Assembly: GCA_902571955.1 (NCBI GenBank)
Contig: CACGDZ010000005.1
Span: 1-64,000 of the forward strand
Direction: 5' to 3'
Origin: an uncultured Pelagibacteraceae bacterium
GTDB lineage: Bacteria > Pseudomonadota > Alphaproteobacteria > Pelagibacterales > Pelagibacteraceae
DNA length: 64,000 nucleotides
The translations under genes were made by a program, and so were the position numbers. A model generated the notes under the pieces. It made no database searches. It was not told the DNA's origin and saw only the letters and a list, made by a program, of their open reading frames with translations. Positions 1 through 64,000 of this stretch are shown here, one piece after another; positions within the stretch are counted from its first letter, which is position 1, and each line of letters starts with the position of its first letter.

Positions 1-1153
1 AATAATTTTTTGTTAATTGAAATTGATACACAACTTGATCACCCCATTTAAATGCCATCTCACAACCTGCAAGATAAAATTCCCACATTCTAAAAAACCT
101 TTCATCAAACATTTGAATAATTTTTTCTTTGTTTTTAAGACAATTTTCTTTCCAATGTCTCAAAGTATGCATGTAATGAAGCCTTAAAACCTCAATATCT
201 GCAACAATTAATCCAGACTTTTCAATATGAGGACTTACCTCGCTCAAACTTGGAGTATATCCACCAGGAAAAATATATTTTGTTATCCAGGGATGTGGAT
301 CTCTTGGAGGATTCACTGATCCTATTGTGTGAATTAAAGATACACCATCATCTTTCAAAAGTTTTTCGACTTGTGAAAAAAATTTTCTATAAAATTTTCT
401 TCCTACATGCTCAAACATTCCAACACTTACTATTCTATCAAATTTTTCATCCAGCTCTCTATAATCAATTAATTTAAAATGTAGTTGATTTTCTAAATTA
501 AGTTCTTTTGCTCTTTTTTTACAATAATTAAATTGATTTTCAGAAAGGGTAATTCCCGTAACTTCACAATTTGCACTTTTTGCTATATCAATTGCCAAAG
601 ATCCCCATCCACATCCGATATCTAATACTTTTTGATTTTGCTTTATATTAAGTTTTTTAATTAAATGTTGGATTTTATTATTTTGTGCTGTTTCAAGCGT
701 GTCTTTTTCATTTTTAAAATACGCACATGAATACTGTCTTTTAGGATCTAAAAACAGATCATAAAGATCATCAGAAATATCATAATGATGTGAAACGTTC
801 ATCTTAGATTTTTTTATAAAGTTAAAATTAGTGAAATATCTATAAGTGCCTCTTAATTTATTGATTAAAGAACTAAAAAAATTTATCTCACCCCTACCAA
901 AATTCATTAAAGAAAGATCTAAAAAATCTGTCAATGTTCCATTTTCTATAATTATTTCTCCATCAGTGTAAGCTTCACCAAAATATAAATCGGGATGAAA
1001 TAATAATTTGTAATGAAGGTTTTTATTTAATATTTTTAGTTTAAGAGGGTTTTCACTTATTGGATTACCAATAATATAACTTTTAGAATTAGCATCAATT
1101 AAGATAAATCCATCTTTTTTAAAAACATTATTTAAAAATCTAGCTAATTGCAT
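1..1153 (-). CDS. cfa: Cyclopropane-fatty-acyl-phospholipid synthase, 3' end beyond the left edge
   Basis: Reading the minus strand from ATG at 1153, an open frame runs off the left edge, so about 384 residues are visible and the C-terminus is missing. The SAM-binding motif VLDIGCGWGSLAIDIA, the downstream GMFEHVGRKFY segment and the near-terminal MWEFYLAGCEMAF stretch are typical of CFA synthases, which transfer a methylene group from SAM to unsaturated acyl chains of membrane phospholipids. The N-terminal portion has the usual lipid-binding domain length. The start directly abuts the stop of the upstream aldolase gene at 1154, so the two are probably co-transcribed. The family is clear; the chemical product (cyclopropane or another SAM-dependent lipid change) is inferred. 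Confidence 0.9.
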   Translation of the reverse strand, partial: MQLARFLNNVFKKDGFILIDANSKSYIIGNPISENPLKLKILNKNLHYKLLFHPDLYFGEAYTDGEIIIENGTLTDFLDLSLMNFGRGEINFFSSLINKLRGTYRYFTNFNFIKKSKMNVSHHYDISDDLYDLFLDPKRQYSCAYFKNEKDTLETAQNNKIQHLIKKLNIKQNQKVLDIGCGWGSLAIDIAKSANCEVTGITLSENQFNYCKKRAKELNLENQLHFKLIDYRELDEKFDRIVSVGMFEHVGRKFYRKFFSQVEKLLKDDGVSLIHTIGSVNPPRDPHPWITKYIFPGGYTPSLSEVSPHIEKSGLIVADIEVLRLHYMHTLRHWKENCLKNKEKIIQMFDERFFRMWEFYLAGCEMAFKWGDQVVYQFQLTKNY

Positions 1154-2038
1154 CTAAGCTGCCTTATTATTATTTAATGAAAAATTTAATTTCTCTAAAT
1201 TATTTATTAAATCTTTTGCTTCTTTAGAGTTTAAAATACTTAGTGGTGGCAAAAGATTTTTATAATATTTATCTTTTTTACAAAAGAAAGTATGTAAACC
1301 TGAAATCAAATTATATTTTTCAAATTCTGCTCTTACATCACAAAGATTTTGATTTACTGTCTGTTCGTTTCCGTCATTAAAATCATCATAAACTTTTCTT
1401 GCCAGTATAGAAGTAGCATTGCATGTTGCTGTAATAATTCCAGAACAACCTAATTGAAGTCCTTTAAATAATTTAGTTTCTGATCCAGGTAAAACTGAAA
1501 AATTATCAATTTGTAAGTTTTCAAAAAGATTATAAGAACTATCTTTTACTCCAACTATATTTTTTGGATATTTTTTTACTAACTCTTCAACACACTCAAT
1601 ACTGAACTTATAACCGCATAGTTTTTCAAAATTATATAGTACTATTTCGCAATCAGAAATTACATCTACTATTTTGCTATAAAATTCTATTACTTCTTTA
1701 TCTCCATATTTATAGTAAGCAGGTGGCATAATTAAAAATCTATTAAATCCCAAAGATTTAGAAACTCTCATCAAATTAATTGTTTCACCTAACGAATTTA
1801 AACCAGTACCAATAATATACTTTTCTTTATGTTTGCTTGAAGTCAGATGATTTAACAAATTAATTTTTTCAGAAACAGGTATGAGTTGTGCCTGTCCAGT
1901 GCTACCAAATATAGCCACTCCATGACAACCGTTATCAATAACCATTTCTGCGTGCAAAATGGTTTTTTTTATATCAAGCGTCAAATCATCATTTAAGATA
2001 GACATTGAAGCCGCATAAATACCTTTAATTTTACTCAT
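1154..2038 (-). CDS. DapA/NanA-family Schiff-base aldolase or synthase
   Basis: This 294-residue protein is a class I aldolase of the dihydrodipicolinate synthase/N-acetylneuraminate lyase family. The Schiff-base lysine lies in GVKDSS (K165) and the catalytic tyrosine in IVLYNFEK (Y135). The substrate-carboxylate loop reads GSTGQ at 45-49, where authentic DapA has GTTGE, so lysine biosynthesis is unlikely to be its job. The start is ATG at 2038. It lies directly upstream of cfa. The true substrate (a 2-keto acid or sugar acid) cannot be told from the sequence. Confidence 0.8.
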   Translation of the reverse strand: MSKIKGIYAASMSILNDDLTLDIKKTILHAEMVIDNGCHGVAIFGSTGQAQLIPVSEKINLLNHLTSSKHKEKYIIGTGLNSLGETINLMRVSKSLGFNRFLIMPPAYYKYGDKEVIEFYSKIVDVISDCEIVLYNFEKLCGYKFSIECVEELVKKYPKNIVGVKDSSYNLFENLQIDNFSVLPGSETKLFKGLQLGCSGIITATCNATSILARKVYDDFNDGNEQTVNQNLCDVRAEFEKYNLISGLHTFFCKKDKYYKNLLPPLSILNSKEAKDLINNLEKLNFSLNNNKAA

Positions 2039-2087
2039 AGTAAAAATTTATATAAAAATATTAATTAGTAAAGTTTATAAATAAACC

Positions 2088-3050
2088 ATGAAAATATTAG
2101 CTATTCAAAACAAAATGGGCATAGGTGATACAGTAATTTTCCTGCCTTTTATTAAAGCTATTTCAAAAAAATTTCAGGTGCCAATAAGTTTACTTGTAAA
2201 ACAAAATTCGAGAGCTAATGAATTTTTAAGTTATACAAATTATATTGATGAAATAATTTACTTGGAAAGAGACAACAAAATAAATCAAAAGCATGATGGT
2301 TTAAAAGGATTTTTCAAATTAGCAAGTGATATAAAAAAATATAATTTCGATAAAGTTTTTATATTTAATTCTTCCTTGAGATATAACTTAATTTCTAGAT
2401 TAGCAGGTATTAAAGAAATATTTCAATACCCATTATTTAAAAAACAAAATCAGCACATTACAGAGCCAGCTAAAGCTATTATTAAAAAATATTTAAAGAT
2501 TGAAACTAATGATAATCCAGAAATTCAAATTGACAATGATCTAGTTAAAAAATCAGTTGTTAAATATGATATAAATAATGATGAATTAAATGTTTTGTTG
2601 GGTATTGGCGGTTCAGGTCCAACGAAAAGAATACCCTCAAAAACTTTTTTAAAAGTAATGGAAAAATTAGTAACATTTAAAAAATGTAGATTTTTTTTAG
2701 CAACAGGCAAAAATGATGATGAACAAAAGATTTTAACAGAAATATATAATACACAATTTAAAGAAAAATGTATCACCTTAGATAATCTTAATATAAAAGA
2801 AACGTTACCTATTATTAAAAATTGTGATGTTGCAATCTGCAATGATACAAGTTTCTCACATTTATCCTCAGCTTTAGGAGTCAAAACAATTACATTGATG
2901 GCCGATACACCATTAATTTATGGTTCTTACAGTACAAATATGTATCCAATAATTCCTGATGGAGAAAAAACAGTTTCTCACAATACACTCGGTAAAGATA
3001 AAATAAATCCAGATAAAATTTACGAAAAACTAATATCAATAATTAATTAA
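2088..3050 (+). CDS. Glycosyltransferase family 9 (heptosyltransferase-like)
   Basis: The 320-residue protein begins MKILAIQNKMGIGDTVIFLP, the GT-B opening with the GD(T/A) motif seen in ADP-heptose:LPS heptosyltransferases. It ends with the matching C-terminal nucleotide-sugar motif CNDTSFSHLSSALGVKTITL. GT9 enzymes add sugars to lipopolysaccharide or related glycans on the cytoplasmic side of the inner membrane. The gene stands divergent from the aldolase gene (49-base spacer). Its stop overlaps the stop of the convergent J-protein gene in a shared TTAA (3047-3050). The donor and acceptor sugars are not resolvable from sequence. Confidence 0.82.
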   Translation: MKILAIQNKMGIGDTVIFLPFIKAISKKFQVPISLLVKQNSRANEFLSYTNYIDEIIYLERDNKINQKHDGLKGFFKLASDIKKYNFDKVFIFNSSLRYNLISRLAGIKEIFQYPLFKKQNQHITEPAKAIIKKYLKIETNDNPEIQIDNDLVKKSVVKYDINNDELNVLLGIGGSGPTKRIPSKTFLKVMEKLVTFKKCRFFLATGKNDDEQKILTEIYNTQFKEKCITLDNLNIKETLPIIKNCDVAICNDTSFSHLSSALGVKTITLMADTPLIYGSYSTNMYPIIPDGEKTVSHNTLGKDKINPDKIYEKLISIIN

Positions 3051-3550
3051 GAAATATCTTTAAGAACTATTTCTTTGGCTTCATTAACTATGGCTGATAA
3101 TCTTGAGGTCTCTGGGGAAATATCAGGATGAATTTTTTTTTGGATTTTTTGGTAAGCTTTATTCACTATCTCTTTAGTTGGTTTTTTATTAATATCTAAG
3201 TTTAAAATCTTATATGCTTCAGATATTGATAATGTAGAAGAGTTATTATTTTGATGCTGGTTAAAAGAAAATCTTCCGGAATTTCTTAAAGTTTGAATAA
3301 GTCTATAAAGAGAGAGTAATTGGATCAGCGACAAACCTTTAAGTTTAACCAAAGCGAGACTTGCAAGAGTTAACGGCAATGTAAGTAAAAATTTTCCCCC
3401 AATTGCAAATAAAACAGCTAATAAAGCCAATAATAAAATTGTTACCAGCCTTACTCCTTTTGACATTTTTTTTGGAGAAATATTTGACCACCATCTCAAT
3501 AAAAAATATAAAATGACTAATATTACAACTAGATAAATAATAATATTCAT
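3047..3550 (-). CDS. Membrane-anchored J-domain protein
   Basis: The protein has 167 residues from ATG at 3550. That start is preceded by AGGA at a good distance and avoids overlap with the divergent peptidase gene; a longer frame from 3580 is less likely. Residues 2-18 and about 34-68 are hydrophobic membrane segments. The C-terminal third is a degenerate DnaJ domain with HPD at 141-143, the motif that stimulates Hsp70 ATPase. The layout resembles the TIM14/DjlA-like membrane J-proteins of alphaproteobacteria. A role in recruiting DnaK to the inner membrane is inferred from family knowledge. Confidence 0.8.
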   Translation of the reverse strand: MNIIIYLVVILVILYFLLRWWSNISPKKMSKGVRLVTILLLALLAVLFAIGGKFLLTLPLTLASLALVKLKGLSLIQLLSLYRLIQTLRNSGRFSFNQHQNNNSSTLSISEAYKILNLDINKKPTKEIVNKAYQKIQKKIHPDISPETSRLSAIVNEAKEIVLKDIS

Positions 3551-3565
3551 ATATTTCCTACTTAA

Positions 3566-5641
3566 ATGAAAGTACCACAACTTAAAAAAAAACTAGAGAT
3601 AAAAACTTGTCACAATGTTGATTGGGAAGACAATTATAGCTGGATTCATCAAGATAATATTTTGGAAGTTCTCAAAGATAAAAATAAGTTAGATCCTGAA
3701 GTCAAAGAATATTTAGAGGATGAAAATGCTTATACAGAACATCATCTTAAAGACACCAAAGATATCCAGAAAAAATTATTTGATGAAATTAAAGGAAGAA
3801 TTAAATTAGATGATGAGTCTTTACCCTTTGTAGATCATGCCTATGAATATTGGACAAAAACTACAACAATAGGAAATTACTCCATAAAACTTAGAAAAAA
3901 AATTGGTTCAGAAAACATAGAAGAAATATGGAATGGTGATAAAGAAAAAGAAAAACTCACAACTGAATATTTTGGTGTTGGGGATTTAGAGGTAAGTAAT
4001 AATGATAAATATCTAGGATACTCTTTAGATCTTAAAGGTTCTGAGTATTATACAATTTATTTAAGAGATATAAAAACAAGCAATATCATTTCAAAAGAAA
4101 TTACAGAAACATCTGGCGGAATAACATTTAGTCTAGACGATAAATATATTTTTTATTCAAAACTTGATAAAAATCATAGAGCAAGAAAAATCTATAGGCA
4201 TAAAATCGGAAATTTTACTGGTGATGATGAATTAATATTTGAAGAAAAAAGTGAGGCTTTTACAGTGAGTATTGGAATAAGTTCAGACGAAAAATACTAC
4301 TTTATAAATACTTCTGATCATAATACTTCGGAACAATACTACTTTAAGTCAGATGAAACAAATCCATCTCCTAAACTTATTATAAAAAGAGAAAGAGGTG
4401 TTCTTTATTCTGTTAACTCATGGAATGGAAAATTCTACAATCATACAAATAAAAACGCTGAGGACTTCAAGATTGACATTTGTGATAATTTAGAAAATCA
4501 AAACTGGGAAACATATATTCCAGCAAAAAATGAGGTTTTAATTGGTGGTCTAACTTTTCTTAAAAATTGGATTATTCGTGGTGAAACTTCAGACGCATTA
4601 GATAAATTATTTGTTAAAAACACTTCTACAAATATAGAAGAAGAGTTAATTTTTTCAGATGAGAGAGTTTACGTTCCAGGGGTTTCATTGGCTCAAAAAG
4701 ATAGAAATACAAATGAAGTTTATTTAGGATACTCATCCCCTAGCACTCCCGCAAGAGTATATAAATATAATTTAGCAACTAAATCTAGAAAACTTGTCAA
4801 AGAACAAGAGATACCATCTGGTCATAATAAAGATGACTATATTGTTGAGAGAGTTGAATTTAAATCTCATGATGGGAGGATGGTTCCATTAACAATCACA
4901 AGACACAAAAAAACAAAAATTGATGGGTCTGCAAATGTTTTATTGTATGGATATGGATCTTATGGAAATTCTATGTCTCCAAGTTTTTCATCCACAAGAT
5001 TAAGTCTTATCAATAGAGATATAATTTGGGCAACAGCTCATATCAGAGGTGGTATGGAAAAAGGTATGAAATGGTGGAAAGAAGGAAAATTAACTAAAAA
5101 AAAAAATACTTTTGAAGATTATATTTTTGCAGCAAAGCATTTAATAGAAAAAAATTATACCTCAAAAGGAAAAATAATTGGAATGGGTGGATCAGCTGGA
5201 GGATTATTAATGGGTGCTGTGGTGAATCAATCTCCAGAATTATTTTTAGGAATTATTATGGCTGTTCCTTTTGTAGATTCTTTAACAACAAATCTAGATC
5301 ATTCTTTACCTCTAACAGTGGGAGAATTTGATGAATTTGGAAATGCAAAAGAGAATAAAGAACACTTTGATTATATTTTTTCATATGCACCCTACAACAA
5401 TATTAAAAAAATGGATTATCCACATATTTTTATTACAACAAGTTTAAGTGATAATAGAGTTTTATTTGATGAACCTGCAAAGTTCACAGCAAAACTTAGA
5501 GACTATAAAACAGATAATAATTTGCTTCTCTTGAAAACTGAAATGAATGCTGGTCATGGTGGAAAATCAGGAAGAGATGGTGCAATAGAAGAGATTGCTA
5601 TTGACTATGCATTTGCATTAAAAATTTCAGAAAAGATTTAG
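3566..5641 (+). CDS. ptrB: Oligopeptidase B (S9A serine peptidase)
   Basis: This 691-residue protein has an N-terminal beta-propeller-like half and a C-terminal alpha/beta-hydrolase half. The catalytic Ser is S543 in GMGGSAGGLLMG, with Asp at D629 in SLSDNRV and His at H664 in NAGHGGKSGR, all in family order. The length matches oligopeptidase B, a cytosolic enzyme that cuts short peptides after Arg or Lys. No signal peptide is visible, which agrees with a cytoplasmic site. The gene starts 16 bases from the divergent J-protein start. It is followed by the heat-shock promoter of the next gene, so it is probably a separate transcription unit. Confidence 0.93.
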   Translation: MKVPQLKKKLEIKTCHNVDWEDNYSWIHQDNILEVLKDKNKLDPEVKEYLEDENAYTEHHLKDTKDIQKKLFDEIKGRIKLDDESLPFVDHAYEYWTKTTTIGNYSIKLRKKIGSENIEEIWNGDKEKEKLTTEYFGVGDLEVSNNDKYLGYSLDLKGSEYYTIYLRDIKTSNIISKEITETSGGITFSLDDKYIFYSKLDKNHRARKIYRHKIGNFTGDDELIFEEKSEAFTVSIGISSDEKYYFINTSDHNTSEQYYFKSDETNPSPKLIIKRERGVLYSVNSWNGKFYNHTNKNAEDFKIDICDNLENQNWETYIPAKNEVLIGGLTFLKNWIIRGETSDALDKLFVKNTSTNIEEELIFSDERVYVPGVSLAQKDRNTNEVYLGYSSPSTPARVYKYNLATKSRKLVKEQEIPSGHNKDDYIVERVEFKSHDGRMVPLTITRHKKTKIDGSANVLLYGYGSYGNSMSPSFSSTRLSLINRDIIWATAHIRGGMEKGMKWWKEGKLTKKKNTFEDYIFAAKHLIEKNYTSKGKIIGMGGSAGGLLMGAVVNQSPELFLGIIMAVPFVDSLTTNLDHSLPLTVGEFDEFGNAKENKEHFDYIFSYAPYNNIKKMDYPHIFITTSLSDNRVLFDEPAKFTAKLRDYKTDNNLLLLKTEMNAGHGGKSGRDGAIEEIAIDYAFALKISEKI

Positions 5642-5653
5642 TACACTTTTAAT

Positions 5654-5681
5654 CTTGAAAAAAAAAAATTAATTCCCATAT
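5654..5681 (+). promoter_or_regulatory. Sigma32 (RpoH)-type heat-shock promoter
   Basis: CTTGAAA at 5654-5660 and TCCCATAT at 5674-5681 are separated by 13 bases. They closely match the heat-shock consensus (CTTGAAA, 11-16 bases, CCCCATNT). The predicted transcript start is near 5688, about 56 bases before the hsp20 start codon. The position directly before a small heat-shock gene supports the call. Confidence 0.82.
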
Positions 5682-5688
5682 ATATTCA

Positions 5689-5738
5689 GCAAGTCGCCTA
5701 ATGGGGCTTGCATAAATAAACTTGCTTAACAAAGGAGG
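5689..5738 (+). promoter_or_regulatory. ROSE-like RNA thermometer in the hsp20 leader
   Basis: Two hairpins fill the predicted leader. Hairpin one pairs GCAAG (5689-5693) with CTTGC (5707-5711), with further C-G pairs above. Hairpin two pairs CTTGCTT (5721-5727) with AAGGAGG (5732-5738) across an AACA loop: six pairs and one G-G opposition. It contains UUGCU, the hallmark of ROSE elements, and buries the whole Shine-Dalgarno sequence. ROSE thermometers are known from rhizobial small heat-shock genes. The fold was derived by eye, not computed. Confidence 0.68.
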
Positions 5739-5743
5739 ATATA

Positions 5744-6190
5744 ATGACAAGTAAGGACCTATCTATATTTAACTCACTTAGACCCTTTTCAATTGGTTTC
5801 GATGATATGTTCGACCAATTCGAAAATATGTTGGGAAATGGGAATTTGACAATGCAGTCAAATTATCCACCATACAACATACGAAAGACAGGCAAAGACA
5901 ACTATGCAATTGAGGTAGCATTAGCTGGCTTTAGCAAAAAAGACGTAGAGGTTGAGTTTGAGGACAACTTATTAACAGTCAGAACAAAACAAGTTAATAA
6001 GTCTGAAAACAGTAATGTTGATGGAGAAATAATTCATAAGGGTATTTCTCAAAGACAATTTGCAAGATCATTCACTATTGCTGATGATGTAAAAGTTAAT
6101 GGTGCTGAACTTAAAAATGGTCTTTTAACAATATCTTGTGAAAGAATAATTCCAGAACATAAAAAAAAGAAGCTTATTGAAATTAAATAA
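5744..6190 (+). CDS. Small heat-shock protein, Hsp20/IbpA family
   Basis: This 148-residue protein has an alpha-crystallin domain at roughly residues 40-135. NYAIEVALAGFSKKDVEVEF, LLTVRTK and the late GLLTISCER strand are typical IbpA/HspA signatures. It should hold unfolding cytoplasmic proteins in a refoldable state for DnaK and ClpB. Translation starts at ATG 5744 behind an unusually strong AAAGGAGG, which the leader hairpin can mask. A sigma32-type promoter lies upstream. The gene appears monocistronic, with a strong hairpin just after the stop. Confidence 0.93.
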   Translation: MTSKDLSIFNSLRPFSIGFDDMFDQFENMLGNGNLTMQSNYPPYNIRKTGKDNYAIEVALAGFSKKDVEVEFEDNLLTVRTKQVNKSENSNVDGEIIHKGISQRQFARSFTIADDVKVNGAELKNGLLTISCERIIPEHKKKKLIEIK

Positions 6191-6203
6191 GTCTTAAACC
6201 TTG

Positions 6204-6227
6204 CTTGTGGGGAGAAGTCCCCGCAAG
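6204..6227 (+). terminator. GC-rich 3' hairpin after hsp20
   Basis: A 10-pair stem (CTTGTGGGGA at 6204-6213 with TCCCCGCAAG at 6218-6227, one T-G pair) closes a GAAG loop 13 bases after the hsp20 stop. No T-run follows, so it is not a classical intrinsic terminator. It may stabilise the mRNA 3' end or mark a terminator of another type. It is the strongest stem seen in this AT-rich window. Confidence 0.6.
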
Positions 6228-6320
6228 TATGAGTAAACCTTAAAAACTGATTAATTTATACAAGTTCGTTTTGTATCATTAAAAAACCTATAATGAGCAG
6301 ATTTTTTTCTAGCATCGAAT

Positions 6321-6626
6321 TTAAAAACACCCATTTGATACAAAACCAACGACTATGTTTTCTGAATTAATCTCAAACCTTCGTTCGCAAGGAACTAGGT
6401 ATTTTTTGCTATTATAAACTAATTCAAAATTACCTTTAGCATTTTTAAAATCTTCGTCTGGTTTTCCAAGTTCCATTTGAAGTTCACTGGCAGATTTTCC
6501 TAAGAATTTACTTAATTTTTCATTTTCTTTTTCAACAATTGCATCTGTTTTTTCCTTTACAGTTTGACACCCTGAAAAAAAAATTATGATAATTAATAGG
6601 CTTATTGCTGACTTAAATTTTAACAT
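6321..6626 (-). CDS. Small lipoprotein, SmpA/BamE-like fold possible
   Basis: The 101-residue protein starts with a short basic stretch and a hydrophobic segment ending in a lipobox FSGC, so Cys19 should be lipidated after signal peptidase II cleavage. The mature part has a charged region and a GKSASELQMELGKPD stretch. That stretch recalls the helix and turn of SmpA/OmlA (BamE-like) lipoproteins that work at the outer membrane. Two further cysteines (in VPCERRF and SNGCF) could form a disulfide. The function is unknown; the lipoprotein call is firm and the fold suggestion is weak. Confidence 0.75.
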   Translation of the reverse strand: MLKFKSAISLLIIIIFFSGCQTVKEKTDAIVEKENEKLSKFLGKSASELQMELGKPDEDFKNAKGNFELVYNSKKYLVPCERRFEINSENIVVGFVSNGCF

Positions 6627-6754
6627 AAGTTCAAATTAACATTTTTTGCTTTAATAAATTATTAACTTTTAAGTTGTATAAATAATTTGTTTCTTATTAC
6701 TTTTTAAGTTTAATTATAGTAACAATTGTGTTCTTTATTTGATGGTTCAAGCAT

Positions 6755-7345
6755 ATGAATGAAAAAGCCTTAGAAAAGATACTAAATATATTTTTAGAGA
6801 AAGTTTTACCCCTTACTGAAAAGGGTGTTGCTAGAGGTAGTAAAATTTTTGGGGCTGCAATAATTAAAAAGGATGATTTATCAGTTGTAATTGCTGAAAC
6901 AAACAACGAAATAGAAAATCCGTTGTGGCATGGAGAGATGCATACACTTAAGAAATTTTATGAATTAGATGCAAACACAAGGCCCAATGAAAAAGACTGC
7001 ATGTTTTTAAGTTCACATGAACCCTGTAGTATGTGCTTAAGTGCAATCACTTTTTCTGGATTTGATAATTTTTATTATTTGTTTCCATACGCAGCAACAA
7101 ATGATGATTTTAATATCCCTCATGACCTGAATATACTAAAAGAAGTTTTTAATATCCGTGATGGAAAATATAATAAAGAAAATTCATATTGGAAAAGCCA
7201 AAACATAAATTTACTTATTGACAATTTACCTAATTCAGAAAAAGAAAAAGTTTTAAACATATTAGACGAAATAAAAAAAAAATATTTAATTTTATCGAGT
7301 CGATATCAGAAAAATAAGGATGGAAATTCTATACCATTAAATTAA
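6755..7345 (+). CDS. Cytidine/guanine deaminase-superfamily protein, purine-locus associated
   Basis: This 196-residue protein carries the zinc deaminase motif HGE (59-61, with the proton-shuttle Glu61) and PCSMC (90-94). It therefore belongs to the cytidine/deoxycytidylate deaminase superfamily that includes guanine deaminase and TadA. It differs clearly from the guanine deaminase at 13478-13948: it is about 40 residues longer and has an unfamiliar C-terminal third. It ends 3 bases before the nucleoside ABC transporter operon, which suggests action on an imported nucleobase or nucleoside. The substrate is not known. Confidence 0.82.
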   Translation: MNEKALEKILNIFLEKVLPLTEKGVARGSKIFGAAIIKKDDLSVVIAETNNEIENPLWHGEMHTLKKFYELDANTRPNEKDCMFLSSHEPCSMCLSAITFSGFDNFYYLFPYAATNDDFNIPHDLNILKEVFNIRDGKYNKENSYWKSQNINLLIDNLPNSEKEKVLNILDEIKKKYLILSSRYQKNKDGNSIPLN

Positions 7346-7348
7346 TTA

Positions 7349-8839
7349 ATGAATACAAACCTTAAAATTTCAAATATAACTAAAATATATCCTGGGTGTG
7401 TTGCAAACAACGATGTTTCACTCGAGTTTAATAGTGGTAAAATTTATGCTCTTCTTGGAGAAAATGGTGCTGGAAAATCTACACTTGTTAAAATTCTCTC
7501 AGGTGTAGTCATTCCTGATGAAGGTAAAATTTATTTAAATAAAAATATTCTAAAACTTAATTCACCATCAGATGCAAAAAAAAATGATATTGGAATGGTA
7601 TTCCAGCATTTTAATCTTTTTGAAACTTTATCTGTATTTGAAAACTTAATAATAGACTCTGATGAACAAAGAGAAAATTTAAAAGAAAAAATAGATACAA
7701 TCATGAAAAAATACAATTTTTCAGTTGATCTTGATGTTCCTGTTCTCAATTTATCAGCAGGTCAAAAACAAAAAGTAGAAATAATAAGATGCCTAATTAG
7801 AAGCCCAAAAGTTTTAATTATGGATGAACCCACATCGGTATTAACAGAGCAAGAAACCAGTGAATTATTCTTATCATTAAAAAAATTTTCAGAGGAAGGA
7901 ATTTTAATTATTTATATAACCCATAAACTAAAGGAAGTAATGCAACTTTGTGATGAAGTTGCTGTGATGAGAAGAGGAAAATTGGTCTCTGTAAGCCAAA
8001 TCAATAATGAAAATATAGAATCCCTTGCTAACAAAATGGTAGGCCAGGATTTAAAGACAATTAAGAAAAAAAAGGAAAATACTTCGTCAGAACAATTAAT
8101 TAAAATAACAAATCTTAATTTTACAAGTGAAGATCCTTTTGAAACAAACTTAGTTGATATTAATTTTTCTCTAAATCGAGGGGAATGTTTAGGAATCGCT
8201 GGTATATCAGGAAATGGTCAAAGTGAATTATTTCAAGTGTTAAGTGGTGAAATTATATCAAATAAGAATTCCATAGAATTTAATAAAAATTTAATTGGGG
8301 ATTTAAATCCTCAAGAAAGAAGAGAATATTTAATGGCTTTTTCTCCAGAAGATAGGCTTGAACAAGCTGCTATTCCACAAATGGCAATTTTTGAAAATGT
8401 AGCTCTAAACAATTTTAAATCCTCAAATTTTTTTAATAATGGATTAATAAATGAAAGCAAAATTAAAGAGCATTCAAAAAAAATAATTTCAGAATTTAAT
8501 GTAAACACTGACAATATAGATTTAAAAAGCCAATTTTTATCTGGAGGAAATTTACAAAAATTAATTATTGGAAGAGAGTTAATAACATCTCCAGATTTAT
8601 TAATTTGTTTTAATCCTACATGGGGTTTGGACGTTGGAGCTATAAATTATATTCATGAAACATTAATTAAAATAAATGAACAAAATAAATCAATAATATT
8701 AATATCAACAGACACTGATGAGTTGTTAAAATTAAGTGACAAAATTTCAGTAATCCATAGAGGAAAATTATCAAAAATAATGAATGCTGAGGATGTTACC
8801 TCTGAAAAACTCGGGATACTTATGGGAGGAGGAAATTGA
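7349..8839 (+). CDS. BMP-type nucleoside/purine ABC importer, duplicated ATPase
   Basis: The 496-residue protein has two ABC domains. The first has Walker A GENGAGKST (37-45), signature LSAGQ (135-139) and Walker B VLIMDEP (155-161). The second has a degenerate P-loop GISGNGQSE and signature LSGGNLQK. This RbsA-like tandem form goes with BmpA/PnrA-type systems that import nucleosides or purines. It begins 3 bases after the deaminase gene and overlaps the first permease by 4 bases, so the four genes form a tight operon. A purine-related substrate is inferred from the neighbouring catabolic genes. Confidence 0.92.
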   Translation: MNTNLKISNITKIYPGCVANNDVSLEFNSGKIYALLGENGAGKSTLVKILSGVVIPDEGKIYLNKNILKLNSPSDAKKNDIGMVFQHFNLFETLSVFENLIIDSDEQRENLKEKIDTIMKKYNFSVDLDVPVLNLSAGQKQKVEIIRCLIRSPKVLIMDEPTSVLTEQETSELFLSLKKFSEEGILIIYITHKLKEVMQLCDEVAVMRRGKLVSVSQINNENIESLANKMVGQDLKTIKKKKENTSSEQLIKITNLNFTSEDPFETNLVDINFSLNRGECLGIAGISGNGQSELFQVLSGEIISNKNSIEFNKNLIGDLNPQERREYLMAFSPEDRLEQAAIPQMAIFENVALNNFKSSNFFNNGLINESKIKEHSKKIISEFNVNTDNIDLKSQFLSGGNLQKLIIGRELITSPDLLICFNPTWGLDVGAINYIHETLIKINEQNKSIILISTDTDELLKLSDKISVIHRGKLSKIMNAEDVTSEKLGILMGGGN

Positions 8840-9900
8840 TTAAAATTGTAAAAAGAGATCAACCTTCAAAAGCTATATTTTTCTTTACACCTGTCCTAGC
8901 TATTTTTCTCACATTAATAGCGGGAGGTATAATATTTTATATTTTAGGTTTTAAACCAATTGAAGCCCTAAAATTTTTTTTCATAGTTCCAATTGCAGAT
9001 AAATATGGTTTCAGTGAATTACTATTAAAAGCCACACCACTTTGTTTAATAGCGATTGGTTTATCTTTTTGTTTTAAAAGTAACAATTGGAATATTGGAG
9101 CAGAAGGTCAATTAACTTTTGGGGCTATAGTTTCAGGAGGAGTTGCATTATTATTTTATGATCAAGAAGGTCTCTATATTCTACCAATAGTAATATTAGC
9201 TGGCGCGATTGGTGGTATGATATATGCATCAATACCTGCAATATTAAAAACTTACTTCAATACTAATGAGATATTAGTGAGTCTTATGTTGGTATATGTT
9301 TCAAAATTAATTTTAGATTATCTTGTTGTCGGTCCTTGGAGTAATCCAGAAGGATTTAATTTTCCTGAAACTAGACAGTTCAGTGACTCTGCAAGACTTC
9401 CTTTATTATTTGAAGGACTAAGAATTCATGCAGGAATTTTTTTAGCATTAGCCGCAGTGATTATTAGTTGGTTTGTTTTTTATAAAACATATTTGGGTTT
9501 CCAAATGAAAGTTTCAGGTTTTAGTTTAAAGACTGCAAAATATGCTGGCTACAAAGGTAAAAAAATGATTATCCTAGTTTTTTTAATAAGTGGAGCTTGT
9601 GCAGGTTTAGCAGGCGTAGGAGAAATAACTGGACCCATTGGACAGCTTCATAGAGAAGTATCTCCAGATTATGGATTTACTGCGATTATTGTTGCATTTT
9701 TAGGTCGCTTACATCCTGTGGGGATAATTTTTGCATCTCTAGTTGTTGCAATAACTTATCTGGGTGCTGAAACGGCACAAATCTTTATGCAAATACCAAA
9801 ATATACAGGTCAGGTTTTTCAAGGGATGATTTTATTTTTTCTTCTTGCTTCTGACTATTTACTCTTTTTCAAATTTAAATTTATAGGTTCAAAAAAATGA
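8836..9900 (+). CDS. BMP-type ABC importer permease 1
   Basis: The protein has 354 residues and starts at TTG (8836), overlapping the ATPase stop by 4 bases. It is strongly hydrophobic with about nine membrane segments. The NWNIGAEGQLTFGA stretch is the conserved coupling region of branched-chain/BMP-type permeases (the YufP/NupP-like subunit). It should form half of the inner-membrane channel with the next gene product. The TTG start is supported by GGGAGGAGG just upstream at 8823-8831. Confidence 0.92.
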   Translation: MIKIVKRDQPSKAIFFFTPVLAIFLTLIAGGIIFYILGFKPIEALKFFFIVPIADKYGFSELLLKATPLCLIAIGLSFCFKSNNWNIGAEGQLTFGAIVSGGVALLFYDQEGLYILPIVILAGAIGGMIYASIPAILKTYFNTNEILVSLMLVYVSKLILDYLVVGPWSNPEGFNFPETRQFSDSARLPLLFEGLRIHAGIFLALAAVIISWFVFYKTYLGFQMKVSGFSLKTAKYAGYKGKKMIILVFLISGACAGLAGVGEITGPIGQLHREVSPDYGFTAIIVAFLGRLHPVGIIFASLVVAITYLGAETAQIFMQIPKYTGQVFQGMILFFLLASDYLLFFKFKFIGSKK

Positions 9901-10829
9901 TAGTAGATATAAATTTTGTTGGACTAATAATTGCATCTATAATGGCTTCTGCAGTTCCTTTGATTTTGGCGTCTTGTGGTGAATTAATTACTGAAAGATC
10001 TGGTGTTCTAAACCTTGGTGTTGAAGGAATGATGATCATTGGAGCTATTTCAGGCTTCGCACTAATGACGGTTACTGGAAGTTTAATTATAGCAGTTTTT
10101 GGTGCAATGTTAGCTGGAGTTTTAATTTCAACAATTTTTGCATTTCTTACCCAAACATTAATTACAAATCATGTCGCTACTGGTTTAGCTCTCACTATTT
10201 TTGGAATAGGAATTTCTGCAATGATCGGAAAAAACTTTGTGGGTATTCCTGGAAAAGAGTTTCCTGTTTTGTTTGAAGGTTTAAAAGACACAATACCACT
10301 TTTAAGTCCAATATTATTTGGTCATTCAATAGTTTTTTATTTTGCTTTTGCCCTACCCTTCATAACTAGCTACTTTTTAAAAAAAACAAAAATTGGATTA
10401 ATCGTAAGAGCTGTAGGAGACTCGCCTGAGTCTGCTTCTAATCAAGGAATAAATGTAAGGTTCGTTCGTTACGCTTGTATACTTTATGGAGGCGCAATGT
10501 GTGGACTTGCAGGGGCGTATTTGTCAATGATTTATACTCCACAGTGGATTGAAAATATGACAGGTGGTAGGGGCTGGATTGCACTTGCTCTAGTGGTTTT
10601 CTCGACGTGGAACCCTATTAAAATTTTAATAGGTGCGATGATTTTTGGTGGATTGACCATTATTCAATTTCATATGCAAGCAATCGGAGTAAGAATTCCT
10701 GTTCAATTTTTAACAGCCCTGCCTTACATAGTAACAATAATAGTTTTAGTTGTAATTTCTCGTGATAGTAGAAAAATAAGACTAAGTACTCCTAGTTCCT
10801 TGGGGAAATCTTTTCATAAAGACAATTAA
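9897..10829 (+). CDS. BMP-type ABC importer permease 2
   Basis: This 310-residue integral membrane protein overlaps permease 1 by ATGA. The SGVLNLGVEGMMIIGA stretch and the later AVGDSPESASNQGINV stretch match the YufQ/NupQ-like second subunit of nucleoside-type ABC importers. It is the last of the overlapping set; the binding-protein gene follows after 77 bases. Confidence 0.92.
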   Translation: MIVDINFVGLIIASIMASAVPLILASCGELITERSGVLNLGVEGMMIIGAISGFALMTVTGSLIIAVFGAMLAGVLISTIFAFLTQTLITNHVATGLALTIFGIGISAMIGKNFVGIPGKEFPVLFEGLKDTIPLLSPILFGHSIVFYFAFALPFITSYFLKKTKIGLIVRAVGDSPESASNQGINVRFVRYACILYGGAMCGLAGAYLSMIYTPQWIENMTGGRGWIALALVVFSTWNPIKILIGAMIFGGLTIIQFHMQAIGVRIPVQFLTALPYIVTIIVLVVISRDSRKIRLSTPSSLGKSFHKDN

Positions 10830-10906
10830 TTTAAAATAATCATTTTTTTTTAGATAATTTAATTTAAGTTTAATTAATTAAAAAAATCAAAAGGGGAAAT
10901 AAATTT

Positions 10907-11977
10907 ATGCATAAATTTTTAATTCGTTCTTTCGTCTCTTCTTTAGTTTTATTATTTACATTAACTGTGGCTGCAGTTGCAAAAGATGTAAAAGCAGCAT
11001 TTGTTTATATTGGTCCGACTGGTGACCATGGATGGACTTATCAGCACGATGTAGGTAGAAAAGCTGTTGAAGCTGCCGGATTTAAAACAACATACGTAGA
11101 AGGTGTTCCAGAAAGTGCTGATGCTGAAAGAGTTCTTAGACAATTAGCTAATTCTGGTCATGACATTATCTTTACTACTAGCTTTGGATATATGAATCCT
11201 ACTAACAAAGTTGCAAAAGAGTTTCCAAATGTAAAATTTGAACATGCTACTGGATATAAAAGAGAGCATCCAAATGTTGCTACTTACGCAGCTAGATTCT
11301 ATGAAGGTAGAACTATTTTGGGAACAATTGCTGGAACTATGACTAAATCTAATGTGATTGGATATGTTGCATCTTTTCCAATACCTGAAGTAATAAGAGG
11401 TATAAATTCATTTACTTTAGCAGCTCAAAAAGTTAATCCAAATATTAAAACTAAAATTGTTTGGGCTTTCACTTGGTACGATCCAGGTAAAGAAGCAGAA
11501 GCAGCAAAAGCTTTAATTGACCAAGGTGCTGATGTAATTGCTCAACATACAGATAGTACAGCTATTGTTCAAATGGCTGAAAAAGCAGGAGTGTATGCTT
11601 TTGGACAAGCGAGTGATATGGATAAGTTTGCACCAAAGGCTGTGTTGACTTCAGTTGAGAATAACTGGGGACCATATTATGTTGATAGAGTTAAAGCTGT
11701 TGCAAATGGTACATGGAATCAAAAAGATACATGGCACGGTATAGGTGATGGTATGGTAGTAATCTCAGGTTTAGATTCTCAAATGCCTAGTGACCTACAA
11801 GCAAAAGTTAAAAAACTTCAAGCAGATTTAGCATCTGGTAAAGTTCATTCTTTCACTGGACCAATTTATGACCAAAAAGGGAATTTAATGGTAGCAGAAG
11901 GGAAAACTGCAGATGATGGTATGCTAGCAGGTATGATGACTTATGTTAAAGGTGTTGAAGGAGATATACCGAAGTAA
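10907..11977 (+). CDS. BMP-family periplasmic substrate-binding protein
   Basis: The 356-residue protein has a clear Sec signal peptide with predicted cleavage after AVA (about residue 25). It has no lipobox, so it should be soluble in the periplasm. The mature part opens KDVKAAFVYIGPTGDHGWTY, typical of BmpA/PnrA-like proteins that bind purine nucleosides or related bases. An AAGGGG ribosome site precedes it. The separate 77-base leader allows higher expression than the membrane subunits, as is common for binding proteins. A strong terminator follows. Ligand identity is inferred only from the purine genes around it. Confidence 0.92.
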   Translation: MHKFLIRSFVSSLVLLFTLTVAAVAKDVKAAFVYIGPTGDHGWTYQHDVGRKAVEAAGFKTTYVEGVPESADAERVLRQLANSGHDIIFTTSFGYMNPTNKVAKEFPNVKFEHATGYKREHPNVATYAARFYEGRTILGTIAGTMTKSNVIGYVASFPIPEVIRGINSFTLAAQKVNPNIKTKIVWAFTWYDPGKEAEAAKALIDQGADVIAQHTDSTAIVQMAEKAGVYAFGQASDMDKFAPKAVLTSVENNWGPYYVDRVKAVANGTWNQKDTWHGIGDGMVVISGLDSQMPSDLQAKVKKLQADLASGKVHSFTGPIYDQKGNLMVAEGKTADDGMLAGMMTYVKGVEGDIPK

Positions 11978-12003
11978 ACTTTTAAACTTATAAGAATTTA
12001 AAA

Positions 12004-12029
12004 GGCCGGTTTTTTAACTGGCCTTTTTT
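12004..12029 (+). terminator. Rho-independent terminator, bidirectional
   Basis: GGCCGGTT (12004-12011) pairs with AACTGGCC (12016-12023) around a TTTT loop, followed by TTTTTT. A-rich sequence lies on the other side, so the element can also end the convergent phosphoribosyltransferase transcript. It separates the two halves of the purine island. Confidence 0.93.
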
Positions 12030-12552
12030 ATATTTGATGTTTTTTTTTAATTTCTTCAATTCTTAATTCTTCATAAATTTCGAAGGGCTGTACAATCCAA
12101 GGATTACCATCAAGTTTTTTCGCACAAAAATCTGGCTCAAATGTTGATTTCTTTTTTTTAAACAACGTAGCAGTTTTAATATCTTCTATTTTATCTTTTA
12201 TAGGTTCATATTTTTTTAACCAGTCTATACTTTTATTGAAAGTTATTCCTGTATCAGATAAATCATCACACAAAAGTATTTTACCACCCATATTAGGTGC
12301 TATAGAACTCATTTCCCTTGAAAAAACAATATCACCCTGCTCATCTTCTACTCCTTTACCACTATAAGATTCAACTGCAAGATATGCACATTTTAATTTA
12401 AATATTCTACTTAATACATCTATCATTGGGGCTGCTCCACGCATTATGCCAATGAGTATTGTTGGTTTATATCCACTTTCATCAATTTGAATTGCTAGCT
12501 TTTCAACAGTCTTGTTGTACTCGTCCCAACTAACAATCATTTTTTCTGTCAT
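12028..12552 (-). CDS. Purine phosphoribosyltransferase (hypoxanthine/xanthine/guanine type)
   Basis: This 174-residue PRTase has the PRPP-binding loop ILLCDDLSDTGIT and an N-terminal LIGIMRGAAP stretch. It transfers ribose-5-phosphate to a purine base to give IMP, XMP or GMP. It sits last in the minus-strand arm of the purine island, 17 bases after puuD, which supports a salvage role that competes with the degradative enzymes. Base preference is not determined; a xanthine/guanine-type enzyme is as likely as a hypoxanthine-type one. Confidence 0.82.
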   Translation of the reverse strand: MTEKMIVSWDEYNKTVEKLAIQIDESGYKPTILIGIMRGAAPMIDVLSRIFKLKCAYLAVESYSGKGVEDEQGDIVFSREMSSIAPNMGGKILLCDDLSDTGITFNKSIDWLKKYEPIKDKIEDIKTATLFKKKKSTFEPDFCAKKLDGNPWIVQPFEIYEELRIEEIKKKHQI

Positions 12553-12569
12553 ATTTTTTTAATATCTAT

Positions 12570-13478
12570 TTATTTAAATAATAAAACTAAAACTGCAAGA
12601 ACGATAAGTGCAATTATTGAAGATATTAAAATATACAACCTATGAATGTTTCTTCCTCTTAAATTAAAATAATGTCGTGCTATTCCAGTAATAATTGCTA
12701 ATGCACATAATATTAACCAATTATATTGATGATAAACTAAGAAACTTGAGTGACCAGAAAGCATTATAAACAACACTAAAAAAGTGGAATAATTATTATG
12801 AATTGATCTCTGTTTTGCTGCTAAAGATAGACTCATATCAAATTTTTCACCTCTTTCACTACTGCTAATAATGTTCATTTGATTGGGTATAATTACTGTA
12901 AAAACGTTACCAAACATATTGGTTCCTATAATTAATCCAACACTCAAAATTGCAAATTTTGGTCCAAATAATTTTGTTAAACCAAAGGAAACAGCTGCTA
13001 ATAAAATAATTGCTGTAGATATAAACAATACATTATTTTCAATCAATTTCGATTTACACAATAGATCATATATAAACCAAAAAATAATTAATGATAAAAG
13101 TGAAATAATAATGGCATAACTAGGAGGCATCAACAGGACACGTTTATCAACCATTAATACACCAGCGTTATAATAATAAATTACAACTAAGAGCAACATT
13201 CCTGTTACAAAAGTTAGGTAACTTTGCCATTTAAATATTACTAATCTATTTAAATAATCTTGCGGTGGTGAGGTTTTTAACCTTGTAAGTTTATAAAAAA
13301 ATCCAGAATGCATCAAATATCCCTCTCCATCGACATCATCGCTTGTTATATTTTTATTTAAATTATTGTCTAAGTAATTAAATAAAAAACTGTTACCTAC
13401 CCATAATATTGCAAATACTACATGGCCCCATCTTAGAATAACTTCTAACCATTTAATTGTATAAGGTAAAAATTCCAT
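12570..13478 (-). CDS. puuD: Membrane urate oxidase PuuD, membrane domain only
   Basis: The 302-residue protein has about eight hydrophobic segments. The features WGHVVFAILWVGNSFLFNYL and MHSGFFYKLTR, and later NMFGNVFTVIIPNQ, identify the integral-membrane domain of PuuD, which oxidises urate to 5-hydroxyisourate and passes electrons to cytochrome c. Family members usually carry a C-terminal cytochrome c domain, giving about 400 residues. Here the protein stops after the last membrane helix, with no CxxCH. The following steps (hiuH, uraD) are in the same locus. It overlaps guaD by one base (TGATG). Confidence 0.88.
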   Translation of the reverse strand: MEFLPYTIKWLEVILRWGHVVFAILWVGNSFLFNYLDNNLNKNITSDDVDGEGYLMHSGFFYKLTRLKTSPPQDYLNRLVIFKWQSYLTFVTGMLLLVVIYYYNAGVLMVDKRVLLMPPSYAIIISLLSLIIFWFIYDLLCKSKLIENNVLFISTAIILLAAVSFGLTKLFGPKFAILSVGLIIGTNMFGNVFTVIIPNQMNIISSSERGEKFDMSLSLAAKQRSIHNNYSTFLVLFIMLSGHSSFLVYHQYNWLILCALAIITGIARHYFNLRGRNIHRLYILISSIIALIVLAVLVLLFK

Positions 13479-13948
13479 CAGTATTTTATTTTATCTACTT
13501 TTTTATCCCAAATTTCAAAAGCTTTTAAAGCTTCTTCTCTAAGCATTTGTACCATTTTAATTTTTCTATCTTCAATTTTTTTTGGAATTTCTGTATAAAT
13601 AAAAGAGTCGTCAAAATCTATATTTTTTGCATCTTCTCTAGTATTTGCATAATATATTTTACCTAATCTTGACCAATAAATTGCTGAAAGACACATCGGG
13701 CAAGGTTCACAAGATGTATAAATCTCGCATCCAGATAGATCAAAAGTATTTAAATTTTTACAAGCTTCTCGAATTGCTACTATTTCTCCATGAGCAGTTG
13801 GATCATTTGTGGAAGTAACTTTGTTAGAGCCCTCTGCAATAATCTTTTGATCCTTAACTATAACACTTCCAAAGGGACCACCTATAGTATTCGCACTTTT
13901 TATTGAAATTTCAATGGCTTTTGCCATAAATTTTTTTTTATCTTCCAT
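13478..13948 (-). CDS. guaD: Guanine deaminase (cytidine-deaminase fold)
   Basis: This 156-residue protein has the zinc site H53-x-E55 (TAHGEIVAI) and PCPMC with C83 and C86, plus the conserved NDPTAHGE and the C-terminal region typical of GuaD. It converts guanine to xanthine, feeding the xanthine dehydrogenase encoded just upstream. Its start overlaps the xdhB end by 11 bases, so translation is probably coupled. Length matches the Bacillus-type enzyme. Confidence 0.9.
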   Translation of the reverse strand: MEDKKKFMAKAIEISIKSANTIGGPFGSVIVKDQKIIAEGSNKVTSTNDPTAHGEIVAIREACKNLNTFDLSGCEIYTSCEPCPMCLSAIYWSRLGKIYYANTREDAKNIDFDDSFIYTEIPKKIEDRKIKMVQMLREEALKAFEIWDKKVDKIKY

Positions 13949-16253
13949 TTTTTTTTTTTATTTTATTTTTAATTTTATTAATACTCATTAAAATTCTTTC
14001 AGGTGTTGCTGGCGCATTAAGTTCTGGTGCAAACTGATAATTTCCAACTGAAGCAACTGCATCTTTAATTGCATAAAAAACACTCATAGCTAACATTAGA
14101 GGAGGTTCGCCTGTTGTCTTTGCTTTATTAACAACTTTTTCTTTATTTATTCCATCTTTAAAAATTTCTACATTAAATTTTTTTGGAATATCACTTACAG
14201 CAGGAATTTTATACGTTGATGGAGAGAAAGTTGTAATCTGACCATTTGATTTCCAATTTAGTTCTTCAATAGTTAACCAACCTTGTCCTTGAACAAAACC
14301 CCCTTCGATCTGACCTAATTCAAGTGCAGGATTTATTGGTTTCCCTGCATCATGCAAAATATCAACTCTTTCTAGGATATTTTCACCTGTTAGTGTATCT
14401 ATAGTTACTTCTGAAACAGCTGCACCATAACAAAAATAATAAAATGGTCTTCCTCTAAATTTTTTTTTATCAAAGTTTATTTTTGGCGTTGAATAAAAAC
14501 CTGAGGATGAAAGAGAAATTCTATTTAAATATGCTTCTTGAATAATACTTTTAAATTCAAATTGTCTGTTTCCAAATATTATATATTGATCCTTGTAAAT
14601 TGCTTCTTGATTGTAAATCTTATATTTTTTTTTAATAAATTTTTCTAAATTTAATTTAATTTTTGCTACTGCATTTAATGCTGCAGCACCATTAAGGTCT
14701 GTGGTTGAAGATGCAGCGCTAGCTGAAGTATTTGGAACCTTAGCTGTATTTGTTGATGAAATATTTACTAAATTGTATGGTAATCCCAAGGAATTGGCCA
14801 CTAGTTGAGCTATTTTTGTATGAGTCCCTTGACCCATTTCTATACCACCATGGTTCAAGTACACACTTCCATCTGTATAAATATGTACTAAAGCACCAGC
14901 TTGATTTAAATGAATTGTTGTAAATGAAATCCCAAATTTTACTGGTGTAATAGCTATACCCTTCTTTTTAAATTTATTTTTTTCATTGAATTTTTTTATC
15001 TCTGAATATCTTTTCTTATAATTAGATTTATTTTCTAAATTTTTAAATATTTCATTAATCACATTGTCTTCAATAGTCATTCCATAGTGAGTTATATTTT
15101 TTTTATCTTTTTGATAAAAATTTTTCTTTCGAACTTGAATAGGATCTATTTTTAAATATCTTGAAATATTATCAATAACATTTTCTATAGCCATCATTCC
15201 TTGATTTCCACCAAAGCCTCTAAATGCAGTTGAAGTTGGAATATTTGTCTTGCATAAATTATTTGTTACCTCGATATTTGATATGTAATACGCATTGTCT
15301 ATATGAAGAAGAGCTCTTTCATTTATTGCTGCTGATAAATCAGGCGACATTCCACAATTTGATGATAAGTTAATTTTTAATCCTTCAATAATTCCTTCAT
15401 CATTAAATCCAACTTCGTATTCAGATAAAAATTCATGCCTTTTACCAGTCAAAATTATATCATCATCTCTATCTAGTCTTAATTTCACAGGCTGACCTGT
15501 TTTTTTTGCCAACAACGCACAAATACATGCAGTCATAAAATTTGTCTCTTTCCCTCCAAATCCACCTCCAATTCTTCTTACTTCAACATTTATAGAATTA
15601 CTTTTCTGATTAAACATTTTTGCAATTAATTGTTGTGTCTCTGAAGGATGTTGTGTTGAACTGTAAACTAAAAAATTATCATCTTCTTTAGGTATAACAA
15701 ACGCTGCCTGACCCTCTAAATAAAAGTGTTCTTGACTTCCAGTTGTAAAGTTTCCTCTCAAATTATATTTTGAATTTTTAATTTTCTTAGAAGGGTTTCC
15801 TTTTTTAATTTTTCTAGGCTTAAATAAAAACTGTTTTTTATTTAAAGCATCTTTTATTGTGATAACCGGTTTTAAATCTTTATAAGTGATTTTTGCCTTT
15901 AATACTGCTTTTCTTGCAAGTTCAATAGTTGTGGCAGCTACAGCAAACAATGGTTGACCAAAAAACTCAACTTTTTTATCTGGAAATATTGGATCACCAT
16001 CAAAAACAGGGCCTACATCGTTCCTTCCTGAGATATCACTTTGAGTGACTACCGATATCACCCCTTCACTTTTTTTTACATCGCTTAAGTCTATTTTTTT
16101 GATTATTGCATGAGCTTTTTTACTTAAACCTATAGCACCATAAATTGTATTTTTTGGTTCACTAATGTCATCAGTGTATTCAGCGTATCCACTTACATGC
16201 TTATAAGCACTATCATGTGGTCTTACATCATTAATATAGTTCTCTTTGCTCAT
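13938..16253 (-). CDS. xdhB: Xanthine dehydrogenase, molybdopterin-binding large subunit
   Basis: The 771-residue protein shows the molybdenum-cofactor motifs EHFYLEGQAAF, GGGFGGKE, TAFRGFGGNQGM and GQGTHTK in order. The catalytic glutamate is in TGEPPLMLA near the C-terminus. The arginine in FRGFGG is one used by xanthine dehydrogenases to orient the purine, which argues against a CO- or aldehyde-oxidising relative. It oxidises hypoxanthine to xanthine and urate in the cytoplasm together with XdhA. It follows xdhA with no gap. Confidence 0.93.
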   Translation of the reverse strand: MSKENYINDVRPHDSAYKHVSGYAEYTDDISEPKNTIYGAIGLSKKAHAIIKKIDLSDVKKSEGVISVVTQSDISGRNDVGPVFDGDPIFPDKKVEFFGQPLFAVAATTIELARKAVLKAKITYKDLKPVITIKDALNKKQFLFKPRKIKKGNPSKKIKNSKYNLRGNFTTGSQEHFYLEGQAAFVIPKEDDNFLVYSSTQHPSETQQLIAKMFNQKSNSINVEVRRIGGGFGGKETNFMTACICALLAKKTGQPVKLRLDRDDDIILTGKRHEFLSEYEVGFNDEGIIEGLKINLSSNCGMSPDLSAAINERALLHIDNAYYISNIEVTNNLCKTNIPTSTAFRGFGGNQGMMAIENVIDNISRYLKIDPIQVRKKNFYQKDKKNITHYGMTIEDNVINEIFKNLENKSNYKKRYSEIKKFNEKNKFKKKGIAITPVKFGISFTTIHLNQAGALVHIYTDGSVYLNHGGIEMGQGTHTKIAQLVANSLGLPYNLVNISSTNTAKVPNTSASAASSTTDLNGAAALNAVAKIKLNLEKFIKKKYKIYNQEAIYKDQYIIFGNRQFEFKSIIQEAYLNRISLSSSGFYSTPKINFDKKKFRGRPFYYFCYGAAVSEVTIDTLTGENILERVDILHDAGKPINPALELGQIEGGFVQGQGWLTIEELNWKSNGQITTFSPSTYKIPAVSDIPKKFNVEIFKDGINKEKVVNKAKTTGEPPLMLAMSVFYAIKDAVASVGNYQFAPELNAPATPERILMSINKIKNKIKKKNGR

Positions 16254-17690
16254 TTAATTAACTCTTGTTAGCTTATTTGAATCTATTTCTACGAAACATT
16301 TCATCAATAAATTTTTTGCTATCTCTAGTCTATATTCTTTACTTGCTCTCATATCCCCTATAGGACTTAGATCTTTATCAAGATAATTTTTGGCTTGATT
16401 AAAAGTACTTAAATTAAGAGGTTTATTCTTAAGAATTTTCTCACAGGCTTTAGCTCTTTTTGGTACAGCTGCCATACCTCCAAAAGCAATAAAAACCTCT
16501 TTAATTTTATTTTTATCAATTTCAAAATTAAAAGATCCACAAACAGATGAAATATCATCATCAAATCTTTTTGATATTTTAAATGCTTTAAAAATATTTT
16601 TCTTAAATAATGGTATTTTTATTGAGTGAATAAATTCATTCTTTTTTAATTTAGTTTTTCTATAATCAAGGAAAAAATTATTTATAGGAATAACTTTTCT
16701 TTGATTGAAGCTTTCGATTAAAATTTCTGCATTTAAAGATAACAAAATTGGTAAAGTATCACCTATCGGAGATGCTGTTGCAATGTTACCACCTATAGTT
16801 CCTACATTTCGAATTTGAACAGAACCGTATCTTTTAAGAACTAAATAAAAATCAGGATAATGTTTTTTAATTTCTTTTTCAAATTTTATTAAAGGTGTAG
16901 AGGCGCCAACTTCAAGGTAATTTTTATTTACTTTTATAAAGTCTAATTCTTTTATTTCTTTTAAATCAATTATAAAAGGAATTTCTTTTCTTTCTTTTGT
17001 AACTTTTAAAGATAAGTCTGTTCCACCTGCAAGAAAACTAAAATTAGAGTATTTTTTAATTATATTTTTTAAATCCTTAATATTCTTTGGTGAAAAATAA
17101 ATTTTATCATCTTTTTTAATATAAATATTTTTTGGTTTAATTTTTTTTAATAATTTGATAACTTTATTATTATTTTTACTAAATTGATCATTCCTGTTTT
17201 TCTTGTCTAAACTTTTTGCAGCATCTATTATAGGTCTATATCCAGTGCAACGACATAAATTACCTGATATAGAATCTGTTATTAATTCATTATTAAGATT
17301 TTTGTTATTTTTAAACATTGAAAATAAAGCCATAACAAATCCTGGTGTACAGAAACCGCATTGGGAACCATGAAATTTTACCATCGCATCTTGTACAGGG
17401 TGAAGTTTGCCATCTTTGGAAACCAAATCTTCTACAATTAAAAGTTGTTTACCATTTAATGATGGAACAAATGAAATACAGGAATTAATTGCTTTATATA
17501 TAATCTTATTATCGACTAATTCACCTAAAACAATTGTACACGCACCACAACCACCCTCTGAACATCCTTCTTTGGTTCCAGTCTTTTTTAATTCGGTTCT
17601 AATATAATTAAGTATGGTTTGATTTGGATCAGGATTATTGATTACTATAAGCTTATCATTTAATAAAAATTTAACAGAGCTCGATATCAC
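16254..17690 (-). CDS. xdhA: Xanthine dehydrogenase, FeS/FAD small subunit
   Basis: This 478-residue protein has an N-terminal ferredoxin domain with Cys43, 48, 51 and 71, and a second [2Fe-2S] domain with Cys111, 114, 146 and 148 (QCGFCTPGF and NLCRCTGYRP). An FAD domain starts near 195 with FLAGGTDLSLKV. Electrons from the molybdenum site pass through both clusters to FAD and then NAD+. The start is GTG at 17690, directly after the hiuH stop. All cofactor residues are intact. Confidence 0.93.
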   Translation of the reverse strand: MISSSVKFLLNDKLIVINNPDPNQTILNYIRTELKKTGTKEGCSEGGCGACTIVLGELVDNKIIYKAINSCISFVPSLNGKQLLIVEDLVSKDGKLHPVQDAMVKFHGSQCGFCTPGFVMALFSMFKNNKNLNNELITDSISGNLCRCTGYRPIIDAAKSLDKKNRNDQFSKNNNKVIKLLKKIKPKNIYIKKDDKIYFSPKNIKDLKNIIKKYSNFSFLAGGTDLSLKVTKERKEIPFIIDLKEIKELDFIKVNKNYLEVGASTPLIKFEKEIKKHYPDFYLVLKRYGSVQIRNVGTIGGNIATASPIGDTLPILLSLNAEILIESFNQRKVIPINNFFLDYRKTKLKKNEFIHSIKIPLFKKNIFKAFKISKRFDDDISSVCGSFNFEIDKNKIKEVFIAFGGMAAVPKRAKACEKILKNKPLNLSTFNQAKNYLDKDLSPIGDMRASKEYRLEIAKNLLMKCFVEIDSNKLTRVN

Positions 17691-18041
17691 TTAACTACCT
17701 CTATAAGTAGAATAACTCCAAGGTGAAACAAGTAAAGGAACATGATAATGCTGTGAGGGATCTGAAATACCAAATCTGATAATAACATCATCCAGGAATG
17801 GAACATCGCTAGCTGCAGATGTATTTTTAAAATAATCACCAATATGAAAAACTAATTCATATTTACCCTTAACAAAAATATCTCCCTCAGCTAATGGTGA
17901 ATTGGCTCTACCATCGTCATTGAGTTTTGTTGACGTTAATTTTTTTCGTTCTGAATTATTAATATAAAACAACTCAACTAGGATACCTTTTCCAGGTTTA
18001 CCAGAATACACATCTAAAACATGAGTTGTGAGCTTTGTCAT
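17691..18041 (-). CDS. hiuH: 5-Hydroxyisourate hydrolase (transthyretin-like)
   Basis: The 116-residue protein begins with LTTHVLDVYSGKP and ends in the diagnostic YRGS tetrapeptide. The HYHVPLLVSPWSYSTYRGS end places the catalytic histidine and arginine as in HIU hydrolases, not in vertebrate transthyretin. It hydrolyses 5-hydroxyisourate, the PuuD product, to OHCU. It is the first gene of the minus-strand arm and faces uraD, the next step, across 48 bases. Confidence 0.95.
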   Translation of the reverse strand: MTKLTTHVLDVYSGKPGKGILVELFYINNSERKKLTSTKLNDDGRANSPLAEGDIFVKGKYELVFHIGDYFKNTSAASDVPFLDDVIIRFGISDPSQHYHVPLLVSPWSYSTYRGS

Positions 18042-18089
18042 AAAATTATAGTATCATTTAATTTTAAACTTAAATTATTTTAAAGTTAT
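18042..18089. promoter_or_regulatory. Divergent promoter region of the purine island
   Basis: Only 48 bases separate the start codons of hiuH and uraD, so promoters for both arms must lie here or reach into the genes. An inverted repeat TAATTT-7-AAATTA (18059-18077) sits near the middle and could be an operator, but such repeats arise easily in AT-rich sequence. No convincing -35 box is seen. Confidence 0.4.
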
Positions 18090-18587
18090 ATGAGAACAAT
18101 AGATAACATTAACGATCTTAACAAGTCTGATTTTTTGTCTTTATTTGGTAATGTTTTTGAAAAAACTGAGTCAGTTGCAGTGGAAGCATTTGAGTCAAAA
18201 CCATTTAAAAACTTTGAAGATATTATGTTTAAAATGCTTGATATTTATGAAAATTACAAAAAAAACAAAATTTTAGAGATTTTAAATGCTCATCCTGAGC
18301 TTGCTGTAGCAAAAAAAATGACCTCTGAATCTATATCAGAACAAGCCTCTGCAAAATTAAACCAATGTTCTAATGATGAATATGAAGAATTTAAAAAATT
18401 AAATTCAGAATATAAAAAAAAGTTTAATTTTCCTTTTATAATTGCCGTAAAAGGTAAAGATAAAAATGAAATTTTGAATAATTTTAGACAACGAATACAA
18501 AGTGATGTAGAAAGTGAATTCCTTGAAGCAAAAAAACAAGTAAAAAAAATCGCAACATTTCGTTTGAATGAAATAAATAAAAAATGA
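18090..18587 (+). CDS. uraD: OHCU decarboxylase
   Basis: This 165-residue helical protein has the active-site NAHPELAVAKKM stretch (His in HPEL) and the substrate-binding FIIAVKGKDKNEIL stretch. It decarboxylates 2-oxo-4-hydroxy-4-carboxy-5-ureidoimidazoline to (S)-allantoin. It heads the plus-strand arm and overlaps the allantoicase start by ATGA. Length fits stand-alone bacterial UraD. Confidence 0.93.
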   Translation: MRTIDNINDLNKSDFLSLFGNVFEKTESVAVEAFESKPFKNFEDIMFKMLDIYENYKKNKILEILNAHPELAVAKKMTSESISEQASAKLNQCSNDEYEEFKKLNSEYKKKFNFPFIIAVKGKDKNEILNNFRQRIQSDVESEFLEAKKQVKKIATFRLNEINKK

Positions 18588-19570
18588 AAAAATTTATAAG
18601 TGCAAAAATGATTAACTTAGCGGACCCAAGAATTGGAACTAAAGTTATATTTAAGACTGACGATTTTTTTGCAGCTGCTCATAGAATATTAAACATCGAA
18701 ACTCCAGTTTTTAAAGATGGACTATTTGACAAACATGGTAAATGGATGGATGGATGGGAAACAAGGAGAAGAAGATCAAAAGGTTTTGATTATTTAATTT
18801 TAAAACTTGGTAAACCTGGGAAGATATTTGATATAGACATTGACACAACACACTTCAATGGAAACCAACCCACACATGCTTCATTAGAGGGTTGCTTAAG
18901 TAAAATAAAGCCTAATAAGAAAACAAAATGGGTTTCTTTACTGAACAAAAAAAAACTTGGGCCAAGCAGAAACCATAGCTTCAAATCAAACAACAAATCT
19001 GTTTTTAATTATATAAGACTAAACATTTTTCCAGATGGTGGAGTTGCAAGACTAAGGCTTTATGGAAAAATTGAAATGGAGAAAAACTTTTTCAATAACA
19101 AAACTATTAACCTTGCATCTGTTTTAAATGGCGCTTCAATTATTGGTTGTAATAATGAACATTTCGGCAAAGCTGAAAATATCATAGCACCTAGTAAAGG
19201 AAAAAATATGGGAGATGGTTGGGAAACAAGAAGAAGTAGAGGAAAAAACTTTGATTGGCTTATAATAAAATTTGGAAAACCAGGATTAATAAAAAAGCTA
19301 GAGATAGATACCCATCATTTTAAAGGAAACTATCCCGATAGTTGTTCAATTCAAACTGCAAGTATTTCAAAAGATCTTTCCAATAAATCAATTGTCAACA
19401 ATTCAAAAAATTGGAAGTTTATTTTAAATAAGTCAAAACTGTCAGCTCACAAGAAACATATTTTTAAAAAATTTTTAATTAAGAGAAGTAAGGAAAATTA
19501 TCTTAGAATTAATATCTATCCAGACGGTGGAATTTCAAGAATAAGGGCACTCGGAAATTTTGTGAAATGA
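18584..19570 (+). CDS. alc: Allantoicase
   Basis: The 328-residue protein is built from two homologous halves. Each has a DGWETRR motif (MDGWETRRRR and GDGWETRRSR), followed by a FDxLIxKxGKPG strand and a DTxHFxGNxP motif. This tandem jelly-roll arrangement is typical of allantoicase, which splits allantoate into ureidoglycolate and urea. The gene overlaps both neighbours by 4 bases. Confidence 0.94.
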   Translation: MKKFISAKMINLADPRIGTKVIFKTDDFFAAAHRILNIETPVFKDGLFDKHGKWMDGWETRRRRSKGFDYLILKLGKPGKIFDIDIDTTHFNGNQPTHASLEGCLSKIKPNKKTKWVSLLNKKKLGPSRNHSFKSNNKSVFNYIRLNIFPDGGVARLRLYGKIEMEKNFFNNKTINLASVLNGASIIGCNNEHFGKAENIIAPSKGKNMGDGWETRRSRGKNFDWLIIKFGKPGLIKKLEIDTHHFKGNYPDSCSIQTASISKDLSNKSIVNNSKNWKFILNKSKLSAHKKHIFKKFLIKRSKENYLRINIYPDGGISRIRALGNFVK

Positions 19571-20058
19571 AAATAATAAAAGCAAAGAAAATTACTAAAA
19601 AAAATTTTTCTAAATTTGGTCAATTAATAGATACGTCAAAAAAAAATCCTATAAATATTAATGATGGGTATGCAAAAAGATTTGATAATTTGATAAACCT
19701 AGATGCATCTAAAAACAAAGGGAAAGCAATTGTTAGTATTTTTAAAGCAAAAAAAAGAAGGTTTCCTATGAAAATTGATATGATGGAAAAACATCCTTTA
19801 GGAAGCCAAGCCTTTATACCAATGGAAGATACAAAATTTTTAGTATTTGTAGCACCAAAAGGAGATAAACCAGATGTAAATAAAATCCAATCCTTTTTAG
19901 TACCAAAACAAACTGGGGTTAATTACAAAGCTGGTATTTGGCACTTTCCGTTGATTTCTATTAAAGATATGAATTTTCTAATTGTTGATAGAAAAGGAAG
20001 AGGAAACAATCTTGTTATTTATAAATTTAAAAAAGATAAAATTATTTTAAAGAAATGA
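19567..20058 (+). CDS. allA: Ureidoglycolate lyase
   Basis: This 163-residue cupin-like protein has MEKHPLGSQAFIPM and a KAGIWHFPLI stretch, which match AllA. It cleaves ureidoglycolate to glyoxylate and urea. Overlaps of 4 bases on both sides place it in the uraD-alc-allA-puuE operon. The lyase (urea-forming) family is distinct from the ammonia-releasing ureidoglycolate amidohydrolase, so two ureas result from each allantoin. Confidence 0.92.
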   Translation: MKIIKAKKITKKNFSKFGQLIDTSKKNPININDGYAKRFDNLINLDASKNKGKAIVSIFKAKKRRFPMKIDMMEKHPLGSQAFIPMEDTKFLVFVAPKGDKPDVNKIQSFLVPKQTGVNYKAGIWHFPLISIKDMNFLIVDRKGRGNNLVIYKFKKDKIILKK

Positions 20059-20954
20059 AAAAAAAATATCCAAGAGATTTGGTGGGATATGGTTCCAAAC
20101 AAGTTAAGGTAAGGTGGCCTGGTAATGCTAAGTTAGCTTTACAATTTGTACTAAATTATGAAGAAGGAGCAGAGAATTGTACTCTCCACGGTGACAAAAC
20201 TTCAGAAGTATTTTTATCAGAAATTATAGGAGCAAAACCAATTAAAGGTCGACACTTAAATATGGAGTCAATTTATGAATATGGATCAAGAAGAGGATTT
20301 TGGAGAATTCACGACCTCTTTAACAAAAAAAAAATTCCACTTACTATTTTTGGAGTTGGTATGGCATTGGAGAGAAATAAAGAAGTTTGTTCAGCTATAA
20401 AAAAAGCAAATTATGAAGTTGCTAGTCATGGGTGGAGATGGATTGATTATCAAAATGTATCAAAGAAAAAAGAAAAGAATGACATGAAACTTGCAGTCAA
20501 ATCTATAAAAAAGATTTTTGGCAATCAACCTGCTGGTTGGTACACTGGTAGGTGTAGCACAAATACTTTAGATTTAATAATCGAAAATGGTGATTTTTTG
20601 TACTGCAGCGATACATACAGTGATGATCTTCCTTATTGGATAAAAAAAGGTAATAAAAAACAACTGATGATTCCTTATACACTTGATAACAATGATATGA
20701 GATTTGCAACCAATCAAGGATTTAATTCGGGTGAACAATTTTATAATTATTTAAAAGATAGTTTCGATGCCCTTTATGAGGAAGGAAAAACTTCACCAAA
20801 GATGATGTCGGTCGGCTTGCATTGTAGATTAATTGGAAGACCTGGTAGAATACAGTCTCTTAAAAAATTTTTAAATTACATTGCAAAATTTAAGGATATT
20901 TGGATCTGCAAAAGAGTAGACATAGCTAAACATTGGATAAAAAATTATAGTTAA
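20055..20954 (+). CDS. puuE: Allantoinase PuuE (polysaccharide-deacetylase fold)
   Basis: This 299-residue NodB-fold protein begins YPRDLVGYGSKQVKVRWPG and has LQFVLNYEEGAENC and VASHGWRWIDY, the signatures of the metal-independent PuuE allantoinase and not of sugar deacetylases. It opens allantoin to allantoate, the substrate of the allantoicase in the same operon. It is the last gene of the plus-strand arm and ends 8 bases from the convergent cytochrome c gene. Confidence 0.93.
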   Translation: MKKKYPRDLVGYGSKQVKVRWPGNAKLALQFVLNYEEGAENCTLHGDKTSEVFLSEIIGAKPIKGRHLNMESIYEYGSRRGFWRIHDLFNKKKIPLTIFGVGMALERNKEVCSAIKKANYEVASHGWRWIDYQNVSKKKEKNDMKLAVKSIKKIFGNQPAGWYTGRCSTNTLDLIIENGDFLYCSDTYSDDLPYWIKKGNKKQLMIPYTLDNNDMRFATNQGFNSGEQFYNYLKDSFDALYEEGKTSPKMMSVGLHCRLIGRPGRIQSLKKFLNYIAKFKDIWICKRVDIAKHWIKNYS

Positions 20955-20962
20955 AATTTTTA

Positions 20963-21286
20963 TTATTGTTCCGCAGCTATAGAAGTATAGTGAGCAACCG
21001 CTTCAATTTCCTCATCACTTAGTATACCCTCCATTGCGGGCATTACTCCTATACCGTTTCTAACTGCCATTATAATTCTTTGAGTATCAGGTCTAATTTC
21101 ATTTAAATTTGGACCAACCATTGCGTTCGATCCAGCATCTGAGAGCATATGGCATGCTGCACAATTTCCAGCCCCTAGAAAAACTTCTTTTCCCTTATTA
21201 AACAGTTCATCAGCATTAGCTTGTATAATTGAAAGAAATATCAAAACAAACAAGCTATAACATAAATTTAAAAATAATTTTTTCAC
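20963..21286 (-). CDS. Small periplasmic class I cytochrome c, possible PuuD partner
   Basis: The 107-residue precursor starts at GTG 21286 and has a signal peptide cleaved probably after ANA (residue 25). Haem attaches at CAACH (42-46), and a Met in GVMPAM (82 or 85) can be the distal ligand. The mature protein is about 82 residues, close in size and layout to the cytochrome domain that ends typical PuuD proteins. Its place inside the purine island makes it a good candidate for the electron acceptor of the shortened PuuD; this is inference. Confidence 0.9.
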   Translation of the reverse strand: MKKLFLNLCYSLFVLIFLSIIQANADELFNKGKEVFLGAGNCAACHMLSDAGSNAMVGPNLNEIRPDTQRIIMAVRNGIGVMPAMEGILSDEEIEAVAHYTSIAAEQ

Positions 21287-21329
21287 TTAAATTTGGTATC
21301 ATAATTAAAAAAATTTAAAAAGGAGAATT

Positions 21330-21617
21330 ATGAAAGCTTATTGGATTGCAAATTATACTGAAATTAAAGATAACGAAAGACTTAAAAAATATGCCATTAA
21401 AGCTAAAGAAGCAGTTGAAAAATATTCTGGAAAAATATTAGCAAGAAGTGCAAATAATATAACTCTGGACGGCCGAGAAATGGTAAGAGTGGCTCTTGCG
21501 GAATTTCCAGATATTGAGGCTGCAAAAAATTGTTACAATTCAGTAGAGTATGTTGAGGCTAGAAAACATTTAGAAGATAATGCTGTAAGAGAACACATTA
21601 TTTTTGAAGGAGTATAG
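21330..21617 (+). CDS. DUF1330 protein
   Basis: This 95-residue protein has the DUF1330 dimeric alpha-beta barrel pattern: AYWIANYTEIKDNERLKKY at the start, FPDIEAAKNCYNSVEY in the middle and a final IIFEGV strand. A good AAGGAG site precedes the ATG. The family has no firmly established function in my knowledge. Its position between the cytochrome and the XdhC genes suggests a link with purine oxidation, but this is context only. Confidence 0.82.
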   Translation: MKAYWIANYTEIKDNERLKKYAIKAKEAVEKYSGKILARSANNITLDGREMVRVALAEFPDIEAAKNCYNSVEYVEARKHLEDNAVREHIIFEGV

Positions 21618-21638
21618 AATTTAATAGTAATACAACTA

Positions 21639-21968
21639 ATGACACAATCATTTAATAGTACGATTTTAGAAGAAGCAATTTCATGGATTGAGTCTGGCCA
21701 ACAAGTAGCACTTGCAACTGTGGTTCAAACTTGGGGGTCGTCTCCATTCCAAATTGGAAGTAAGATGATAATTAATGAAAAAGGTAAATTTTTAGGATCA
21801 GTTTCTGGTGGTTGTGTCGAAACATCTGTTATTACTGAATGTTTGGAATTAATAAAAAATAAAAATTCATTTAAAAAAATCGATTTTAAAGTATCCGATG
21901 AAAATGCTTGGAACGTAGGCCTTGCATGTGGAGGAGAAATGACCGTTTTTATAGAACAAATAAATTAA
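21639..21968 (+). CDS. XdhC/CoxI family, N-terminal domain as a separate protein
   Basis: This 109-residue protein is the first XdhC_CoxI domain: VALATVVQTWGSSPFQIGSKM, the SVSGGCVE loop and GLACGGEM are the family landmarks. XdhC binds and helps sulfurate molybdenum cofactor and delivers it to xanthine dehydrogenase. In many bacteria this domain is fused to a Rossmann-like domain. Here the stop codon overlaps the start of that second domain by one base (TAATG at 21966-21970). Confidence 0.88.
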   Translation: MTQSFNSTILEEAISWIESGQQVALATVVQTWGSSPFQIGSKMIINEKGKFLGSVSGGCVETSVITECLELIKNKNSFKKIDFKVSDENAWNVGLACGGEMTVFIEQIN

Positions 21969-22657
21969 TGAAAATAGAAACACTCAAACAAATAATAAAA
22001 AAAAAATCATTAAATGAACAATTTGCTATTATAACTAATTTAAGTAACGGGTCCTCTGAAATATTTAAAGCAGAATCATCTTTAAGTAAAAATTTTATAA
22101 ATTTTAAAAATGAAATAGAAAATTATTATAATTTAAAAAAAAATGGTATCATTAATGAAACTGAAATTTTTATTGAAAATTATTTTAAACCAGTTGAAGT
22201 CATAATTGTTGGTGCAGTTCATATCACACAATATTTAATTGAATTTTTAAAAAATCTAAATTTTGAGGTTAAAGTAATAGATCCAAGAGAATATTTCGTC
22301 ACAAAACAAAAATTTCAAAATATTAAAATTATAAATAAATGGCCTGAAGAAATTTTTAAAAAAATTCGAACAGGTTCTAATACTGCTTTAATTACTTTAA
22401 CTCATGATCCAAAAATTGATGAACCTGCATTAAAACATGCTTTAAAAAAGAAGTTTTTTTACATAGGGGCTCTGGGAAGTAAAAAAACTCACAAAAATAG
22501 ATGTAAAAGATTAAAAGAAGATGGGTTTAACAATAAAGAAATTGGCTCCATACATGGACCAATTGGTCTAGATATTGGTGGAAAATCCGCTCCAGAAATA
22601 GCTTTGTCAATTGTTGCACAACTAGTTTCTGAAAGAAATAAATCTATAAAAATTTAA
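21968..22657 (+). CDS. XdhC family, C-terminal Rossmann domain as a separate protein
   Basis: Taking the ATG at 21968, which overlaps the previous stop, gives 229 residues. The start of an open frame at 21908 would overlap the N-terminal gene by 61 bases and is less likely. EVIIVGAVHITQYLIEFL is a Rossmann motif, and FFYIGALGSKKTHKNR with IHGPIGLDIGGKSAPEIALS is the XdhC C-terminal signature. It should work with the preceding gene in cofactor insertion into XdhAB. Its stop is shared with the convergent glycosylase gene. Confidence 0.88.
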   Translation: MKIETLKQIIKKKSLNEQFAIITNLSNGSSEIFKAESSLSKNFINFKNEIENYYNLKKNGIINETEIFIENYFKPVEVIIVGAVHITQYLIEFLKNLNFEVKVIDPREYFVTKQKFQNIKIINKWPEEIFKKIRTGSNTALITLTHDPKIDEPALKHALKKKFFYIGALGSKKTHKNRCKRLKEDGFNNKEIGSIHGPIGLDIGGKSAPEIALSIVAQLVSERNKSIKI

Positions 22658-23289
22658 TATTGAATAGGTTCGGGATCTATACTTCGCCACAAATACCATG
22701 TGGCCACTGAACAATAAGGTGTAAATTTTTTATTCAAGTGTCTAACAAAACTATCTGGTGGTAAATATTTTTTATTAAAATTATTTGATATAGCTCTCAA
22801 TAAGCCAATGTCTTGTACAGGCCAAATATTTGGGCGATTGTAGGTAAATAATAAAATCATTTCTGCTGACCATCTTCCAATTTGTCTTAATTGAGAAAGA
22901 TAAATAATAGCTTCTTCATCAGACATTTTTGAGATAAGTCTTGGATTAAATTGTTTATTTAATACTTGTTTAGCTAGACTTTTAATTCCTTTTACTTTTT
23001 GTCTGCTTAAACCACAACTTTTAAGCTGAGTGGTTGATAATTTATCAACTGTTTTTGCATTAATTTTATTTTTACATTTTTTTTTAAATTTAAAAAAAAC
23101 TGAATTTGCTGCTGCAACACTAATTTGCTGGCCAATAATACTTTTGCAAAGTGAAAAGAAAACATCCTTCCTAGAAGTAAGAACTGTCTCTGATGGAGAT
23201 TCATATTTTTTAATTAATGATGACATTACCTTATCTTTTTTTGATAAATATTTTTTTGCTTTAATCCAATATATTGGAGTTTTACTCAT
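22654..23289 (-). CDS. alkA: DNA-3-methyladenine glycosylase II (AlkA-like, HhH-GPD)
   Basis: This 211-residue protein of the helix-hairpin-helix GPD superfamily has QIGRWSAEMILLF followed by the catalytic aspartate D160 in WPVQDIGLLRA. An ACKSIIGQQIS-like substrate segment (CKSIIGQQISVAAA) lies near residue 48. It removes alkylated purines from DNA. It lacks the N-terminal domain of E. coli AlkA, as short AlkA forms do. It shares 8 bases with the end of the EamA gene. Confidence 0.88.
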   Translation of the reverse strand: MSKTPIYWIKAKKYLSKKDKVMSSLIKKYESPSETVLTSRKDVFFSLCKSIIGQQISVAAANSVFFKFKKKCKNKINAKTVDKLSTTQLKSCGLSRQKVKGIKSLAKQVLNKQFNPRLISKMSDEEAIIYLSQLRQIGRWSAEMILLFTYNRPNIWPVQDIGLLRAISNNFNKKYLPPDSFVRHLNKKFTPYCSVATWYLWRSIDPEPIQY

Positions 23290-24163
23290 GTCTAGATACA
23301 GATAAACGTTTTTTTAAAACCATTTCTCTTCTAAAAATAATAAATGATGACAAAATCACGAGTCCAGCACCTAACAAAGTTTTGAGTGTGGGTATTTCAT
23401 CCCATATAAAATATCCAAAGATAATTGCAAATACTAAAGCAAGATACTTCAGAGGTGTTACTAAGCTTACCTCAGATAATTTATAAGATTGAGATAACCA
23501 TAAATTTGCTAAGCCGCCTAATATTCCAATTAAAGATAATAAAAATAAATCAATAAGACTTGGAATAATCCAGTTTTGGTAAAAAGATAAAAAACTCAAA
23601 AGCATTATAGAAAAAGAAAAGAAAAAACTGATTAACCAAACTGGTTCTGTTGAAGAGAGTTTTCTTATTGCAATGGCAACATATGATAATCCTAGACAAA
23701 ATATTATTGGATAAATGTAATACAGGTTAAGTGAAGTAAATCCAGGCTCAGATATTATGATTATACCTATGAAACCAACTAACACTGCTAGCCATCTATA
23801 TAATCCAACTTTTTCATTTAACAAAAAAATTGAAAATATAGTTGTAAATATTGGTGCAGCAAAAGTTATACTCACGACTGTTGCCAAAGGTAAATTTCTT
23901 AATGCAATAAATATGGATACCAGTGCTATCAACCCTGCTAAGCACCTTTTGAAATGAAGAAATGGTCTAGCTGTTTTATAAAAGTCAAAATATCTATCTT
24001 TTGGAATAAGAAACAAAATTGGGATAATTCCACAAAAACCTCTAAAGAACAAAACTTGTCCCACAGGATAGTCGTCAGACCATTTTACAATCACATCCAT
24101 CAATGAAAATGCACAAACAGATATGAACATGTAAAAAAAGCCTAATTGATTTTTTGATAGCAT
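23282..24163 (-). CDS. EamA/DMT-family transporter
   Basis: This 293-residue protein has ten predicted membrane segments in two repeated EamA halves. The first half has an ATVVSITFAAPIFTTIFSIF stretch and the second a SLVTPLKYLALVFAIIFGYF stretch, the repeat hallmarks. The family exports or imports metabolites such as amino acids; the substrate here is not known. Its end overlaps the alkA start by 8 bases, so the two are probably expressed together. Confidence 0.88.
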   Translation of the reverse strand: MLSKNQLGFFYMFISVCAFSLMDVIVKWSDDYPVGQVLFFRGFCGIIPILFLIPKDRYFDFYKTARPFLHFKRCLAGLIALVSIFIALRNLPLATVVSITFAAPIFTTIFSIFLLNEKVGLYRWLAVLVGFIGIIIISEPGFTSLNLYYIYPIIFCLGLSYVAIAIRKLSSTEPVWLISFFFSFSIMLLSFLSFYQNWIIPSLIDLFLLSLIGILGGLANLWLSQSYKLSEVSLVTPLKYLALVFAIIFGYFIWDEIPTLKTLLGAGLVILSSFIIFRREMVLKKRLSVSRHE

Positions 24164-24197
24164 ATGATTAACTTTAGTTTAATTAAGTTAATTATCA

Positions 24198-24641
24198 ATG
24201 GAAATAGCAATTTTAGGATTAGGATGTTTTTGGGGGCCTGAAATAAAGTTTAGTAAACTTAGTGGCGTTATAAAAACAGAAGTTGGTTATTGTGGAGGTC
24301 ACAATGCAAAAACCAATTACAAAGAAGTATGTACAGGCACTACAAATCATGCTGAAGTAGTTAAATTAGATTTTGATCCCAAAATTATATCATATGAGGA
24401 AATACTTAAGTATTTTTTCGAGATTCACGACTCTACAACTTTAAACTCTCAGGGACCAGATTTTGGAACACAATACAGAAGTGAGATATTTTATTTAAAT
24501 GATGAGCAAAAAAATATTGCTGAAAAAATGGTCGAAAAAGAAAATATCAAATTGTCAGGCAAAGTTGTAACAAAAATTTCATTAGTTAAAAATTATTGTA
24601 CTGCTGAAGAATATCATCAACGATATTTGGAAAAAAGATAA
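24198..24641 (+). CDS. msrA: Peptide methionine-(S)-S-oxide reductase
   Basis: The 147-residue protein has the MsrA active site GCFWGPE near residue 10 and HDSTTLNSQGPDFGTQYRSE in the middle. It ends with CTAEEYHQRYLEKR, where the resolving cysteine sits near the C-terminus. It reduces S-oxidised methionine in proteins with thioredoxin. It is shorter than E. coli MsrA (212) because it lacks N- and C-terminal extensions. The next gene starts one base after its stop. Confidence 0.93.
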   Translation: MEIAILGLGCFWGPEIKFSKLSGVIKTEVGYCGGHNAKTNYKEVCTGTTNHAEVVKLDFDPKIISYEEILKYFFEIHDSTTLNSQGPDFGTQYRSEIFYLNDEQKNIAEKMVEKENIKLSGKVVTKISLVKNYCTAEEYHQRYLEKR

Positions 24642-24642
24642 A

Positions 24643-25455
24643 GTGTCTTTAATTGATACAAGTTGGTTGGAAAAAAATATTGATAAAGTAAAAATTATTG
24701 ATTGCTCATGGCATATGCCTCAAACTCAAAGAAATGGTTTTGAGGAATATACAGAGGAACATATCCCAAATGCTATTTTTTTTGATTTGGATAAAAATTC
24801 TAAATTAGATACTGATTTGCCACATATGCTTACTGATACTAAATCTTGGGAAAAAATAATGAGCAACATGGGTATAGAAAATAATGATCGAATAGTAATT
24901 TATGATAATTCTGATGTTATTAGTTCTTGTAGATGTTGGTACAATTTAATTTATTATGGACATGATCCTAAATTAGTTCATGTTCTGGATGGTGGATTAA
25001 AAAAATGGAAAAAAGAAAATAAACCTACAGACAACAAAAAAGCAACCAATCAAACTTCAAATTATATATGTAAAGAAAATATAGAACTAGTTAAAAATAA
25101 AAAACAAATAGACGAAAATATTAATTCACATGAATTTAATGTTATTGATGCAAGAAGTAGAGAAAGATTTGAAGGTAAGGTTGCTGAACCAAGAAAAGGT
25201 CTTAGAAGTGGTTCAATAAAAAATTCTTTTTGCCTCCCCTTTTCTGAATTAATAAATGAGGATCATACTTTTGTAAGTAATGATAAAATCAAAGAAAAAT
25301 TTGAATCTATTAGACTTAACAAAGATAAAAATGCAGTATTTTCATGTGGTTCTGGAGTAACTGCAAGTGTATTGGCACTAGCTTATTCTTTAATAAATGC
25401 TAAATATATGCCGACAATTTACGATGGCTCTTGGGCTGAATACGGAAAAAATTAA
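24643..25455 (+). CDS. sseA: 3-Mercaptopyruvate/thiosulfate sulfurtransferase
   Basis: This 270-residue tandem rhodanese starts at GTG 24643. The first, catalytically silent domain covers about 1-130, and the second holds the active cysteine in FSCGSGVTASV near 230. The CG-S-GV-T loop favours mercaptopyruvate over thiosulfate. It moves sulfur from mercaptopyruvate to thiols or cyanide. It follows msrA and precedes an RND efflux pair, separated by 3 bases. Confidence 0.9.
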   Translation: MSLIDTSWLEKNIDKVKIIDCSWHMPQTQRNGFEEYTEEHIPNAIFFDLDKNSKLDTDLPHMLTDTKSWEKIMSNMGIENNDRIVIYDNSDVISSCRCWYNLIYYGHDPKLVHVLDGGLKKWKKENKPTDNKKATNQTSNYICKENIELVKNKKQIDENINSHEFNVIDARSRERFEGKVAEPRKGLRSGSIKNSFCLPFSELINEDHTFVSNDKIKEKFESIRLNKDKNAVFSCGSGVTASVLALAYSLINAKYMPTIYDGSWAEYGKN

Positions 25456-25458
25456 CTT

Positions 25459-26454
25459 ATGAAAACATCTACAAAAATAACAACTATAGTAATAATATTT
25501 TTCTTAATCATTGCAACAGTGATCATTGGAAGAACAATGATTGGAAATCATTTCAAAAAAAAATTTAGTAAAAGACCGCCTCCTGGAATAATAATAACTA
25601 CTACTCAAGAAAGAGTTTTTGAAAATATTATAAGTACCTATGGGACAGCAACTCCAATTCAAACACAATCATTTAAAATTGAAAAATATGAAATATTAAA
25701 ACCTATAAAATTTAATCAAAAAGTTAAAAAGGGTGATGTAATTGCTGAGCTTAAAAATCGAAAAGTTATTGCTCAATTTGATGGTGTTATTGGAAAAAGA
25801 GAATTTTCGGAAGATATAGAGGTTTCAAAATCCTCAATATTAATTAATCTTGAAGATACTAGCTCAATATATTGTGATGTAGATATACCTGAAATTTTTG
25901 TACCATTTATTGAGGTTGGACTACCAGTTGATATTAAGTTTTCTGGATATAAAAATAAAATTTATAAAGGTGAAGTAGACTCTTTTGCTAGCAGGATAAG
26001 TGAAGATACAAGAGCTTTAGCAACAAGAATTAAGATGGATAATTCATCGGGTGAAATATTACCTGGTTCATTTTTAGAAATATCAATTAAATATGATGTA
26101 AGAAATGGGTTAAGTGCTCCTGACACTAGTACAATTGTCGAGGGTGAAAATGTTTTTATTTATAAAGTAGATGAAAAAAATAAAGTGATGAAAACAAAAG
26201 TAACCATTGGTGATAGATACTTAGGCTTTGTAGAAATATTAGATGGATTAAATAATGGAGATAAAATTGTTGCAGAAGGAACAAAAAAAGTAAGACCAAA
26301 TTTAACAATCAGACCTATAGATAAAGGTGCTAAAAAAAAACAAGGAAATTCTAGCTGGGGTAAAAAAGGTAAATCAAAAAAAGCTGAAGAAAAAAAAGGA
26401 AAATTTGATTGGTTAAAAAATATTTTTAAAAAATCAGATAAAGAGAAAAAATAA
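25459..26454 (+). CDS. RND efflux periplasmic adaptor (membrane fusion protein)
   Basis: The 331-residue protein has an N-terminal membrane anchor (about 8-27), a lipoyl-like barrel-sandwich domain with KVKKGDVIAELKNRKVIAQF, and later beta-barrel and membrane-proximal domains (GDRYLGFVEILDGLNNGDKI). It ends with an unusually Lys-rich tail of about 40 residues. It should link the RND pump encoded 4 bases downstream to an outer-membrane channel. No TolC-type gene is in the window. The Lys-rich tail is odd for this family. Confidence 0.88.
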   Translation: MKTSTKITTIVIIFFLIIATVIIGRTMIGNHFKKKFSKRPPPGIIITTTQERVFENIISTYGTATPIQTQSFKIEKYEILKPIKFNQKVKKGDVIAELKNRKVIAQFDGVIGKREFSEDIEVSKSSILINLEDTSSIYCDVDIPEIFVPFIEVGLPVDIKFSGYKNKIYKGEVDSFASRISEDTRALATRIKMDNSSGEILPGSFLEISIKYDVRNGLSAPDTSTIVEGENVFIYKVDEKNKVMKTKVTIGDRYLGFVEILDGLNNGDKIVAEGTKKVRPNLTIRPIDKGAKKKQGNSSWGKKGKSKKAEEKKGKFDWLKNIFKKSDKEKK

Positions 26455-26458
26455 TTAA

Positions 26459-29400
26459 ATGTATATAACTGAAGTTAGCATTAAACGACCTGTGGTAGCT
26501 TGGGTCATGTCTTTAATCTTGATTATTTTTGGAACATTTGTTTTTTTAGAATTACCGGTTAGAGAACTTCCTGATGGTATACAGCCTCCAGTAGTTCAAG
26601 TGCAAACTGATTATAAGTCTGCCTCAGCAGAGATTGTTGATGAGGAAATAACCCAAAAACTTGAGGATGTAATTGGTGGTGCTGAAGGAATTAAAAATAT
26701 TGATTCAAGTTCACTAAATGGGCGAAGTAGAATTAATATTCAGTTTAATACAGACATCAACTTAGATGATGCTGCAAATGATATCAGAGAAAGAGTTGCG
26801 AGAGTCGTTGATAATCTACCAAGTGAGTCAAATCCTCCCCAAATTTTAAAGCAAGCTGCAGGTTTTACTACCACTATGTGGGTGGGTCTTTCATCAGCAA
26901 CATGGAGTGATCTAGATTTAGGCGACTATGCTGAAAGATATCTTATAGATGCATTTTCAAGCGTCCCAAATGTCGGTAGAATTCTGGTTGGAGGATTAAG
27001 GGAACTCAGTGTAAGAGTATGGATAGACCCAATTAAATTAGCAGCTAATAATCTTACAATTCAAGAAGTTGAAAGAGCTCTTAGAAATGAAAATCTGAAT
27101 CTTCCAGCAGGAACTTTAGAAGCAAATAATAAAGATTTGACGTTAAATATTGATAAATCTTACTCTAATATAGAAAGCATTAAGCAGTTACCTCTTAAAA
27201 AAAATAAAGAAAAAGTAATTATTTTATCAGATGTTGCAAACATAGAGTTTGGCCCTGTTTCTGAAAAAACCTTATTTAAAGCACAAAGAAAAAATGCTGT
27301 TAATATGAAAACGGTAGGAATTGGAATCTATGCAAAAAGTGGAGCATCAACTGTTGAGCTTTCTAAACAAATAAAATCAAAAATTAATGAACTAAATAAA
27401 TCTTTACCTGATGGATTAAAACTAGAAATTGCATTTAATAGAGCTACCTATATTGGTGCTGCAATTGAAGAAGTTTACAAAAGTTTAGTAATTGCCTTTT
27501 TATTAGTTGTTTTAATCATTTATCTCTTTTTAGGTAACCTTAAAGCTGTAATAGTTCCTGCTGTTGCTTTACCAGTCAGTCTTATTGGATCATTTCTTGG
27601 TTTATATATATTTGATCTATCAATAAATATTTTTGTATTACTAAGTTTTATACTAGCAATTGGTATAATAACTGATGACTCAGTGATAATGACTGATGCA
27701 ATCTATACGAGGATTGAAAATGGTGAAACACCATTGGTGGCTGCGTACAAAGGCTCTAAACAAATTACATTTGCAATAATTGCAACTACTTTAATTCTTA
27801 TAGCAGTATTTTTGCCTTTAATTTTTATTAAAGGAATTTCAGGAACATTATTTAAGGAAACTGCAATAGCATTATCTTTCTCAATTGTAGTATCATCTTT
27901 TGTGGCATTAACGTTGTCGCCAATGCTTGGAAGCAAATTTTTGAACAAAAAACAAAAAATTAATTTCTTTGTAAAAAAATTTAATAATGGATTTAAATCT
28001 TTTACAAATTTTTATATCGACTCTTTGAAATATTGGATTAATAAACAAAAAACTATTTCATTATTTATAATATTAATTATTGCTGCATCAGCTTATCTAT
28101 TTAATTTTTCTAAAAAAGAATTAATTCCTATTGAAGATAGAGGTGCTTATTTAATTATTGGATCAACAGATGAAGGTAGCTCTTTCGAGTATACCCAGGA
28201 AAAAGCACAAATAATTGAAAGTAGAATATTAAGATTATTACAGGCAAAGGATAGCCCTTATGAGAGATTGATTATGAGAGTTCCAGGTTTTGGTAAATCT
28301 GCAACAACGTATAATACATTTATAATTATTGCTTTATTAGATGAATGGAAAAATAGAGAAAAAAGTAGCCAAACAGTTCTTAGAGAAGCAATTGGACAAG
28401 TAGTATCTGTACCTGAAACTTTTGCCTTTCCAATTTCTCCACAATCAATAAGAGTATCTAGTTATAACAAGCCGGTTCAAATGGTCATCTATGGATCTAG
28501 CTACGAGGAATTAGAGGAAATTCAAAATAATGTCTTAAGAGAATTAAGAAAAAATAGAAATATGTCTAGAGTTGAAAGTGATTATACAAAAAATAAACCT
28601 GAGGTTAAATTAATCACAAATAAAAATAGAGCAAATGATTTGGGAGTTTCTACCGAAAATATAGGTAGAACCTTAGAAACTCTTTATGGAGGAAAAAGAG
28701 TAACAACTTTCAGTAAAGAGGGAAGAGAATATCCAATTATTTTACAACAATATTTAGCTGACAGAAGAGATAAAGATGGATTATCAAAAATTTTTATTAG
28801 ATCTGAAACAACTGGTAAACTTGTATCTGTTGCAAGTTTAGTTGAGTTTAAAGAAACAGGTACTGCTGAAGCACTTCCAAGGTATAATCGTCAAAGAGCA
28901 GTTACAATTTCTGCAGCTCTTGCAGAGGATTATACTCTAACAGAAGCAATAAAATACCTTGAAGATGTTATGATTAAAGTTGCTCCTCAAAATCAAATCA
29001 CTTGGAAAGGAAAATCTGAAGAGTTAAAGGAAACAACAAATGAAATATACTTAATTTTTGCCCTTGCCTTATTAACTGCTTATTTAGTTATGGCAGCAAC
29101 ATTTAACTCATTTGTTCATCCATTTATTATTATTTTAACAGTTCCACTAGCTGTATTTGGTGGCTTAGTATTTATTTTATTTTTAAATAGTTCAGTAAAT
29201 ATTTTCTCTCAAATCGCTTTGATAATTCTCATTGGTATATCCACAAAGAATAGTATTTTGATAGTAGACTATACAAACCAGATAAGGACTACTGGTGTTA
29301 AAATCCAGGACGCTATAATTAAAGCTTGCCAACTTAGAATTCGACCAATCATAATGACCTCACTTAGTACAATGATAGCAATGCTTCCATTAGTCATTGG

Positions 29401-29581
29401 TAATATTGGCCCGGGCGCAGGTGAAGGATCTAGATTAGCTGTAGGTTCTACAATTTTAGGAGGAATGATTATTTCAACCTTCTTTACTTTATATGTAACT
29501 CCAACAATGTATTTAGCTCTTGCAAAAAATACCAAGCGAATTGATGCAGTTGATATTGAATTAAAAAAACAGCTAAATTAA
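26459..29581 (+). CDS. RND efflux pump, AcrB/MexB-type inner-membrane permease
   Basis: This 1040-residue protein has the RND layout: one helix, a large periplasmic loop, six helices, a second large loop and five helices. AIGIITDDSVIMTDAI contains the paired aspartates of the proton relay, and the second half repeats as LIGISTKNSILIVDY with its Lys. It uses the proton gradient to expel hydrophobic compounds. It follows the adaptor directly. The stop is the shared TTAA with the convergent lytic transglycosylase. Substrate range cannot be read from sequence. Confidence 0.93.
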   Translation: MYITEVSIKRPVVAWVMSLILIIFGTFVFLELPVRELPDGIQPPVVQVQTDYKSASAEIVDEEITQKLEDVIGGAEGIKNIDSSSLNGRSRINIQFNTDINLDDAANDIRERVARVVDNLPSESNPPQILKQAAGFTTTMWVGLSSATWSDLDLGDYAERYLIDAFSSVPNVGRILVGGLRELSVRVWIDPIKLAANNLTIQEVERALRNENLNLPAGTLEANNKDLTLNIDKSYSNIESIKQLPLKKNKEKVIILSDVANIEFGPVSEKTLFKAQRKNAVNMKTVGIGIYAKSGASTVELSKQIKSKINELNKSLPDGLKLEIAFNRATYIGAAIEEVYKSLVIAFLLVVLIIYLFLGNLKAVIVPAVALPVSLIGSFLGLYIFDLSINIFVLLSFILAIGIITDDSVIMTDAIYTRIENGETPLVAAYKGSKQITFAIIATTLILIAVFLPLIFIKGISGTLFKETAIALSFSIVVSSFVALTLSPMLGSKFLNKKQKINFFVKKFNNGFKSFTNFYIDSLKYWINKQKTISLFIILIIAASAYLFNFSKKELIPIEDRGAYLIIGSTDEGSSFEYTQEKAQIIESRILRLLQAKDSPYERLIMRVPGFGKSATTYNTFIIIALLDEWKNREKSSQTVLREAIGQVVSVPETFAFPISPQSIRVSSYNKPVQMVIYGSSYEELEEIQNNVLRELRKNRNMSRVESDYTKNKPEVKLITNKNRANDLGVSTENIGRTLETLYGGKRVTTFSKEGREYPIILQQYLADRRDKDGLSKIFIRSETTGKLVSVASLVEFKETGTAEALPRYNRQRAVTISAALAEDYTLTEAIKYLEDVMIKVAPQNQITWKGKSEELKETTNEIYLIFALALLTAYLVMAATFNSFVHPFIIILTVPLAVFGGLVFILFLNSSVNIFSQIALIILIGISTKNSILIVDYTNQIRTTGVKIQDAIIKACQLRIRPIIMTSLSTMIAMLPLVIGNIGPGAGEGSRLAVGSTILGGMIISTFFTLYVTPTMYLALAKNTKRIDAVDIELKKQLN

Positions 29582-30177
29582 AAAATAATATATTTTGAAG
29601 TTGATAAAGAATTTTTACATTCTGATAATTGTTGCTTATAAATATTTGATTGTTTCTCCACTCTTTTGGCTAGATTAATTACTTTTTTATTTTTTTTATA
29701 ATTTTTATAGTTACCCCACCCTTCATGATAAGCAATATACTGCTTGAAAGCATCCTTTTTTGAAACTTTTAAAATTTTTTCAGTTTTGTTTGTATACCAA
29801 CCAATAAAATCTACACTGTCTTTAAATCTTGTCCTAGCAGCAAACTTATTCCCAGTTTCTTCTTTATATTGTTTCCATGTTCCTTTTACAGCTTGCGAAT
29901 ACCCAAAAGAAGTTGATGGTCTCTTATAAGGCACTACTTTAAATAATTTCTGTCTAGGAGGTTTTGCTAACCAATAAAAACTGGATTCCATTTTTATAAT
30001 TGCAAGCTGTAAATAAATTGGAGTCCCCCATTTTTTCTCAGCTTTTTTTGCATGTTTATACCACATGTATCTTTCATTAAATATAGAACAACTATCTGCT
30101 GTATTTTTTGGAACAGACGAGCAACCTGAAATTAAAATTATTAAAATAATTAAATAATTAACTTTTAATATTTTCAT
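29578..30177 (-). CDS. Lytic transglycosylase-like (SLT-domain) lipoprotein
   Basis: From ATG at 30177 the protein has 199 residues. A signal peptide ends in the lipobox ISGC (residues 16-19). The mature part has LQLAIIKMESSFYW, with the SLT-type catalytic glutamate, then SFGYSQAVKGTWKQY and AYHEGWGNY, the usual transglycosylase landmarks. It should cleave peptidoglycan from the outer or inner membrane face. A TTG at 30198 gives a longer frame but disrupts the signal peptide start. It overlaps the VanZ gene by 20 bases. Confidence 0.83.
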   Translation of the reverse strand: MKILKVNYLIILIILISGCSSVPKNTADSCSIFNERYMWYKHAKKAEKKWGTPIYLQLAIIKMESSFYWLAKPPRQKLFKVVPYKRPSTSFGYSQAVKGTWKQYKEETGNKFAARTRFKDSVDFIGWYTNKTEKILKVSKKDAFKQYIAYHEGWGNYKNYKKNKKVINLAKRVEKQSNIYKQQLSECKNSLSTSKYIIF

Positions 30178-30553
30178 TTTTTTTGAAAAAATAAACAATA
30201 ATTGTTATTATAATAACACCTATAAGATTTCCAAATAAATCAGGAATTTCAAAACTTCTTTCAGGTATAAAATAATGCAGTATCTCAAGTATTATTGATA
30301 AAAATATTAAATAAAAAGTAAGTAATATAAATTGAGAAGATTTATTAAATGTTAAATAACCGACAACAGAAAACAGGACAAACGCATACAAGTGATTAGT
30401 CGAAATTATAAAATCTGCTGTTATTTGTGGTTGTAATTTGCAATCATTGTATAAAAAACAACCAAACAAGCTACCTGGATACAAATATAAAAGTATCAAT
30501 AAGAAATTGAATAAATAAAAAATAAATTTATATTTCGAAAATAAATTAATCAT
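30158..30553 (-). CDS. VanZ-like membrane protein
   Basis: The 131-residue form from ATG 30553 has four hydrophobic helices and the VanZ-like stretch LEILHYFIPERSFEIPDLFGNLIG, quoted here only by its key residues E-H-Y and D-x-x-x-N-x-x-G near the third and fourth helix. A TTG at 30577 adds 8 residues. VanZ-like proteins are widespread small membrane proteins with no settled general role. The gene's 3' end overlaps the lytic transglycosylase start, which suggests a joint envelope function. Confidence 0.78.
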   Translation of the reverse strand: MINLFSKYKFIFYLFNFLLILLYLYPGSLFGCFLYNDCKLQPQITADFIISTNHLYAFVLFSVVGYLTFNKSSQFILLTFYLIFLSIILEILHYFIPERSFEIPDLFGNLIGVIIITIIVYFFKKNENIKS

Positions 30554-30598
30554 TAATAGTATAGTTTTATTTATCAAATTGATCTAAAAGATAAACAA

Positions 30599-31306
30599 AT
30601 GAGTTATTTAATTTTAGTTAGACATGGTCAAAGTGTCTGGAATCTTGAAAAAAAATTTACTGGATGGGTAGATGTAGAGTTAACGGAAAATGGTCAATTG
30701 GAAGCAAAAAAAGCAGGCCAACTAATAAAAAAAGAAAATATTGAAATTAATCTTTATTATTCATCCTTTCAATTAAGAGCAAAAAATACTTTAAAAATAA
30801 TACAAGAAGAATTGAAAGATTTTAAAAAAGTAATAAGTGCATGGGAATTAAACGAAAGACATTATGGTGCCCTGACTGGATTAAACAAAGATGAAATGAA
30901 AGTAAAAATTGGAGAAGAAAAAGTTCATCAATTTAGACGTTCTTGGGATCTTAGACCTGAACCTTTAGATAAAAAAAATCCATATCATCCAATAAATATT
31001 GAAACCTATAAAGGAATTCCTCTAGAAAAAATTCCTGACACTGAGTCACTGAAAGATACTTATGAAAGAGTAATAAAATTTTATAGTAAAGAGATAGAAC
31101 ACAAATCAAATGAAAATATTCTCATTTCTGCTCATGGAAACTCCATCAGAGCTCTTTGCAAATATTTGTTCAATTTAGATGACAACGAGATTTCTAAACT
31201 TGAAATTCCTACAGGAAACCCACTTTTAATTGAATTAGAAAACAGTAAAATTTCTAATTGCAAATATCTTGATCAAGAAAGAGCTAAAGATCTTTTAGTT
31301 TTTTAA
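30599..31306 (+). CDS. gpmA: 2,3-Bisphosphoglycerate-dependent phosphoglycerate mutase
   Basis: The 235-residue protein has the phosphohistidine motif LVRHGQSVWNLEKKFTGW and the second histidine in LISAHGNSIRALCKYL. NERHYGALTGLNKDE is the conserved substrate loop. It interconverts 3- and 2-phosphoglycerate in glycolysis and gluconeogenesis. Its last 23 bases overlap the convergent nucleotidyltransferase gene. Confidence 0.94.
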   Translation: MSYLILVRHGQSVWNLEKKFTGWVDVELTENGQLEAKKAGQLIKKENIEINLYYSSFQLRAKNTLKIIQEELKDFKKVISAWELNERHYGALTGLNKDEMKVKIGEEKVHQFRRSWDLRPEPLDKKNPYHPINIETYKGIPLEKIPDTESLKDTYERVIKFYSKEIEHKSNENILISAHGNSIRALCKYLFNLDDNEISKLEIPTGNPLLIELENSKISNCKYLDQERAKDLLVF

Positions 31307-31973
31307 AAATATCCAGATCAGTTAAATGATAAAAGTCTTTTTGGCTCTCATAACCAAATAATTTTTTTTGATCCAATAAACTATTCCAAATTTCTAAAAT
31401 TGAGTAATTTTCTATTTTCTGTTTAATAAATAATTTTTTATTAATTATTTGGCACCCAATATAAATAAATTCTTTTTTAGCCTCTTTGTTAATTAAATTA
31501 TTTTTTAAATTGAAATCTCCTTTTAATTTTTTATCAAAACTTAATTTTTTATTTACTAAGAGAAGAATGTTTTCTAATTTTTCAGAAAAATACATTTTTT
31601 TCATTTTTAATATCTCGTCTTTATAGTCATTACTCCAGATTGTATCTGGATTAAAAATTATAAAGTCCTTTTCATTAGAGTCTTTAATCATATTTTGAAT
31701 ACCTCCCCCTGTATCTAAAATATGCTCACCATCCTCAATTATTTTGATATCAATATTGAAATTTTTACTGTTTAAAAAAACTGAAAATTGATCCTTTAAA
31801 TAAAAAGTATTTATTAAGATTTTTTGGATACCTAGTTTTTCGATTAAGTTAATACATCTCTCCAGCATACTTACATCTTTAATCTCTAATAAAGGCTTAG
31901 GAGTATTTAAAGTAATTGGATTTAATCTCTTACCAAAACCTGCACATAAAATTAAAGCTGTATTTATTCTCAC
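31284..31973 (-). CDS. murU: Nucleotidyltransferase, MurU-like (MurNAc-1-P uridylyltransferase)
   Basis: The 229-residue protein starts at GTG 31973 and has the NTP-transferase loop LCAGFGKRLNPIT followed by TPKPLLEI. LDTGGGIQNM and FNPDTIWS match the MurU branch. It would make UDP-MurNAc from MurNAc-1-phosphate. It is 3 bases after the AmgK-like kinase, a partner pair known from the cell-wall recycling route that bypasses fosfomycin-sensitive synthesis. Other sugar-1-phosphates remain possible. Confidence 0.78.
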   Translation of the reverse strand: MRINTALILCAGFGKRLNPITLNTPKPLLEIKDVSMLERCINLIEKLGIQKILINTFYLKDQFSVFLNSKNFNIDIKIIEDGEHILDTGGGIQNMIKDSNEKDFIIFNPDTIWSNDYKDEILKMKKMYFSEKLENILLLVNKKLSFDKKLKGDFNLKNNLINKEAKKEFIYIGCQIINKKLFIKQKIENYSILEIWNSLLDQKKLFGYESQKDFYHLTDLDIFKKLKDL

Positions 31974-31976
31974 ACT

Positions 31977-32921
31977 CTACCTTACAAATTTTGGAAAATT
32001 ATTTTTTAATAATAACATCAAATTATTGAATTCATTTTGCTCCTTAAGTCTGTGATTAATCATTTCCCAAGCGTAGGGAATTAATTTAAGATATTTTTTT
32101 TTATTATCTCTAACAGCTAAACGCATAAATATACCAATTATTTTTAAATTCCTTAAAACAGATAATATTTCAAAATCTTTTTTAAATTTTTTCAAATCAA
32201 TTTTTTTATTTGTTTTAATGTAAAACTTAAATACTTTGTCTTTTAATTCATTAGATGTTTTTAATCTTACGTCATCAATTAAAGATGCTAAATCGTAAGC
32301 TCTATTACCAATTAGAGCATCTTGACTATCAATTACTGCAATTTTTTTATTGTAATACATCAAATTTGAAACATGAAAATCTCTATGAACAAATGTAATA
32401 TTTTTATAATTTAATTTTGATAATAATTTTTTTATCTCTAATCTAAATTTTTTTTTAAATTGAATACTTTTGGATTTAGACAATATCTTTGGTGCATACC
32501 AGTCACAAAAAAGTTTAGTTTCATCAATTAAAGTTTTTTTTTTATATTCTTGAACTTTATATAATTTGTTTTTAAAATTTTTTACTTTTTTATCTTTTAT
32601 TAATTGTATTTTGTTTAAAATTTTTATTATCTTTTTAAAAATAAAATATTTATTATTTTTTTTCTTTTTTAAAGTTTGAAACAAAGTTTGATCTCCGAAG
32701 TCATTTATTTCTATATAATTATTAATGTAATTTTCACTCATTAGATTTGGTGCTAAAATTTTATTTTTAATTAAGATTTTATTTATCGCATCATAAATTA
32801 AAAGATTTTTTAACTTTTCTTTCTTGGATATTACAATAATAGATTTATTTTCTCTGTTTCTATAAAATTCTCTAAAAGACGCGTCACCTTTTATTTTTTT
32901 CAATTTTGCTAAGTTTTTCAT
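31977..32921 (-). CDS. amgK: Sugar kinase, AmgK-like (aminoglycoside phosphotransferase fold)
   Basis: The 314-residue protein has GDASFREFYR at its start, the phosphotransferase loop FVHRDFHVSNLMYY, and IDSQDALIGNRAYDLASLIDD with the metal-binding Asp (by key residues). This is the AmgK/APH pattern for kinases acting on the anomeric carbon of MurNAc or GlcNAc. It is strongly Lys/Ile/Asn-rich. The conserved alphaproteobacterial order tsaE-amgK-murU supports the call. Confidence 0.76.
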   Translation of the reverse strand: MKNLAKLKKIKGDASFREFYRNRENKSIIVISKKEKLKNLLIYDAINKILIKNKILAPNLMSENYINNYIEINDFGDQTLFQTLKKKKNNKYFIFKKIIKILNKIQLIKDKKVKNFKNKLYKVQEYKKKTLIDETKLFCDWYAPKILSKSKSIQFKKKFRLEIKKLLSKLNYKNITFVHRDFHVSNLMYYNKKIAVIDSQDALIGNRAYDLASLIDDVRLKTSNELKDKVFKFYIKTNKKIDLKKFKKDFEILSVLRNLKIIGIFMRLAVRDNKKKYLKLIPYAWEMINHRLKEQNEFNNLMLLLKNNFPKFVR

Positions 32922-32937
32922 TAAAATAGTTTTTAAT

Positions 32938-33387
32938 TTAAACTTTTATATCTACAGTTCTATCATTTAATTGATTTAAATAATTAAATGTTAAAGTTAT
33001 AAATTTTATATCTTGTTTATCAGCAATCAATTGTGGCCATTCTATAAGTGTTATTAATTTATTATCTTTTTCAAAAATATCTAAATTATTGACATCTTCT
33101 TTCCTATTAATTCTAAATAAATCATAATGTTTTATTCTAATATCTTTCACCTGATACTCATTTAATAAACTAAAAGTAGGGCTTGTAATTTCTGTTTGAG
33201 TTAAATTATTTTTTTTTTGATACTCATTTATAAAATATTTAACAAAGGTTGTTTTACCAACGCCCATCTCTCCATATAAAAAAACAAATTCACCACCTTT
33301 TAGGTATTTTGTAAATACTTTAGCTAATTCTTTAGTTAACTTCTCTGAGGTGATATCGATTGTGCTATCTTTAATAGCGATAGGCAT
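32938..33387 (-). CDS. tsaE: tRNA threonylcarbamoyladenosine biosynthesis protein TsaE
   Basis: The protein has 149 residues from ATG 33387; a GTG at 33417 would extend it by 10 residues and deepen the overlap with ahcY. The Walker A motif is [20 protein letters not shown], with later [10 protein letters not shown] and LIEWPQ motifs of TsaE. It is the ATPase partner of TsaB/TsaD in making t6A37 of tRNAs. It overlaps ahcY by 17 bases. Confidence 0.92.
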
Positions 33388-34657
33388 CTGGTTTGAAAGG
33401 ACCTTCTGTTCCAACACTTATATAATCTGCTTGTTCTTTTGATAACTTTGTTAGTTTTGCCCCTACTTTTTTTAAGTGCAAAGTTGCTACTTTTTCATCC
33501 AAATGTTTTGGAAGTACATAAACTTTATTTTCATAATTTTTATGATTATGCCAAAGTTCTATTTGAGCAATAACTTGGTTAGTAAATGATGCACTCATAA
33601 CAAAACTTGGATGTCCAGTTGCACAACCAAGATTAACTAATCTTCCTTCAGCTAAAAGAATAATTCTTTTACTACTAGGCAACTCTATTTCATGCACTTG
33701 AGGTTTTACTTCAGTCCACTTATAATTCTTAAGAGCCTCAACTTGTATTTCATTATCAAAGTGGCCAATATTACATAGAATAGCTCTATCCTTCATATCT
33801 CTCATGTGATCTGCGGTAACAATGTCTTTATTCCCTGTTGCTGTTACAACTATATCAGCCCTACTTATAGCCTCCTCCATCAATACCACCTCATAACCTT
33901 CCATTGCGGCTTGGAGAGCACAAATAGGATCTGCCTCTGTGACCAAAACTCTAGCTCCACTTTGTCTTAAAGATGCGGCGCTTCCTTTTCCAACGTCTCC
34001 AAAACCAGCAACAATAGCAATCTTTCCAGACATCATTACATCAGTAGCTCTTCTTATCCCATCAACTAAACTTTCTCTACATCCATATAAATTATCAAAT
34101 TTTGATTTTGTGACAGAATCATTCACGTTTATTGCTGGAACCAAAAGGGATTTATCTTTTTCCATTTTATTTAGTGCTTTAATTCCAGTGGTAGTTTCCT
34201 CTGAAACTCCTTTAATATCTTTCATTAAATCCTCATACTCGTTATGCATGATAGCTGTTAAATCTCCACCATCATCTAATAACATGTTGGGCTTCCAATC
34301 TGGTTTTCCTACTATAGTTTGCTTAATACACCACAAATATTCCTCCTCAGTTTCACCTTTCCAGGCATAAACAGGGATCCCAGCCTTTGCAATTGCAGCA
34401 GCTGCATGATCTTGAGTTGAAAAAATATTACAAGAAGACCATCTTACTTCAGCACCTAATGCAACTAAGGTTTCGATTAGTACAGCCGTTTGAATTGTCA
34501 TATGGAGGCATCCTATAATTCTTGCACCCTTTAATGGTTTTTCTTTAGAATACTCTTCTCTTAAAGCCATTAAACCAGGCATTTCACTTTCAGCTATTGA
34601 TATTTCTTTCCTACCAAATTCAGCTTGAGCAATGTCTTTTACTTTATAATCTTCCAT
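33371..34657 (-). CDS. ahcY: S-adenosylhomocysteine hydrolase
   Basis: The 428-residue protein starts [19 protein letters not shown] and has the NAD motif [14 protein letters not shown], the catalytic [18 protein letters not shown] region (Lys and Asp) and the family C-terminus KPDAYRY. It splits S-adenosylhomocysteine to adenosine and homocysteine and keeps methyltransferases such as CFA synthase active. It is shorter than eukaryotic forms and lacks no key residue. A candidate promoter ends 7 bases before the ATG, so a leaderless mRNA is possible. Confidence 0.95.
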
Positions 34658-34664
34658 GGCAAGC

Positions 34665-34692
34665 TTTATACAGCTAAGTATTTATTTATCAA
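34665..34692 (-). promoter_or_regulatory. Sigma70-type promoter before ahcY
   Basis: On the minus strand TTGATA (34692-34687), a 16-base spacer and TATAAA (34670-34665) form a good promoter. Only 7 bases lie between the -10 box and the ahcY ATG. There is no room for a Shine-Dalgarno sequence or riboswitch in the resulting mRNA. Confidence 0.6.
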
Positions 34693-34699
34693 GAAATGA

Positions 34700-36241
34700 T
34701 TAAACATTGGGAAATCTTATCTCTATCATTGCTCCTTCTTTATCAATACGATTAGATGCTACAATTTCACCATCATGGAGTTCAACTAAGTTTTTTACTA
34801 TATTTAAACCTAGGCCTGAGTGTTCTCCAAATTTTTCAGGTCTATTACTATAAAATCTTTTAAATATTCTTGATGTGTCTTTTTCTTTAAATCCTTGTCC
34901 CTCATCAATAATTTTTATTGATATTTGATTTTTTCCATTAAGAGAAACATCAACAAAAACATTAGCACCATCTTTACTAAATGATATTGAATTATCTAAT
35001 AAATTGGCAATGATTTGTTCAATTCTGTTTTCTATACCATTTATTAAATATTTTTTTTTTCCATCATTTTTATATTCAATTTTAATTCCTTTTTTAACTT
35101 GATGAATATTATTATAATCATCAACAACAGATTGAATGATAGGTTCAATATTAATTATTTTCATTTTTTCTTTACTTAAAGCAACTTCGTCCTTTAACAT
35201 TTGAGAATAATCAGTAATTAATCTTTCTATTCTTTGAACATCATGACTAAGTATATTCAATAATCTATTTCTTTGTTTGCTATCATTTGTGTCTTGTAAA
35301 ATTTCCGATGCACTTTTTAAAGAAGCTAATGGATTTCTAATTTCATGAACTAAATCAGTCGAAAAGTTTTCCGCATGTGTAACTCTATTTTGAAGCTCAT
35401 TTGTCATATCCTCTAAAGAATTAGATAAAAGTCCTAATTCATCATTTCTTTTTTTTAAATTTTCAATACCTGGTTTAATTTGACTTTTTTCTTTGATACG
35501 AATTGTATATCCAACGAGATTTTGTATTGGTTTAATAAAATATCTACTTAAAACAAAAGAAAAAATTAATATTACAAATCCTACTGACACAGCTGTTCTG
35601 ATTACAAATGCTTTTCTCTCATCTATCGCTGTCTTTATTTCATTAGCGTTTTCTGTAATAGCTACATAACCAAGATTAATTTCATTCTTTGTAACATTCT
35701 TAATTGTTGTTACATTAAATTGATTTAAACCTTCTTGCGTAAATGTGTAAGGAGCTCCTAAATTTTCAGAACTAGAATAATTTTTCAATATATCTTTGAA
35801 TGAAACAGGTTTTTTTTCATCAATTTTTATATTTTTTTCCTCAATAGTTTTTTCTATTTCGTCATTATCTAAAGTTTCAAATTCAATTTTATCAAGTCTT
35901 GTAGAGAATGATCTTGGATCAAGATCTAATGTATCAGTGTCTCCAATAAGGTTAAGTTGATCGTCAAAAAATATTACTCTATCTAAATTCTGAAAAATAA
36001 ACCTTGTAGAAAATAAAAATCTTCTAATATCGTCTGACTGGAATTTAACATCTAGCCTTAAAATATTATCAATAGTGTTGTTAATAATGTTTGTGTGGTT
36101 TTGAGATTTTTTTTTTATTAAACTTGGCTGAATATTGTTTAGATATATGAATGTAAATAGTCCAATAATTGTAAAAATTACAAAATTTATAAATAAAAAT
36201 TTTTTTAATATAGAAAGAGTTTTTAAGTATTTACTAAACAT
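34700..36241 (-). CDS. chvG: Sensor histidine kinase, ChvG-like
   Basis: The 513-residue protein has membrane helices near 14-34 and 212-233 around a periplasmic sensor domain. A HAMP segment follows, then the phospho-acceptor His in DLVHEIRNPLASLK, and the ATPase boxes IANLLDN, DEGQGF and SGLGLNIVKNLVELH. ChvG-type sensors of alphaproteobacteria react to envelope or acid stress. It shares a base with the stop of the response-regulator gene, so the two are translationally coupled. Confidence 0.9.
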   Translation of the reverse strand: MFSKYLKTLSILKKFLFINFVIFTIIGLFTFIYLNNIQPSLIKKKSQNHTNIINNTIDNILRLDVKFQSDDIRRFLFSTRFIFQNLDRVIFFDDQLNLIGDTDTLDLDPRSFSTRLDKIEFETLDNDEIEKTIEEKNIKIDEKKPVSFKDILKNYSSSENLGAPYTFTQEGLNQFNVTTIKNVTKNEINLGYVAITENANEIKTAIDERKAFVIRTAVSVGFVILIFSFVLSRYFIKPIQNLVGYTIRIKEKSQIKPGIENLKKRNDELGLLSNSLEDMTNELQNRVTHAENFSTDLVHEIRNPLASLKSASEILQDTNDSKQRNRLLNILSHDVQRIERLITDYSQMLKDEVALSKEKMKIINIEPIIQSVVDDYNNIHQVKKGIKIEYKNDGKKKYLINGIENRIEQIIANLLDNSISFSKDGANVFVDVSLNGKNQISIKIIDEGQGFKEKDTSRIFKRFYSNRPEKFGEHSGLGLNIVKNLVELHDGEIVASNRIDKEGAMIEIRFPNV

Positions 36242-36948
36242 TAGCTAACATTCCATCTATATCCACTACCATACCTAGTTTCAATAGCTGAAAAATCAGG
36301 ATCTACTTTTTTAAATTTTTTTCTAATTCTTTTTACGTGACTATCAATAGTTCTATCCTCAATATCTGTATCCTCTCGATAAGCTATATCCATAAGCTGA
36401 GCTCTTTCTTTAATTATACCAGGCCTCTTTGCTAATTCTTTAACGATTAAAAACTCAGTTGTCGTCAATTTATCAGGCAACTGTTTTCCGTTCCATTCAC
36501 ACTCGAGTTGTGATGGATCTAATTTTAATCTTCCATGAGATATCAGGCTTTTATTTTCTTCTAGAATATTATTTGAATCTTTTTTTCTTAACTGCACTCT
36601 AATTCTTTCAATCAAAACTTTTATAGAAAAACCTCCTGATTTTTTTACAAAATCATCTGCGCCTAGCTTTAGACCTAACAACTCATCAATTTCATCATCT
36701 TTAGATGTTAAAAAAATTACTGGTAAGGAAGTTTTTTTTCGAAGTTTTTTTAGTAATTCTTCTCCATCCATCTTGGGCATCTTTATATCTATGACTGCTA
36801 AGTCAGGTGGCATTCTGGTTAAACCGATTAATGCGCTTTCACCATCAATGTATGTTTGAACTTTAAAACCCTCTTTTTCTAATGCGATACTCAAACTTGT
36901 TAAAATGTTTCTATCGTCATCTATCAAAGCTATTGTTTGTTTTTGCAT
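36241..36948 (-). CDS. chvI: Response regulator, ChvI-like (OmpR family)
   Basis: This 235-residue protein has a receiver domain with the acidic pocket DDD at the N-terminus, phospho-acceptor Asp in LAVIDIKMPKMDG and Lys in FLTSKDDE. It also has a winged-helix DNA-binding domain ending in RTIDSHVKRIRKKF and ETRYGSGYRW. It is the partner of the ChvG kinase. The pair is well conserved in alphaproteobacteria, where it controls envelope and acid-response genes; the targets here are unknown. Confidence 0.92.
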   Translation of the reverse strand: MQKQTIALIDDDRNILTSLSIALEKEGFKVQTYIDGESALIGLTRMPPDLAVIDIKMPKMDGEELLKKLRKKTSLPVIFLTSKDDEIDELLGLKLGADDFVKKSGGFSIKVLIERIRVQLRKKDSNNILEENKSLISHGRLKLDPSQLECEWNGKQLPDKLTTTEFLIVKELAKRPGIIKERAQLMDIAYREDTDIEDRTIDSHVKRIRKKFKKVDPDFSAIETRYGSGYRWNVS

Positions 36949-36998
36949 AAAGTAGTTTAAAAATACTAAATTGTCCTAATTTGGGCAATGATATAAAT

Positions 36999-39773
36999 TT
37001 AATGTAACATACCCCAATTATCTCCAACATTAATATCAACTGTTAAAGGAGTTGAAAAAGAATGATAATCACTCTGAGCTACACTTGTCATTTCTTTCTC
37101 AATTAATTTAATCATTACTTTTTCATCTTTTTTTGGAATTTCAAAAATTAATTCATCATGAATTTGCAAGAGCATTTTTGAATTAGATTTTTTTTCCTCT
37201 GATAATTTCTTGTCCAATCTTATCATAGCTAATCTCATTACTTCAGAAGCAGAACCTTGAATGGGAGCATTAATTGCAGCACGTTCTTGAAAATTTCTGA
37301 CATTGAAGTTTTTGTCATTTATTCCATTAAAATGAGATCTTCTTCCAAAAATATTGTTAACATATCCACTTTTCCTACAAAATTTAATTGTATTATCCAT
37401 ATAAACTTTAATTTCTGGAAACTTAGCAAAATATGAATTCAAAAATTCCTCTGCCTCATAGTTAGAAACGTTTATTTGCTTAGCTAATCCATATTGCGAA
37501 ATTCCATAAATAATTCCAAAATTAATAGCCTTAGCCTTTCGTCTGTGATCTTGATTAACTTTTTTAATATCAATATTAAATATTTGGCTAGCTGTTAAAG
37601 AGTGAATATCTTCTTTATTTTTGAAAGCTTTTTTTAGCTCTTTTACATCTGCCAGGTCTGCTAAAATTCTCATCTCAATTTGATTGTAGTCCGCAGAAAT
37701 TAATAGGTGCCCTTTTTTTGCAGTAAAAGCCTTTCTTATATCTTTTCCATCTTCTGATTTAATTGGTATGTTTTGTAAGTTGGGATCACTAGATGCTAGT
37801 CTTCCAGTCGTTGTAGCAGCCAGCAAAAACGAAGTATGAACCCTTTTTGTATTTGGGTTTAAATGTTCAGGTAAAGCATCTGAATAGGTATTTTTTAATT
37901 TTGAAACTTGTCTCCAGTCTAAAATTAGTTTTGGAAATTCATGACCTTTGAAGGCTAAATCCTCTAAAACACTTGCACTTGTTGCAAAACTTCCTTTTTT
38001 AGTTTTTTTTAATCCAGCTATTTTCAAGTCATTATAAATTATTTCGCCCAATTGCTTTGGGGATGCGATATTGAATTCTTTTTTAGAAATTTTAAATACT
38101 TCTTTTTCAAGTTTTTGGATTTTTTTTTCAAATTTAGATGAAAGAGATTTTAAAAACTTACTATCAATTTCAACTCCCTCTATTTCCATAAATGCAAGAA
38201 TTTTAATTAGTGGTTTTTCAAAAATTTCATAAATATTTATCATTTTTTCTGATTTTAAATTTTTGATAAATTTTTTGTATAATCTAAAAGTAACATCAGC
38301 ATCTTCAGCAGCGTAATCTTTTGCTTTATCTAATTCTACTTCACTAAAATTAATTTCTTTCCTGCCTGTGCCTACCGTCTCTTTAAAAGAAATAGTTTTA
38401 TGCCCTAAATGAATTTCTGATAAAGTATCCATATTATGTCTATTTTTTCCTGCATCTAAGACATAAGACATCAGCATTGTATCTTCCATTGATGAAAGCG
38501 TTATTCCACACTTATAAAATACTATAAAATCAAATTTTATATTTTGACCTATTTTTTTTATACTAGGATCTTCTAATATTTTTTTTAATTTTTTAATTAC
38601 TGCTTCTTTTTTAAGACACTTGGGTGACTTGTGACCAACTGGTATGTAACATGCTTTTCCAACTTTAGAACAGAGAGAAATGCCCACTAAATCAGCTTGG
38701 TGAGGATCTAATGATGTGGTTTCAGTATCTACTGCAACTTCACCAACTTCTTCTGCCTCCTCTATCCATTTATCAATTTCTTGTAAACTATTAATTAAAT
38801 AATAATTTTTGTTATTTATCTTTTGTTGTTTATCTAGATTTTGAGTTTCAATCTTATTACTTTCTAGTTCAGGTTCTCCATAAGCAGAAATTGCAGAACT
38901 TAACAATCTGTTAAATTCCATTTCTCTTAAAAATTTATATAATTTATCTTTATCTATATTTTGCAATTTAAATTCACTTAACTCTCTATTAACAGGAGAG
39001 TTATGATCTAGTGTTACAAGTTTTTTACTTATTAATGCTTTATCCTTGTTCTCTATTAATGTTTCTCTTCTTTTATTTTGCTTAATCTCATTAGCAGATT
39101 TTAGTAAATTTTCTAAAGTGCCATATTTGTTAATTAGCTCTGCAGCCGTCTTAATACCTATACCTGGAACACCAGGGACATTGTCACTACTGTCTCCTGC
39201 TAAAGATTGCACATCAATAACTTTTGATGCATCTACTCCAAATTTTTTTATAACATCATCATCAGTTATAAATTTGTTTTTCATAGGGTCAAAAATTCGA
39301 ACCCCTTTTTTGTAAAGCTGCATTAAATCTTTATCTGATGAAACAATTGTAACCTTTGCACCTTTTTTAAGAATTTGATCAACATATGTGGCTATTAAAT
39401 CATCTGCTTCATAATTAGGAAGATCTACAGATGGCAAATTAAATGCTAGTACTGACTTTCTTATATACTCAAATTGAGGAGCCAAATCATCGGGCGCCTC
39501 TGACCTGTTAGCTTTGTAGTCACTATAAATTTCATTTCTAAAAGTTTTTCTTGCTGAGTCAAATATTACTGCAAAATGTGTTGGTTTTTGTAAGTTTTGA
39601 TCAGATTTTGAGTCCTCTAATAATTTAAATAACATACTGCAAAAACCACTTACAGCACCTGTTGGAAGTCCATCGCTTTTTCTACTCAATGGAGGCAAAG
39701 CATAATAAGCTCTAAAGATATAACCAGAGCCATCAATCAAATAAAAATGATCTGTTTTTTGAATTTTATTCAT
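36999..39773 (-). CDS. polA: DNA polymerase I
   Basis: The 924-residue protein has three domains. The 5'-3' exonuclease covers about 1-290 (GDSSDNVPGVPGIGIKTA). A 3'-5' exonuclease near 320-510 keeps the DTET motif (AVDTETTSLDPHQADLVG) and therefore should proofread. The polymerase domain has motif A (SADYNQIEMRIL), B (RRKAKAINFGIIYG) and C (QIHDELIFE). It removes primers and repairs gaps. The start at 39773 faces bioY across 114 bases. Confidence 0.96.
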   Translation of the reverse strand: MNKIQKTDHFYLIDGSGYIFRAYYALPPLSRKSDGLPTGAVSGFCSMLFKLLEDSKSDQNLQKPTHFAVIFDSARKTFRNEIYSDYKANRSEAPDDLAPQFEYIRKSVLAFNLPSVDLPNYEADDLIATYVDQILKKGAKVTIVSSDKDLMQLYKKGVRIFDPMKNKFITDDDVIKKFGVDASKVIDVQSLAGDSSDNVPGVPGIGIKTAAELINKYGTLENLLKSANEIKQNKRRETLIENKDKALISKKLVTLDHNSPVNRELSEFKLQNIDKDKLYKFLREMEFNRLLSSAISAYGEPELESNKIETQNLDKQQKINNKNYYLINSLQEIDKWIEEAEEVGEVAVDTETTSLDPHQADLVGISLCSKVGKACYIPVGHKSPKCLKKEAVIKKLKKILEDPSIKKIGQNIKFDFIVFYKCGITLSSMEDTMLMSYVLDAGKNRHNMDTLSEIHLGHKTISFKETVGTGRKEINFSEVELDKAKDYAAEDADVTFRLYKKFIKNLKSEKMINIYEIFEKPLIKILAFMEIEGVEIDSKFLKSLSSKFEKKIQKLEKEVFKISKKEFNIASPKQLGEIIYNDLKIAGLKKTKKGSFATSASVLEDLAFKGHEFPKLILDWRQVSKLKNTYSDALPEHLNPNTKRVHTSFLLAATTTGRLASSDPNLQNIPIKSEDGKDIRKAFTAKKGHLLISADYNQIEMRILADLADVKELKKAFKNKEDIHSLTASQIFNIDIKKVNQDHRRKAKAINFGIIYGISQYGLAKQINVSNYEAEEFLNSYFAKFPEIKVYMDNTIKFCRKSGYVNNIFGRRSHFNGINDKNFNVRNFQERAAINAPIQGSASEVMRLAMIRLDKKLSEEKKSNSKMLLQIHDELIFEIPKKDEKVMIKLIEKEMTSVAQSDYHSFSTPLTVDINVGDNWGMLH

Positions 39774-39887
39774 TAAGTATTATTAAATATTACAATGCTA
39801 ACATAATCTGTATATAAAAAAATTTACTTTCAATTATTATAACAATTAGAAGTAGATTATTTTTTATATTTTGAGTATTATTTAACA

Positions 39888-40439
39888 ATGGAATTAACAA
39901 AAAATCTCACGCAAGCTAAACTATTTAAATCTCTGGTTGTTATTGTTCTTGGTTCAATAGCACTAACAATATCAGCAAAGATCAAAATTCCTTTCTATCC
40001 GGTTCCAATGACTATGCAAACATTTGTTGTATTGTTTTTAGGAATAAGTTTAGGTCATAAAATTGCACTTGCTACAATTGGGTTGTATTTAATTGAGGGA
40101 ATTGCAGGACTTCCTGTATTTTCAAATTCTCCTGAAAAAGGTGTTGGATTAGTTTATTTTACAGGACCAACTATGGGTTACTTAATTGGTTTTTTAACAG
40201 CTTGTTACTTAGCTTCTAAAATAAAGATTGATGATAATTTTTTTGTGGTTTTATTTAAACTAATTATCGCAACTTCAACAATCTATATTTTGGGTCTAAT
40301 ATGGCTTGGCACATTGATTGGATGGGATAAGCCAATCTTCGCTTTAGGTGCAAAACCATTTCTATTAGCTGAGATTTTTAAAATTTTGATTTTAGCTCTT
40401 TTGACCAAGCAAATAATTAAAATTAAAAAATTTATCTAG
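39888..40439 (+). CDS. bioY: Biotin transporter BioY
   Basis: The 183-residue membrane protein has about six helices and the BioY motif FYPVPMTMQTFVVLFLG, followed by GLYLIEGIAGLPVF and a GPTMGYLIGF segment. BioY is the substrate-binding unit of biotin ECF importers and can work alone in many alphaproteobacteria. No BioM/BioN is nearby. Its end overlaps the convergent regA by 8 bases. Confidence 0.93.
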   Translation: MELTKNLTQAKLFKSLVVIVLGSIALTISAKIKIPFYPVPMTMQTFVVLFLGISLGHKIALATIGLYLIEGIAGLPVFSNSPEKGVGLVYFTGPTMGYLIGFLTACYLASKIKIDDNFFVVLFKLIIATSTIYILGLIWLGTLIGWDKPIFALGAKPFLLAEIFKILILALLTKQIIKIKKFI

Positions 40440-40995
40440 GCGATCTTTTAGAAAGAATTCTTTGAAGAGTTCTTCTGTGCATTTTAAGTCGTCTAGCTGT
40501 TTCTGAAACATTTCTGTTACACAGCTCAAAAACTCTGTGTATATGTTCCCACTTAACTCTGTCAGCCGACATTGGGTTTTCTGGTGGGGCTGCTTTTTTT
40601 GATGGATCTGCCAATAATGCTTTCTCAACATCTTCTGCATCTGCAGGTTTAGCTAGGTAATCTATAGCACCTTGTTTAATTGCAGCTACTGCAGTTGGAA
40701 TATTACCATAACCAGTTAACATGATAATCCTACTAGCACTATTTGAAGACTGAATTTCTTTTACAACCTCAAGTCCATTACCGTCTCCAAGCCTTAAATC
40801 TACAACAGCAAAACCAGGTTTTTTAGTTTTTACAGATTCAACTCCCTTTTGTACACTCTCAGCTTGAAAAACCTCAAATCCTTTTTTTTCCATCGCTCTT
40901 GCTAAACGCTCACGGAAAGGATTATCATCATCCACGATTAATAATGATTTATTTTCAAAATCACTAAGATTCTGTAGTTTTGCCTCTTCTTTCAT
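40432..40995 (-). CDS. regA: Response regulator, RegA/ActR/PrrA family
   Basis: The 187-residue protein has a receiver domain (Asp in VVDLRLGDGNG, Lys in YLAKPAD) and a Fis-type helix-turn-helix at the C-terminus (NVSETARRLKMHRRTLQRIL). These are the RegA redox regulator hallmarks. RegA proteins adjust respiration, carbon and energy genes to redox state. A matching RegB sensor is not in the window, so it is an orphan here. An overlapping minus-strand frame inside it is a shadow. Confidence 0.9.
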   Translation of the reverse strand: MKEEAKLQNLSDFENKSLLIVDDDNPFRERLARAMEKKGFEVFQAESVQKGVESVKTKKPGFAVVDLRLGDGNGLEVVKEIQSSNSASRIIMLTGYGNIPTAVAAIKQGAIDYLAKPADAEDVEKALLADPSKKAAPPENPMSADRVKWEHIHRVFELCNRNVSETARRLKMHRRTLQRILSKRSPR

Positions 40996-41162
40996 GATCC
41001 TTATATGGGGTCTCTGCCGGATATTACAATATATGAATTTTACGCATTTCTGGCTTGAATTATTTGCTTTACTTTAGTGCTGTTTACTTTATATGCCAAA
41101 AAATATTAAAGTTTTTTTTATAAAGACTTTTTTTTATTAAATTTTTTTTGGAGGCATTTAAA

Positions 41163-42347
41163 ATGCAAAAATTTAAATCAGTTGAAGAATTAGTTAGTCA
41201 TCTAAAACCTGAAAAACCAGTTTACTGTATTAGAAAGAATTCCATAAAATCTGCTGTTAAATTTTTCCTAAAAAAATTTCCAGGAAAAATTTTATATGCA
41301 GTTAAAACTAATCCGCACCCTGAGGTAATCAAAAAAATCATAGAAAGTGGAGTTGAGCAATTTGATGTTGCTTCAATTGAGGAAATTAAAAATATTAGAA
41401 CTTTTAGTAATACAGCTAAATGCTCTTATATGCATACTGTAAAGAGTAGAGAAAGTATAAAAGAAGCGTATTTTAATTATGGTGTAAAAACTTTTTCTTT
41501 AGATACTAAAAATGAACTAGTTAAAATAATTGAAAGTACAAATAACGCTAAAGATTTAGAATTATTTGTAAGAGTTGCTGTTTCAAATGAACATGCAGAA
41601 ATTGATTTATCAAAAAAATTTGGTGCATTAACTTCTGAAGCAACAGGTTTATTGAGACTTATAAAACAACATGCTAAAAAGATTGGTTTAAGTTTTCATG
41701 TTGGCTCACAATGTATGCATCCAATTTCTTATTCAAAAGGTATTAGTGAAATTGGAAATATTATTAAAAAGACAAAAATTATTCCAGATTATATTAATGT
41801 GGGTGGTGGTTTCCCTACAATCTATCCTGACTTAATCCCACAATCTTTAGATAATTATTTTAATGAAATAAATAAGAGCTTAGAAAATTTAAAGCTTCAA
41901 AAACTTCCAGAAATTATTTGTGAACCTGGTAGAGCTTTAGTTGCTGAAAGTGGTTCAACAGTTGTAAGAGTTAATTTAAGAAAAAAACAAAAGCTTTATA
42001 TTAATGATGGTACCTATGGTACTCTTTTTGATGCTGGTACACCAAACATTGTATTCCCATCTAAAATGATTAAAGAAAATTCTAATAAAATAATTTCAAA
42101 AAAATTGACTGCTTTTGATTTCTTTGGACCTACATGTGATAGCATGGATTATATGAAAGGTCCTTTTTTGCTTCCAAATAATATTAAAGAAAATGATTAT
42201 ATTGAACTTGGCCAACTTGGGGCATACGGATTAACATTTAGAACTCAGTTTAATGGTTACTACTCAAATGAAATTTATGAAGTTGAAGATAACCCAATAA
42301 TGACAATGTATGATAAAGACATTAACAAAGCTAACATGGTAGCTTAA
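41163..42347 (+). CDS. PLP-dependent ornithine/lysine-type decarboxylase (fold III)
   Basis: From ATG 41163, behind GGAGG at 41150-41154, the protein has 394 residues. A TTG at 41148 gives a longer frame but places the start inside the ribosome site. The PLP lysine is in ILYAVKTNPHPEV, the phosphate-binding GGGFPTIYP and the second active-site Cys region GPTCDSMD are present, and HVGSQ is the family loop. It makes putrescine or cadaverine from ornithine or lysine. Fold III ornithine, lysine and mixed enzymes cannot be told apart by eye. Confidence 0.88.
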   Translation: MQKFKSVEELVSHLKPEKPVYCIRKNSIKSAVKFFLKKFPGKILYAVKTNPHPEVIKKIIESGVEQFDVASIEEIKNIRTFSNTAKCSYMHTVKSRESIKEAYFNYGVKTFSLDTKNELVKIIESTNNAKDLELFVRVAVSNEHAEIDLSKKFGALTSEATGLLRLIKQHAKKIGLSFHVGSQCMHPISYSKGISEIGNIIKKTKIIPDYINVGGGFPTIYPDLIPQSLDNYFNEINKSLENLKLQKLPEIICEPGRALVAESGSTVVRVNLRKKQKLYINDGTYGTLFDAGTPNIVFPSKMIKENSNKIISKKLTAFDFFGPTCDSMDYMKGPFLLPNNIKENDYIELGQLGAYGLTFRTQFNGYYSNEIYEVEDNPIMTMYDKDINKANMVA

Positions 42348-43390
42348 TGTCGAGTCAAAAAAATCCAGGTCATAACAGTAAAAGAGATTTCTTAAAAAAT
42401 CCTGTTGAGCACATCGATATAACTTCTTTCGACTCTAGAAAAATTATATCCTCAATGGAAAAAATGTCATTTGTTTCTAGAGAAACAGCAAATGCTGCTA
42501 ATATTTATAATGAGATGCTTAAAGATAAAGATTGCACAATTTTCCTAACCTTAGCAGGCTCTACTTCGGCAGCTGGATGTATGAATATTTATAAAGATTT
42601 AGTTAAATATAATATGGTTGATGCAATTGTTGCAACAGGTGCTTCTATAGTGGATATGGATTTTTTTGAAGCTCTTGGATTTAAACATTATCAAGGTTCA
42701 CAATTTCAAGATGACACTGAGCTAAGGGACAAATATATAGATAGAATTTACGATACCTACATAGATGAAGAAGAGCTTCAAATGTGTGATAAAATTATAT
42801 GTCAAATCGCTAATAACCTAGAGGCGAGAAGCTATACTTCAAGAGAGTTCATTTATGAAATGGGAAAATATTTGAAAAATAACTCAAAGAAAAAAGACTC
42901 TTTAATTGAAAGCGCTTTTGACAACAATGTTCCTATTTTCTGCCCTGCTTTTACCGACTCGAGCGCAGGATTTGGGTTGGTTATGCATCAAGAACAAAAT
43001 CCAAAAAAACATATGACCATAGACTCAATTAGAGAATTTAGAGAACTAACAGAAATTAAAATCAAATCTAAAGGTTCTGGATTATTTATGATTGGTGGCG
43101 GTGTGCCTAAAAACTTTATTCAAGATACTGTTATTTGTGCTGAACTATTAGGAAAAGCTGTAGACATGCATAAATATGCTGTTCAAATTACTGTTGCTGA
43201 TAGTAGAGACGGTGCATGTAGCAGCTCCACATTAAAAGAAGCAAGCTCATGGGGCAAAGTAGATATTACGAAAGAACAGATGGTGTTTGCAGAAGCAACT
43301 AGTGTTTTGCCATTAATTGCTAGTGATGCTTATCATAAAGGTGAGTGGAAAAATAGAACAAGAAAAAACTTTACAAAAATTTTTAAATAA
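42347..43390 (+). CDS. Deoxyhypusine synthase-like protein, probable homospermidine synthase
   Basis: This 347-residue protein is a bacterial deoxyhypusine synthase homologue. It has an NAD-binding LAGSTSAAGCMN and VATGASIVDMDFFEALG, and the active-site lysine K304 in SWGKVDI, matching human SWGK. Bacteria lack eIF5A, so a protein substrate is not expected. Such enzymes are thought to transfer an aminobutyl group to a diamine and make homospermidine. It overlaps the decarboxylase stop (TAATG), which provides the diamine. Confidence 0.85.
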   Translation: MSSQKNPGHNSKRDFLKNPVEHIDITSFDSRKIISSMEKMSFVSRETANAANIYNEMLKDKDCTIFLTLAGSTSAAGCMNIYKDLVKYNMVDAIVATGASIVDMDFFEALGFKHYQGSQFQDDTELRDKYIDRIYDTYIDEEELQMCDKIICQIANNLEARSYTSREFIYEMGKYLKNNSKKKDSLIESAFDNNVPIFCPAFTDSSAGFGLVMHQEQNPKKHMTIDSIREFRELTEIKIKSKGSGLFMIGGGVPKNFIQDTVICAELLGKAVDMHKYAVQITVADSRDGACSSSTLKEASSWGKVDITKEQMVFAEATSVLPLIASDAYHKGEWKNRTRKNFTKIFK

Positions 43391-43392
43391 AA

Positions 43393-44268
43393 TTGAAATA
43401 TCTCTTAAATAAAAACGGATTTTTAGGAATTGATAATAAGTTTAGCTTTAAAGAAAAAGCTGTAATTGTTCCATTTGGATTAGAAAAAACTGTCAGTTAT
43501 GGAGGAGGAACAAGAAATGGACCTAAAGAAATTATAAAAGCATCTCATCAAGTTGAGCTATATGATGAAGAACTTAACTGCGAACCTTATAAAAAAATAG
43601 GTATTAAAACTTTAAAACCATTTAAAATAGACAAAAATATTAAAAAAGCCCTGAATAAAATCTCAAAAATTAATGAGGAGATTTTAGATAAAAAACTTTT
43701 CCCAATGACTTTGGGTGGAGAACATTCAATAACACCTGGATGTATTGTTCCTTTTACTAAAAAATATAAAAATATTTGCCTCTTGCATTTTGATGCCCAT
43801 GCAGATTTACGACAAAGCTATAATGGAGAAGAATTTTCACATGCCTCAGCAATTAGAAGATGTCTGGATTATAAAAATGTTTCTTTAATTTCATTTGGGA
43901 TAAGAAATATCTCAGAAAGTGAAATTCCATTTTTAAAAAAAAATTCTTCAAGAATAAATATATTTTGGGCAAAAGACAAAAAAAAATGGAATTTGTCTAA
44001 ATTCAAAAAACTAATTAAAAATAAAACTGTTTATATTACATTTGATGTAGACGGACTAGATTCAAGTATCATGCCTGCAACTGGTACACCTGAACCAGGA
44101 GGGCTTTTGTGGGATGAAACATTGGATATAATAAGAATTGCAGCAAAAAACTCAAAAATTGTTGGTGCAGATATTAATGAGCTGTCTCCAATTAAAGGAT
44201 TTAATTCTTATAATTTTCTTGTTGCAAAATTAGCTTATAAAATTTTGTCTTATAAATTTTTATATTAA
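43393..44268 (+). CDS. speB: Agmatinase-like ureohydrolase
   Basis: The 291-residue protein starts at TTG 43393. It has the binuclear manganese motifs GGEHSIT, HFDAHADLR and TFDVDGLDSSIMPATGTPEPGG (by key residues DVDGLD and the GTPEPGG loop), typical of agmatinases. It releases urea from agmatine or a related guanidine. It is the third gene of the polyamine operon. No arginine decarboxylase is next to it, so the true substrate may be another guanidino compound. It shares its TTAA stop with the convergent gene. Confidence 0.85.
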   Translation: MKYLLNKNGFLGIDNKFSFKEKAVIVPFGLEKTVSYGGGTRNGPKEIIKASHQVELYDEELNCEPYKKIGIKTLKPFKIDKNIKKALNKISKINEEILDKKLFPMTLGGEHSITPGCIVPFTKKYKNICLLHFDAHADLRQSYNGEEFSHASAIRRCLDYKNVSLISFGIRNISESEIPFLKKNSSRINIFWAKDKKKWNLSKFKKLIKNKTVYITFDVDGLDSSIMPATGTPEPGGLLWDETLDIIRIAAKNSKIVGADINELSPIKGFNSYNFLVAKLAYKILSYKFLY

Positions 44269-44819
44269 ATTTTAATTGGTTTAATAATTTTCAATAACAT
44301 TCTGAATGGTATCAACATTATTATTGCAACTAAAATTTTTACCGCTAAATCTCCAAGAGATAAAGTAACCCAAGGTACCCCTGTTGCATAAAATGATATT
44401 GAGAAAAATAAAAATGTGTCGACTGTTGATCCAATCAAAGATGAAGTAAGTGGTGCAACAAACCACTGTTTTTTTCTTAATCGATCAAAAATTTGAATGT
44501 CCAACAATTGAGCAGTAATAAAAGCAACTCCTGATCCAATTGCAATTCTAACCGAGATTAAATCCGCAAAATCAGTTGAGAATAACAATGTAAATATAAT
44601 TCCTATTAAAAAGCCCAAATATACAATTTGCCTTGCTAATAATTTTCCATACGACCTGTTTGCTAAATCTGTTATTAAAAAAGCTATTGGATAACTAAAA
44701 GCTCCATAAGTTAAAATCTCATTTAATCCAAAATAGTTGATTGGGAACTGAACTAAATAATTAGAAGATAGTACAACAATCCCCATCATTATTGACAGGG
44801 TGATAAATAATTTATTCAT
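44265..44819 (-). CDS. yhhQ: Queuosine-precursor-type (VUT/YhhQ) transporter
   Basis: The 184-residue membrane protein has about six helices and the VUT-family stretches YPIAFLITDLANRSYGK and SLIGSTVDTFLFFSISF. Members import queuosine precursors such as preQ0 or preQ1. Start and rpmB stop share one base (44819), so it is read from the rpmB transcript. No riboswitch can fit in front of it. Substrate assignment is by family only. Confidence 0.83.
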   Translation of the reverse strand: MNKLFITLSIMMGIVVLSSNYLVQFPINYFGLNEILTYGAFSYPIAFLITDLANRSYGKLLARQIVYLGFLIGIIFTLLFSTDFADLISVRIAIGSGVAFITAQLLDIQIFDRLRKKQWFVAPLTSSLIGSTVDTFLFFSISFYATGVPWVTLSLGDLAVKILVAIIMLIPFRMLLKIIKPIKI

Positions 44820-45130
44820 TAAGCTGATTTAGCTACAGGTTTCTTTTTAAAAGGGGATTTGATTAAAACTACTTTTTTTAACTTTTTTAATCTAGGAGAT
44901 AAGTTTTTGTTTTTTACAGTTTTTAAAAATTCATCAAAACTACCTTTTTTGTCAACTGACCTTACACCTGAGTTACTTACAGTAAGTTTTAAACTTCTTC
45001 CAGTAAGCTCACTTGTAAATTTTACTTTTTTTAGGTTAGGTAAAAATCTTCTTTTAGTCTTGTTGTTAGCATGACTAACATTATGACCTTTCATTGGAAT
45101 TTTACCAGTAAGTTCGCATTTTTTTGACAT
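44819..45130 (-). CDS. rpmB: 50S ribosomal protein L28
   Basis: The 103-residue protein starts [20 protein letters not shown] with the L28 landmarks CELTGK and [16 protein letters not shown] longer frame from 45232 adds 34 unlike residues and overlaps the pyrD gene; ATG 45130 sits after a good promoter. It is part of the large ribosomal subunit. The Lys-rich C-terminus ([13 protein letters not shown]) is a common SAR11-type extension. Confidence 0.95.
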
Positions 45131-45142
45131 AATAACAGTGCC

Positions 45143-45171
45143 TATATAAGGGGAGATGTTGAAGGCGTCAA
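45143..45171 (-). promoter_or_regulatory. Sigma70-type promoter of rpmB
   Basis: On the minus strand TTGACG (45171-45166), a 17-base spacer and TATATA (45148-45143) form a near-consensus promoter 12 bases before the rpmB start. It lies in the gap after pyrD, so rpmB and the downstream transporter gene need not depend on pyrD transcription. Confidence 0.75.
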
Positions 45172-45182
45172 GTTTAATACAT

Positions 45183-46235
45183 TTAAGAAACAGTTTTATT
45201 TCCAACAATTTCTGTGAAATTTTTGACACCATCTCTTATTAGTAATTCTTTTAGGTCTTTTTTAATCATGCCAGCAATATTGGGTCCTTGAAATACCATG
45301 CCGGTATACAACTGAATATAATCTGCTCCTAATAAAAACTTATCATAAGCTGCTTTACCTGAGTCAACACCACCCACTCCAATTATTTTAATTTTACCTT
45401 TAATTAAATTATAGAACTTACTTATTAAAAAATTTGATTTTTTTTCAATAGGTTTTCCAGATAAACCACCTTTTTGATGTCTCTGTATATTTTGAAGTGT
45501 TTCCCGAGAAACTTCAGAAGTATTTGAAATTATTATTGCGCTTATTTCATTTTCTAAAAGTATTTCTGAAATTAATTCAATTTGATTTTCACTTATGTCT
45601 GGTGAAATCTTTACAGCTAAAGGAATTTCAGATTTCAATTGTTTTTTTTTCTCTGAGACAGATTTTAATAACTCTTTCAATTTATTCTCTTCATGAAAAT
45701 TTCTAAGATTTTCAGTATTCGGTGAAGAAATATTAATTGTAATATAATCTGCAACTTCAGAAAATTTTTCTAATCCAATTAGATAATCATTCAATCTATC
45801 ATTAGAATCTTTGTTTGGACCTACGTTTACACCTAGTACACCTAGTTTTTTATTAGATTTTATTCTGTTTAATATTGTATCTGATCCATGGTTGTTAAAA
45901 CCTAACCTATTAATTAATGCTTTATCTTCTACCAATCTAAACACTCTTGGTTTTTCATTCCCATATTGTTTTAATGGTGTAACCGTACCTACTTCGACAA
46001 ATCCAAAACCCAACTTAAATAATGGGTTGTATACCTCGGCATTCTTATCAAAACCTGCTGCAATACCTATGGGATTATCAAGATTTTGATTAAATAGTTT
46101 TGTTTTTAAAATAGGATCATTTTTGTTTTCATCAAATATATTTGAAACTAAATTAAGTTTGAGTGATTGAATTGCTAAAAAATGTGCTCTTTCAGGATCT
46201 ATTTTAAATATTAATGATCTTAAATTTGAATACAT
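45183..46235 (-). CDS. pyrD: Dihydroorotate dehydrogenase (quinone type)
   Basis: The 350-residue class 2 enzyme has an N-terminal membrane-associating helix region and the FMN barrel motifs [16 protein letters not shown] and [25 protein letters not shown] and [13 protein letters not shown] are also present. It oxidises dihydroorotate to orotate in pyrimidine synthesis and passes electrons to the quinone pool. It overlaps lysS by one base. Confidence 0.95.
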
Positions 46236-47797
46236 TATTTCAATTTACTAATTATCAACTCTTTTGTTTCGTTAACACCGAAAAAACTTATAAAAAAACC
46301 CATTCTAGGTCCATTTTCATCTCCAAATACCACTTCATAAATTAATTTAAACCAATCTCTTAAGTTTTCTGCATACCCATTATCTTTACCTGTTGAATAT
46401 ATTAATGTTTGTATATCCTCAGGAGACATATGATCATTACATTTTTCTAAAGTTTTAACTAAAGCTTGTAGAGCTAATTTTTCATTTTCAGATGGAATTT
46501 TATATTTTTTTTGAGCCTTAATAACATCATTAAAATACTTGATTGCATAACCAACTAGTCCATTAAAAATTGGAAAGTTTTTTTCATGAATGTTAGATTT
46601 ATATTTTTTAACAAACTTCCATAATAAATCTTTGTTATCAGCATTGCTTGTCTCAACTAAATTCAACAACATAGAAAAAGACATAATCATTTCTTCTTTT
46701 GGAATATTACCATTATGAACATGCCAAACGGGATTCATTACCAATTGTTGTTCTGTTTGTTTTTTTGATTTTTCAATATTATCAAGGTACTCATCTACAG
46801 CTTTTGGTACTATTTCATCATAAAGTTTTTTTGCTCTTTTTGGATTTTGATACATGTATAAAGATAAGCTTTCAGGTGAGGCATATTTTAACCACTGGTC
46901 GATGGTAATACCATTTCCTTTAGATTTTGAAATTTTTTCACCTTTTTCATCAAGAAATAATTCGTAAGCGAATCCATATGGATGTTTTTTACCGATTAAA
47001 TTTATAATTTTAGTTGATAAAATTGCACTCTCAATAAGGTCTTTTCCATACATTTCAAAATCTATATCTAGAGCGTACCATCTCATTGCCCAATCAACTT
47101 TCCATTGTAATTTACAATTTCCATCCAAAATACTAGATTCTAATTTTTTACCCTTATTATCAAAAATTATTTTAGAATTTTTTTTATCAATTTCTATAAC
47201 TGGAATTTCGAGAACATGACCTGTATCTGGACAAATAGGTAAAAAAGGACAGTAAGTTTGTTGACGTTCTTTACCTAAAGTTGGAAGTATAATATTCATT
47301 ATACCATCATAATTTTCTAAAATAATTTTTAAAGTTGGGTTGAAAAAACCACCTTTGTATAAAGATGTTGAACTTTTAAAACTGTACTTAAAATTAAAAC
47401 TATTTAAAAAATCTTTTAACATTTCATTATTATGTTCTCCAAAACTTGCAAATTTTTCAAATGGATCTGGAACTTGTGTTAGTGGTTTATGTAGATTTTT
47501 ATTTAGCAATTCCTGATTAGGAACATTATCAGGAACTTTTCTTAAACCATCCATATCATCAGAGAAAGTAATTATTTCTGCTGGTAAATCTGTAAGTTGC
47601 TTTAAAGCATTAACCATCATTGAGGTCCTTGCAACTTCTCCAAATGTTCCAATATGAGGAAGGCCACTTGGGCCATATCCTGTTTGAAGAGTAATTTTAC
47701 CTTTTTTATCAATAAATGATTTTCTCTCACGAAGCATTTTTTTTGCTTCAACGAAAGGCCAAGCACTTGTTTTGTCTAAAATTTCTTTTTTAATCAC
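46235..47797 (-). CDS. lysS: Lysyl-tRNA synthetase, class I
   Basis: The 520-residue protein starts at GTG 47797. It has the HIGH-type motif SGLPHIGTFGE and the KMSKS-type motif EKISKSKGNG, so it is the archaeal-like class I LysRS, also normal in alphaproteobacteria, and not the class II form of E. coli. It charges tRNA-Lys. Start and stop overlaps join it with pyrD. Confidence 0.95.
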   Translation of the reverse strand: MIKKEILDKTSAWPFVEAKKMLRERKSFIDKKGKITLQTGYGPSGLPHIGTFGEVARTSMMVNALKQLTDLPAEIITFSDDMDGLRKVPDNVPNQELLNKNLHKPLTQVPDPFEKFASFGEHNNEMLKDFLNSFNFKYSFKSSTSLYKGGFFNPTLKIILENYDGIMNIILPTLGKERQQTYCPFLPICPDTGHVLEIPVIEIDKKNSKIIFDNKGKKLESSILDGNCKLQWKVDWAMRWYALDIDFEMYGKDLIESAILSTKIINLIGKKHPYGFAYELFLDEKGEKISKSKGNGITIDQWLKYASPESLSLYMYQNPKRAKKLYDEIVPKAVDEYLDNIEKSKKQTEQQLVMNPVWHVHNGNIPKEEMIMSFSMLLNLVETSNADNKDLLWKFVKKYKSNIHEKNFPIFNGLVGYAIKYFNDVIKAQKKYKIPSENEKLALQALVKTLEKCNDHMSPEDIQTLIYSTGKDNGYAENLRDWFKLIYEVVFGDENGPRMGFFISFFGVNETKELIISKLK

Positions 47798-47888
47798 GAA
47801 TATATCTTTTATAAAAATCTTAAATTGGCGATTTTATTAATTCTTATAGAGTTGAAATTTATTTACCATAAAATAATGTTCTTTCAAA

Positions 47889-49328
47889 ATGTCTAATTAT
47901 AAAACTGTTTTTTTTACACTTGGAATTTTGCAAATAATTTTAGGGGTCTCAATGTTCATCCCAATAATTGCTCAATTTATTTATTCTGAATTAGATTCAT
48001 CATTTTTTGGTGCATCTATAATGACTATAATTTTTGGATCATTATTTTTTCTTTCAAATCTAGACCACGACAAAAAGTTAAATTTACAACAAGCATTTTT
48101 ATTAACTGCTTTGTCTTGGTTAAGTATTGCTATCTTTGGATCTTTACCATTTATATTTTCGACTATGGAACTTTCAATTACTGATGCTTTTTTTGAGAGT
48201 ATGTCTGGTATTACAACTACTGGATCTACTATTATTTCTAACTTGGAGAATACACCAAAAGGTATTCTGTTATGGAGAGCGATACTACAATGGTTAGGTG
48301 GTATTGGTATTATTGTAATGGCAATTACACTAATGCCCATAATGAATGTTGGTGGTATGCAATTATTCAAAATTTCTAGCAACGATTCATCTGAAAAAAT
48401 TCTTCCTAAATCAAAACAAATAGCCTTGAGGCTTATATATATTTATTCAGGTCTAACTGCACTCTGTGCATTTTCATATTGGATATTTGGAATGGGAAAA
48501 TTTGATAGTTTAACTCATTCTATGACTACTATAGCAACAGGTGGATTTTCTAATTATAATCAATCTATAGGATATTTTAACAGTGTTCCCATAGAAATAT
48601 CATCGATGATTTTTATAATTTTAGGAAGTATTCCATTTATTGCATACATTAAATTTATCAACGGTAATAAAAGAATATTTTTAAAAGATATTCAAATTAG
48701 AACATTTATTAAAATAATAATTATAAGCATTATTATATTATCAATTTATTTATTATTTAATAATAACGGAAATTTTAGTTTAAGATCTATTTTTTTTAAT
48801 ACAATTTCAATATTGACTGGAACAGGTTATGTAAATGCTGAATTCGATGGTTGGGGGAGTTTTCCTATAACAATATTTCTTGCATTAATGTTTATTGGGG
48901 GCTGTGCTGGATCAACTACTTGTGGAGTCAAAATTTTTAGAATTCAAATTCTATATTTATTTATATTAAATCAATTAAAAAAAATTATATATCCCAAGGG
49001 AATATTTGTAATTAAATACGATCAAGGATCTGTTGATGATAAATTTATTGCATCAATAATTTCATTTATTTATTTTTACTTTGTTATTTTTTTTATTTTG
49101 GCTGCATTATTATCATTAACTGGTCTTGATTTTATAACTGCTATCTCTGGAGCAGCAACATCAATATCAAATGTTGGTCCTGGTTTAGGTCCTATAATAG
49201 GACCTAATGGAGATTTTTCATCTTTGCCCGACATTTCCAAATGGATCTTAACTGTAGGTATGATTTTAGGTAGACTTGAGTTGTTTGCAATATTAGTATT
49301 GTTCTTACCATCTTTTTGGAGAAATTAA
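47889..49328 (+). CDS. trkH: Potassium uptake protein TrkH
   Basis: The 479-residue membrane protein has four repeated pore motifs: GITTTGST, MTTIATGGFSNY, ILTGTGYVNAEF and ISNVGPGLGPI, each with the selectivity glycine. It is the K+-translocating subunit of the Trk system, which normally needs cytoplasmic TrkA; no trkA is in the window. The next gene begins 2 bases after its stop. Confidence 0.93.
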   Translation: MSNYKTVFFTLGILQIILGVSMFIPIIAQFIYSELDSSFFGASIMTIIFGSLFFLSNLDHDKKLNLQQAFLLTALSWLSIAIFGSLPFIFSTMELSITDAFFESMSGITTTGSTIISNLENTPKGILLWRAILQWLGGIGIIVMAITLMPIMNVGGMQLFKISSNDSSEKILPKSKQIALRLIYIYSGLTALCAFSYWIFGMGKFDSLTHSMTTIATGGFSNYNQSIGYFNSVPIEISSMIFIILGSIPFIAYIKFINGNKRIFLKDIQIRTFIKIIIISIIILSIYLLFNNNGNFSLRSIFFNTISILTGTGYVNAEFDGWGSFPITIFLALMFIGGCAGSTTCGVKIFRIQILYLFILNQLKKIIYPKGIFVIKYDQGSVDDKFIASIISFIYFYFVIFFILAALLSLTGLDFITAISGAATSISNVGPGLGPIIGPNGDFSSLPDISKWILTVGMILGRLELFAILVLFLPSFWRN

Positions 49329-49330
49329 TT

Positions 49331-50707
49331 ATGTATGAAACAAAGAAACAATCATGGCTTGATTCTCTTGCAGTTTATAAAGATATTCGAATGGTAAGAA
49401 TTCTTTTATTGGGTGCAATAAGCGGATTTCCATGGGTATTAATTGCAAGTAGCTTAAGTCTTTGGCTTAAAGAAGAAGGTCTTAGTAGATCAACAATTGG
49501 ATGGGCAGGTTTAATTTTTGGAGTATACGCTTTCAATTATTTGTGGGCTCCTATAATAGATAGAATTCAAATTCCAATACTAACAAAAAAATTAGGTCAT
49601 AGAAGAGGATGGATAGTTTTGATGCAATTAATTATTTTGTTAAGTCTTGTTGTTTGGAGTGTGATTAATCCAACTGAAAATTTAGCTTTATTAATTACTG
49701 TAGGTTTGATTATTGCTATTGCGTCAGCAACCCAAGATATAACTGTGGATGCATTAAGAATTGAACAGATAAATGAAAATGAAGGAAAATCAATGGCTGC
49801 AGGCGCAGCTATGGCTGTTGTTGGTTGGTGGACAGGTTATAAATTAGGTGGAGTTGTTGCTTTATTTACGGCAGAATTTTTTGAAAACCTAGGGGTAGCT
49901 GACTACTGGCAAGCAACTTTTTTAATTTTAGGTATTTTAATAATTTTAATGAATATTGGATTAATGTTTGTTCATGAACCTTTGGAGACAAGCAGACAAA
50001 CAAAACAGAAAGAAACAGACAAATTAATTGAAGGAAAACTTGGATCTAGCAATATTATTACAAACTTTATAGCTTATATTACAGGAACTATAGGCGGACC
50101 TATTATTAGTTTTTTTAGAAAAAATGGTTTTGCCATTGCAGCTGGAATTTTAGGATTTGTTTTCTTATTTAAGATTGGTGAGGCATTTATGGGAAGAATG
50201 TCTATTGTTTTTTATAAAGAAATTGGTTTCTCAAAAGGTCAAATTGCAATTTATTCAAAAGGTCTTGGCTGGATAACAACAGTTGTATTTACTTTGTTGG
50301 GTGGAGTAATGGCCATGAGAGCTGGAACAATTAAAACTATGTTCTTTGCTGGTGGGTTAATGGCTGTAACCAATCTTTTATTTGCAGTTTTAGCATGGAC
50401 TGGAAAATCAGAAATTTTATTTGCAATTGCGGTTATAGCTGATGATATTACAGCAGCTTTTGCAACTGTAGCATTTGTTGCATTTATATCATTACTAGTT
50501 GATAGAACTTATACAGCCACACAATATGCATTGCTTGCTTCAATTGGTACTGCTGGTCGTACTACTTTAGCTTCATCCTCAGGAGCTCTAGTTGACTGGT
50601 TAAACGGAGATTGGGGAACATTTTTTGTTTTAACGACTATAATGGTGATACCATCATTAATTTGTTTGTGGTTAATTAAAAACAAAATTAAAATTGGTGC
50701 AAAATAA
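49331..50707 (+). CDS. AmpG-like major facilitator permease
   Basis: From ATG 49331 (GGAG upstream at 49318), the protein has 458 residues and about 12-14 helices. GFPWVLIASSLSLWLKEEG, NYLWAPIIDRI and ASATQDITVDALRIE match AmpG, which imports anhydro-muropeptides. A TTG at 49316 would extend it into trkH. A muropeptide role would fit the AmgK/MurU-like pair elsewhere in the window, but some AmpG-like proteins have other substrates. Confidence 0.82.
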   Translation: MYETKKQSWLDSLAVYKDIRMVRILLLGAISGFPWVLIASSLSLWLKEEGLSRSTIGWAGLIFGVYAFNYLWAPIIDRIQIPILTKKLGHRRGWIVLMQLIILLSLVVWSVINPTENLALLITVGLIIAIASATQDITVDALRIEQINENEGKSMAAGAAMAVVGWWTGYKLGGVVALFTAEFFENLGVADYWQATFLILGILIILMNIGLMFVHEPLETSRQTKQKETDKLIEGKLGSSNIITNFIAYITGTIGGPIISFFRKNGFAIAAGILGFVFLFKIGEAFMGRMSIVFYKEIGFSKGQIAIYSKGLGWITTVVFTLLGGVMAMRAGTIKTMFFAGGLMAVTNLLFAVLAWTGKSEILFAIAVIADDITAAFATVAFVAFISLLVDRTYTATQYALLASIGTAGRTTLASSSGALVDWLNGDWGTFFVLTTIMVIPSLICLWLIKNKIKIGAK

Positions 50708-51443
50708 TTTTTATTTCATAGGTAATTTTTCGAATATTTACAAAAATCCTTCGAAAAGATCTGAGGTAACTTCACAAATTATACATGGTGAAAAATTCAA
50801 AATATTAGCAAAAAATAAAAATTGGATAAAAATTAAAACTTTATTTGATAATTATAAGGGTTTTATAAAAAATTCAAAATATATAGAAAAATTTAGCCCC
50901 ACTTATAAAGTCAGCTCACTAAAAGCAAAAATTTATAAAAAACCTGGAATTGGAACTAGCAGTTGGCTTCCACTTGCATCCAAATTATCTGTATTTGAAC
51001 AAAATAAGAATTACGTAAAAATTGAAAAAAATAAATGGATTAAAAAAGCAGATATTAAAAAAATAAACCATAAAGAAAATAATTTTACAAAAATATTTAA
51101 AAAATTTCTCGATGTAAAATATGTTTGGGGTGGAAAAACATTTAAAGGTATTGATTGTTCAGCCTTATTGCAAATATTTTATTGTTATAATAATTTGTTT
51201 TATCCAAGAGATACAAAAGATCAGATCAAATATACAAAAAAGAATTTAAAGAAAAAACTATTTAAAAAAGGAGATATTATTTTTTGGAAAGGTCATGTTG
51301 CTATGTGTTTAAATTCTAAACAACTAATTCATGCTTATGGTCCAGAAAGAAAAGTAATTATTATGCCAATTATAGAAACAATTAATAGAATTCAAAAAAC
51401 TGCCAAGTTAAAGGTAAAAAAAATATCTAAAATAAAATATTAA
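50694..51443 (+). CDS. NlpC/P60 cysteine peptidase with SH3-like domains
   Basis: This 249-residue protein starts at TTG 50694 (a GTG at 50697 is equally possible) and overlaps the AmpG-like gene by 14 bases. Two SH3-like repeats fill about 1-125. The peptidase domain has the catalytic Cys in GIDCSALLQIF and His in GHVAMCLNSKQLIHAYG. It should cut the peptide part of muropeptides. No signal peptide is visible, which suggests cytoplasmic work on imported muropeptides, fitting its AmpG-like neighbour. Stop is a shared TTAA. Confidence 0.85.
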   Translation: MVQNNFYFIGNFSNIYKNPSKRSEVTSQIIHGEKFKILAKNKNWIKIKTLFDNYKGFIKNSKYIEKFSPTYKVSSLKAKIYKKPGIGTSSWLPLASKLSVFEQNKNYVKIEKNKWIKKADIKKINHKENNFTKIFKKFLDVKYVWGGKTFKGIDCSALLQIFYCYNNLFYPRDTKDQIKYTKKNLKKKLFKKGDIIFWKGHVAMCLNSKQLIHAYGPERKVIIMPIIETINRIQKTAKLKVKKISKIKY

Positions 51444-52336
51444 TTTCTTCCAAAATCAGGCTTATCAATATCTTGTTTCAATTTAATGATTTTTGACCTT
51501 ACTTTTTTGGTCTGAATAAGTTTCTTTACAATAGACTTATTATTTTTTGAATTAATATCTTTTTTAAATAGATTTAAATTTTTAATAAATAAATCAATCG
51601 CTTTTGAAATATTATTTTTATTGTTAAAAAAAATATCTCTCCACATGATTTCATTTGATGCTGCAATCCTAGAAAAATCTCTTAATCCACCAGCACTGTA
51701 TTTGATAAGCTCATAATTTTGTTTTTTCTCAAAATCTTGAGCAGATTTAACCAGATTATATGCAATTAAGTGTGGTAAATGACTGGTAATAGAAAAAATT
51801 TTGTCATGTTTTTCAGCGGTCATAACAACTACTTTTGCTCCAATTTTTCTCCAAAACTTAGTTAGAAAATTCATATTATTTTTTTTAATATTTTTTTCTT
51901 TAATTATTATGCACCATCTATCAATAAACATATTTTCTTTACCATGCTCTGGTCCACTGACCTCTGATCCAGCTATCGGGTGACTTTGAATCCAATGAAT
52001 ACCTTTCTTTAAAAATTTATTTATAATTTTAGAAGTTTCAATTTTTGAAGAACCAATATCTGTAATCAATGTTTTTGATGGTATAAATTTATTTATTTTT
52101 AAAATAATATTTTTATATTCACTCATTGGTGTACATAAGATAATTAAATCGGAATTACTTACACCCTCTTTTAATGATTTAACAATTGTTCCAGGTAATT
52201 TTAATCTTTTTATCTTAGCAATATTAGATTTTGATTTTTCATAAATAAAAATTTTTTTTGCTATTTTTTTTTTACTAATACGCTTTAATAAAGATGAACC
52301 TAATAATCCACAGCCAATAATTAAAATATTTTTCAT
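51440..52336 (-). CDS. tyrA: Prephenate dehydrogenase
   Basis: The 298-residue protein has the NAD motif ILIIGCGLLGSSLLKRI and SHPIAGSEVSGPEHG with the catalytic His. SITSHLPHLIAYNLV is the conserved central helix. It converts prephenate to 4-hydroxyphenylpyruvate for tyrosine. It overlaps the hisC end by 4 bases, an arrangement common in alphaproteobacteria, where HisC can provide the aminotransfer step for tyrosine as well. Confidence 0.93.
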   Translation of the reverse strand: MKNILIIGCGLLGSSLLKRISKKKIAKKIFIYEKSKSNIAKIKRLKLPGTIVKSLKEGVSNSDLIILCTPMSEYKNIILKINKFIPSKTLITDIGSSKIETSKIINKFLKKGIHWIQSHPIAGSEVSGPEHGKENMFIDRWCIIIKEKNIKKNNMNFLTKFWRKIGAKVVVMTAEKHDKIFSITSHLPHLIAYNLVKSAQDFEKKQNYELIKYSAGGLRDFSRIAASNEIMWRDIFFNNKNNISKAIDLFIKNLNLFKKDINSKNNKSIVKKLIQTKKVRSKIIKLKQDIDKPDFGRN

Positions 52337-53418
52337 TTTTTTAATACTTGCTTAATAACACTCATAAACTTTAAGTTTTCCTTTTTAGATCCAATAGTTA
52401 ATCTTAATTTATTCTTTATATGATAACCATCTTCTGTCGATCTTAAAATAATCCCCTTATTTTTAAGTTTTTGATAGAAAAATTTTGCTGAATACCTACA
52501 TTTTTCAAAACTAAGTAACAAAAAATTTGCTGAAACTGAATTTGAAAAAATATTATATGTCTCAAGAAATTTCTTAATTTTTCTAGAATATAATAAATTA
52601 TGTCTAATAGATTTATTTATGAAAGCTTTATCCTTAAGTGACTCAATGGCAGCTAATTGAGCAATACCATTTACATTAAATGGAGGTTTTATAACATTTA
52701 GTGCATCCACTATTTTTTTTGATCCATATCCCCAACCTATTCTTAGAGAAGCTAATCCAAACATTTTAGAAAAAGTTCTAAGGATAAAAACATTATCTTT
52801 ATGCTTAAACAAATTTAAACCTGAAGAATAATCCTCATTTTTCATATATTCTGCATAAGCATCATCAATAACTAATAAAATTTTTTTATTTAATCTTTTT
52901 CTTAATTCTAAAACTTCTCTTTTAGTTAAGTAAGTTCCTGTAGGATTATTTGGGTTAGCTATAAAAACAATTTTAGTTTTTTTTGTTATTTTTTTTAAAA
53001 TTTCATTTACTGAAACTTTAAAATTAATTTCTTTTGCAAATGCAACTTTTGCACCAACAATTTTTGAATAAATTCTGTACATTAAAAAACTATACTCTGG
53101 TACTACAACCTCATCTTTTGGGTTTAAAAACAGCTGACAGAGCATTTGAATAACTTCATCTGAACCTGCTCCACAAATAATTTTCTCAGAATTACATTTA
53201 TAAGCTTTAGATATTGCTTTTCTTAAATTTTTAGATTTTCCATCTGGATATTTATCTAAATTTAGATTTTTATTTGATATTATTTTTTTTGCTTTAGGGC
53301 TCATACCTAAAGCAGACTCATTTGCAGAAAGCTTAATTACGTTCTTATGTTTCTTTACTTTTGACTTACCAGGCTTATAAGCCTCAATGTTAAATTTTTT
53401 GAAATTTGGAGTTATCAT
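52333..53418 (-). CDS. hisC: Histidinol-phosphate aminotransferase
   Basis: The 361-residue PLP enzyme has the lysine motif RTFSKMFGLASLRIGWG, NPNNPTGTYL and VIDDAYAEYM, all type I aminotransferase landmarks of the HisC branch. It works in histidine synthesis and probably also transaminates aromatic keto acids, given its overlap with tyrA. It faces metX across 192 bases. Confidence 0.9.
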   Translation of the reverse strand: MITPNFKKFNIEAYKPGKSKVKKHKNVIKLSANESALGMSPKAKKIISNKNLNLDKYPDGKSKNLRKAISKAYKCNSEKIICGAGSDEVIQMLCQLFLNPKDEVVVPEYSFLMYRIYSKIVGAKVAFAKEINFKVSVNEILKKITKKTKIVFIANPNNPTGTYLTKREVLELRKRLNKKILLVIDDAYAEYMKNEDYSSGLNLFKHKDNVFILRTFSKMFGLASLRIGWGYGSKKIVDALNVIKPPFNVNGIAQLAAIESLKDKAFINKSIRHNLLYSRKIKKFLETYNIFSNSVSANFLLLSFEKCRYSAKFFYQKLKNKGIILRSTEDGYHIKNKLRLTIGSKKENLKFMSVIKQVLKK

Positions 53419-53492
53419 TTTTTTTTAATTTATGTGCCCTTTATAGATAAAATTACAAAATTTTATAGAGAATAAGAGGATTTTTTAAAAAA

Positions 53493-53520
53493 TTGACATA
53501 ATAAATAAGTTCTAGTAAAA
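53493..53520 (+). promoter_or_regulatory. Promoter of the metX transcript
   Basis: A perfect TTGACA is at 53493-53498. An AT-rich -10 region (TAGTAAAA at 53513-53520) follows at a 14-16 base spacing, with no perfect TATAAT. It lies just upstream of the SAM-II aptamer, which would then begin near the transcript 5' end. Confidence 0.5.
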
Positions 53521-53525
53521 AAATT

Positions 53526-53584
53526 ATGCGCTGATTTAACTGAATTGCGAGCGCTTAAAAAAAACCGCTAAAATAGTTTTTTTT
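53526..53584 (+). promoter_or_regulatory. SAM-II riboswitch before metX, with A8/T8 stem
   Basis: GCGCTGATTTAAC (53528-53540), ATTGCGAGCGC (53544-53554) and CGCTAAAA (53566-53573) match the SAM-II aptamer: P1 is GCGCT/AGCGC and the GCTAAA strand closes the pseudoknot with the loop TGATTTA. The same strand is enclosed by AAAAAAAAC (53557-53565) and GTTTTTTTT (53576-53584), a possible competing hairpin. SAM-II elements regulate metX-type genes in alphaproteobacteria. Confidence 0.85.
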
Positions 53585-53610
53585 CTCACAATTCGAAACA
53601 GTTTAAAATT

Positions 53611-54726
53611 ATGAATACCGAGAAAAACATAAAAACTCTAATTGTTAATAAACCACTAAAATTAGACTGTGGAAAGACCATAAAAGATTTTCCGGTAGCC
53701 TATGAAACTTACGGTTCACTTAATTCAGAAAAAGATAATGCAATATTAGTTTTTCATGCTCTAACAGGAGATCAATTTGTAACTGGAATAAACCCTGTAA
53801 CTAAAAAAGAGGGTTGGTGGAGTTATGCAGTAGGTCCTGGTAAGGCAATCGATACAAATAAATATTTTGTTATTTGCTCTAACGTAATTGGTGGATGTAT
53901 GGGATCATACGGACCAAGTCATAAAGATCCTGATCAAAAAATTTTTGGAACAAATTTTCCAGTTATTACAATTAATGACATGGTGAATGCTCAATATAAT
54001 TTACTTGATCATTTTGGTATTGATAAACTATTTTCTATAACTGGTGGTTCAATGGGAGGTATGCAGGTCCTTCAGTTTATTAGTAACTTCCCTAATAAAT
54101 CTAAAACAGTGATTCCAATAGCAACCACATCTAGTCATTCAGCACAAAATATTGCTTTTAACGAGTTAGGTAGACAGGCTATTACAGCTGATAGTAACTG
54201 GAAAGACGGGAATTATACATCAAAAGAAACTAATCCTGGTAAAGGATTGGCAGTAGCTAGAATGGCAGCTCATATAACTTATTTATCTAAAAAAGGTTTG
54301 CAGGAAAAATTTGGAAGAAAGTTACAAGAAAGAGAAGATTTTAAATTTGGATTTGATGCTGATTTTCAAATAGAAAGTTATTTGAGATATCAAGGCTCAG
54401 TATTCGTAGATAGATTTGATGCAAATAGTTATCTTTATATCACTAGAGCTATGGATTATTTTGATTTAGCTAAGCAATTCAATGGTAATCTTTCAGAAGC
54501 ATTTAAAAATACAAACGCGAAATTTTTTATAATTTCATTTACTTCAGATTGGCTTTATCCAACCCAAGAAAACAAAGATATTGTGATTGCTTTAAACTCA
54601 ATAGGAGCTGATGTAGGATTTGTAGAAATTGAGTCAGATAAAGGTCACGACTCCTTTTTACTAGACGTTCCTGATTTCTTGAGTGCACTTAAAAACTTTT
54701 TAGATAAATCTTTCGAAGAAAATTAA
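53611..54726 (+). CDS. metX: Homoserine O-acetyltransferase
   Basis: The 371-residue alpha/beta hydrolase has catalytic Ser147 in GGSMGGMQVL, Asp313 in TSDWLYP and His346 in KGHDSFLLD. VIGGCMGSYGPSH and NAQYNLLDHFG are MetX landmarks. It activates homoserine (as O-acetyl- or possibly O-succinylhomoserine) for methionine synthesis. The SAM-II riboswitch upstream would shut it down when SAM is high. It is followed after 2 bases by metW. Confidence 0.94.
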   Translation: MNTEKNIKTLIVNKPLKLDCGKTIKDFPVAYETYGSLNSEKDNAILVFHALTGDQFVTGINPVTKKEGWWSYAVGPGKAIDTNKYFVICSNVIGGCMGSYGPSHKDPDQKIFGTNFPVITINDMVNAQYNLLDHFGIDKLFSITGGSMGGMQVLQFISNFPNKSKTVIPIATTSSHSAQNIAFNELGRQAITADSNWKDGNYTSKETNPGKGLAVARMAAHITYLSKKGLQEKFGRKLQEREDFKFGFDADFQIESYLRYQGSVFVDRFDANSYLYITRAMDYFDLAKQFNGNLSEAFKNTNAKFFIISFTSDWLYPTQENKDIVIALNSIGADVGFVEIESDKGHDSFLLDVPDFLSALKNFLDKSFEEN

Positions 54727-54728
54727 TT

Positions 54729-55325
54729 ATGAAAAATGAATTTCAGGTAATAGCAGATTTAATTGAAAAAGATAAGAAAGTCTTAGATGTAGGTTGTGCT
54801 GATGGAACTTTGATGAAATTTTTAAAGGATAATAAAAACATAAATATAAGAGGGTTAGAGATTTCAAAAGAAAAAGTGCAAGAATGCATTGCAAAAGGCT
54901 TAACTGTAATTGAAGGAAATGCTGAAAAAGATTTAAAACAATTTCCAGACAAATCATTTGATTATGTTGTCTTAAGTCAAACCCTACAAGCTTTTCTTAA
55001 TCCTGAATTAGTTTTAGATGAACTTTTAAGAGTTGGAAAAAAAGCAATAGTTACAATTCCTAATTTTGGATACTGGAAAGTAAGATTTCATTTGTTATTT
55101 AAAGGCACAATGCCAGTTACAAAAACATTACCAGATGAATGGTATAACACACCAAATTTACATATGTGTACAATCAAAGATTTTTTTCGCTTTGTAAAAT
55201 CAAAAGATATTAAAATTTTTAAATCACTCGCTTTAAATAATCTTAATTCATCAATAATAAATGATAGTAATTTAGGGGTTAAAAATTTGTTTGCAGATCT
55301 AGGTATATTTTTGATAGAAAAATAA
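54729..55325 (+). CDS. metW: Methionine biosynthesis protein MetW
   Basis: The 198-residue protein has the SAM-methyltransferase-like KKVLDVGCADGTLMKFL and the MetW stretches FDYVVLSQTLQAFLNPE, FGYWKVRFHLLFKG and LPDEWYNTPNLHMC. MetW works with MetX in methionine synthesis; its direct activity is not settled. The metXW pair is typical of many proteobacteria. Confidence 0.93.
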   Translation: MKNEFQVIADLIEKDKKVLDVGCADGTLMKFLKDNKNINIRGLEISKEKVQECIAKGLTVIEGNAEKDLKQFPDKSFDYVVLSQTLQAFLNPELVLDELLRVGKKAIVTIPNFGYWKVRFHLLFKGTMPVTKTLPDEWYNTPNLHMCTIKDFFRFVKSKDIKIFKSLALNNLNSSIINDSNLGVKNLFADLGIFLIEK

Positions 55326-55326
55326 A

Positions 55327-56046
55327 ATGCGTATTAAAATTATACCCTGCCTTCAAGACAACTATAGCTATTTAATAATAGACGAAAGTAACAATTTTGC
55401 GTGTGTTGTAGATCCCAGTGAGTCTGAACCAATAATAAATTTCCTAAAAAATAAAAATATAAAATTAAAATATATTCTTAATACTCATCATCATTATGAT
55501 CATATCGGAGGAAATAAAGAATTAAAAAAAAAATATGGCTCAGTTGTTGTAGGTTTTAAAGGAGACTCAAAAAGAATACCTGGAATAGACATATTATTAG
55601 AAGACAATCAAATATGGAAAGCTGAAAACTTTGAAGCTAAAATTATGCATATTCCTGGACACACATCAGGCCATATTTGTTTTAATTTTTTTAAAGAAAA
55701 ATTAGTTTTTACTGGAGATACACTTTTCTCACTTGGATGTGGAAGAATATTTGAAGGCTCTTATGAAGAAATGTTTGAGTCTTTGAACAAAATTAAATTA
55801 TTACCAAAGGAGACAAAAATTTATTGTGGTCATGAATACACTCTTAATAACGCAAAATTTTGTAAAAAATATGATTCTGAAAACATAGATTTACAAAAAA
55901 AAATAGAAAAAATAGAAAAATTAAGAGAAAATGGAATTCCTACCATACCCTCAACTTTAAAAGAGGAATTGGATTGTAATATATTTTTAAGAGCAAAAGA
56001 TCTAAAAACCTTTTCAAAATTAAGAGATTTTAAGGATAATTTCTAA
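55327..56046 (+). CDS. gloB: Hydroxyacylglutathione hydrolase (glyoxalase II)
   Basis: The 239-residue metallo-beta-lactamase-fold protein has the metal site THHHYDHIGG, HIPGHTSGHICF, FTGDTLFSLGCGR and CGHEYTLNNAKF. It hydrolyses S-lactoylglutathione made by glyoxalase I from methylglyoxal. One base separates it from metW. The order metX-metW-gloB is common in alphaproteobacteria. Confidence 0.93.
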   Translation: MRIKIIPCLQDNYSYLIIDESNNFACVVDPSESEPIINFLKNKNIKLKYILNTHHHYDHIGGNKELKKKYGSVVVGFKGDSKRIPGIDILLEDNQIWKAENFEAKIMHIPGHTSGHICFNFFKEKLVFTGDTLFSLGCGRIFEGSYEEMFESLNKIKLLPKETKIYCGHEYTLNNAKFCKKYDSENIDLQKKIEKIEKLRENGIPTIPSTLKEELDCNIFLRAKDLKTFSKLRDFKDNF

Positions 56047-56056
56047 TTAATTCGGC

Positions 56057-56084
56057 TTGACTAAAGGCTGACTACAACTATATT
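56057..56084 (+). promoter_or_regulatory. Sigma70-type promoter of rplU operon
   Basis: TTGACT (56057-56062), a 16-base spacer and TATATT (56079-56084) lie 26 bases before the rplU start. This near-consensus pair in a 64-base gap should drive rplU-rpmA and probably the following genes. Confidence 0.72.
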
Positions 56085-56110
56085 GCGGTAACTTTAAATT
56101 AAATCATACT

Positions 56111-56509
56111 ATGTCATACGCAGTAATAAAAACAGGTGGAAAACAGTATAAAGTAAAATCTGGCGAAATTTTAAAGATTGAAAAACTACCAGCTTCTAAA
56201 GCTGAGACTAAGATAGAGTTTAATGAAATTTTGGCATACGGTGATGACAAATCAATTGAAATAGGAACTCCAAATGTTGAGGGTGCAAAAGTTGAGGCTA
56301 ATTTAATTAAAAATAGTAAAAATAGAACTATTTTAATTTTTAAAAAAAGAAGAAGACAAAATTCAAGAAGAAAAAATGGGCATAGACAAGAATATTCTAT
56401 GATAAGAATTAACAAAATTTTTTCAAAAGATGGTAAGGTGTTATCAGAAGCTGAAAAAATTTCTAAAACTTCAAAAAAAGAAGAAGTTAAGGAAGTAGTA
56501 AGTAAATAA
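56111..56509 (+). CDS. rplU: 50S ribosomal protein L21
   Basis: The 132-residue protein starts MSYAVIKTGGKQYKVKSGE and has IFKKRRRQNSRRKNGHRQ, the L21 RNA-binding stretch. A roughly 30-residue acidic/basic tail (KISKTSKKEEVKEVVSK) extends beyond E. coli L21 (103). It binds 23S rRNA in the large subunit. The L27 gene follows 14 bases later, as in most bacteria. Confidence 0.96.
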   Translation: MSYAVIKTGGKQYKVKSGEILKIEKLPASKAETKIEFNEILAYGDDKSIEIGTPNVEGAKVEANLIKNSKNRTILIFKKRRRQNSRRKNGHRQEYSMIRINKIFSKDGKVLSEAEKISKTSKKEEVKEVVSK

Positions 56510-56523
56510 TTATTAGGTAAATT

Positions 56524-56778
56524 ATGGCAACAAAAAAAGCAGGTGGATCATCACGAAACGGACGAGATAGTGCCGGTAGAAGACTTGGTGTAAAAAAATA
56601 TGGTGGTGAAACAGTAATTCCTGGAAACATAATTGTTAGACAAAGAGGAACTAAGATTTTTCCAGGTGAAAATGTTGGTATGGGTAAAGATCATTCGATA
56701 TTTTCAGTTGTTAAAGGAAAAGTTGTATTCAAAAAATCTAAATCAGATAGAACTTTCGTTTCTGTAAAGCCCAATTAA
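56524..56778 (+). CDS. rpmA: 50S ribosomal protein L27
   Basis: The 84-residue protein starts [20 protein letters not shown] and continues [20 protein letters not shown], the highly conserved L27 sequence whose N-terminus reaches the peptidyl transferase centre. Full length. It lies between rplU and obgE, the usual order. Confidence 0.97.
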
Positions 56779-56794
56779 TAGTACAACCAATTAA

Positions 56795-58889
<2,095 letters not shown>

Positions 58890-60140
58890 ATGATTAAATA
58901 TATGAATTTAATTGGAAAAAAAGCTCGCAAAGCTAGTGAGTATAAAGTTACAACTGAAGTAAAAAATAAAGTCTTAAATGATTACGCGAAATTAATTAAG
59001 AATAAAAAAAAATTTATTATTAATCAAAATTCGAAAGATATTAATTACGCAAGAAGAAGAGGGTTAAAAGAGAACTTAATCAAAAGACTTTATTTAAATG
59101 AAAATAAATTGGATGGAATTATAAATTCTATTTTAAAAATAGCTAAATTAAGAGACCCTATAAACAACACTTTAGATAAATGGAAAAGACCAAATGGTTT
59201 GAATATAAAAAGAGTATCAATACCAATTGGAGTTATTGGTGTTATCTATGAAAGTAGACCAAATGTAACTTCAGATGTTGCTAGTCTTTGTTTTAAATCT
59301 GGAAATGTAGTGATTTTGAAAGGAGGCTCTGAGGCTATAAATTCTAATAAAGCTCTAGCTAAATTGTTTAGAAAAGCACTTAAAAAAAATAAAGTTGATG
59401 AAAACTTTATTCAATTTATCGACTCAAAACAAAGGAAGCTTGTGGATATTATGCTTTCTAAAATGAAAAAATATATCGATGTAATCATACCTCGTGGTGG
59501 AAAAAATTTAGTTAAAAAAGTTTTAGAATTATCCAAAGTACCTATAATTGGTCACTTAGAGGGACTTTGTCATACTTATATAGATAAAGATGCAGAATTA
59601 AAAATGGCGAAAGAAGTTGTCTATAATGCTAAATTAAGAAATACAAGTATTTGTGGTGCAACTGAAACTATTCTTATTCATAAAAATATAGTCAAAAAAT
59701 TTAGTAATCCTATTTTGCAGACACTTGAAAATAATGGTTGTAAAATAATTGGTGATAAGATTTTGAAGAGTAATTACAAAGGTCAAGTATATCCTGCAAA
59801 AGAAAAAGATTGGTCAACTGAATATTTGGCGTCAATTGTATCTGTTAAAGTTGTTAAAAATTCTGAAGAGGCAATTAAGCATATTAATAAATATGGTACT
59901 ATGCACACTGACTCTATCATTACAAAAAATAAAAAAACAGCAAAATACTTCTTAAAAAATGTTAAAAGCTCAATTGCAATGCATAATACCTCAACTCAAT
60001 TTGCTGATGGTGGTGAATTTGGATTTGGTGGAGAAGTAGGAATTTCTACTAATACACTACCACCAAGAGGTCCTGTAGGTTTAAATCAATTGATTTCATA
60101 TAAATATGAAATCACTAGTAATGGTAAAATAAGAAATTAA
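58890..60140 (+). CDS. proA: Gamma-glutamyl phosphate reductase
   Basis: The 416-residue aldehyde-dehydrogenase-fold protein has IGVIGVIYESRPNVTSDVAS, VILKGGSEAINSN and the catalytic Cys in RNTSICGATETIL. It reduces glutamyl phosphate to glutamate semialdehyde. It abuts proB (no gap) and nadD follows after one base. Confidence 0.95.
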   Translation: MIKYMNLIGKKARKASEYKVTTEVKNKVLNDYAKLIKNKKKFIINQNSKDINYARRRGLKENLIKRLYLNENKLDGIINSILKIAKLRDPINNTLDKWKRPNGLNIKRVSIPIGVIGVIYESRPNVTSDVASLCFKSGNVVILKGGSEAINSNKALAKLFRKALKKNKVDENFIQFIDSKQRKLVDIMLSKMKKYIDVIIPRGGKNLVKKVLELSKVPIIGHLEGLCHTYIDKDAELKMAKEVVYNAKLRNTSICGATETILIHKNIVKKFSNPILQTLENNGCKIIGDKILKSNYKGQVYPAKEKDWSTEYLASIVSVKVVKNSEEAIKHINKYGTMHTDSIITKNKKTAKYFLKNVKSSIAMHNTSTQFADGGEFGFGGEVGISTNTLPPRGPVGLNQLISYKYEITSNGKIRN

Positions 60141-60141
60141 A

Positions 60142-60663
60142 TTGAACAACACAAAAATAAAAATTGGTGTATTAGGTGGATCATTTGATCCTGCTCACAA
60201 AGGACATTTAGCAATTTCCAAGGAAGCAAAAAAAAGGTTTAAACTAAAAAAAGTTATTTGGGCAATTACAAAAAAAAATCCATTTAAAATAGAGAGCAAG
60301 GCATCTGTTACTGACAGAATTAAATATTGTAAAAAAATAATTAGTACAAATTCATTTATTAAGGTTAAATTTTATGAAAAAATTATTAAATCAAATAAAA
60401 CTATTAATTTAATCAATCATTTAAAAAAAGATAAAAGTATTGAAATTTATTTTTTAATGGGTGCTGACAACCTTATTAATTTTCATAAATGGCATAAATC
60501 TAAATTAATTTCACAAAAATGTAACATTCTAGTTTTTGATAGACATGGTTATAAAAAAAATTCTTTAAAATCAAAGACATTTAAGCAACTTGGTAAGGCT
60601 AAACTACAGTTTATTGAGTTTAATAAAGTCAACATTTCATCTTCTCAATTAAGAAAAATTTGA
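60142..60663 (+). CDS. nadD: Nicotinate-nucleotide adenylyltransferase
   Basis: The 173-residue protein starts at TTG 60142 and has the nucleotidyltransferase motif GVLGGSFDPAHKGHLAIS, ITKKNPFK and the C-terminal ISSSQLRK. It makes deamido-NAD from NaMN. It is slightly short for the family but has all motifs. The conserved order proA-nadD-rsfS supports the call. Confidence 0.92.
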   Translation: MNNTKIKIGVLGGSFDPAHKGHLAISKEAKKRFKLKKVIWAITKKNPFKIESKASVTDRIKYCKKIISTNSFIKVKFYEKIIKSNKTINLINHLKKDKSIEIYFLMGADNLINFHKWHKSKLISQKCNILVFDRHGYKKNSLKSKTFKQLGKAKLQFIEFNKVNISSSQLRKI

Positions 60664-60680
60664 TAATCTAAAATCAATTA

Positions 60681-61031
60681 ATGGACAAAATTTCAGACTT
60701 AAAAGAAATAGTAATCAACACACTAGATCTAAATAAAGCTCAAGACATTGTAACTATTGATCTCAAGGACAAAAGCTCTATGGCTGATTACATGATCATA
60801 GCAAGTGGAACTTCATCTAGACATATTCAATCTTTATCAGAACAAGTTTTAGAAAAACTTAAAAATAACGGTGTAAAAGACTCAAAAATTGAGGGTAAAG
60901 AAAGTGGAGAATGGAAACTTGTTGATGGGATTGATTTAATTATTCATATTTTTCACCCAGAAAAAAGAAAGTTTTATGAATTAGAGAAAATTTGGTCAGA
61001 GCTAATTCCAAAAGAAAAAGTGATGATATGA
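60681..61031 (+). CDS. rsfS: Ribosomal silencing factor RsfS
   Basis: This 116-residue protein has DLKDKSSMADYMIIASGTSS and GEWKLVDGIDLIIHIFHPEK, the DUF143 signature. It binds L14 and blocks subunit joining in starvation. In many alphaproteobacteria rlmH follows; here ctpA starts at once, overlapping by ATGA. Confidence 0.94.
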   Translation: MDKISDLKEIVINTLDLNKAQDIVTIDLKDKSSMADYMIIASGTSSRHIQSLSEQVLEKLKNNGVKDSKIEGKESGEWKLVDGIDLIIHIFHPEKRKFYELEKIWSELIPKEKVMI

Positions 61032-62167
61032 AAAAAATTAAATTTTTATTATTAATTTTTTTTTCCTTTTTTTATATAAATAAAACAGTTATTTCAGCTG
61101 AAATTGATATTTATAAGAAAATTGATCTCTTCGGTGAGGTTCTAGAAAAGATAAATAAAGAATATGTTGATGAGTTCAATCAATCTGAAAGTATGGACTC
61201 TGCTATCAATGGACTTTTACAATCCTTAGATCCTTATTCATCCTACATGTCCCCTAAAATTTTTGATGAAATGCAAACAGAAACGAGTGGTGAATTTGGT
61301 GGACTTGGAATTGAAGTTAGCATGGAGGCTGGTGTGGTAAAAGTAATTTCACCAATAGATGATACACCTGCATCCAGAGCTGGATTAAAAGCTGGTGACT
61401 ACATAGTAAAAATAAATGATGTTCAAGTTCAAGGAAAATCATTAAGTGAAGCTGTTGATTTAATGAGGGGACCTGTAGGCTCTGGAATAGAGTTAACAGT
61501 AAGACGAAGAGGTGAAAAAAAGGCCCTAACATTTAATATTGTAAGAGAAGTTATTCAGGTTCAATCAGTTAAATCTGAAATTATAGATGAAAGCATTGGA
61601 TACATCAGGCTAACTTCATTTAATGATAACAGTAGTGATCAAATAGAAAAACAAATTAAAAAACTTAAAAAAGATAAAAACTTAAATTCATATATTTTAG
61701 ATTTAAGAAATAATCCTGGAGGTCTTTTATCTCAAGCAATAAAAATCTCAGATTTTTTTTTAGAGAATGGAGAAATAGTTTCAACAAAAAGCAGAAAAAA
61801 ATCTGAAAATAGAAAATGGTTTGCAAGAAAAGGAGATATTACTGACGGAAAAACATTATTGGTTTTAATCAATTATGGTTCCGCATCTGCATCTGAAATC
61901 GTTGCTGGAGCTTTAAAAGATCATAAAAGAGCAATTATCATTGGTGAAAATAGCTATGGCAAAGGTTCGGTCCAATCAATTATTCCTTTGAAAAATCGTG
62001 GAGCTATCAGATTAACTGTTGCAAAATATTATCTTCCCTCTGGAAAATCTATCTCTGAAGTAGGTGTTAGGCCAGACATAGAAGTAAATGAAGATGGTGA
62101 TAACTTTAGAATAAAAACTGATACTGATAATCAGCTAAACTACGCTATTAAGTTACTTAACGGTTAG
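61028..62167 (+). CDS. ctpA: Carboxy-terminal processing peptidase (S41)
   Basis: From ATG 61028, overlapping the rsfS stop, the protein has 379 residues; a TTG at 60992 gives a longer frame that lacks a proper signal start. A signal segment at about 1-23 ends near SAE. A PDZ domain (GLGIEVSMEAGVVKVISPID) covers about 85-165. The catalytic Ser is in NYGSASASEIVAG and Lys in SYGKGSVQ. It trims periplasmic proteins at the C-terminus. Confidence 0.93.
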   Translation: MKKIKFLLLIFFSFFYINKTVISAEIDIYKKIDLFGEVLEKINKEYVDEFNQSESMDSAINGLLQSLDPYSSYMSPKIFDEMQTETSGEFGGLGIEVSMEAGVVKVISPIDDTPASRAGLKAGDYIVKINDVQVQGKSLSEAVDLMRGPVGSGIELTVRRRGEKKALTFNIVREVIQVQSVKSEIIDESIGYIRLTSFNDNSSDQIEKQIKKLKKDKNLNSYILDLRNNPGGLLSQAIKISDFFLENGEIVSTKSRKKSENRKWFARKGDITDGKTLLVLINYGSASASEIVAGALKDHKRAIIIGENSYGKGSVQSIIPLKNRGAIRLTVAKYYLPSGKSISEVGVRPDIEVNEDGDNFRIKTDTDNQLNYAIKLLNG

Positions 62168-62168
62168 T

Positions 62169-62642
62169 ATGAATAAAAATTTCAAAGAATTACCACTAAG
62201 AAGTGGGGTTGGAATAGTTTTATTGAATAAACAAAATAAAGTATTCGTTGCAAAAAGAATAGATAATCCTAAAAATTTTTGGCAAATGCCTCAGGGTGGT
62301 GTAGATGAGGGAGAGGATCATTTAAAAGCTGCATATAGAGAACTAGAGGAAGAAACAAGTATCAAAAGCGCAGAACTTATAAAAGAATTAGATGGTACAT
62401 TAACCTATGATTTACCTGATAGATTATTAGGTATTATTTGGAAAGGTAAGTACAAAGGTCAGAGGCAAAAATGGTTTTTAATGCGATTTATTGGAAATGA
62501 TAATGAAATAAATATTAATACATCTAATCCAGAATTTTTAGATTGGAAGTGGATTGACTTAGATTTAATTACTGATGTTGTTGTTGATTTTAAACATCAT
62601 GTTTACAAAGAACTTAAAAAAAAAGTAAAAAAATTAATTTAG
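62169..62642 (+). CDS. rppH: RNA 5'-pyrophosphohydrolase (Nudix)
   Basis: The 157-residue protein has the RppH start LPLRSGVGIVLLNKQNKVFVA and the Nudix box GGVDEGEDHLKAAYRELEEE with its metal-binding glutamates. QKWFLMRFIGND and the late FLDWKWIDLD also match. It removes pyrophosphate from mRNA 5' ends and starts decay. Its 3' end overlaps the convergent atpC by 9 bases. Confidence 0.94.
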   Translation: MNKNFKELPLRSGVGIVLLNKQNKVFVAKRIDNPKNFWQMPQGGVDEGEDHLKAAYRELEEETSIKSAELIKELDGTLTYDLPDRLLGIIWKGKYKGQRQKWFLMRFIGNDNEININTSNPEFLDWKWIDLDLITDVVVDFKHHVYKELKKKVKKLI

Positions 62643-63025
62643 AGTTTTTAAAACTTCAACTTTTTGATCTGCTAAATATTTAGATTGATCGTTAATATCG
62701 GTTTTATTAGCCTCTTCTTCTGCCTGTTTAAGTAAATCCTGTTGCTTTGATTTATCCATATCAGCAAGATTAAAAATTGTACTTGTTAAAATAGATAGAT
62801 TGTTATTTTTAAACTCAACGATTCCATCTTCAACATAGTAATTTTCATCACCTGATTTTGATAAAATCTTAATTATCCCAGGTTTCAAAAAGGAAATAAT
62901 AGAAATATGATCCTTCAATATTCCCATCTCTCCTTCAAAAGCAGGAACCACAACTTCTGAAACATCATCTTTTACTAAAAAAGATTTTTCAGGATTTACT
63001 ATTTCAACTTTAAACTCTTCGCTCA

Positions 63026-63026
<1 letters not shown>
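62634..63026 (-). CDS. atpC: ATP synthase F1 epsilon subunit
   Basis: The 130-residue protein has the N-terminal beta-sandwich (VEIVNPEKSFLVKDDVSEV, VPAFEGEMGILKDHISIISF) and a helical C-terminus. It belongs to the rotor stalk of F1 and can restrain ATP hydrolysis. It starts at the stop of atpD (one base shared) and is the last gene of the atp operon. Confidence 0.94.

Positions 63027-64000
<974 letters not shown>

Follow-up and report, generated by a model that had tools for sequence, protein, structure and literature searches.

Purine islands of SAR11 bacteria have already been described (Haro-Moreno 2020, PMC7318151; Braakman 2025, PMC11698098; ISME J 2025, PMC12636525), and the idea that such bacteria use purines is in print in the same three papers. 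The gWID/HIMB083-like SAR11 cluster (PMC7318151, PMC11698098), called 'Xanthinipelagibacter' in PMC12636525, carries the same pathway genes as the locus studied here in the same kind of island, with an ABC transporter and, in a subset of genomes, urease; the ecological reading given for it is the same as ours. The abstract of PMC11698098 reports adenine added to a SAR11 subgroup, and in the parts available to us of the published accounts of SAR11 purine clusters we found no growth test of an island-bearing strain on purines.

For the urate-oxidizing enzyme PuuD, a C-terminal cytochrome c was reported for all full-length members in the part of Doniselli 2015 (PMC4562309) available to us. The island protein shares with PuuD the membrane domain, the invariant histidines and the setting in a uricolytic gene cluster, whereas the C-terminal cytochrome c is missing. 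The word stem "cytochrome" is absent from the main text of PMC7318151 and PMC11698098, and PMC12636525 uses it three times, never in connection with purines. The ecology of the island is known; the gap addressed here is how very abundant ocean heterotrophs oxidize urate without the cytochrome domain taken to define PuuD. The purine island itself is published, and what seems to be new is a PuuD without its fused carrier domain together with a separate cytochrome in the island.

Gene content of the island

The window (the whole 64-kb stretch of DNA that was analysed) belongs to a SAR11-like genome: GC content is 24–35%, and the best 80 of 209 PuuD relatives all come from Pelagibacteraceae, with PuuD identities of 92–99%. 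Scanning the window for Rfam families and for tRNA genes gave no matches. The island extends from 6755 to 22657 (Table 1). A sequence-only reading had placed its start and end correctly and every enzyme it named was found by Pfam, but its inventory was incomplete: the claim that there is no spare gene overlooked a c-type cytochrome and a DUF1330 gene. Only two deaminase genes are present, and the second is the guanine deaminase itself, so that its count is one too high if three were meant. XdhC is present, but as two overlapping ORFs, an arrangement also found in genome G156.

Table 1 Genes of the purine island in the window
Product	Position	Strand	Evidence
Cytidine/purine-deaminase-superfamily protein	6755..7345	+	PF00383 40.6 bits; HGE + PCSMC zinc motif; first importer-operon gene
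ABC importer ATPase	7349..8839	+	PF00005, two stretches
ABC importer permease 1	8836..9900	+	PF02653
ABC importer permease 2	9897..10829	+	PF02653
BMP-family periplasmic binding protein, predicted purine-base binder	10907..11977	+	PF02608; 3s99 3e-119; 6pi5 5e-109
Purine phosphoribosyltransferase	12028..12552	-	PF00156; hits to HGPRT/XPRT models under cut-off
PuuD, membrane domain only, 302 aa	12570..13478	-	PF06181 285.9 bits, 2-293 of 295
Guanine deaminase, B. subtilis GuaD type	13478..13948	-	1wkq/1tiy 6e-48 (residues 5-155) vs TadA 6e-21
XdhB, molybdopterin subunit of xanthine dehydrogenase	13938..16253	-	TIGR02965 1102.5 vs cut-off 849.5
XdhA, FeS/FAD subunit of xanthine dehydrogenase	16254..17690	-	TIGR02963 576.2 vs cut-off 467
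HiuH, 5-hydroxyisourate hydrolase	17691..18041	-	TIGR02962 125.8 vs cut-off 87.45
UraD, OHCU decarboxylase	18090..18587	+	TIGR03164 161.3 vs cut-off 96.25
Alc, allantoicase	18584..19570	+	TIGR02961 389.5 vs cut-off 277.9
AllA, ureidoglycolate lyase	19567..20058	+	PF04115 168.9 bits vs cut-off 23; below every NCBIfam cut-off
PuuE, allantoinase	20055..20954	+	TIGR03212 486.2 vs cut-off 424.6
Small c-type cytochrome, SorU-like, CAACH	20963..21286	-	NF052248 86 bits (cut-off 100); PF13442 48.6 bits
DUF1330 protein	21330..21617	+	PF07045
XdhC N-terminal domain	21639..21968	+	PF02625
XdhC C-terminal Rossmann domain, separate overlapping ORF, start 21968	21968..22657	+	PF13478

The genes for the importer, phosphoribosyltransferase, deaminase, xdhAB, puuD, hiuH, uraD, alc, allA and puuE are contiguous, with puuD and the guanine deaminase gene overlapping by one base, and XdhA, XdhB, HiuH, UraD, Alc and PuuE exceed the NCBIfam curated cut-offs. 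Misassembly does not explain the island: among 399 genomes of the genus, 101 carry puuD, and its absence from others is not an assembly error, as one-contig genomes of the genus that are 99–100% complete lack it. Among the inspected loci (the best 80 of 209), 55 reach from uraD to the flank, and 54 of these have the same cytochrome. The DUF1330 gene is a steadier companion of SAR11 purine islands than the cytochrome, being present in 29 of 37 complete islands of the genus and 12 of 12 in other genera (cytochrome, 22 of 37 and 0 of 12).

PuuD without a fused cytochrome domain

The Urate_ox_N membrane domain is matched nearly end to end in the window PuuD, and the protein ends after this domain (open frame of 306 codons). 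The expected C-terminal cytochrome c is absent and the translation contains no CXXCH; we therefore term the protein a cytochrome-less variant, which may work like PuuD.

At the level of the class, a PF06181 match of any kind occurs in 213 of 385 genomes; Caulobacter vibrioides, the control in this search, matched as well. The counts that follow cover the 90 near-full-length matches (those below 1e-85) and leave out short partial matches (about profile positions 150–265), two pieces at contig ends (G486, G563), G427, which is divergent, and the weaker rows among the matches listed. Frames of at least 395 codons, with room for a cytochrome c, hold 88 of the 90, the exceptions being the window and G323, and all 30 class PuuDs that were fetched have a CXXCH. 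Five of the 101 PuuD rows in the genus are partial (G604, G761, G756, G746, G880), as are four of 33 in the family sample, where they are contig-end pieces (G130, G126, G025, G006). None of the 96 near-full-length genus rows (95 relatives and the window) runs on into a cytochrome. Their frames measure 299–308 codons, except for the 451 codons of G769, which by position extend upstream through guaD. Hydropathy of the window PuuD, examined for eight transmembrane helices, gave overlapping windows; the structure model, with a mean pLDDT of 46.7, was set aside, and a PDB sequence search returned no credible match.

A separate cytochrome c in the island

The island cytochrome has an apparent signal peptide (hydrophobic stretch 4–22) and a single CXXCH. 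Its best family is SorU, the cytochrome subunit of sulfite dehydrogenase, and its best PDB match is 4pw9_B, which we take to be a SorT–SorU entry. It resembles SorU in small size, signal peptide and single CXXCH, and differs in scoring under the SorU cut-off and in sitting in a purine island, between puuE and the DUF1330 gene, with no sorT found beside it. SorU-type relatives elsewhere adjoin SorT-like or AprB/TauE genes; these names were read from sequence and then checked with Pfam on single examples, and the evidence for AprA goes no further than a FAD flavoprotein adjoining AprB.

With moderate confidence, we read the locus as an island for the import and oxidation of purine bases with a two-protein urate oxidase, PuuD and a separate cytochrome c. 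The importer would bring purine bases in, and guanine deaminase and xanthine dehydrogenase would convert them to urate in the cytoplasm. PuuD would oxidize urate to 5-hydroxyisourate, which HiuH, UraD, PuuE, Alc and AllA would take to glyoxylate and urea. Electrons would pass from the membrane-domain-only PuuD to the periplasmic SorU-family cytochrome c and on to a terminal oxidase; apart from PuuD, no island protein would be a membrane redox enzyme within reach of a periplasmic cytochrome. We infer catalysis of all steps, and contact between PuuD and the cytochrome.

The same genome contains a urease operon at another locus, a MoaA-type Moco gene, malate synthase (in two frames) and a PNP-family gene. 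The genes for breakdown to urea are present as earlier proposed, but urea need not be the end point, since this urease would convert it to ammonia and purine nitrogen can go on by that route. With urease, the Moco gene and malate synthase, outlets exist for both nitrogen and carbon.

Distribution of the cytochrome

PuuD could instead pass its electrons to a general cytochrome c or the quinone pool, the island cytochrome being a passenger or serving another role, e.g., sulfite oxidation. We consider this possible but doubtful. The SorU affinity and the sulfur-gene neighbours of the relatives suit it, but none of the 19 island genes encodes a sulfite enzyme. Because relatives lie at SorT/Apr loci, a plain count of homologs was rejected as proof at the family level, and island, apr and sorT copies were counted separately, with strong matches divided from weak ones at a break in the E values, from 4.6e-29 to 8.3e-21. 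Fourteen strong cytochromes lie off the puuD contig; six were fetched (L220, L222, L250–L253), and six more were classed as island copies because alc adjoins them on the contig. The cytochromes of G686 and G858 were classed as island copies from identity alone (86% and 90%), and that of G797 has an apr-type neighbourhood on a contig too short to reach aprBA.

By this count, 69 of 101 PuuD-bearing genomes of the genus carry the island cytochrome, against 3 of 298 PuuD-lacking ones, and in these three the contigs end inside the island. This near-confinement argues against a general electron pool, as does the finding that weaker SorU-type matches alone do not track PuuD (9/101 versus 20/298, p = 0.51). 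The cytochrome is also linked to the urate half of the pathway: among complete genus islands without alc, in a hand-picked, non-random sample of loci where "complete" requires uraD, it sits beside uraD in 12 of 23 and is absent from 11. None of ten fetched alc (allantoin) clusters at a separate locus contains it. A comparison of Alc-only with PuuD-only genomes by whole-genome counts was set aside. It gave no difference in cytochrome (4 of 13 PuuD+Alc− versus 4 of 20 PuuD−Alc+, p = 0.68, excluding two Alc matches with E about 7e-4 in G647 and G909) because draft genomes are cut, and loci were used instead; two of the four PuuD−Alc+ genomes with a cytochrome have islands cut by a contig end (G728, G825) and two have apr copies (G594, G626).

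Twenty-seven PuuD-bearing genomes have no strong cytochrome, and the puuD locus was fetched for 19 of them, leaving out G625, G674, G718, G745, G746, G837, G880 and G902. The distribution is complementary: of 15 genomes with complete islands that lack the cytochrome (13 from the 399-genome sample plus G149 and G194 from the family sample), 14 carry one of the SorU family at an apr or sorT locus, compared with a copy outside an island in 23 of 298 PuuD-lacking genomes. For the 399-genome sample alone, the figures are 12/13 and 23/298 (p = 7e-12). In the remaining genome, G726, the island is complete and there is no SorU-family match. In the family sample, four of 33 PuuD-bearing genomes have no such match, though these are 55–79% complete. 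Complete islands of other SAR11 genera never have a linked cytochrome (0/12), which favours a general pool. On the island tree, genomes with the same location of the cytochrome cluster (none of 200 shuffles was as low), and well-supported branches provide only five independent pairs (sign test, median p = 0.125, not reaching 0.05); relatedness of the genomes weakens all of these cytochrome/PuuD statistics.

Origin of the cytochrome

Fission of a fused PuuD was rejected as the source of the island cytochrome. Identity to 30 fused domains is just 12–20%, and thus no homology ties the island cytochrome to urate oxidation. Identity is 43–67% to 22 apr-labelled and 40–44% to nine sorT-labelled cytochromes; L092 yielded no usable ORF, and the apr label was given en bloc to L072–L085, of which L082 and L084 show no apr/TauE neighbour. 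The island cytochrome was probably recruited from SAR11 sulfur-locus cytochromes rather than split from a fused PuuD, a direction that we infer from these comparisons. Island copies do not form one clade in a tree rooted on the fused PuuD domains, so recruitment may have been repeated or bidirectional.

Importer and deaminases

Nucleoside binders exist within the BMP family and the genome has a PNP-family gene, so for the importer alone it could be argued that nucleosides rather than bases are taken up, as in the published name nupNOPQ; we find this rather improbable. The closest solved relatives of the island protein, 3s99 (3e-119) and AtzT (5e-109), are purine-base binders, with adenine modelled in the site of 3s99 and guanine bound by AtzT with a KD of about 0.11 uM (PMC6834077). 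Eight pocket positions (W43, S92, F93, E161, G165, W190, H214 and D216), taken from the alignment with the published contacts of AtzT and not from the base contacts of 3s99 itself, are identical to 3s99. The pocket residues Ser, Phe and Glu align in AtzT and the island protein, as does one stacking Trp, whereas Tyr45, Asn169, Asn218 and Asn220 of AtzT are Trp, Gly, His and Asp in the island protein, as in 3s99. We predict a purine-base binder, which fits better than the nup name in PMC12636525.

The guanine deaminase matches B. subtilis GuaD over nearly its full length (165.6 bits, residues 5–155), versus 78 bits to TadA, and its sole NCBIfam matches, TadA among them, fall below cut-off. GuaD fits better here than tadA, the name given to a deaminase in PMC11698098 and PMC12636525. 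For the first deaminase, the best PDB guanine deaminase match is weak (8e-6) and PADLOC gave no match; adenine as its substrate is a guess.

Conservation of PuuD

Histidines 19, 57, 227 and 243, invariant across 30 fused PuuDs, are all kept in the window PuuD, as are 51 of 70 near-invariant membrane columns; the other 19 differ. PuuD of other SAR11 genera is short of about 22 further C-terminal residues, and the partial PuuD of G756 carries two stops. These changes and the absence of a domain called invariant could indicate that the cytochrome-less PuuD is decaying or no longer a urate oxidase and that another enzyme oxidizes urate, but this is very improbable given the 96 near-full-length rows free of internal stops, the retained histidines, the presence of hiuH, which acts on the product of urate oxidation, in each complete island listed, and the absence by Pfam of a soluble urate oxidase from the island.

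Implications

Genomic evidence supports the earlier proposal that purines are a nitrogen or carbon source for this lineage. Beyond the two-protein urate oxidase, we tentatively suggest that SAR11 PuuD has been unbundled: it may draw on interchangeable SorU-family cytochromes encoded in the island, with aprBA or beside a SorT-like enzyme, the carrier being switched as modules turn over and its family being common to urate and sulfite oxidation. Should the separate cytochrome prove to be the electron acceptor, the path of electrons in the energy-yielding urate step becomes testable, the role of the fused domain in PuuD could be studied with the parts kept apart, and the cytochrome would mark the urate-oxidizing part of the pathway in metagenome surveys. 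Common carriers for the oxidation of sulfur compounds and purines in streamlined genomes would then also be suggested.

The purine island and its host

The sequence-only reading had proposed a complete island for purine uptake and breakdown, with glyoxylate and urea as products. The island is real and its position correct: based on open reading frames and profile searches of the window, 19 genes were counted, flanked on one side by Hsp20 and prolyl oligopeptidase and on the opposite side by an HhH-GPD glycosylase and an EamA transporter. Because the best 80 of 209 PuuD relatives in named genomes all come from Pelagibacteraceae assemblies, the host is classed, by sequence, as SAR11-like. Its genome (G000) comprises 1.15 Mb in 31 contigs and is 88% complete.

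Gene runs and located features of the purine island (positions in the window)
Feature	Position	Strand	Content
Purine island	6755-22657
Importer operon		+	deaminase-like protein, ATPase, two permeases, BMP binding protein
Second gene run		-	phosphoribosyltransferase, PuuD, guanine deaminase, XdhB, XdhA, HiuH
Third gene run		+	UraD, Alc, AllA, PuuE
Cytochrome c, single gene after PuuE run	20963-21286	-	107 residues, apparent signal peptide, CAACH; best match SorU
Last gene run		+	DUF1330, XdhC in two pieces
DUF1330	21330-21617	+
XdhC	21639-22657	+	two overlapping ORFs, N domain then Rossmann domain

DUF1330 occurs in 29/37 complete islands of the genus and in 12/12 of other genera, its place in the latter being between puuD and prt; a second copy is found elsewhere in G000. 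The protein may be a helper of the purine pathway. XdhC is split into two ORFs, as in the window, in genome G156 (loci L033 and L067).

Pathway, importer and outlets

The predicted assignments of XdhAB, HiuH, UraD, Alc and PuuE are firm, since their scores exceed the curated cut-offs. A match to Bacillus subtilis GuaD over nearly the full length (6e-48; TadA, 6e-21) identifies the deaminase adjoining puuD as a guanine deaminase, whereas the SAR11 pathway maps seen in PMC11698098 and PMC12636525 use tadA for this step. The closest PDB sequences to the BMP binding protein are 3s99 and AtzT. The AtzT paper gives guanine contacts and describes adenine modelled in 3s99; when aligned, the window protein agrees with 3s99 at 8/8 pocket positions. 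Pfam profiles detected no nucleosidase among the island genes, which fits a predicted importer for purine bases; a PNP-family gene lies elsewhere in G000.

Outside the island, G000 carries ureDABCEFG, a MoaA-type Moco gene and malate synthase matches (contig C15:22215-22933), and on this gene content it is predicted to take the pathway past urea. The malate synthase matches fall in two frames with a ten-base overlap, a frameshift that perhaps stems from assembly error. The proposal of purine use via the island thus holds on paper, on genomic evidence.

The island itself is largely known: a purine degradation island is described in genomospecies Ia.3/V (Haro-Moreno 2020, PMC7318151), Braakman 2025 (PMC11698098) maps the purine genes with frequencies and ecology (about 18-22% of genomes; urease in about 5%), and PMC12636525 describes 'Xanthinipelagibacter' with xdhAB and nupNOPQ, and urease in 6/8 genomes.

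PuuD without its cytochrome domain

According to Doniselli 2015 (PMC4562309), all full-length PuuD proteins carry a C-terminal cytochrome c. In contrast, PuuD of the window ends at residue 302, just past the membrane domain. Across the class (385 genomes), 88/90 near-full-length PF06181 matches lie in frames of at least 395 codons, and CXXCH is present in 30/30 fetched long-frame proteins; the exceptions are the window (306 codons) and G323 (308 codons). PuuD was matched in 33/197 genomes of the family, none in a frame >306 codons (4 of the 33 are contig-end pieces), and in 101/399 of the genus, where the 96 near-full-length frames span 299-308 codons except in G769, whose frame reads through into upstream guaD. 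In other sampled SAR11 genera (L013-L031) PuuD is ~22 residues shorter still, G014 excepted (303 aa), and seems from sequence to lack the last transmembrane helix. The cytochrome-less PuuD keeps the 4 histidines invariant in fused PuuDs and 51/70 near-invariant columns.

G323, a 4.3 Mb genome from another family of the class, has its PuuD without cytochrome domain adjoining hiuH (L205, G323:C33:19000-38000, at 8771-9682); the next gene encodes a PhoX phosphatase. A partial PuuD with two internal stops (G756:C13:8907-9452) is possibly a decaying copy, and G427:C1:458689-459540 is a very divergent PuuD-like match (4e-35) in an 842-codon frame.

A SorU-family cytochrome linked to PuuD

The island cytochrome scores 86 bits against the SorU profile, below the cut-off of 100, and adjoins puuE in the window and 7/7 near relatives. 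Strong matches occur in 80/399 genus genomes, 74 of which have PuuD; in 60/74 both genes share a contig, with starts 5.4-8.4 kb apart. Eight of the 80 lie at apr-type loci, five of them in genomes with PuuD. The island copy is present in 69/101 genomes with PuuD (two of these placed in the island on sequence identity only) versus 3/298 without, and in these three (L230, L238, L239) the contigs stop within the island.

The cytochrome goes with the urate half of the pathway, not the allantoin half, since 12 of the 22 complete genus islands that have it (37 fetched in all) lack alc, and it is absent from 10/10 fetched alc clusters at another genomic site (7 from genomes without PuuD, 3 with). Among the 15 complete islands without the cytochrome, 11 lack alc. 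This second allantoin cluster away from the island, ordered puuE-alc-allA, is seen at L240-L249, in hosts with and without PuuD.

Cytochromes at apr and sorT loci

The 15 genomes with complete islands lacking the cytochrome carry a SorU-family copy beside a SorT-like enzyme (nine) or at an apr locus (five); in G726 no such cytochrome was found in the genome. AprB, TauE and SorT-like families were checked with Pfam on examples. With relatedness ignored, this 14/15 compares with 23/298 genomes without PuuD (P = 1e-13) and with 1/22 complete islands having their own copy (P = 4e-8); within the 399-genome sample alone the count is 12/13 (P = 7e-12, relatedness again ignored).

On a tree built from six proteins of the island at 39 loci, cytochrome location requires 8 changes; counting well-supported branches only, the island label still changes at least five times. 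Within independent pairs, the non-island cytochrome either changes in the opposite direction or shows no difference, and in no pair does it change the same way. Location is clustered by kinship, and with 5 supported pairs the sign test is not significant.

SAR11 aprBA loci (L222, L235, L236, L250-L253, L209) contain a small SorU-family cytochrome, mostly adjoining a TauE permease. We know of no description of SAR11 sulfur oxidation that places one there.

Origin and proposed role

The window cytochrome shares 56-98% identity with other island copies, 43-67% with apr-labelled, 40-44% with sorT-labelled copies and 12-20% with fused PuuD domains, and in the cytochrome tree the island copies are spread over more than one clade. 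We infer that the island cytochrome was recruited, perhaps repeatedly.

PuuD electrons could possibly enter a general cytochrome pool instead, above all because a linked cytochrome is seen in 0/12 complete islands from other genera; however, across the family a SorU-family match anywhere in the genome accompanies 29/33 genomes with PuuD versus 30/164 without.

Our literature search, covering neither supplements nor subscription papers, found no report of a SAR11 urate oxidase paired with cytochrome c. The word stem 'cytochrome' is absent from the main text of PMC11698098 and PMC7318151 and appears three times, each unrelated, in PMC12636525. A PuuD without cytochrome domain and with a linked SorU-kind cytochrome is a feature that had been overlooked and may be new. 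In such a system urate would be oxidised at the PuuD membrane domain and electrons would pass to the periplasmic cytochrome and on to the terminal oxidase, with no hydrogen peroxide formed.
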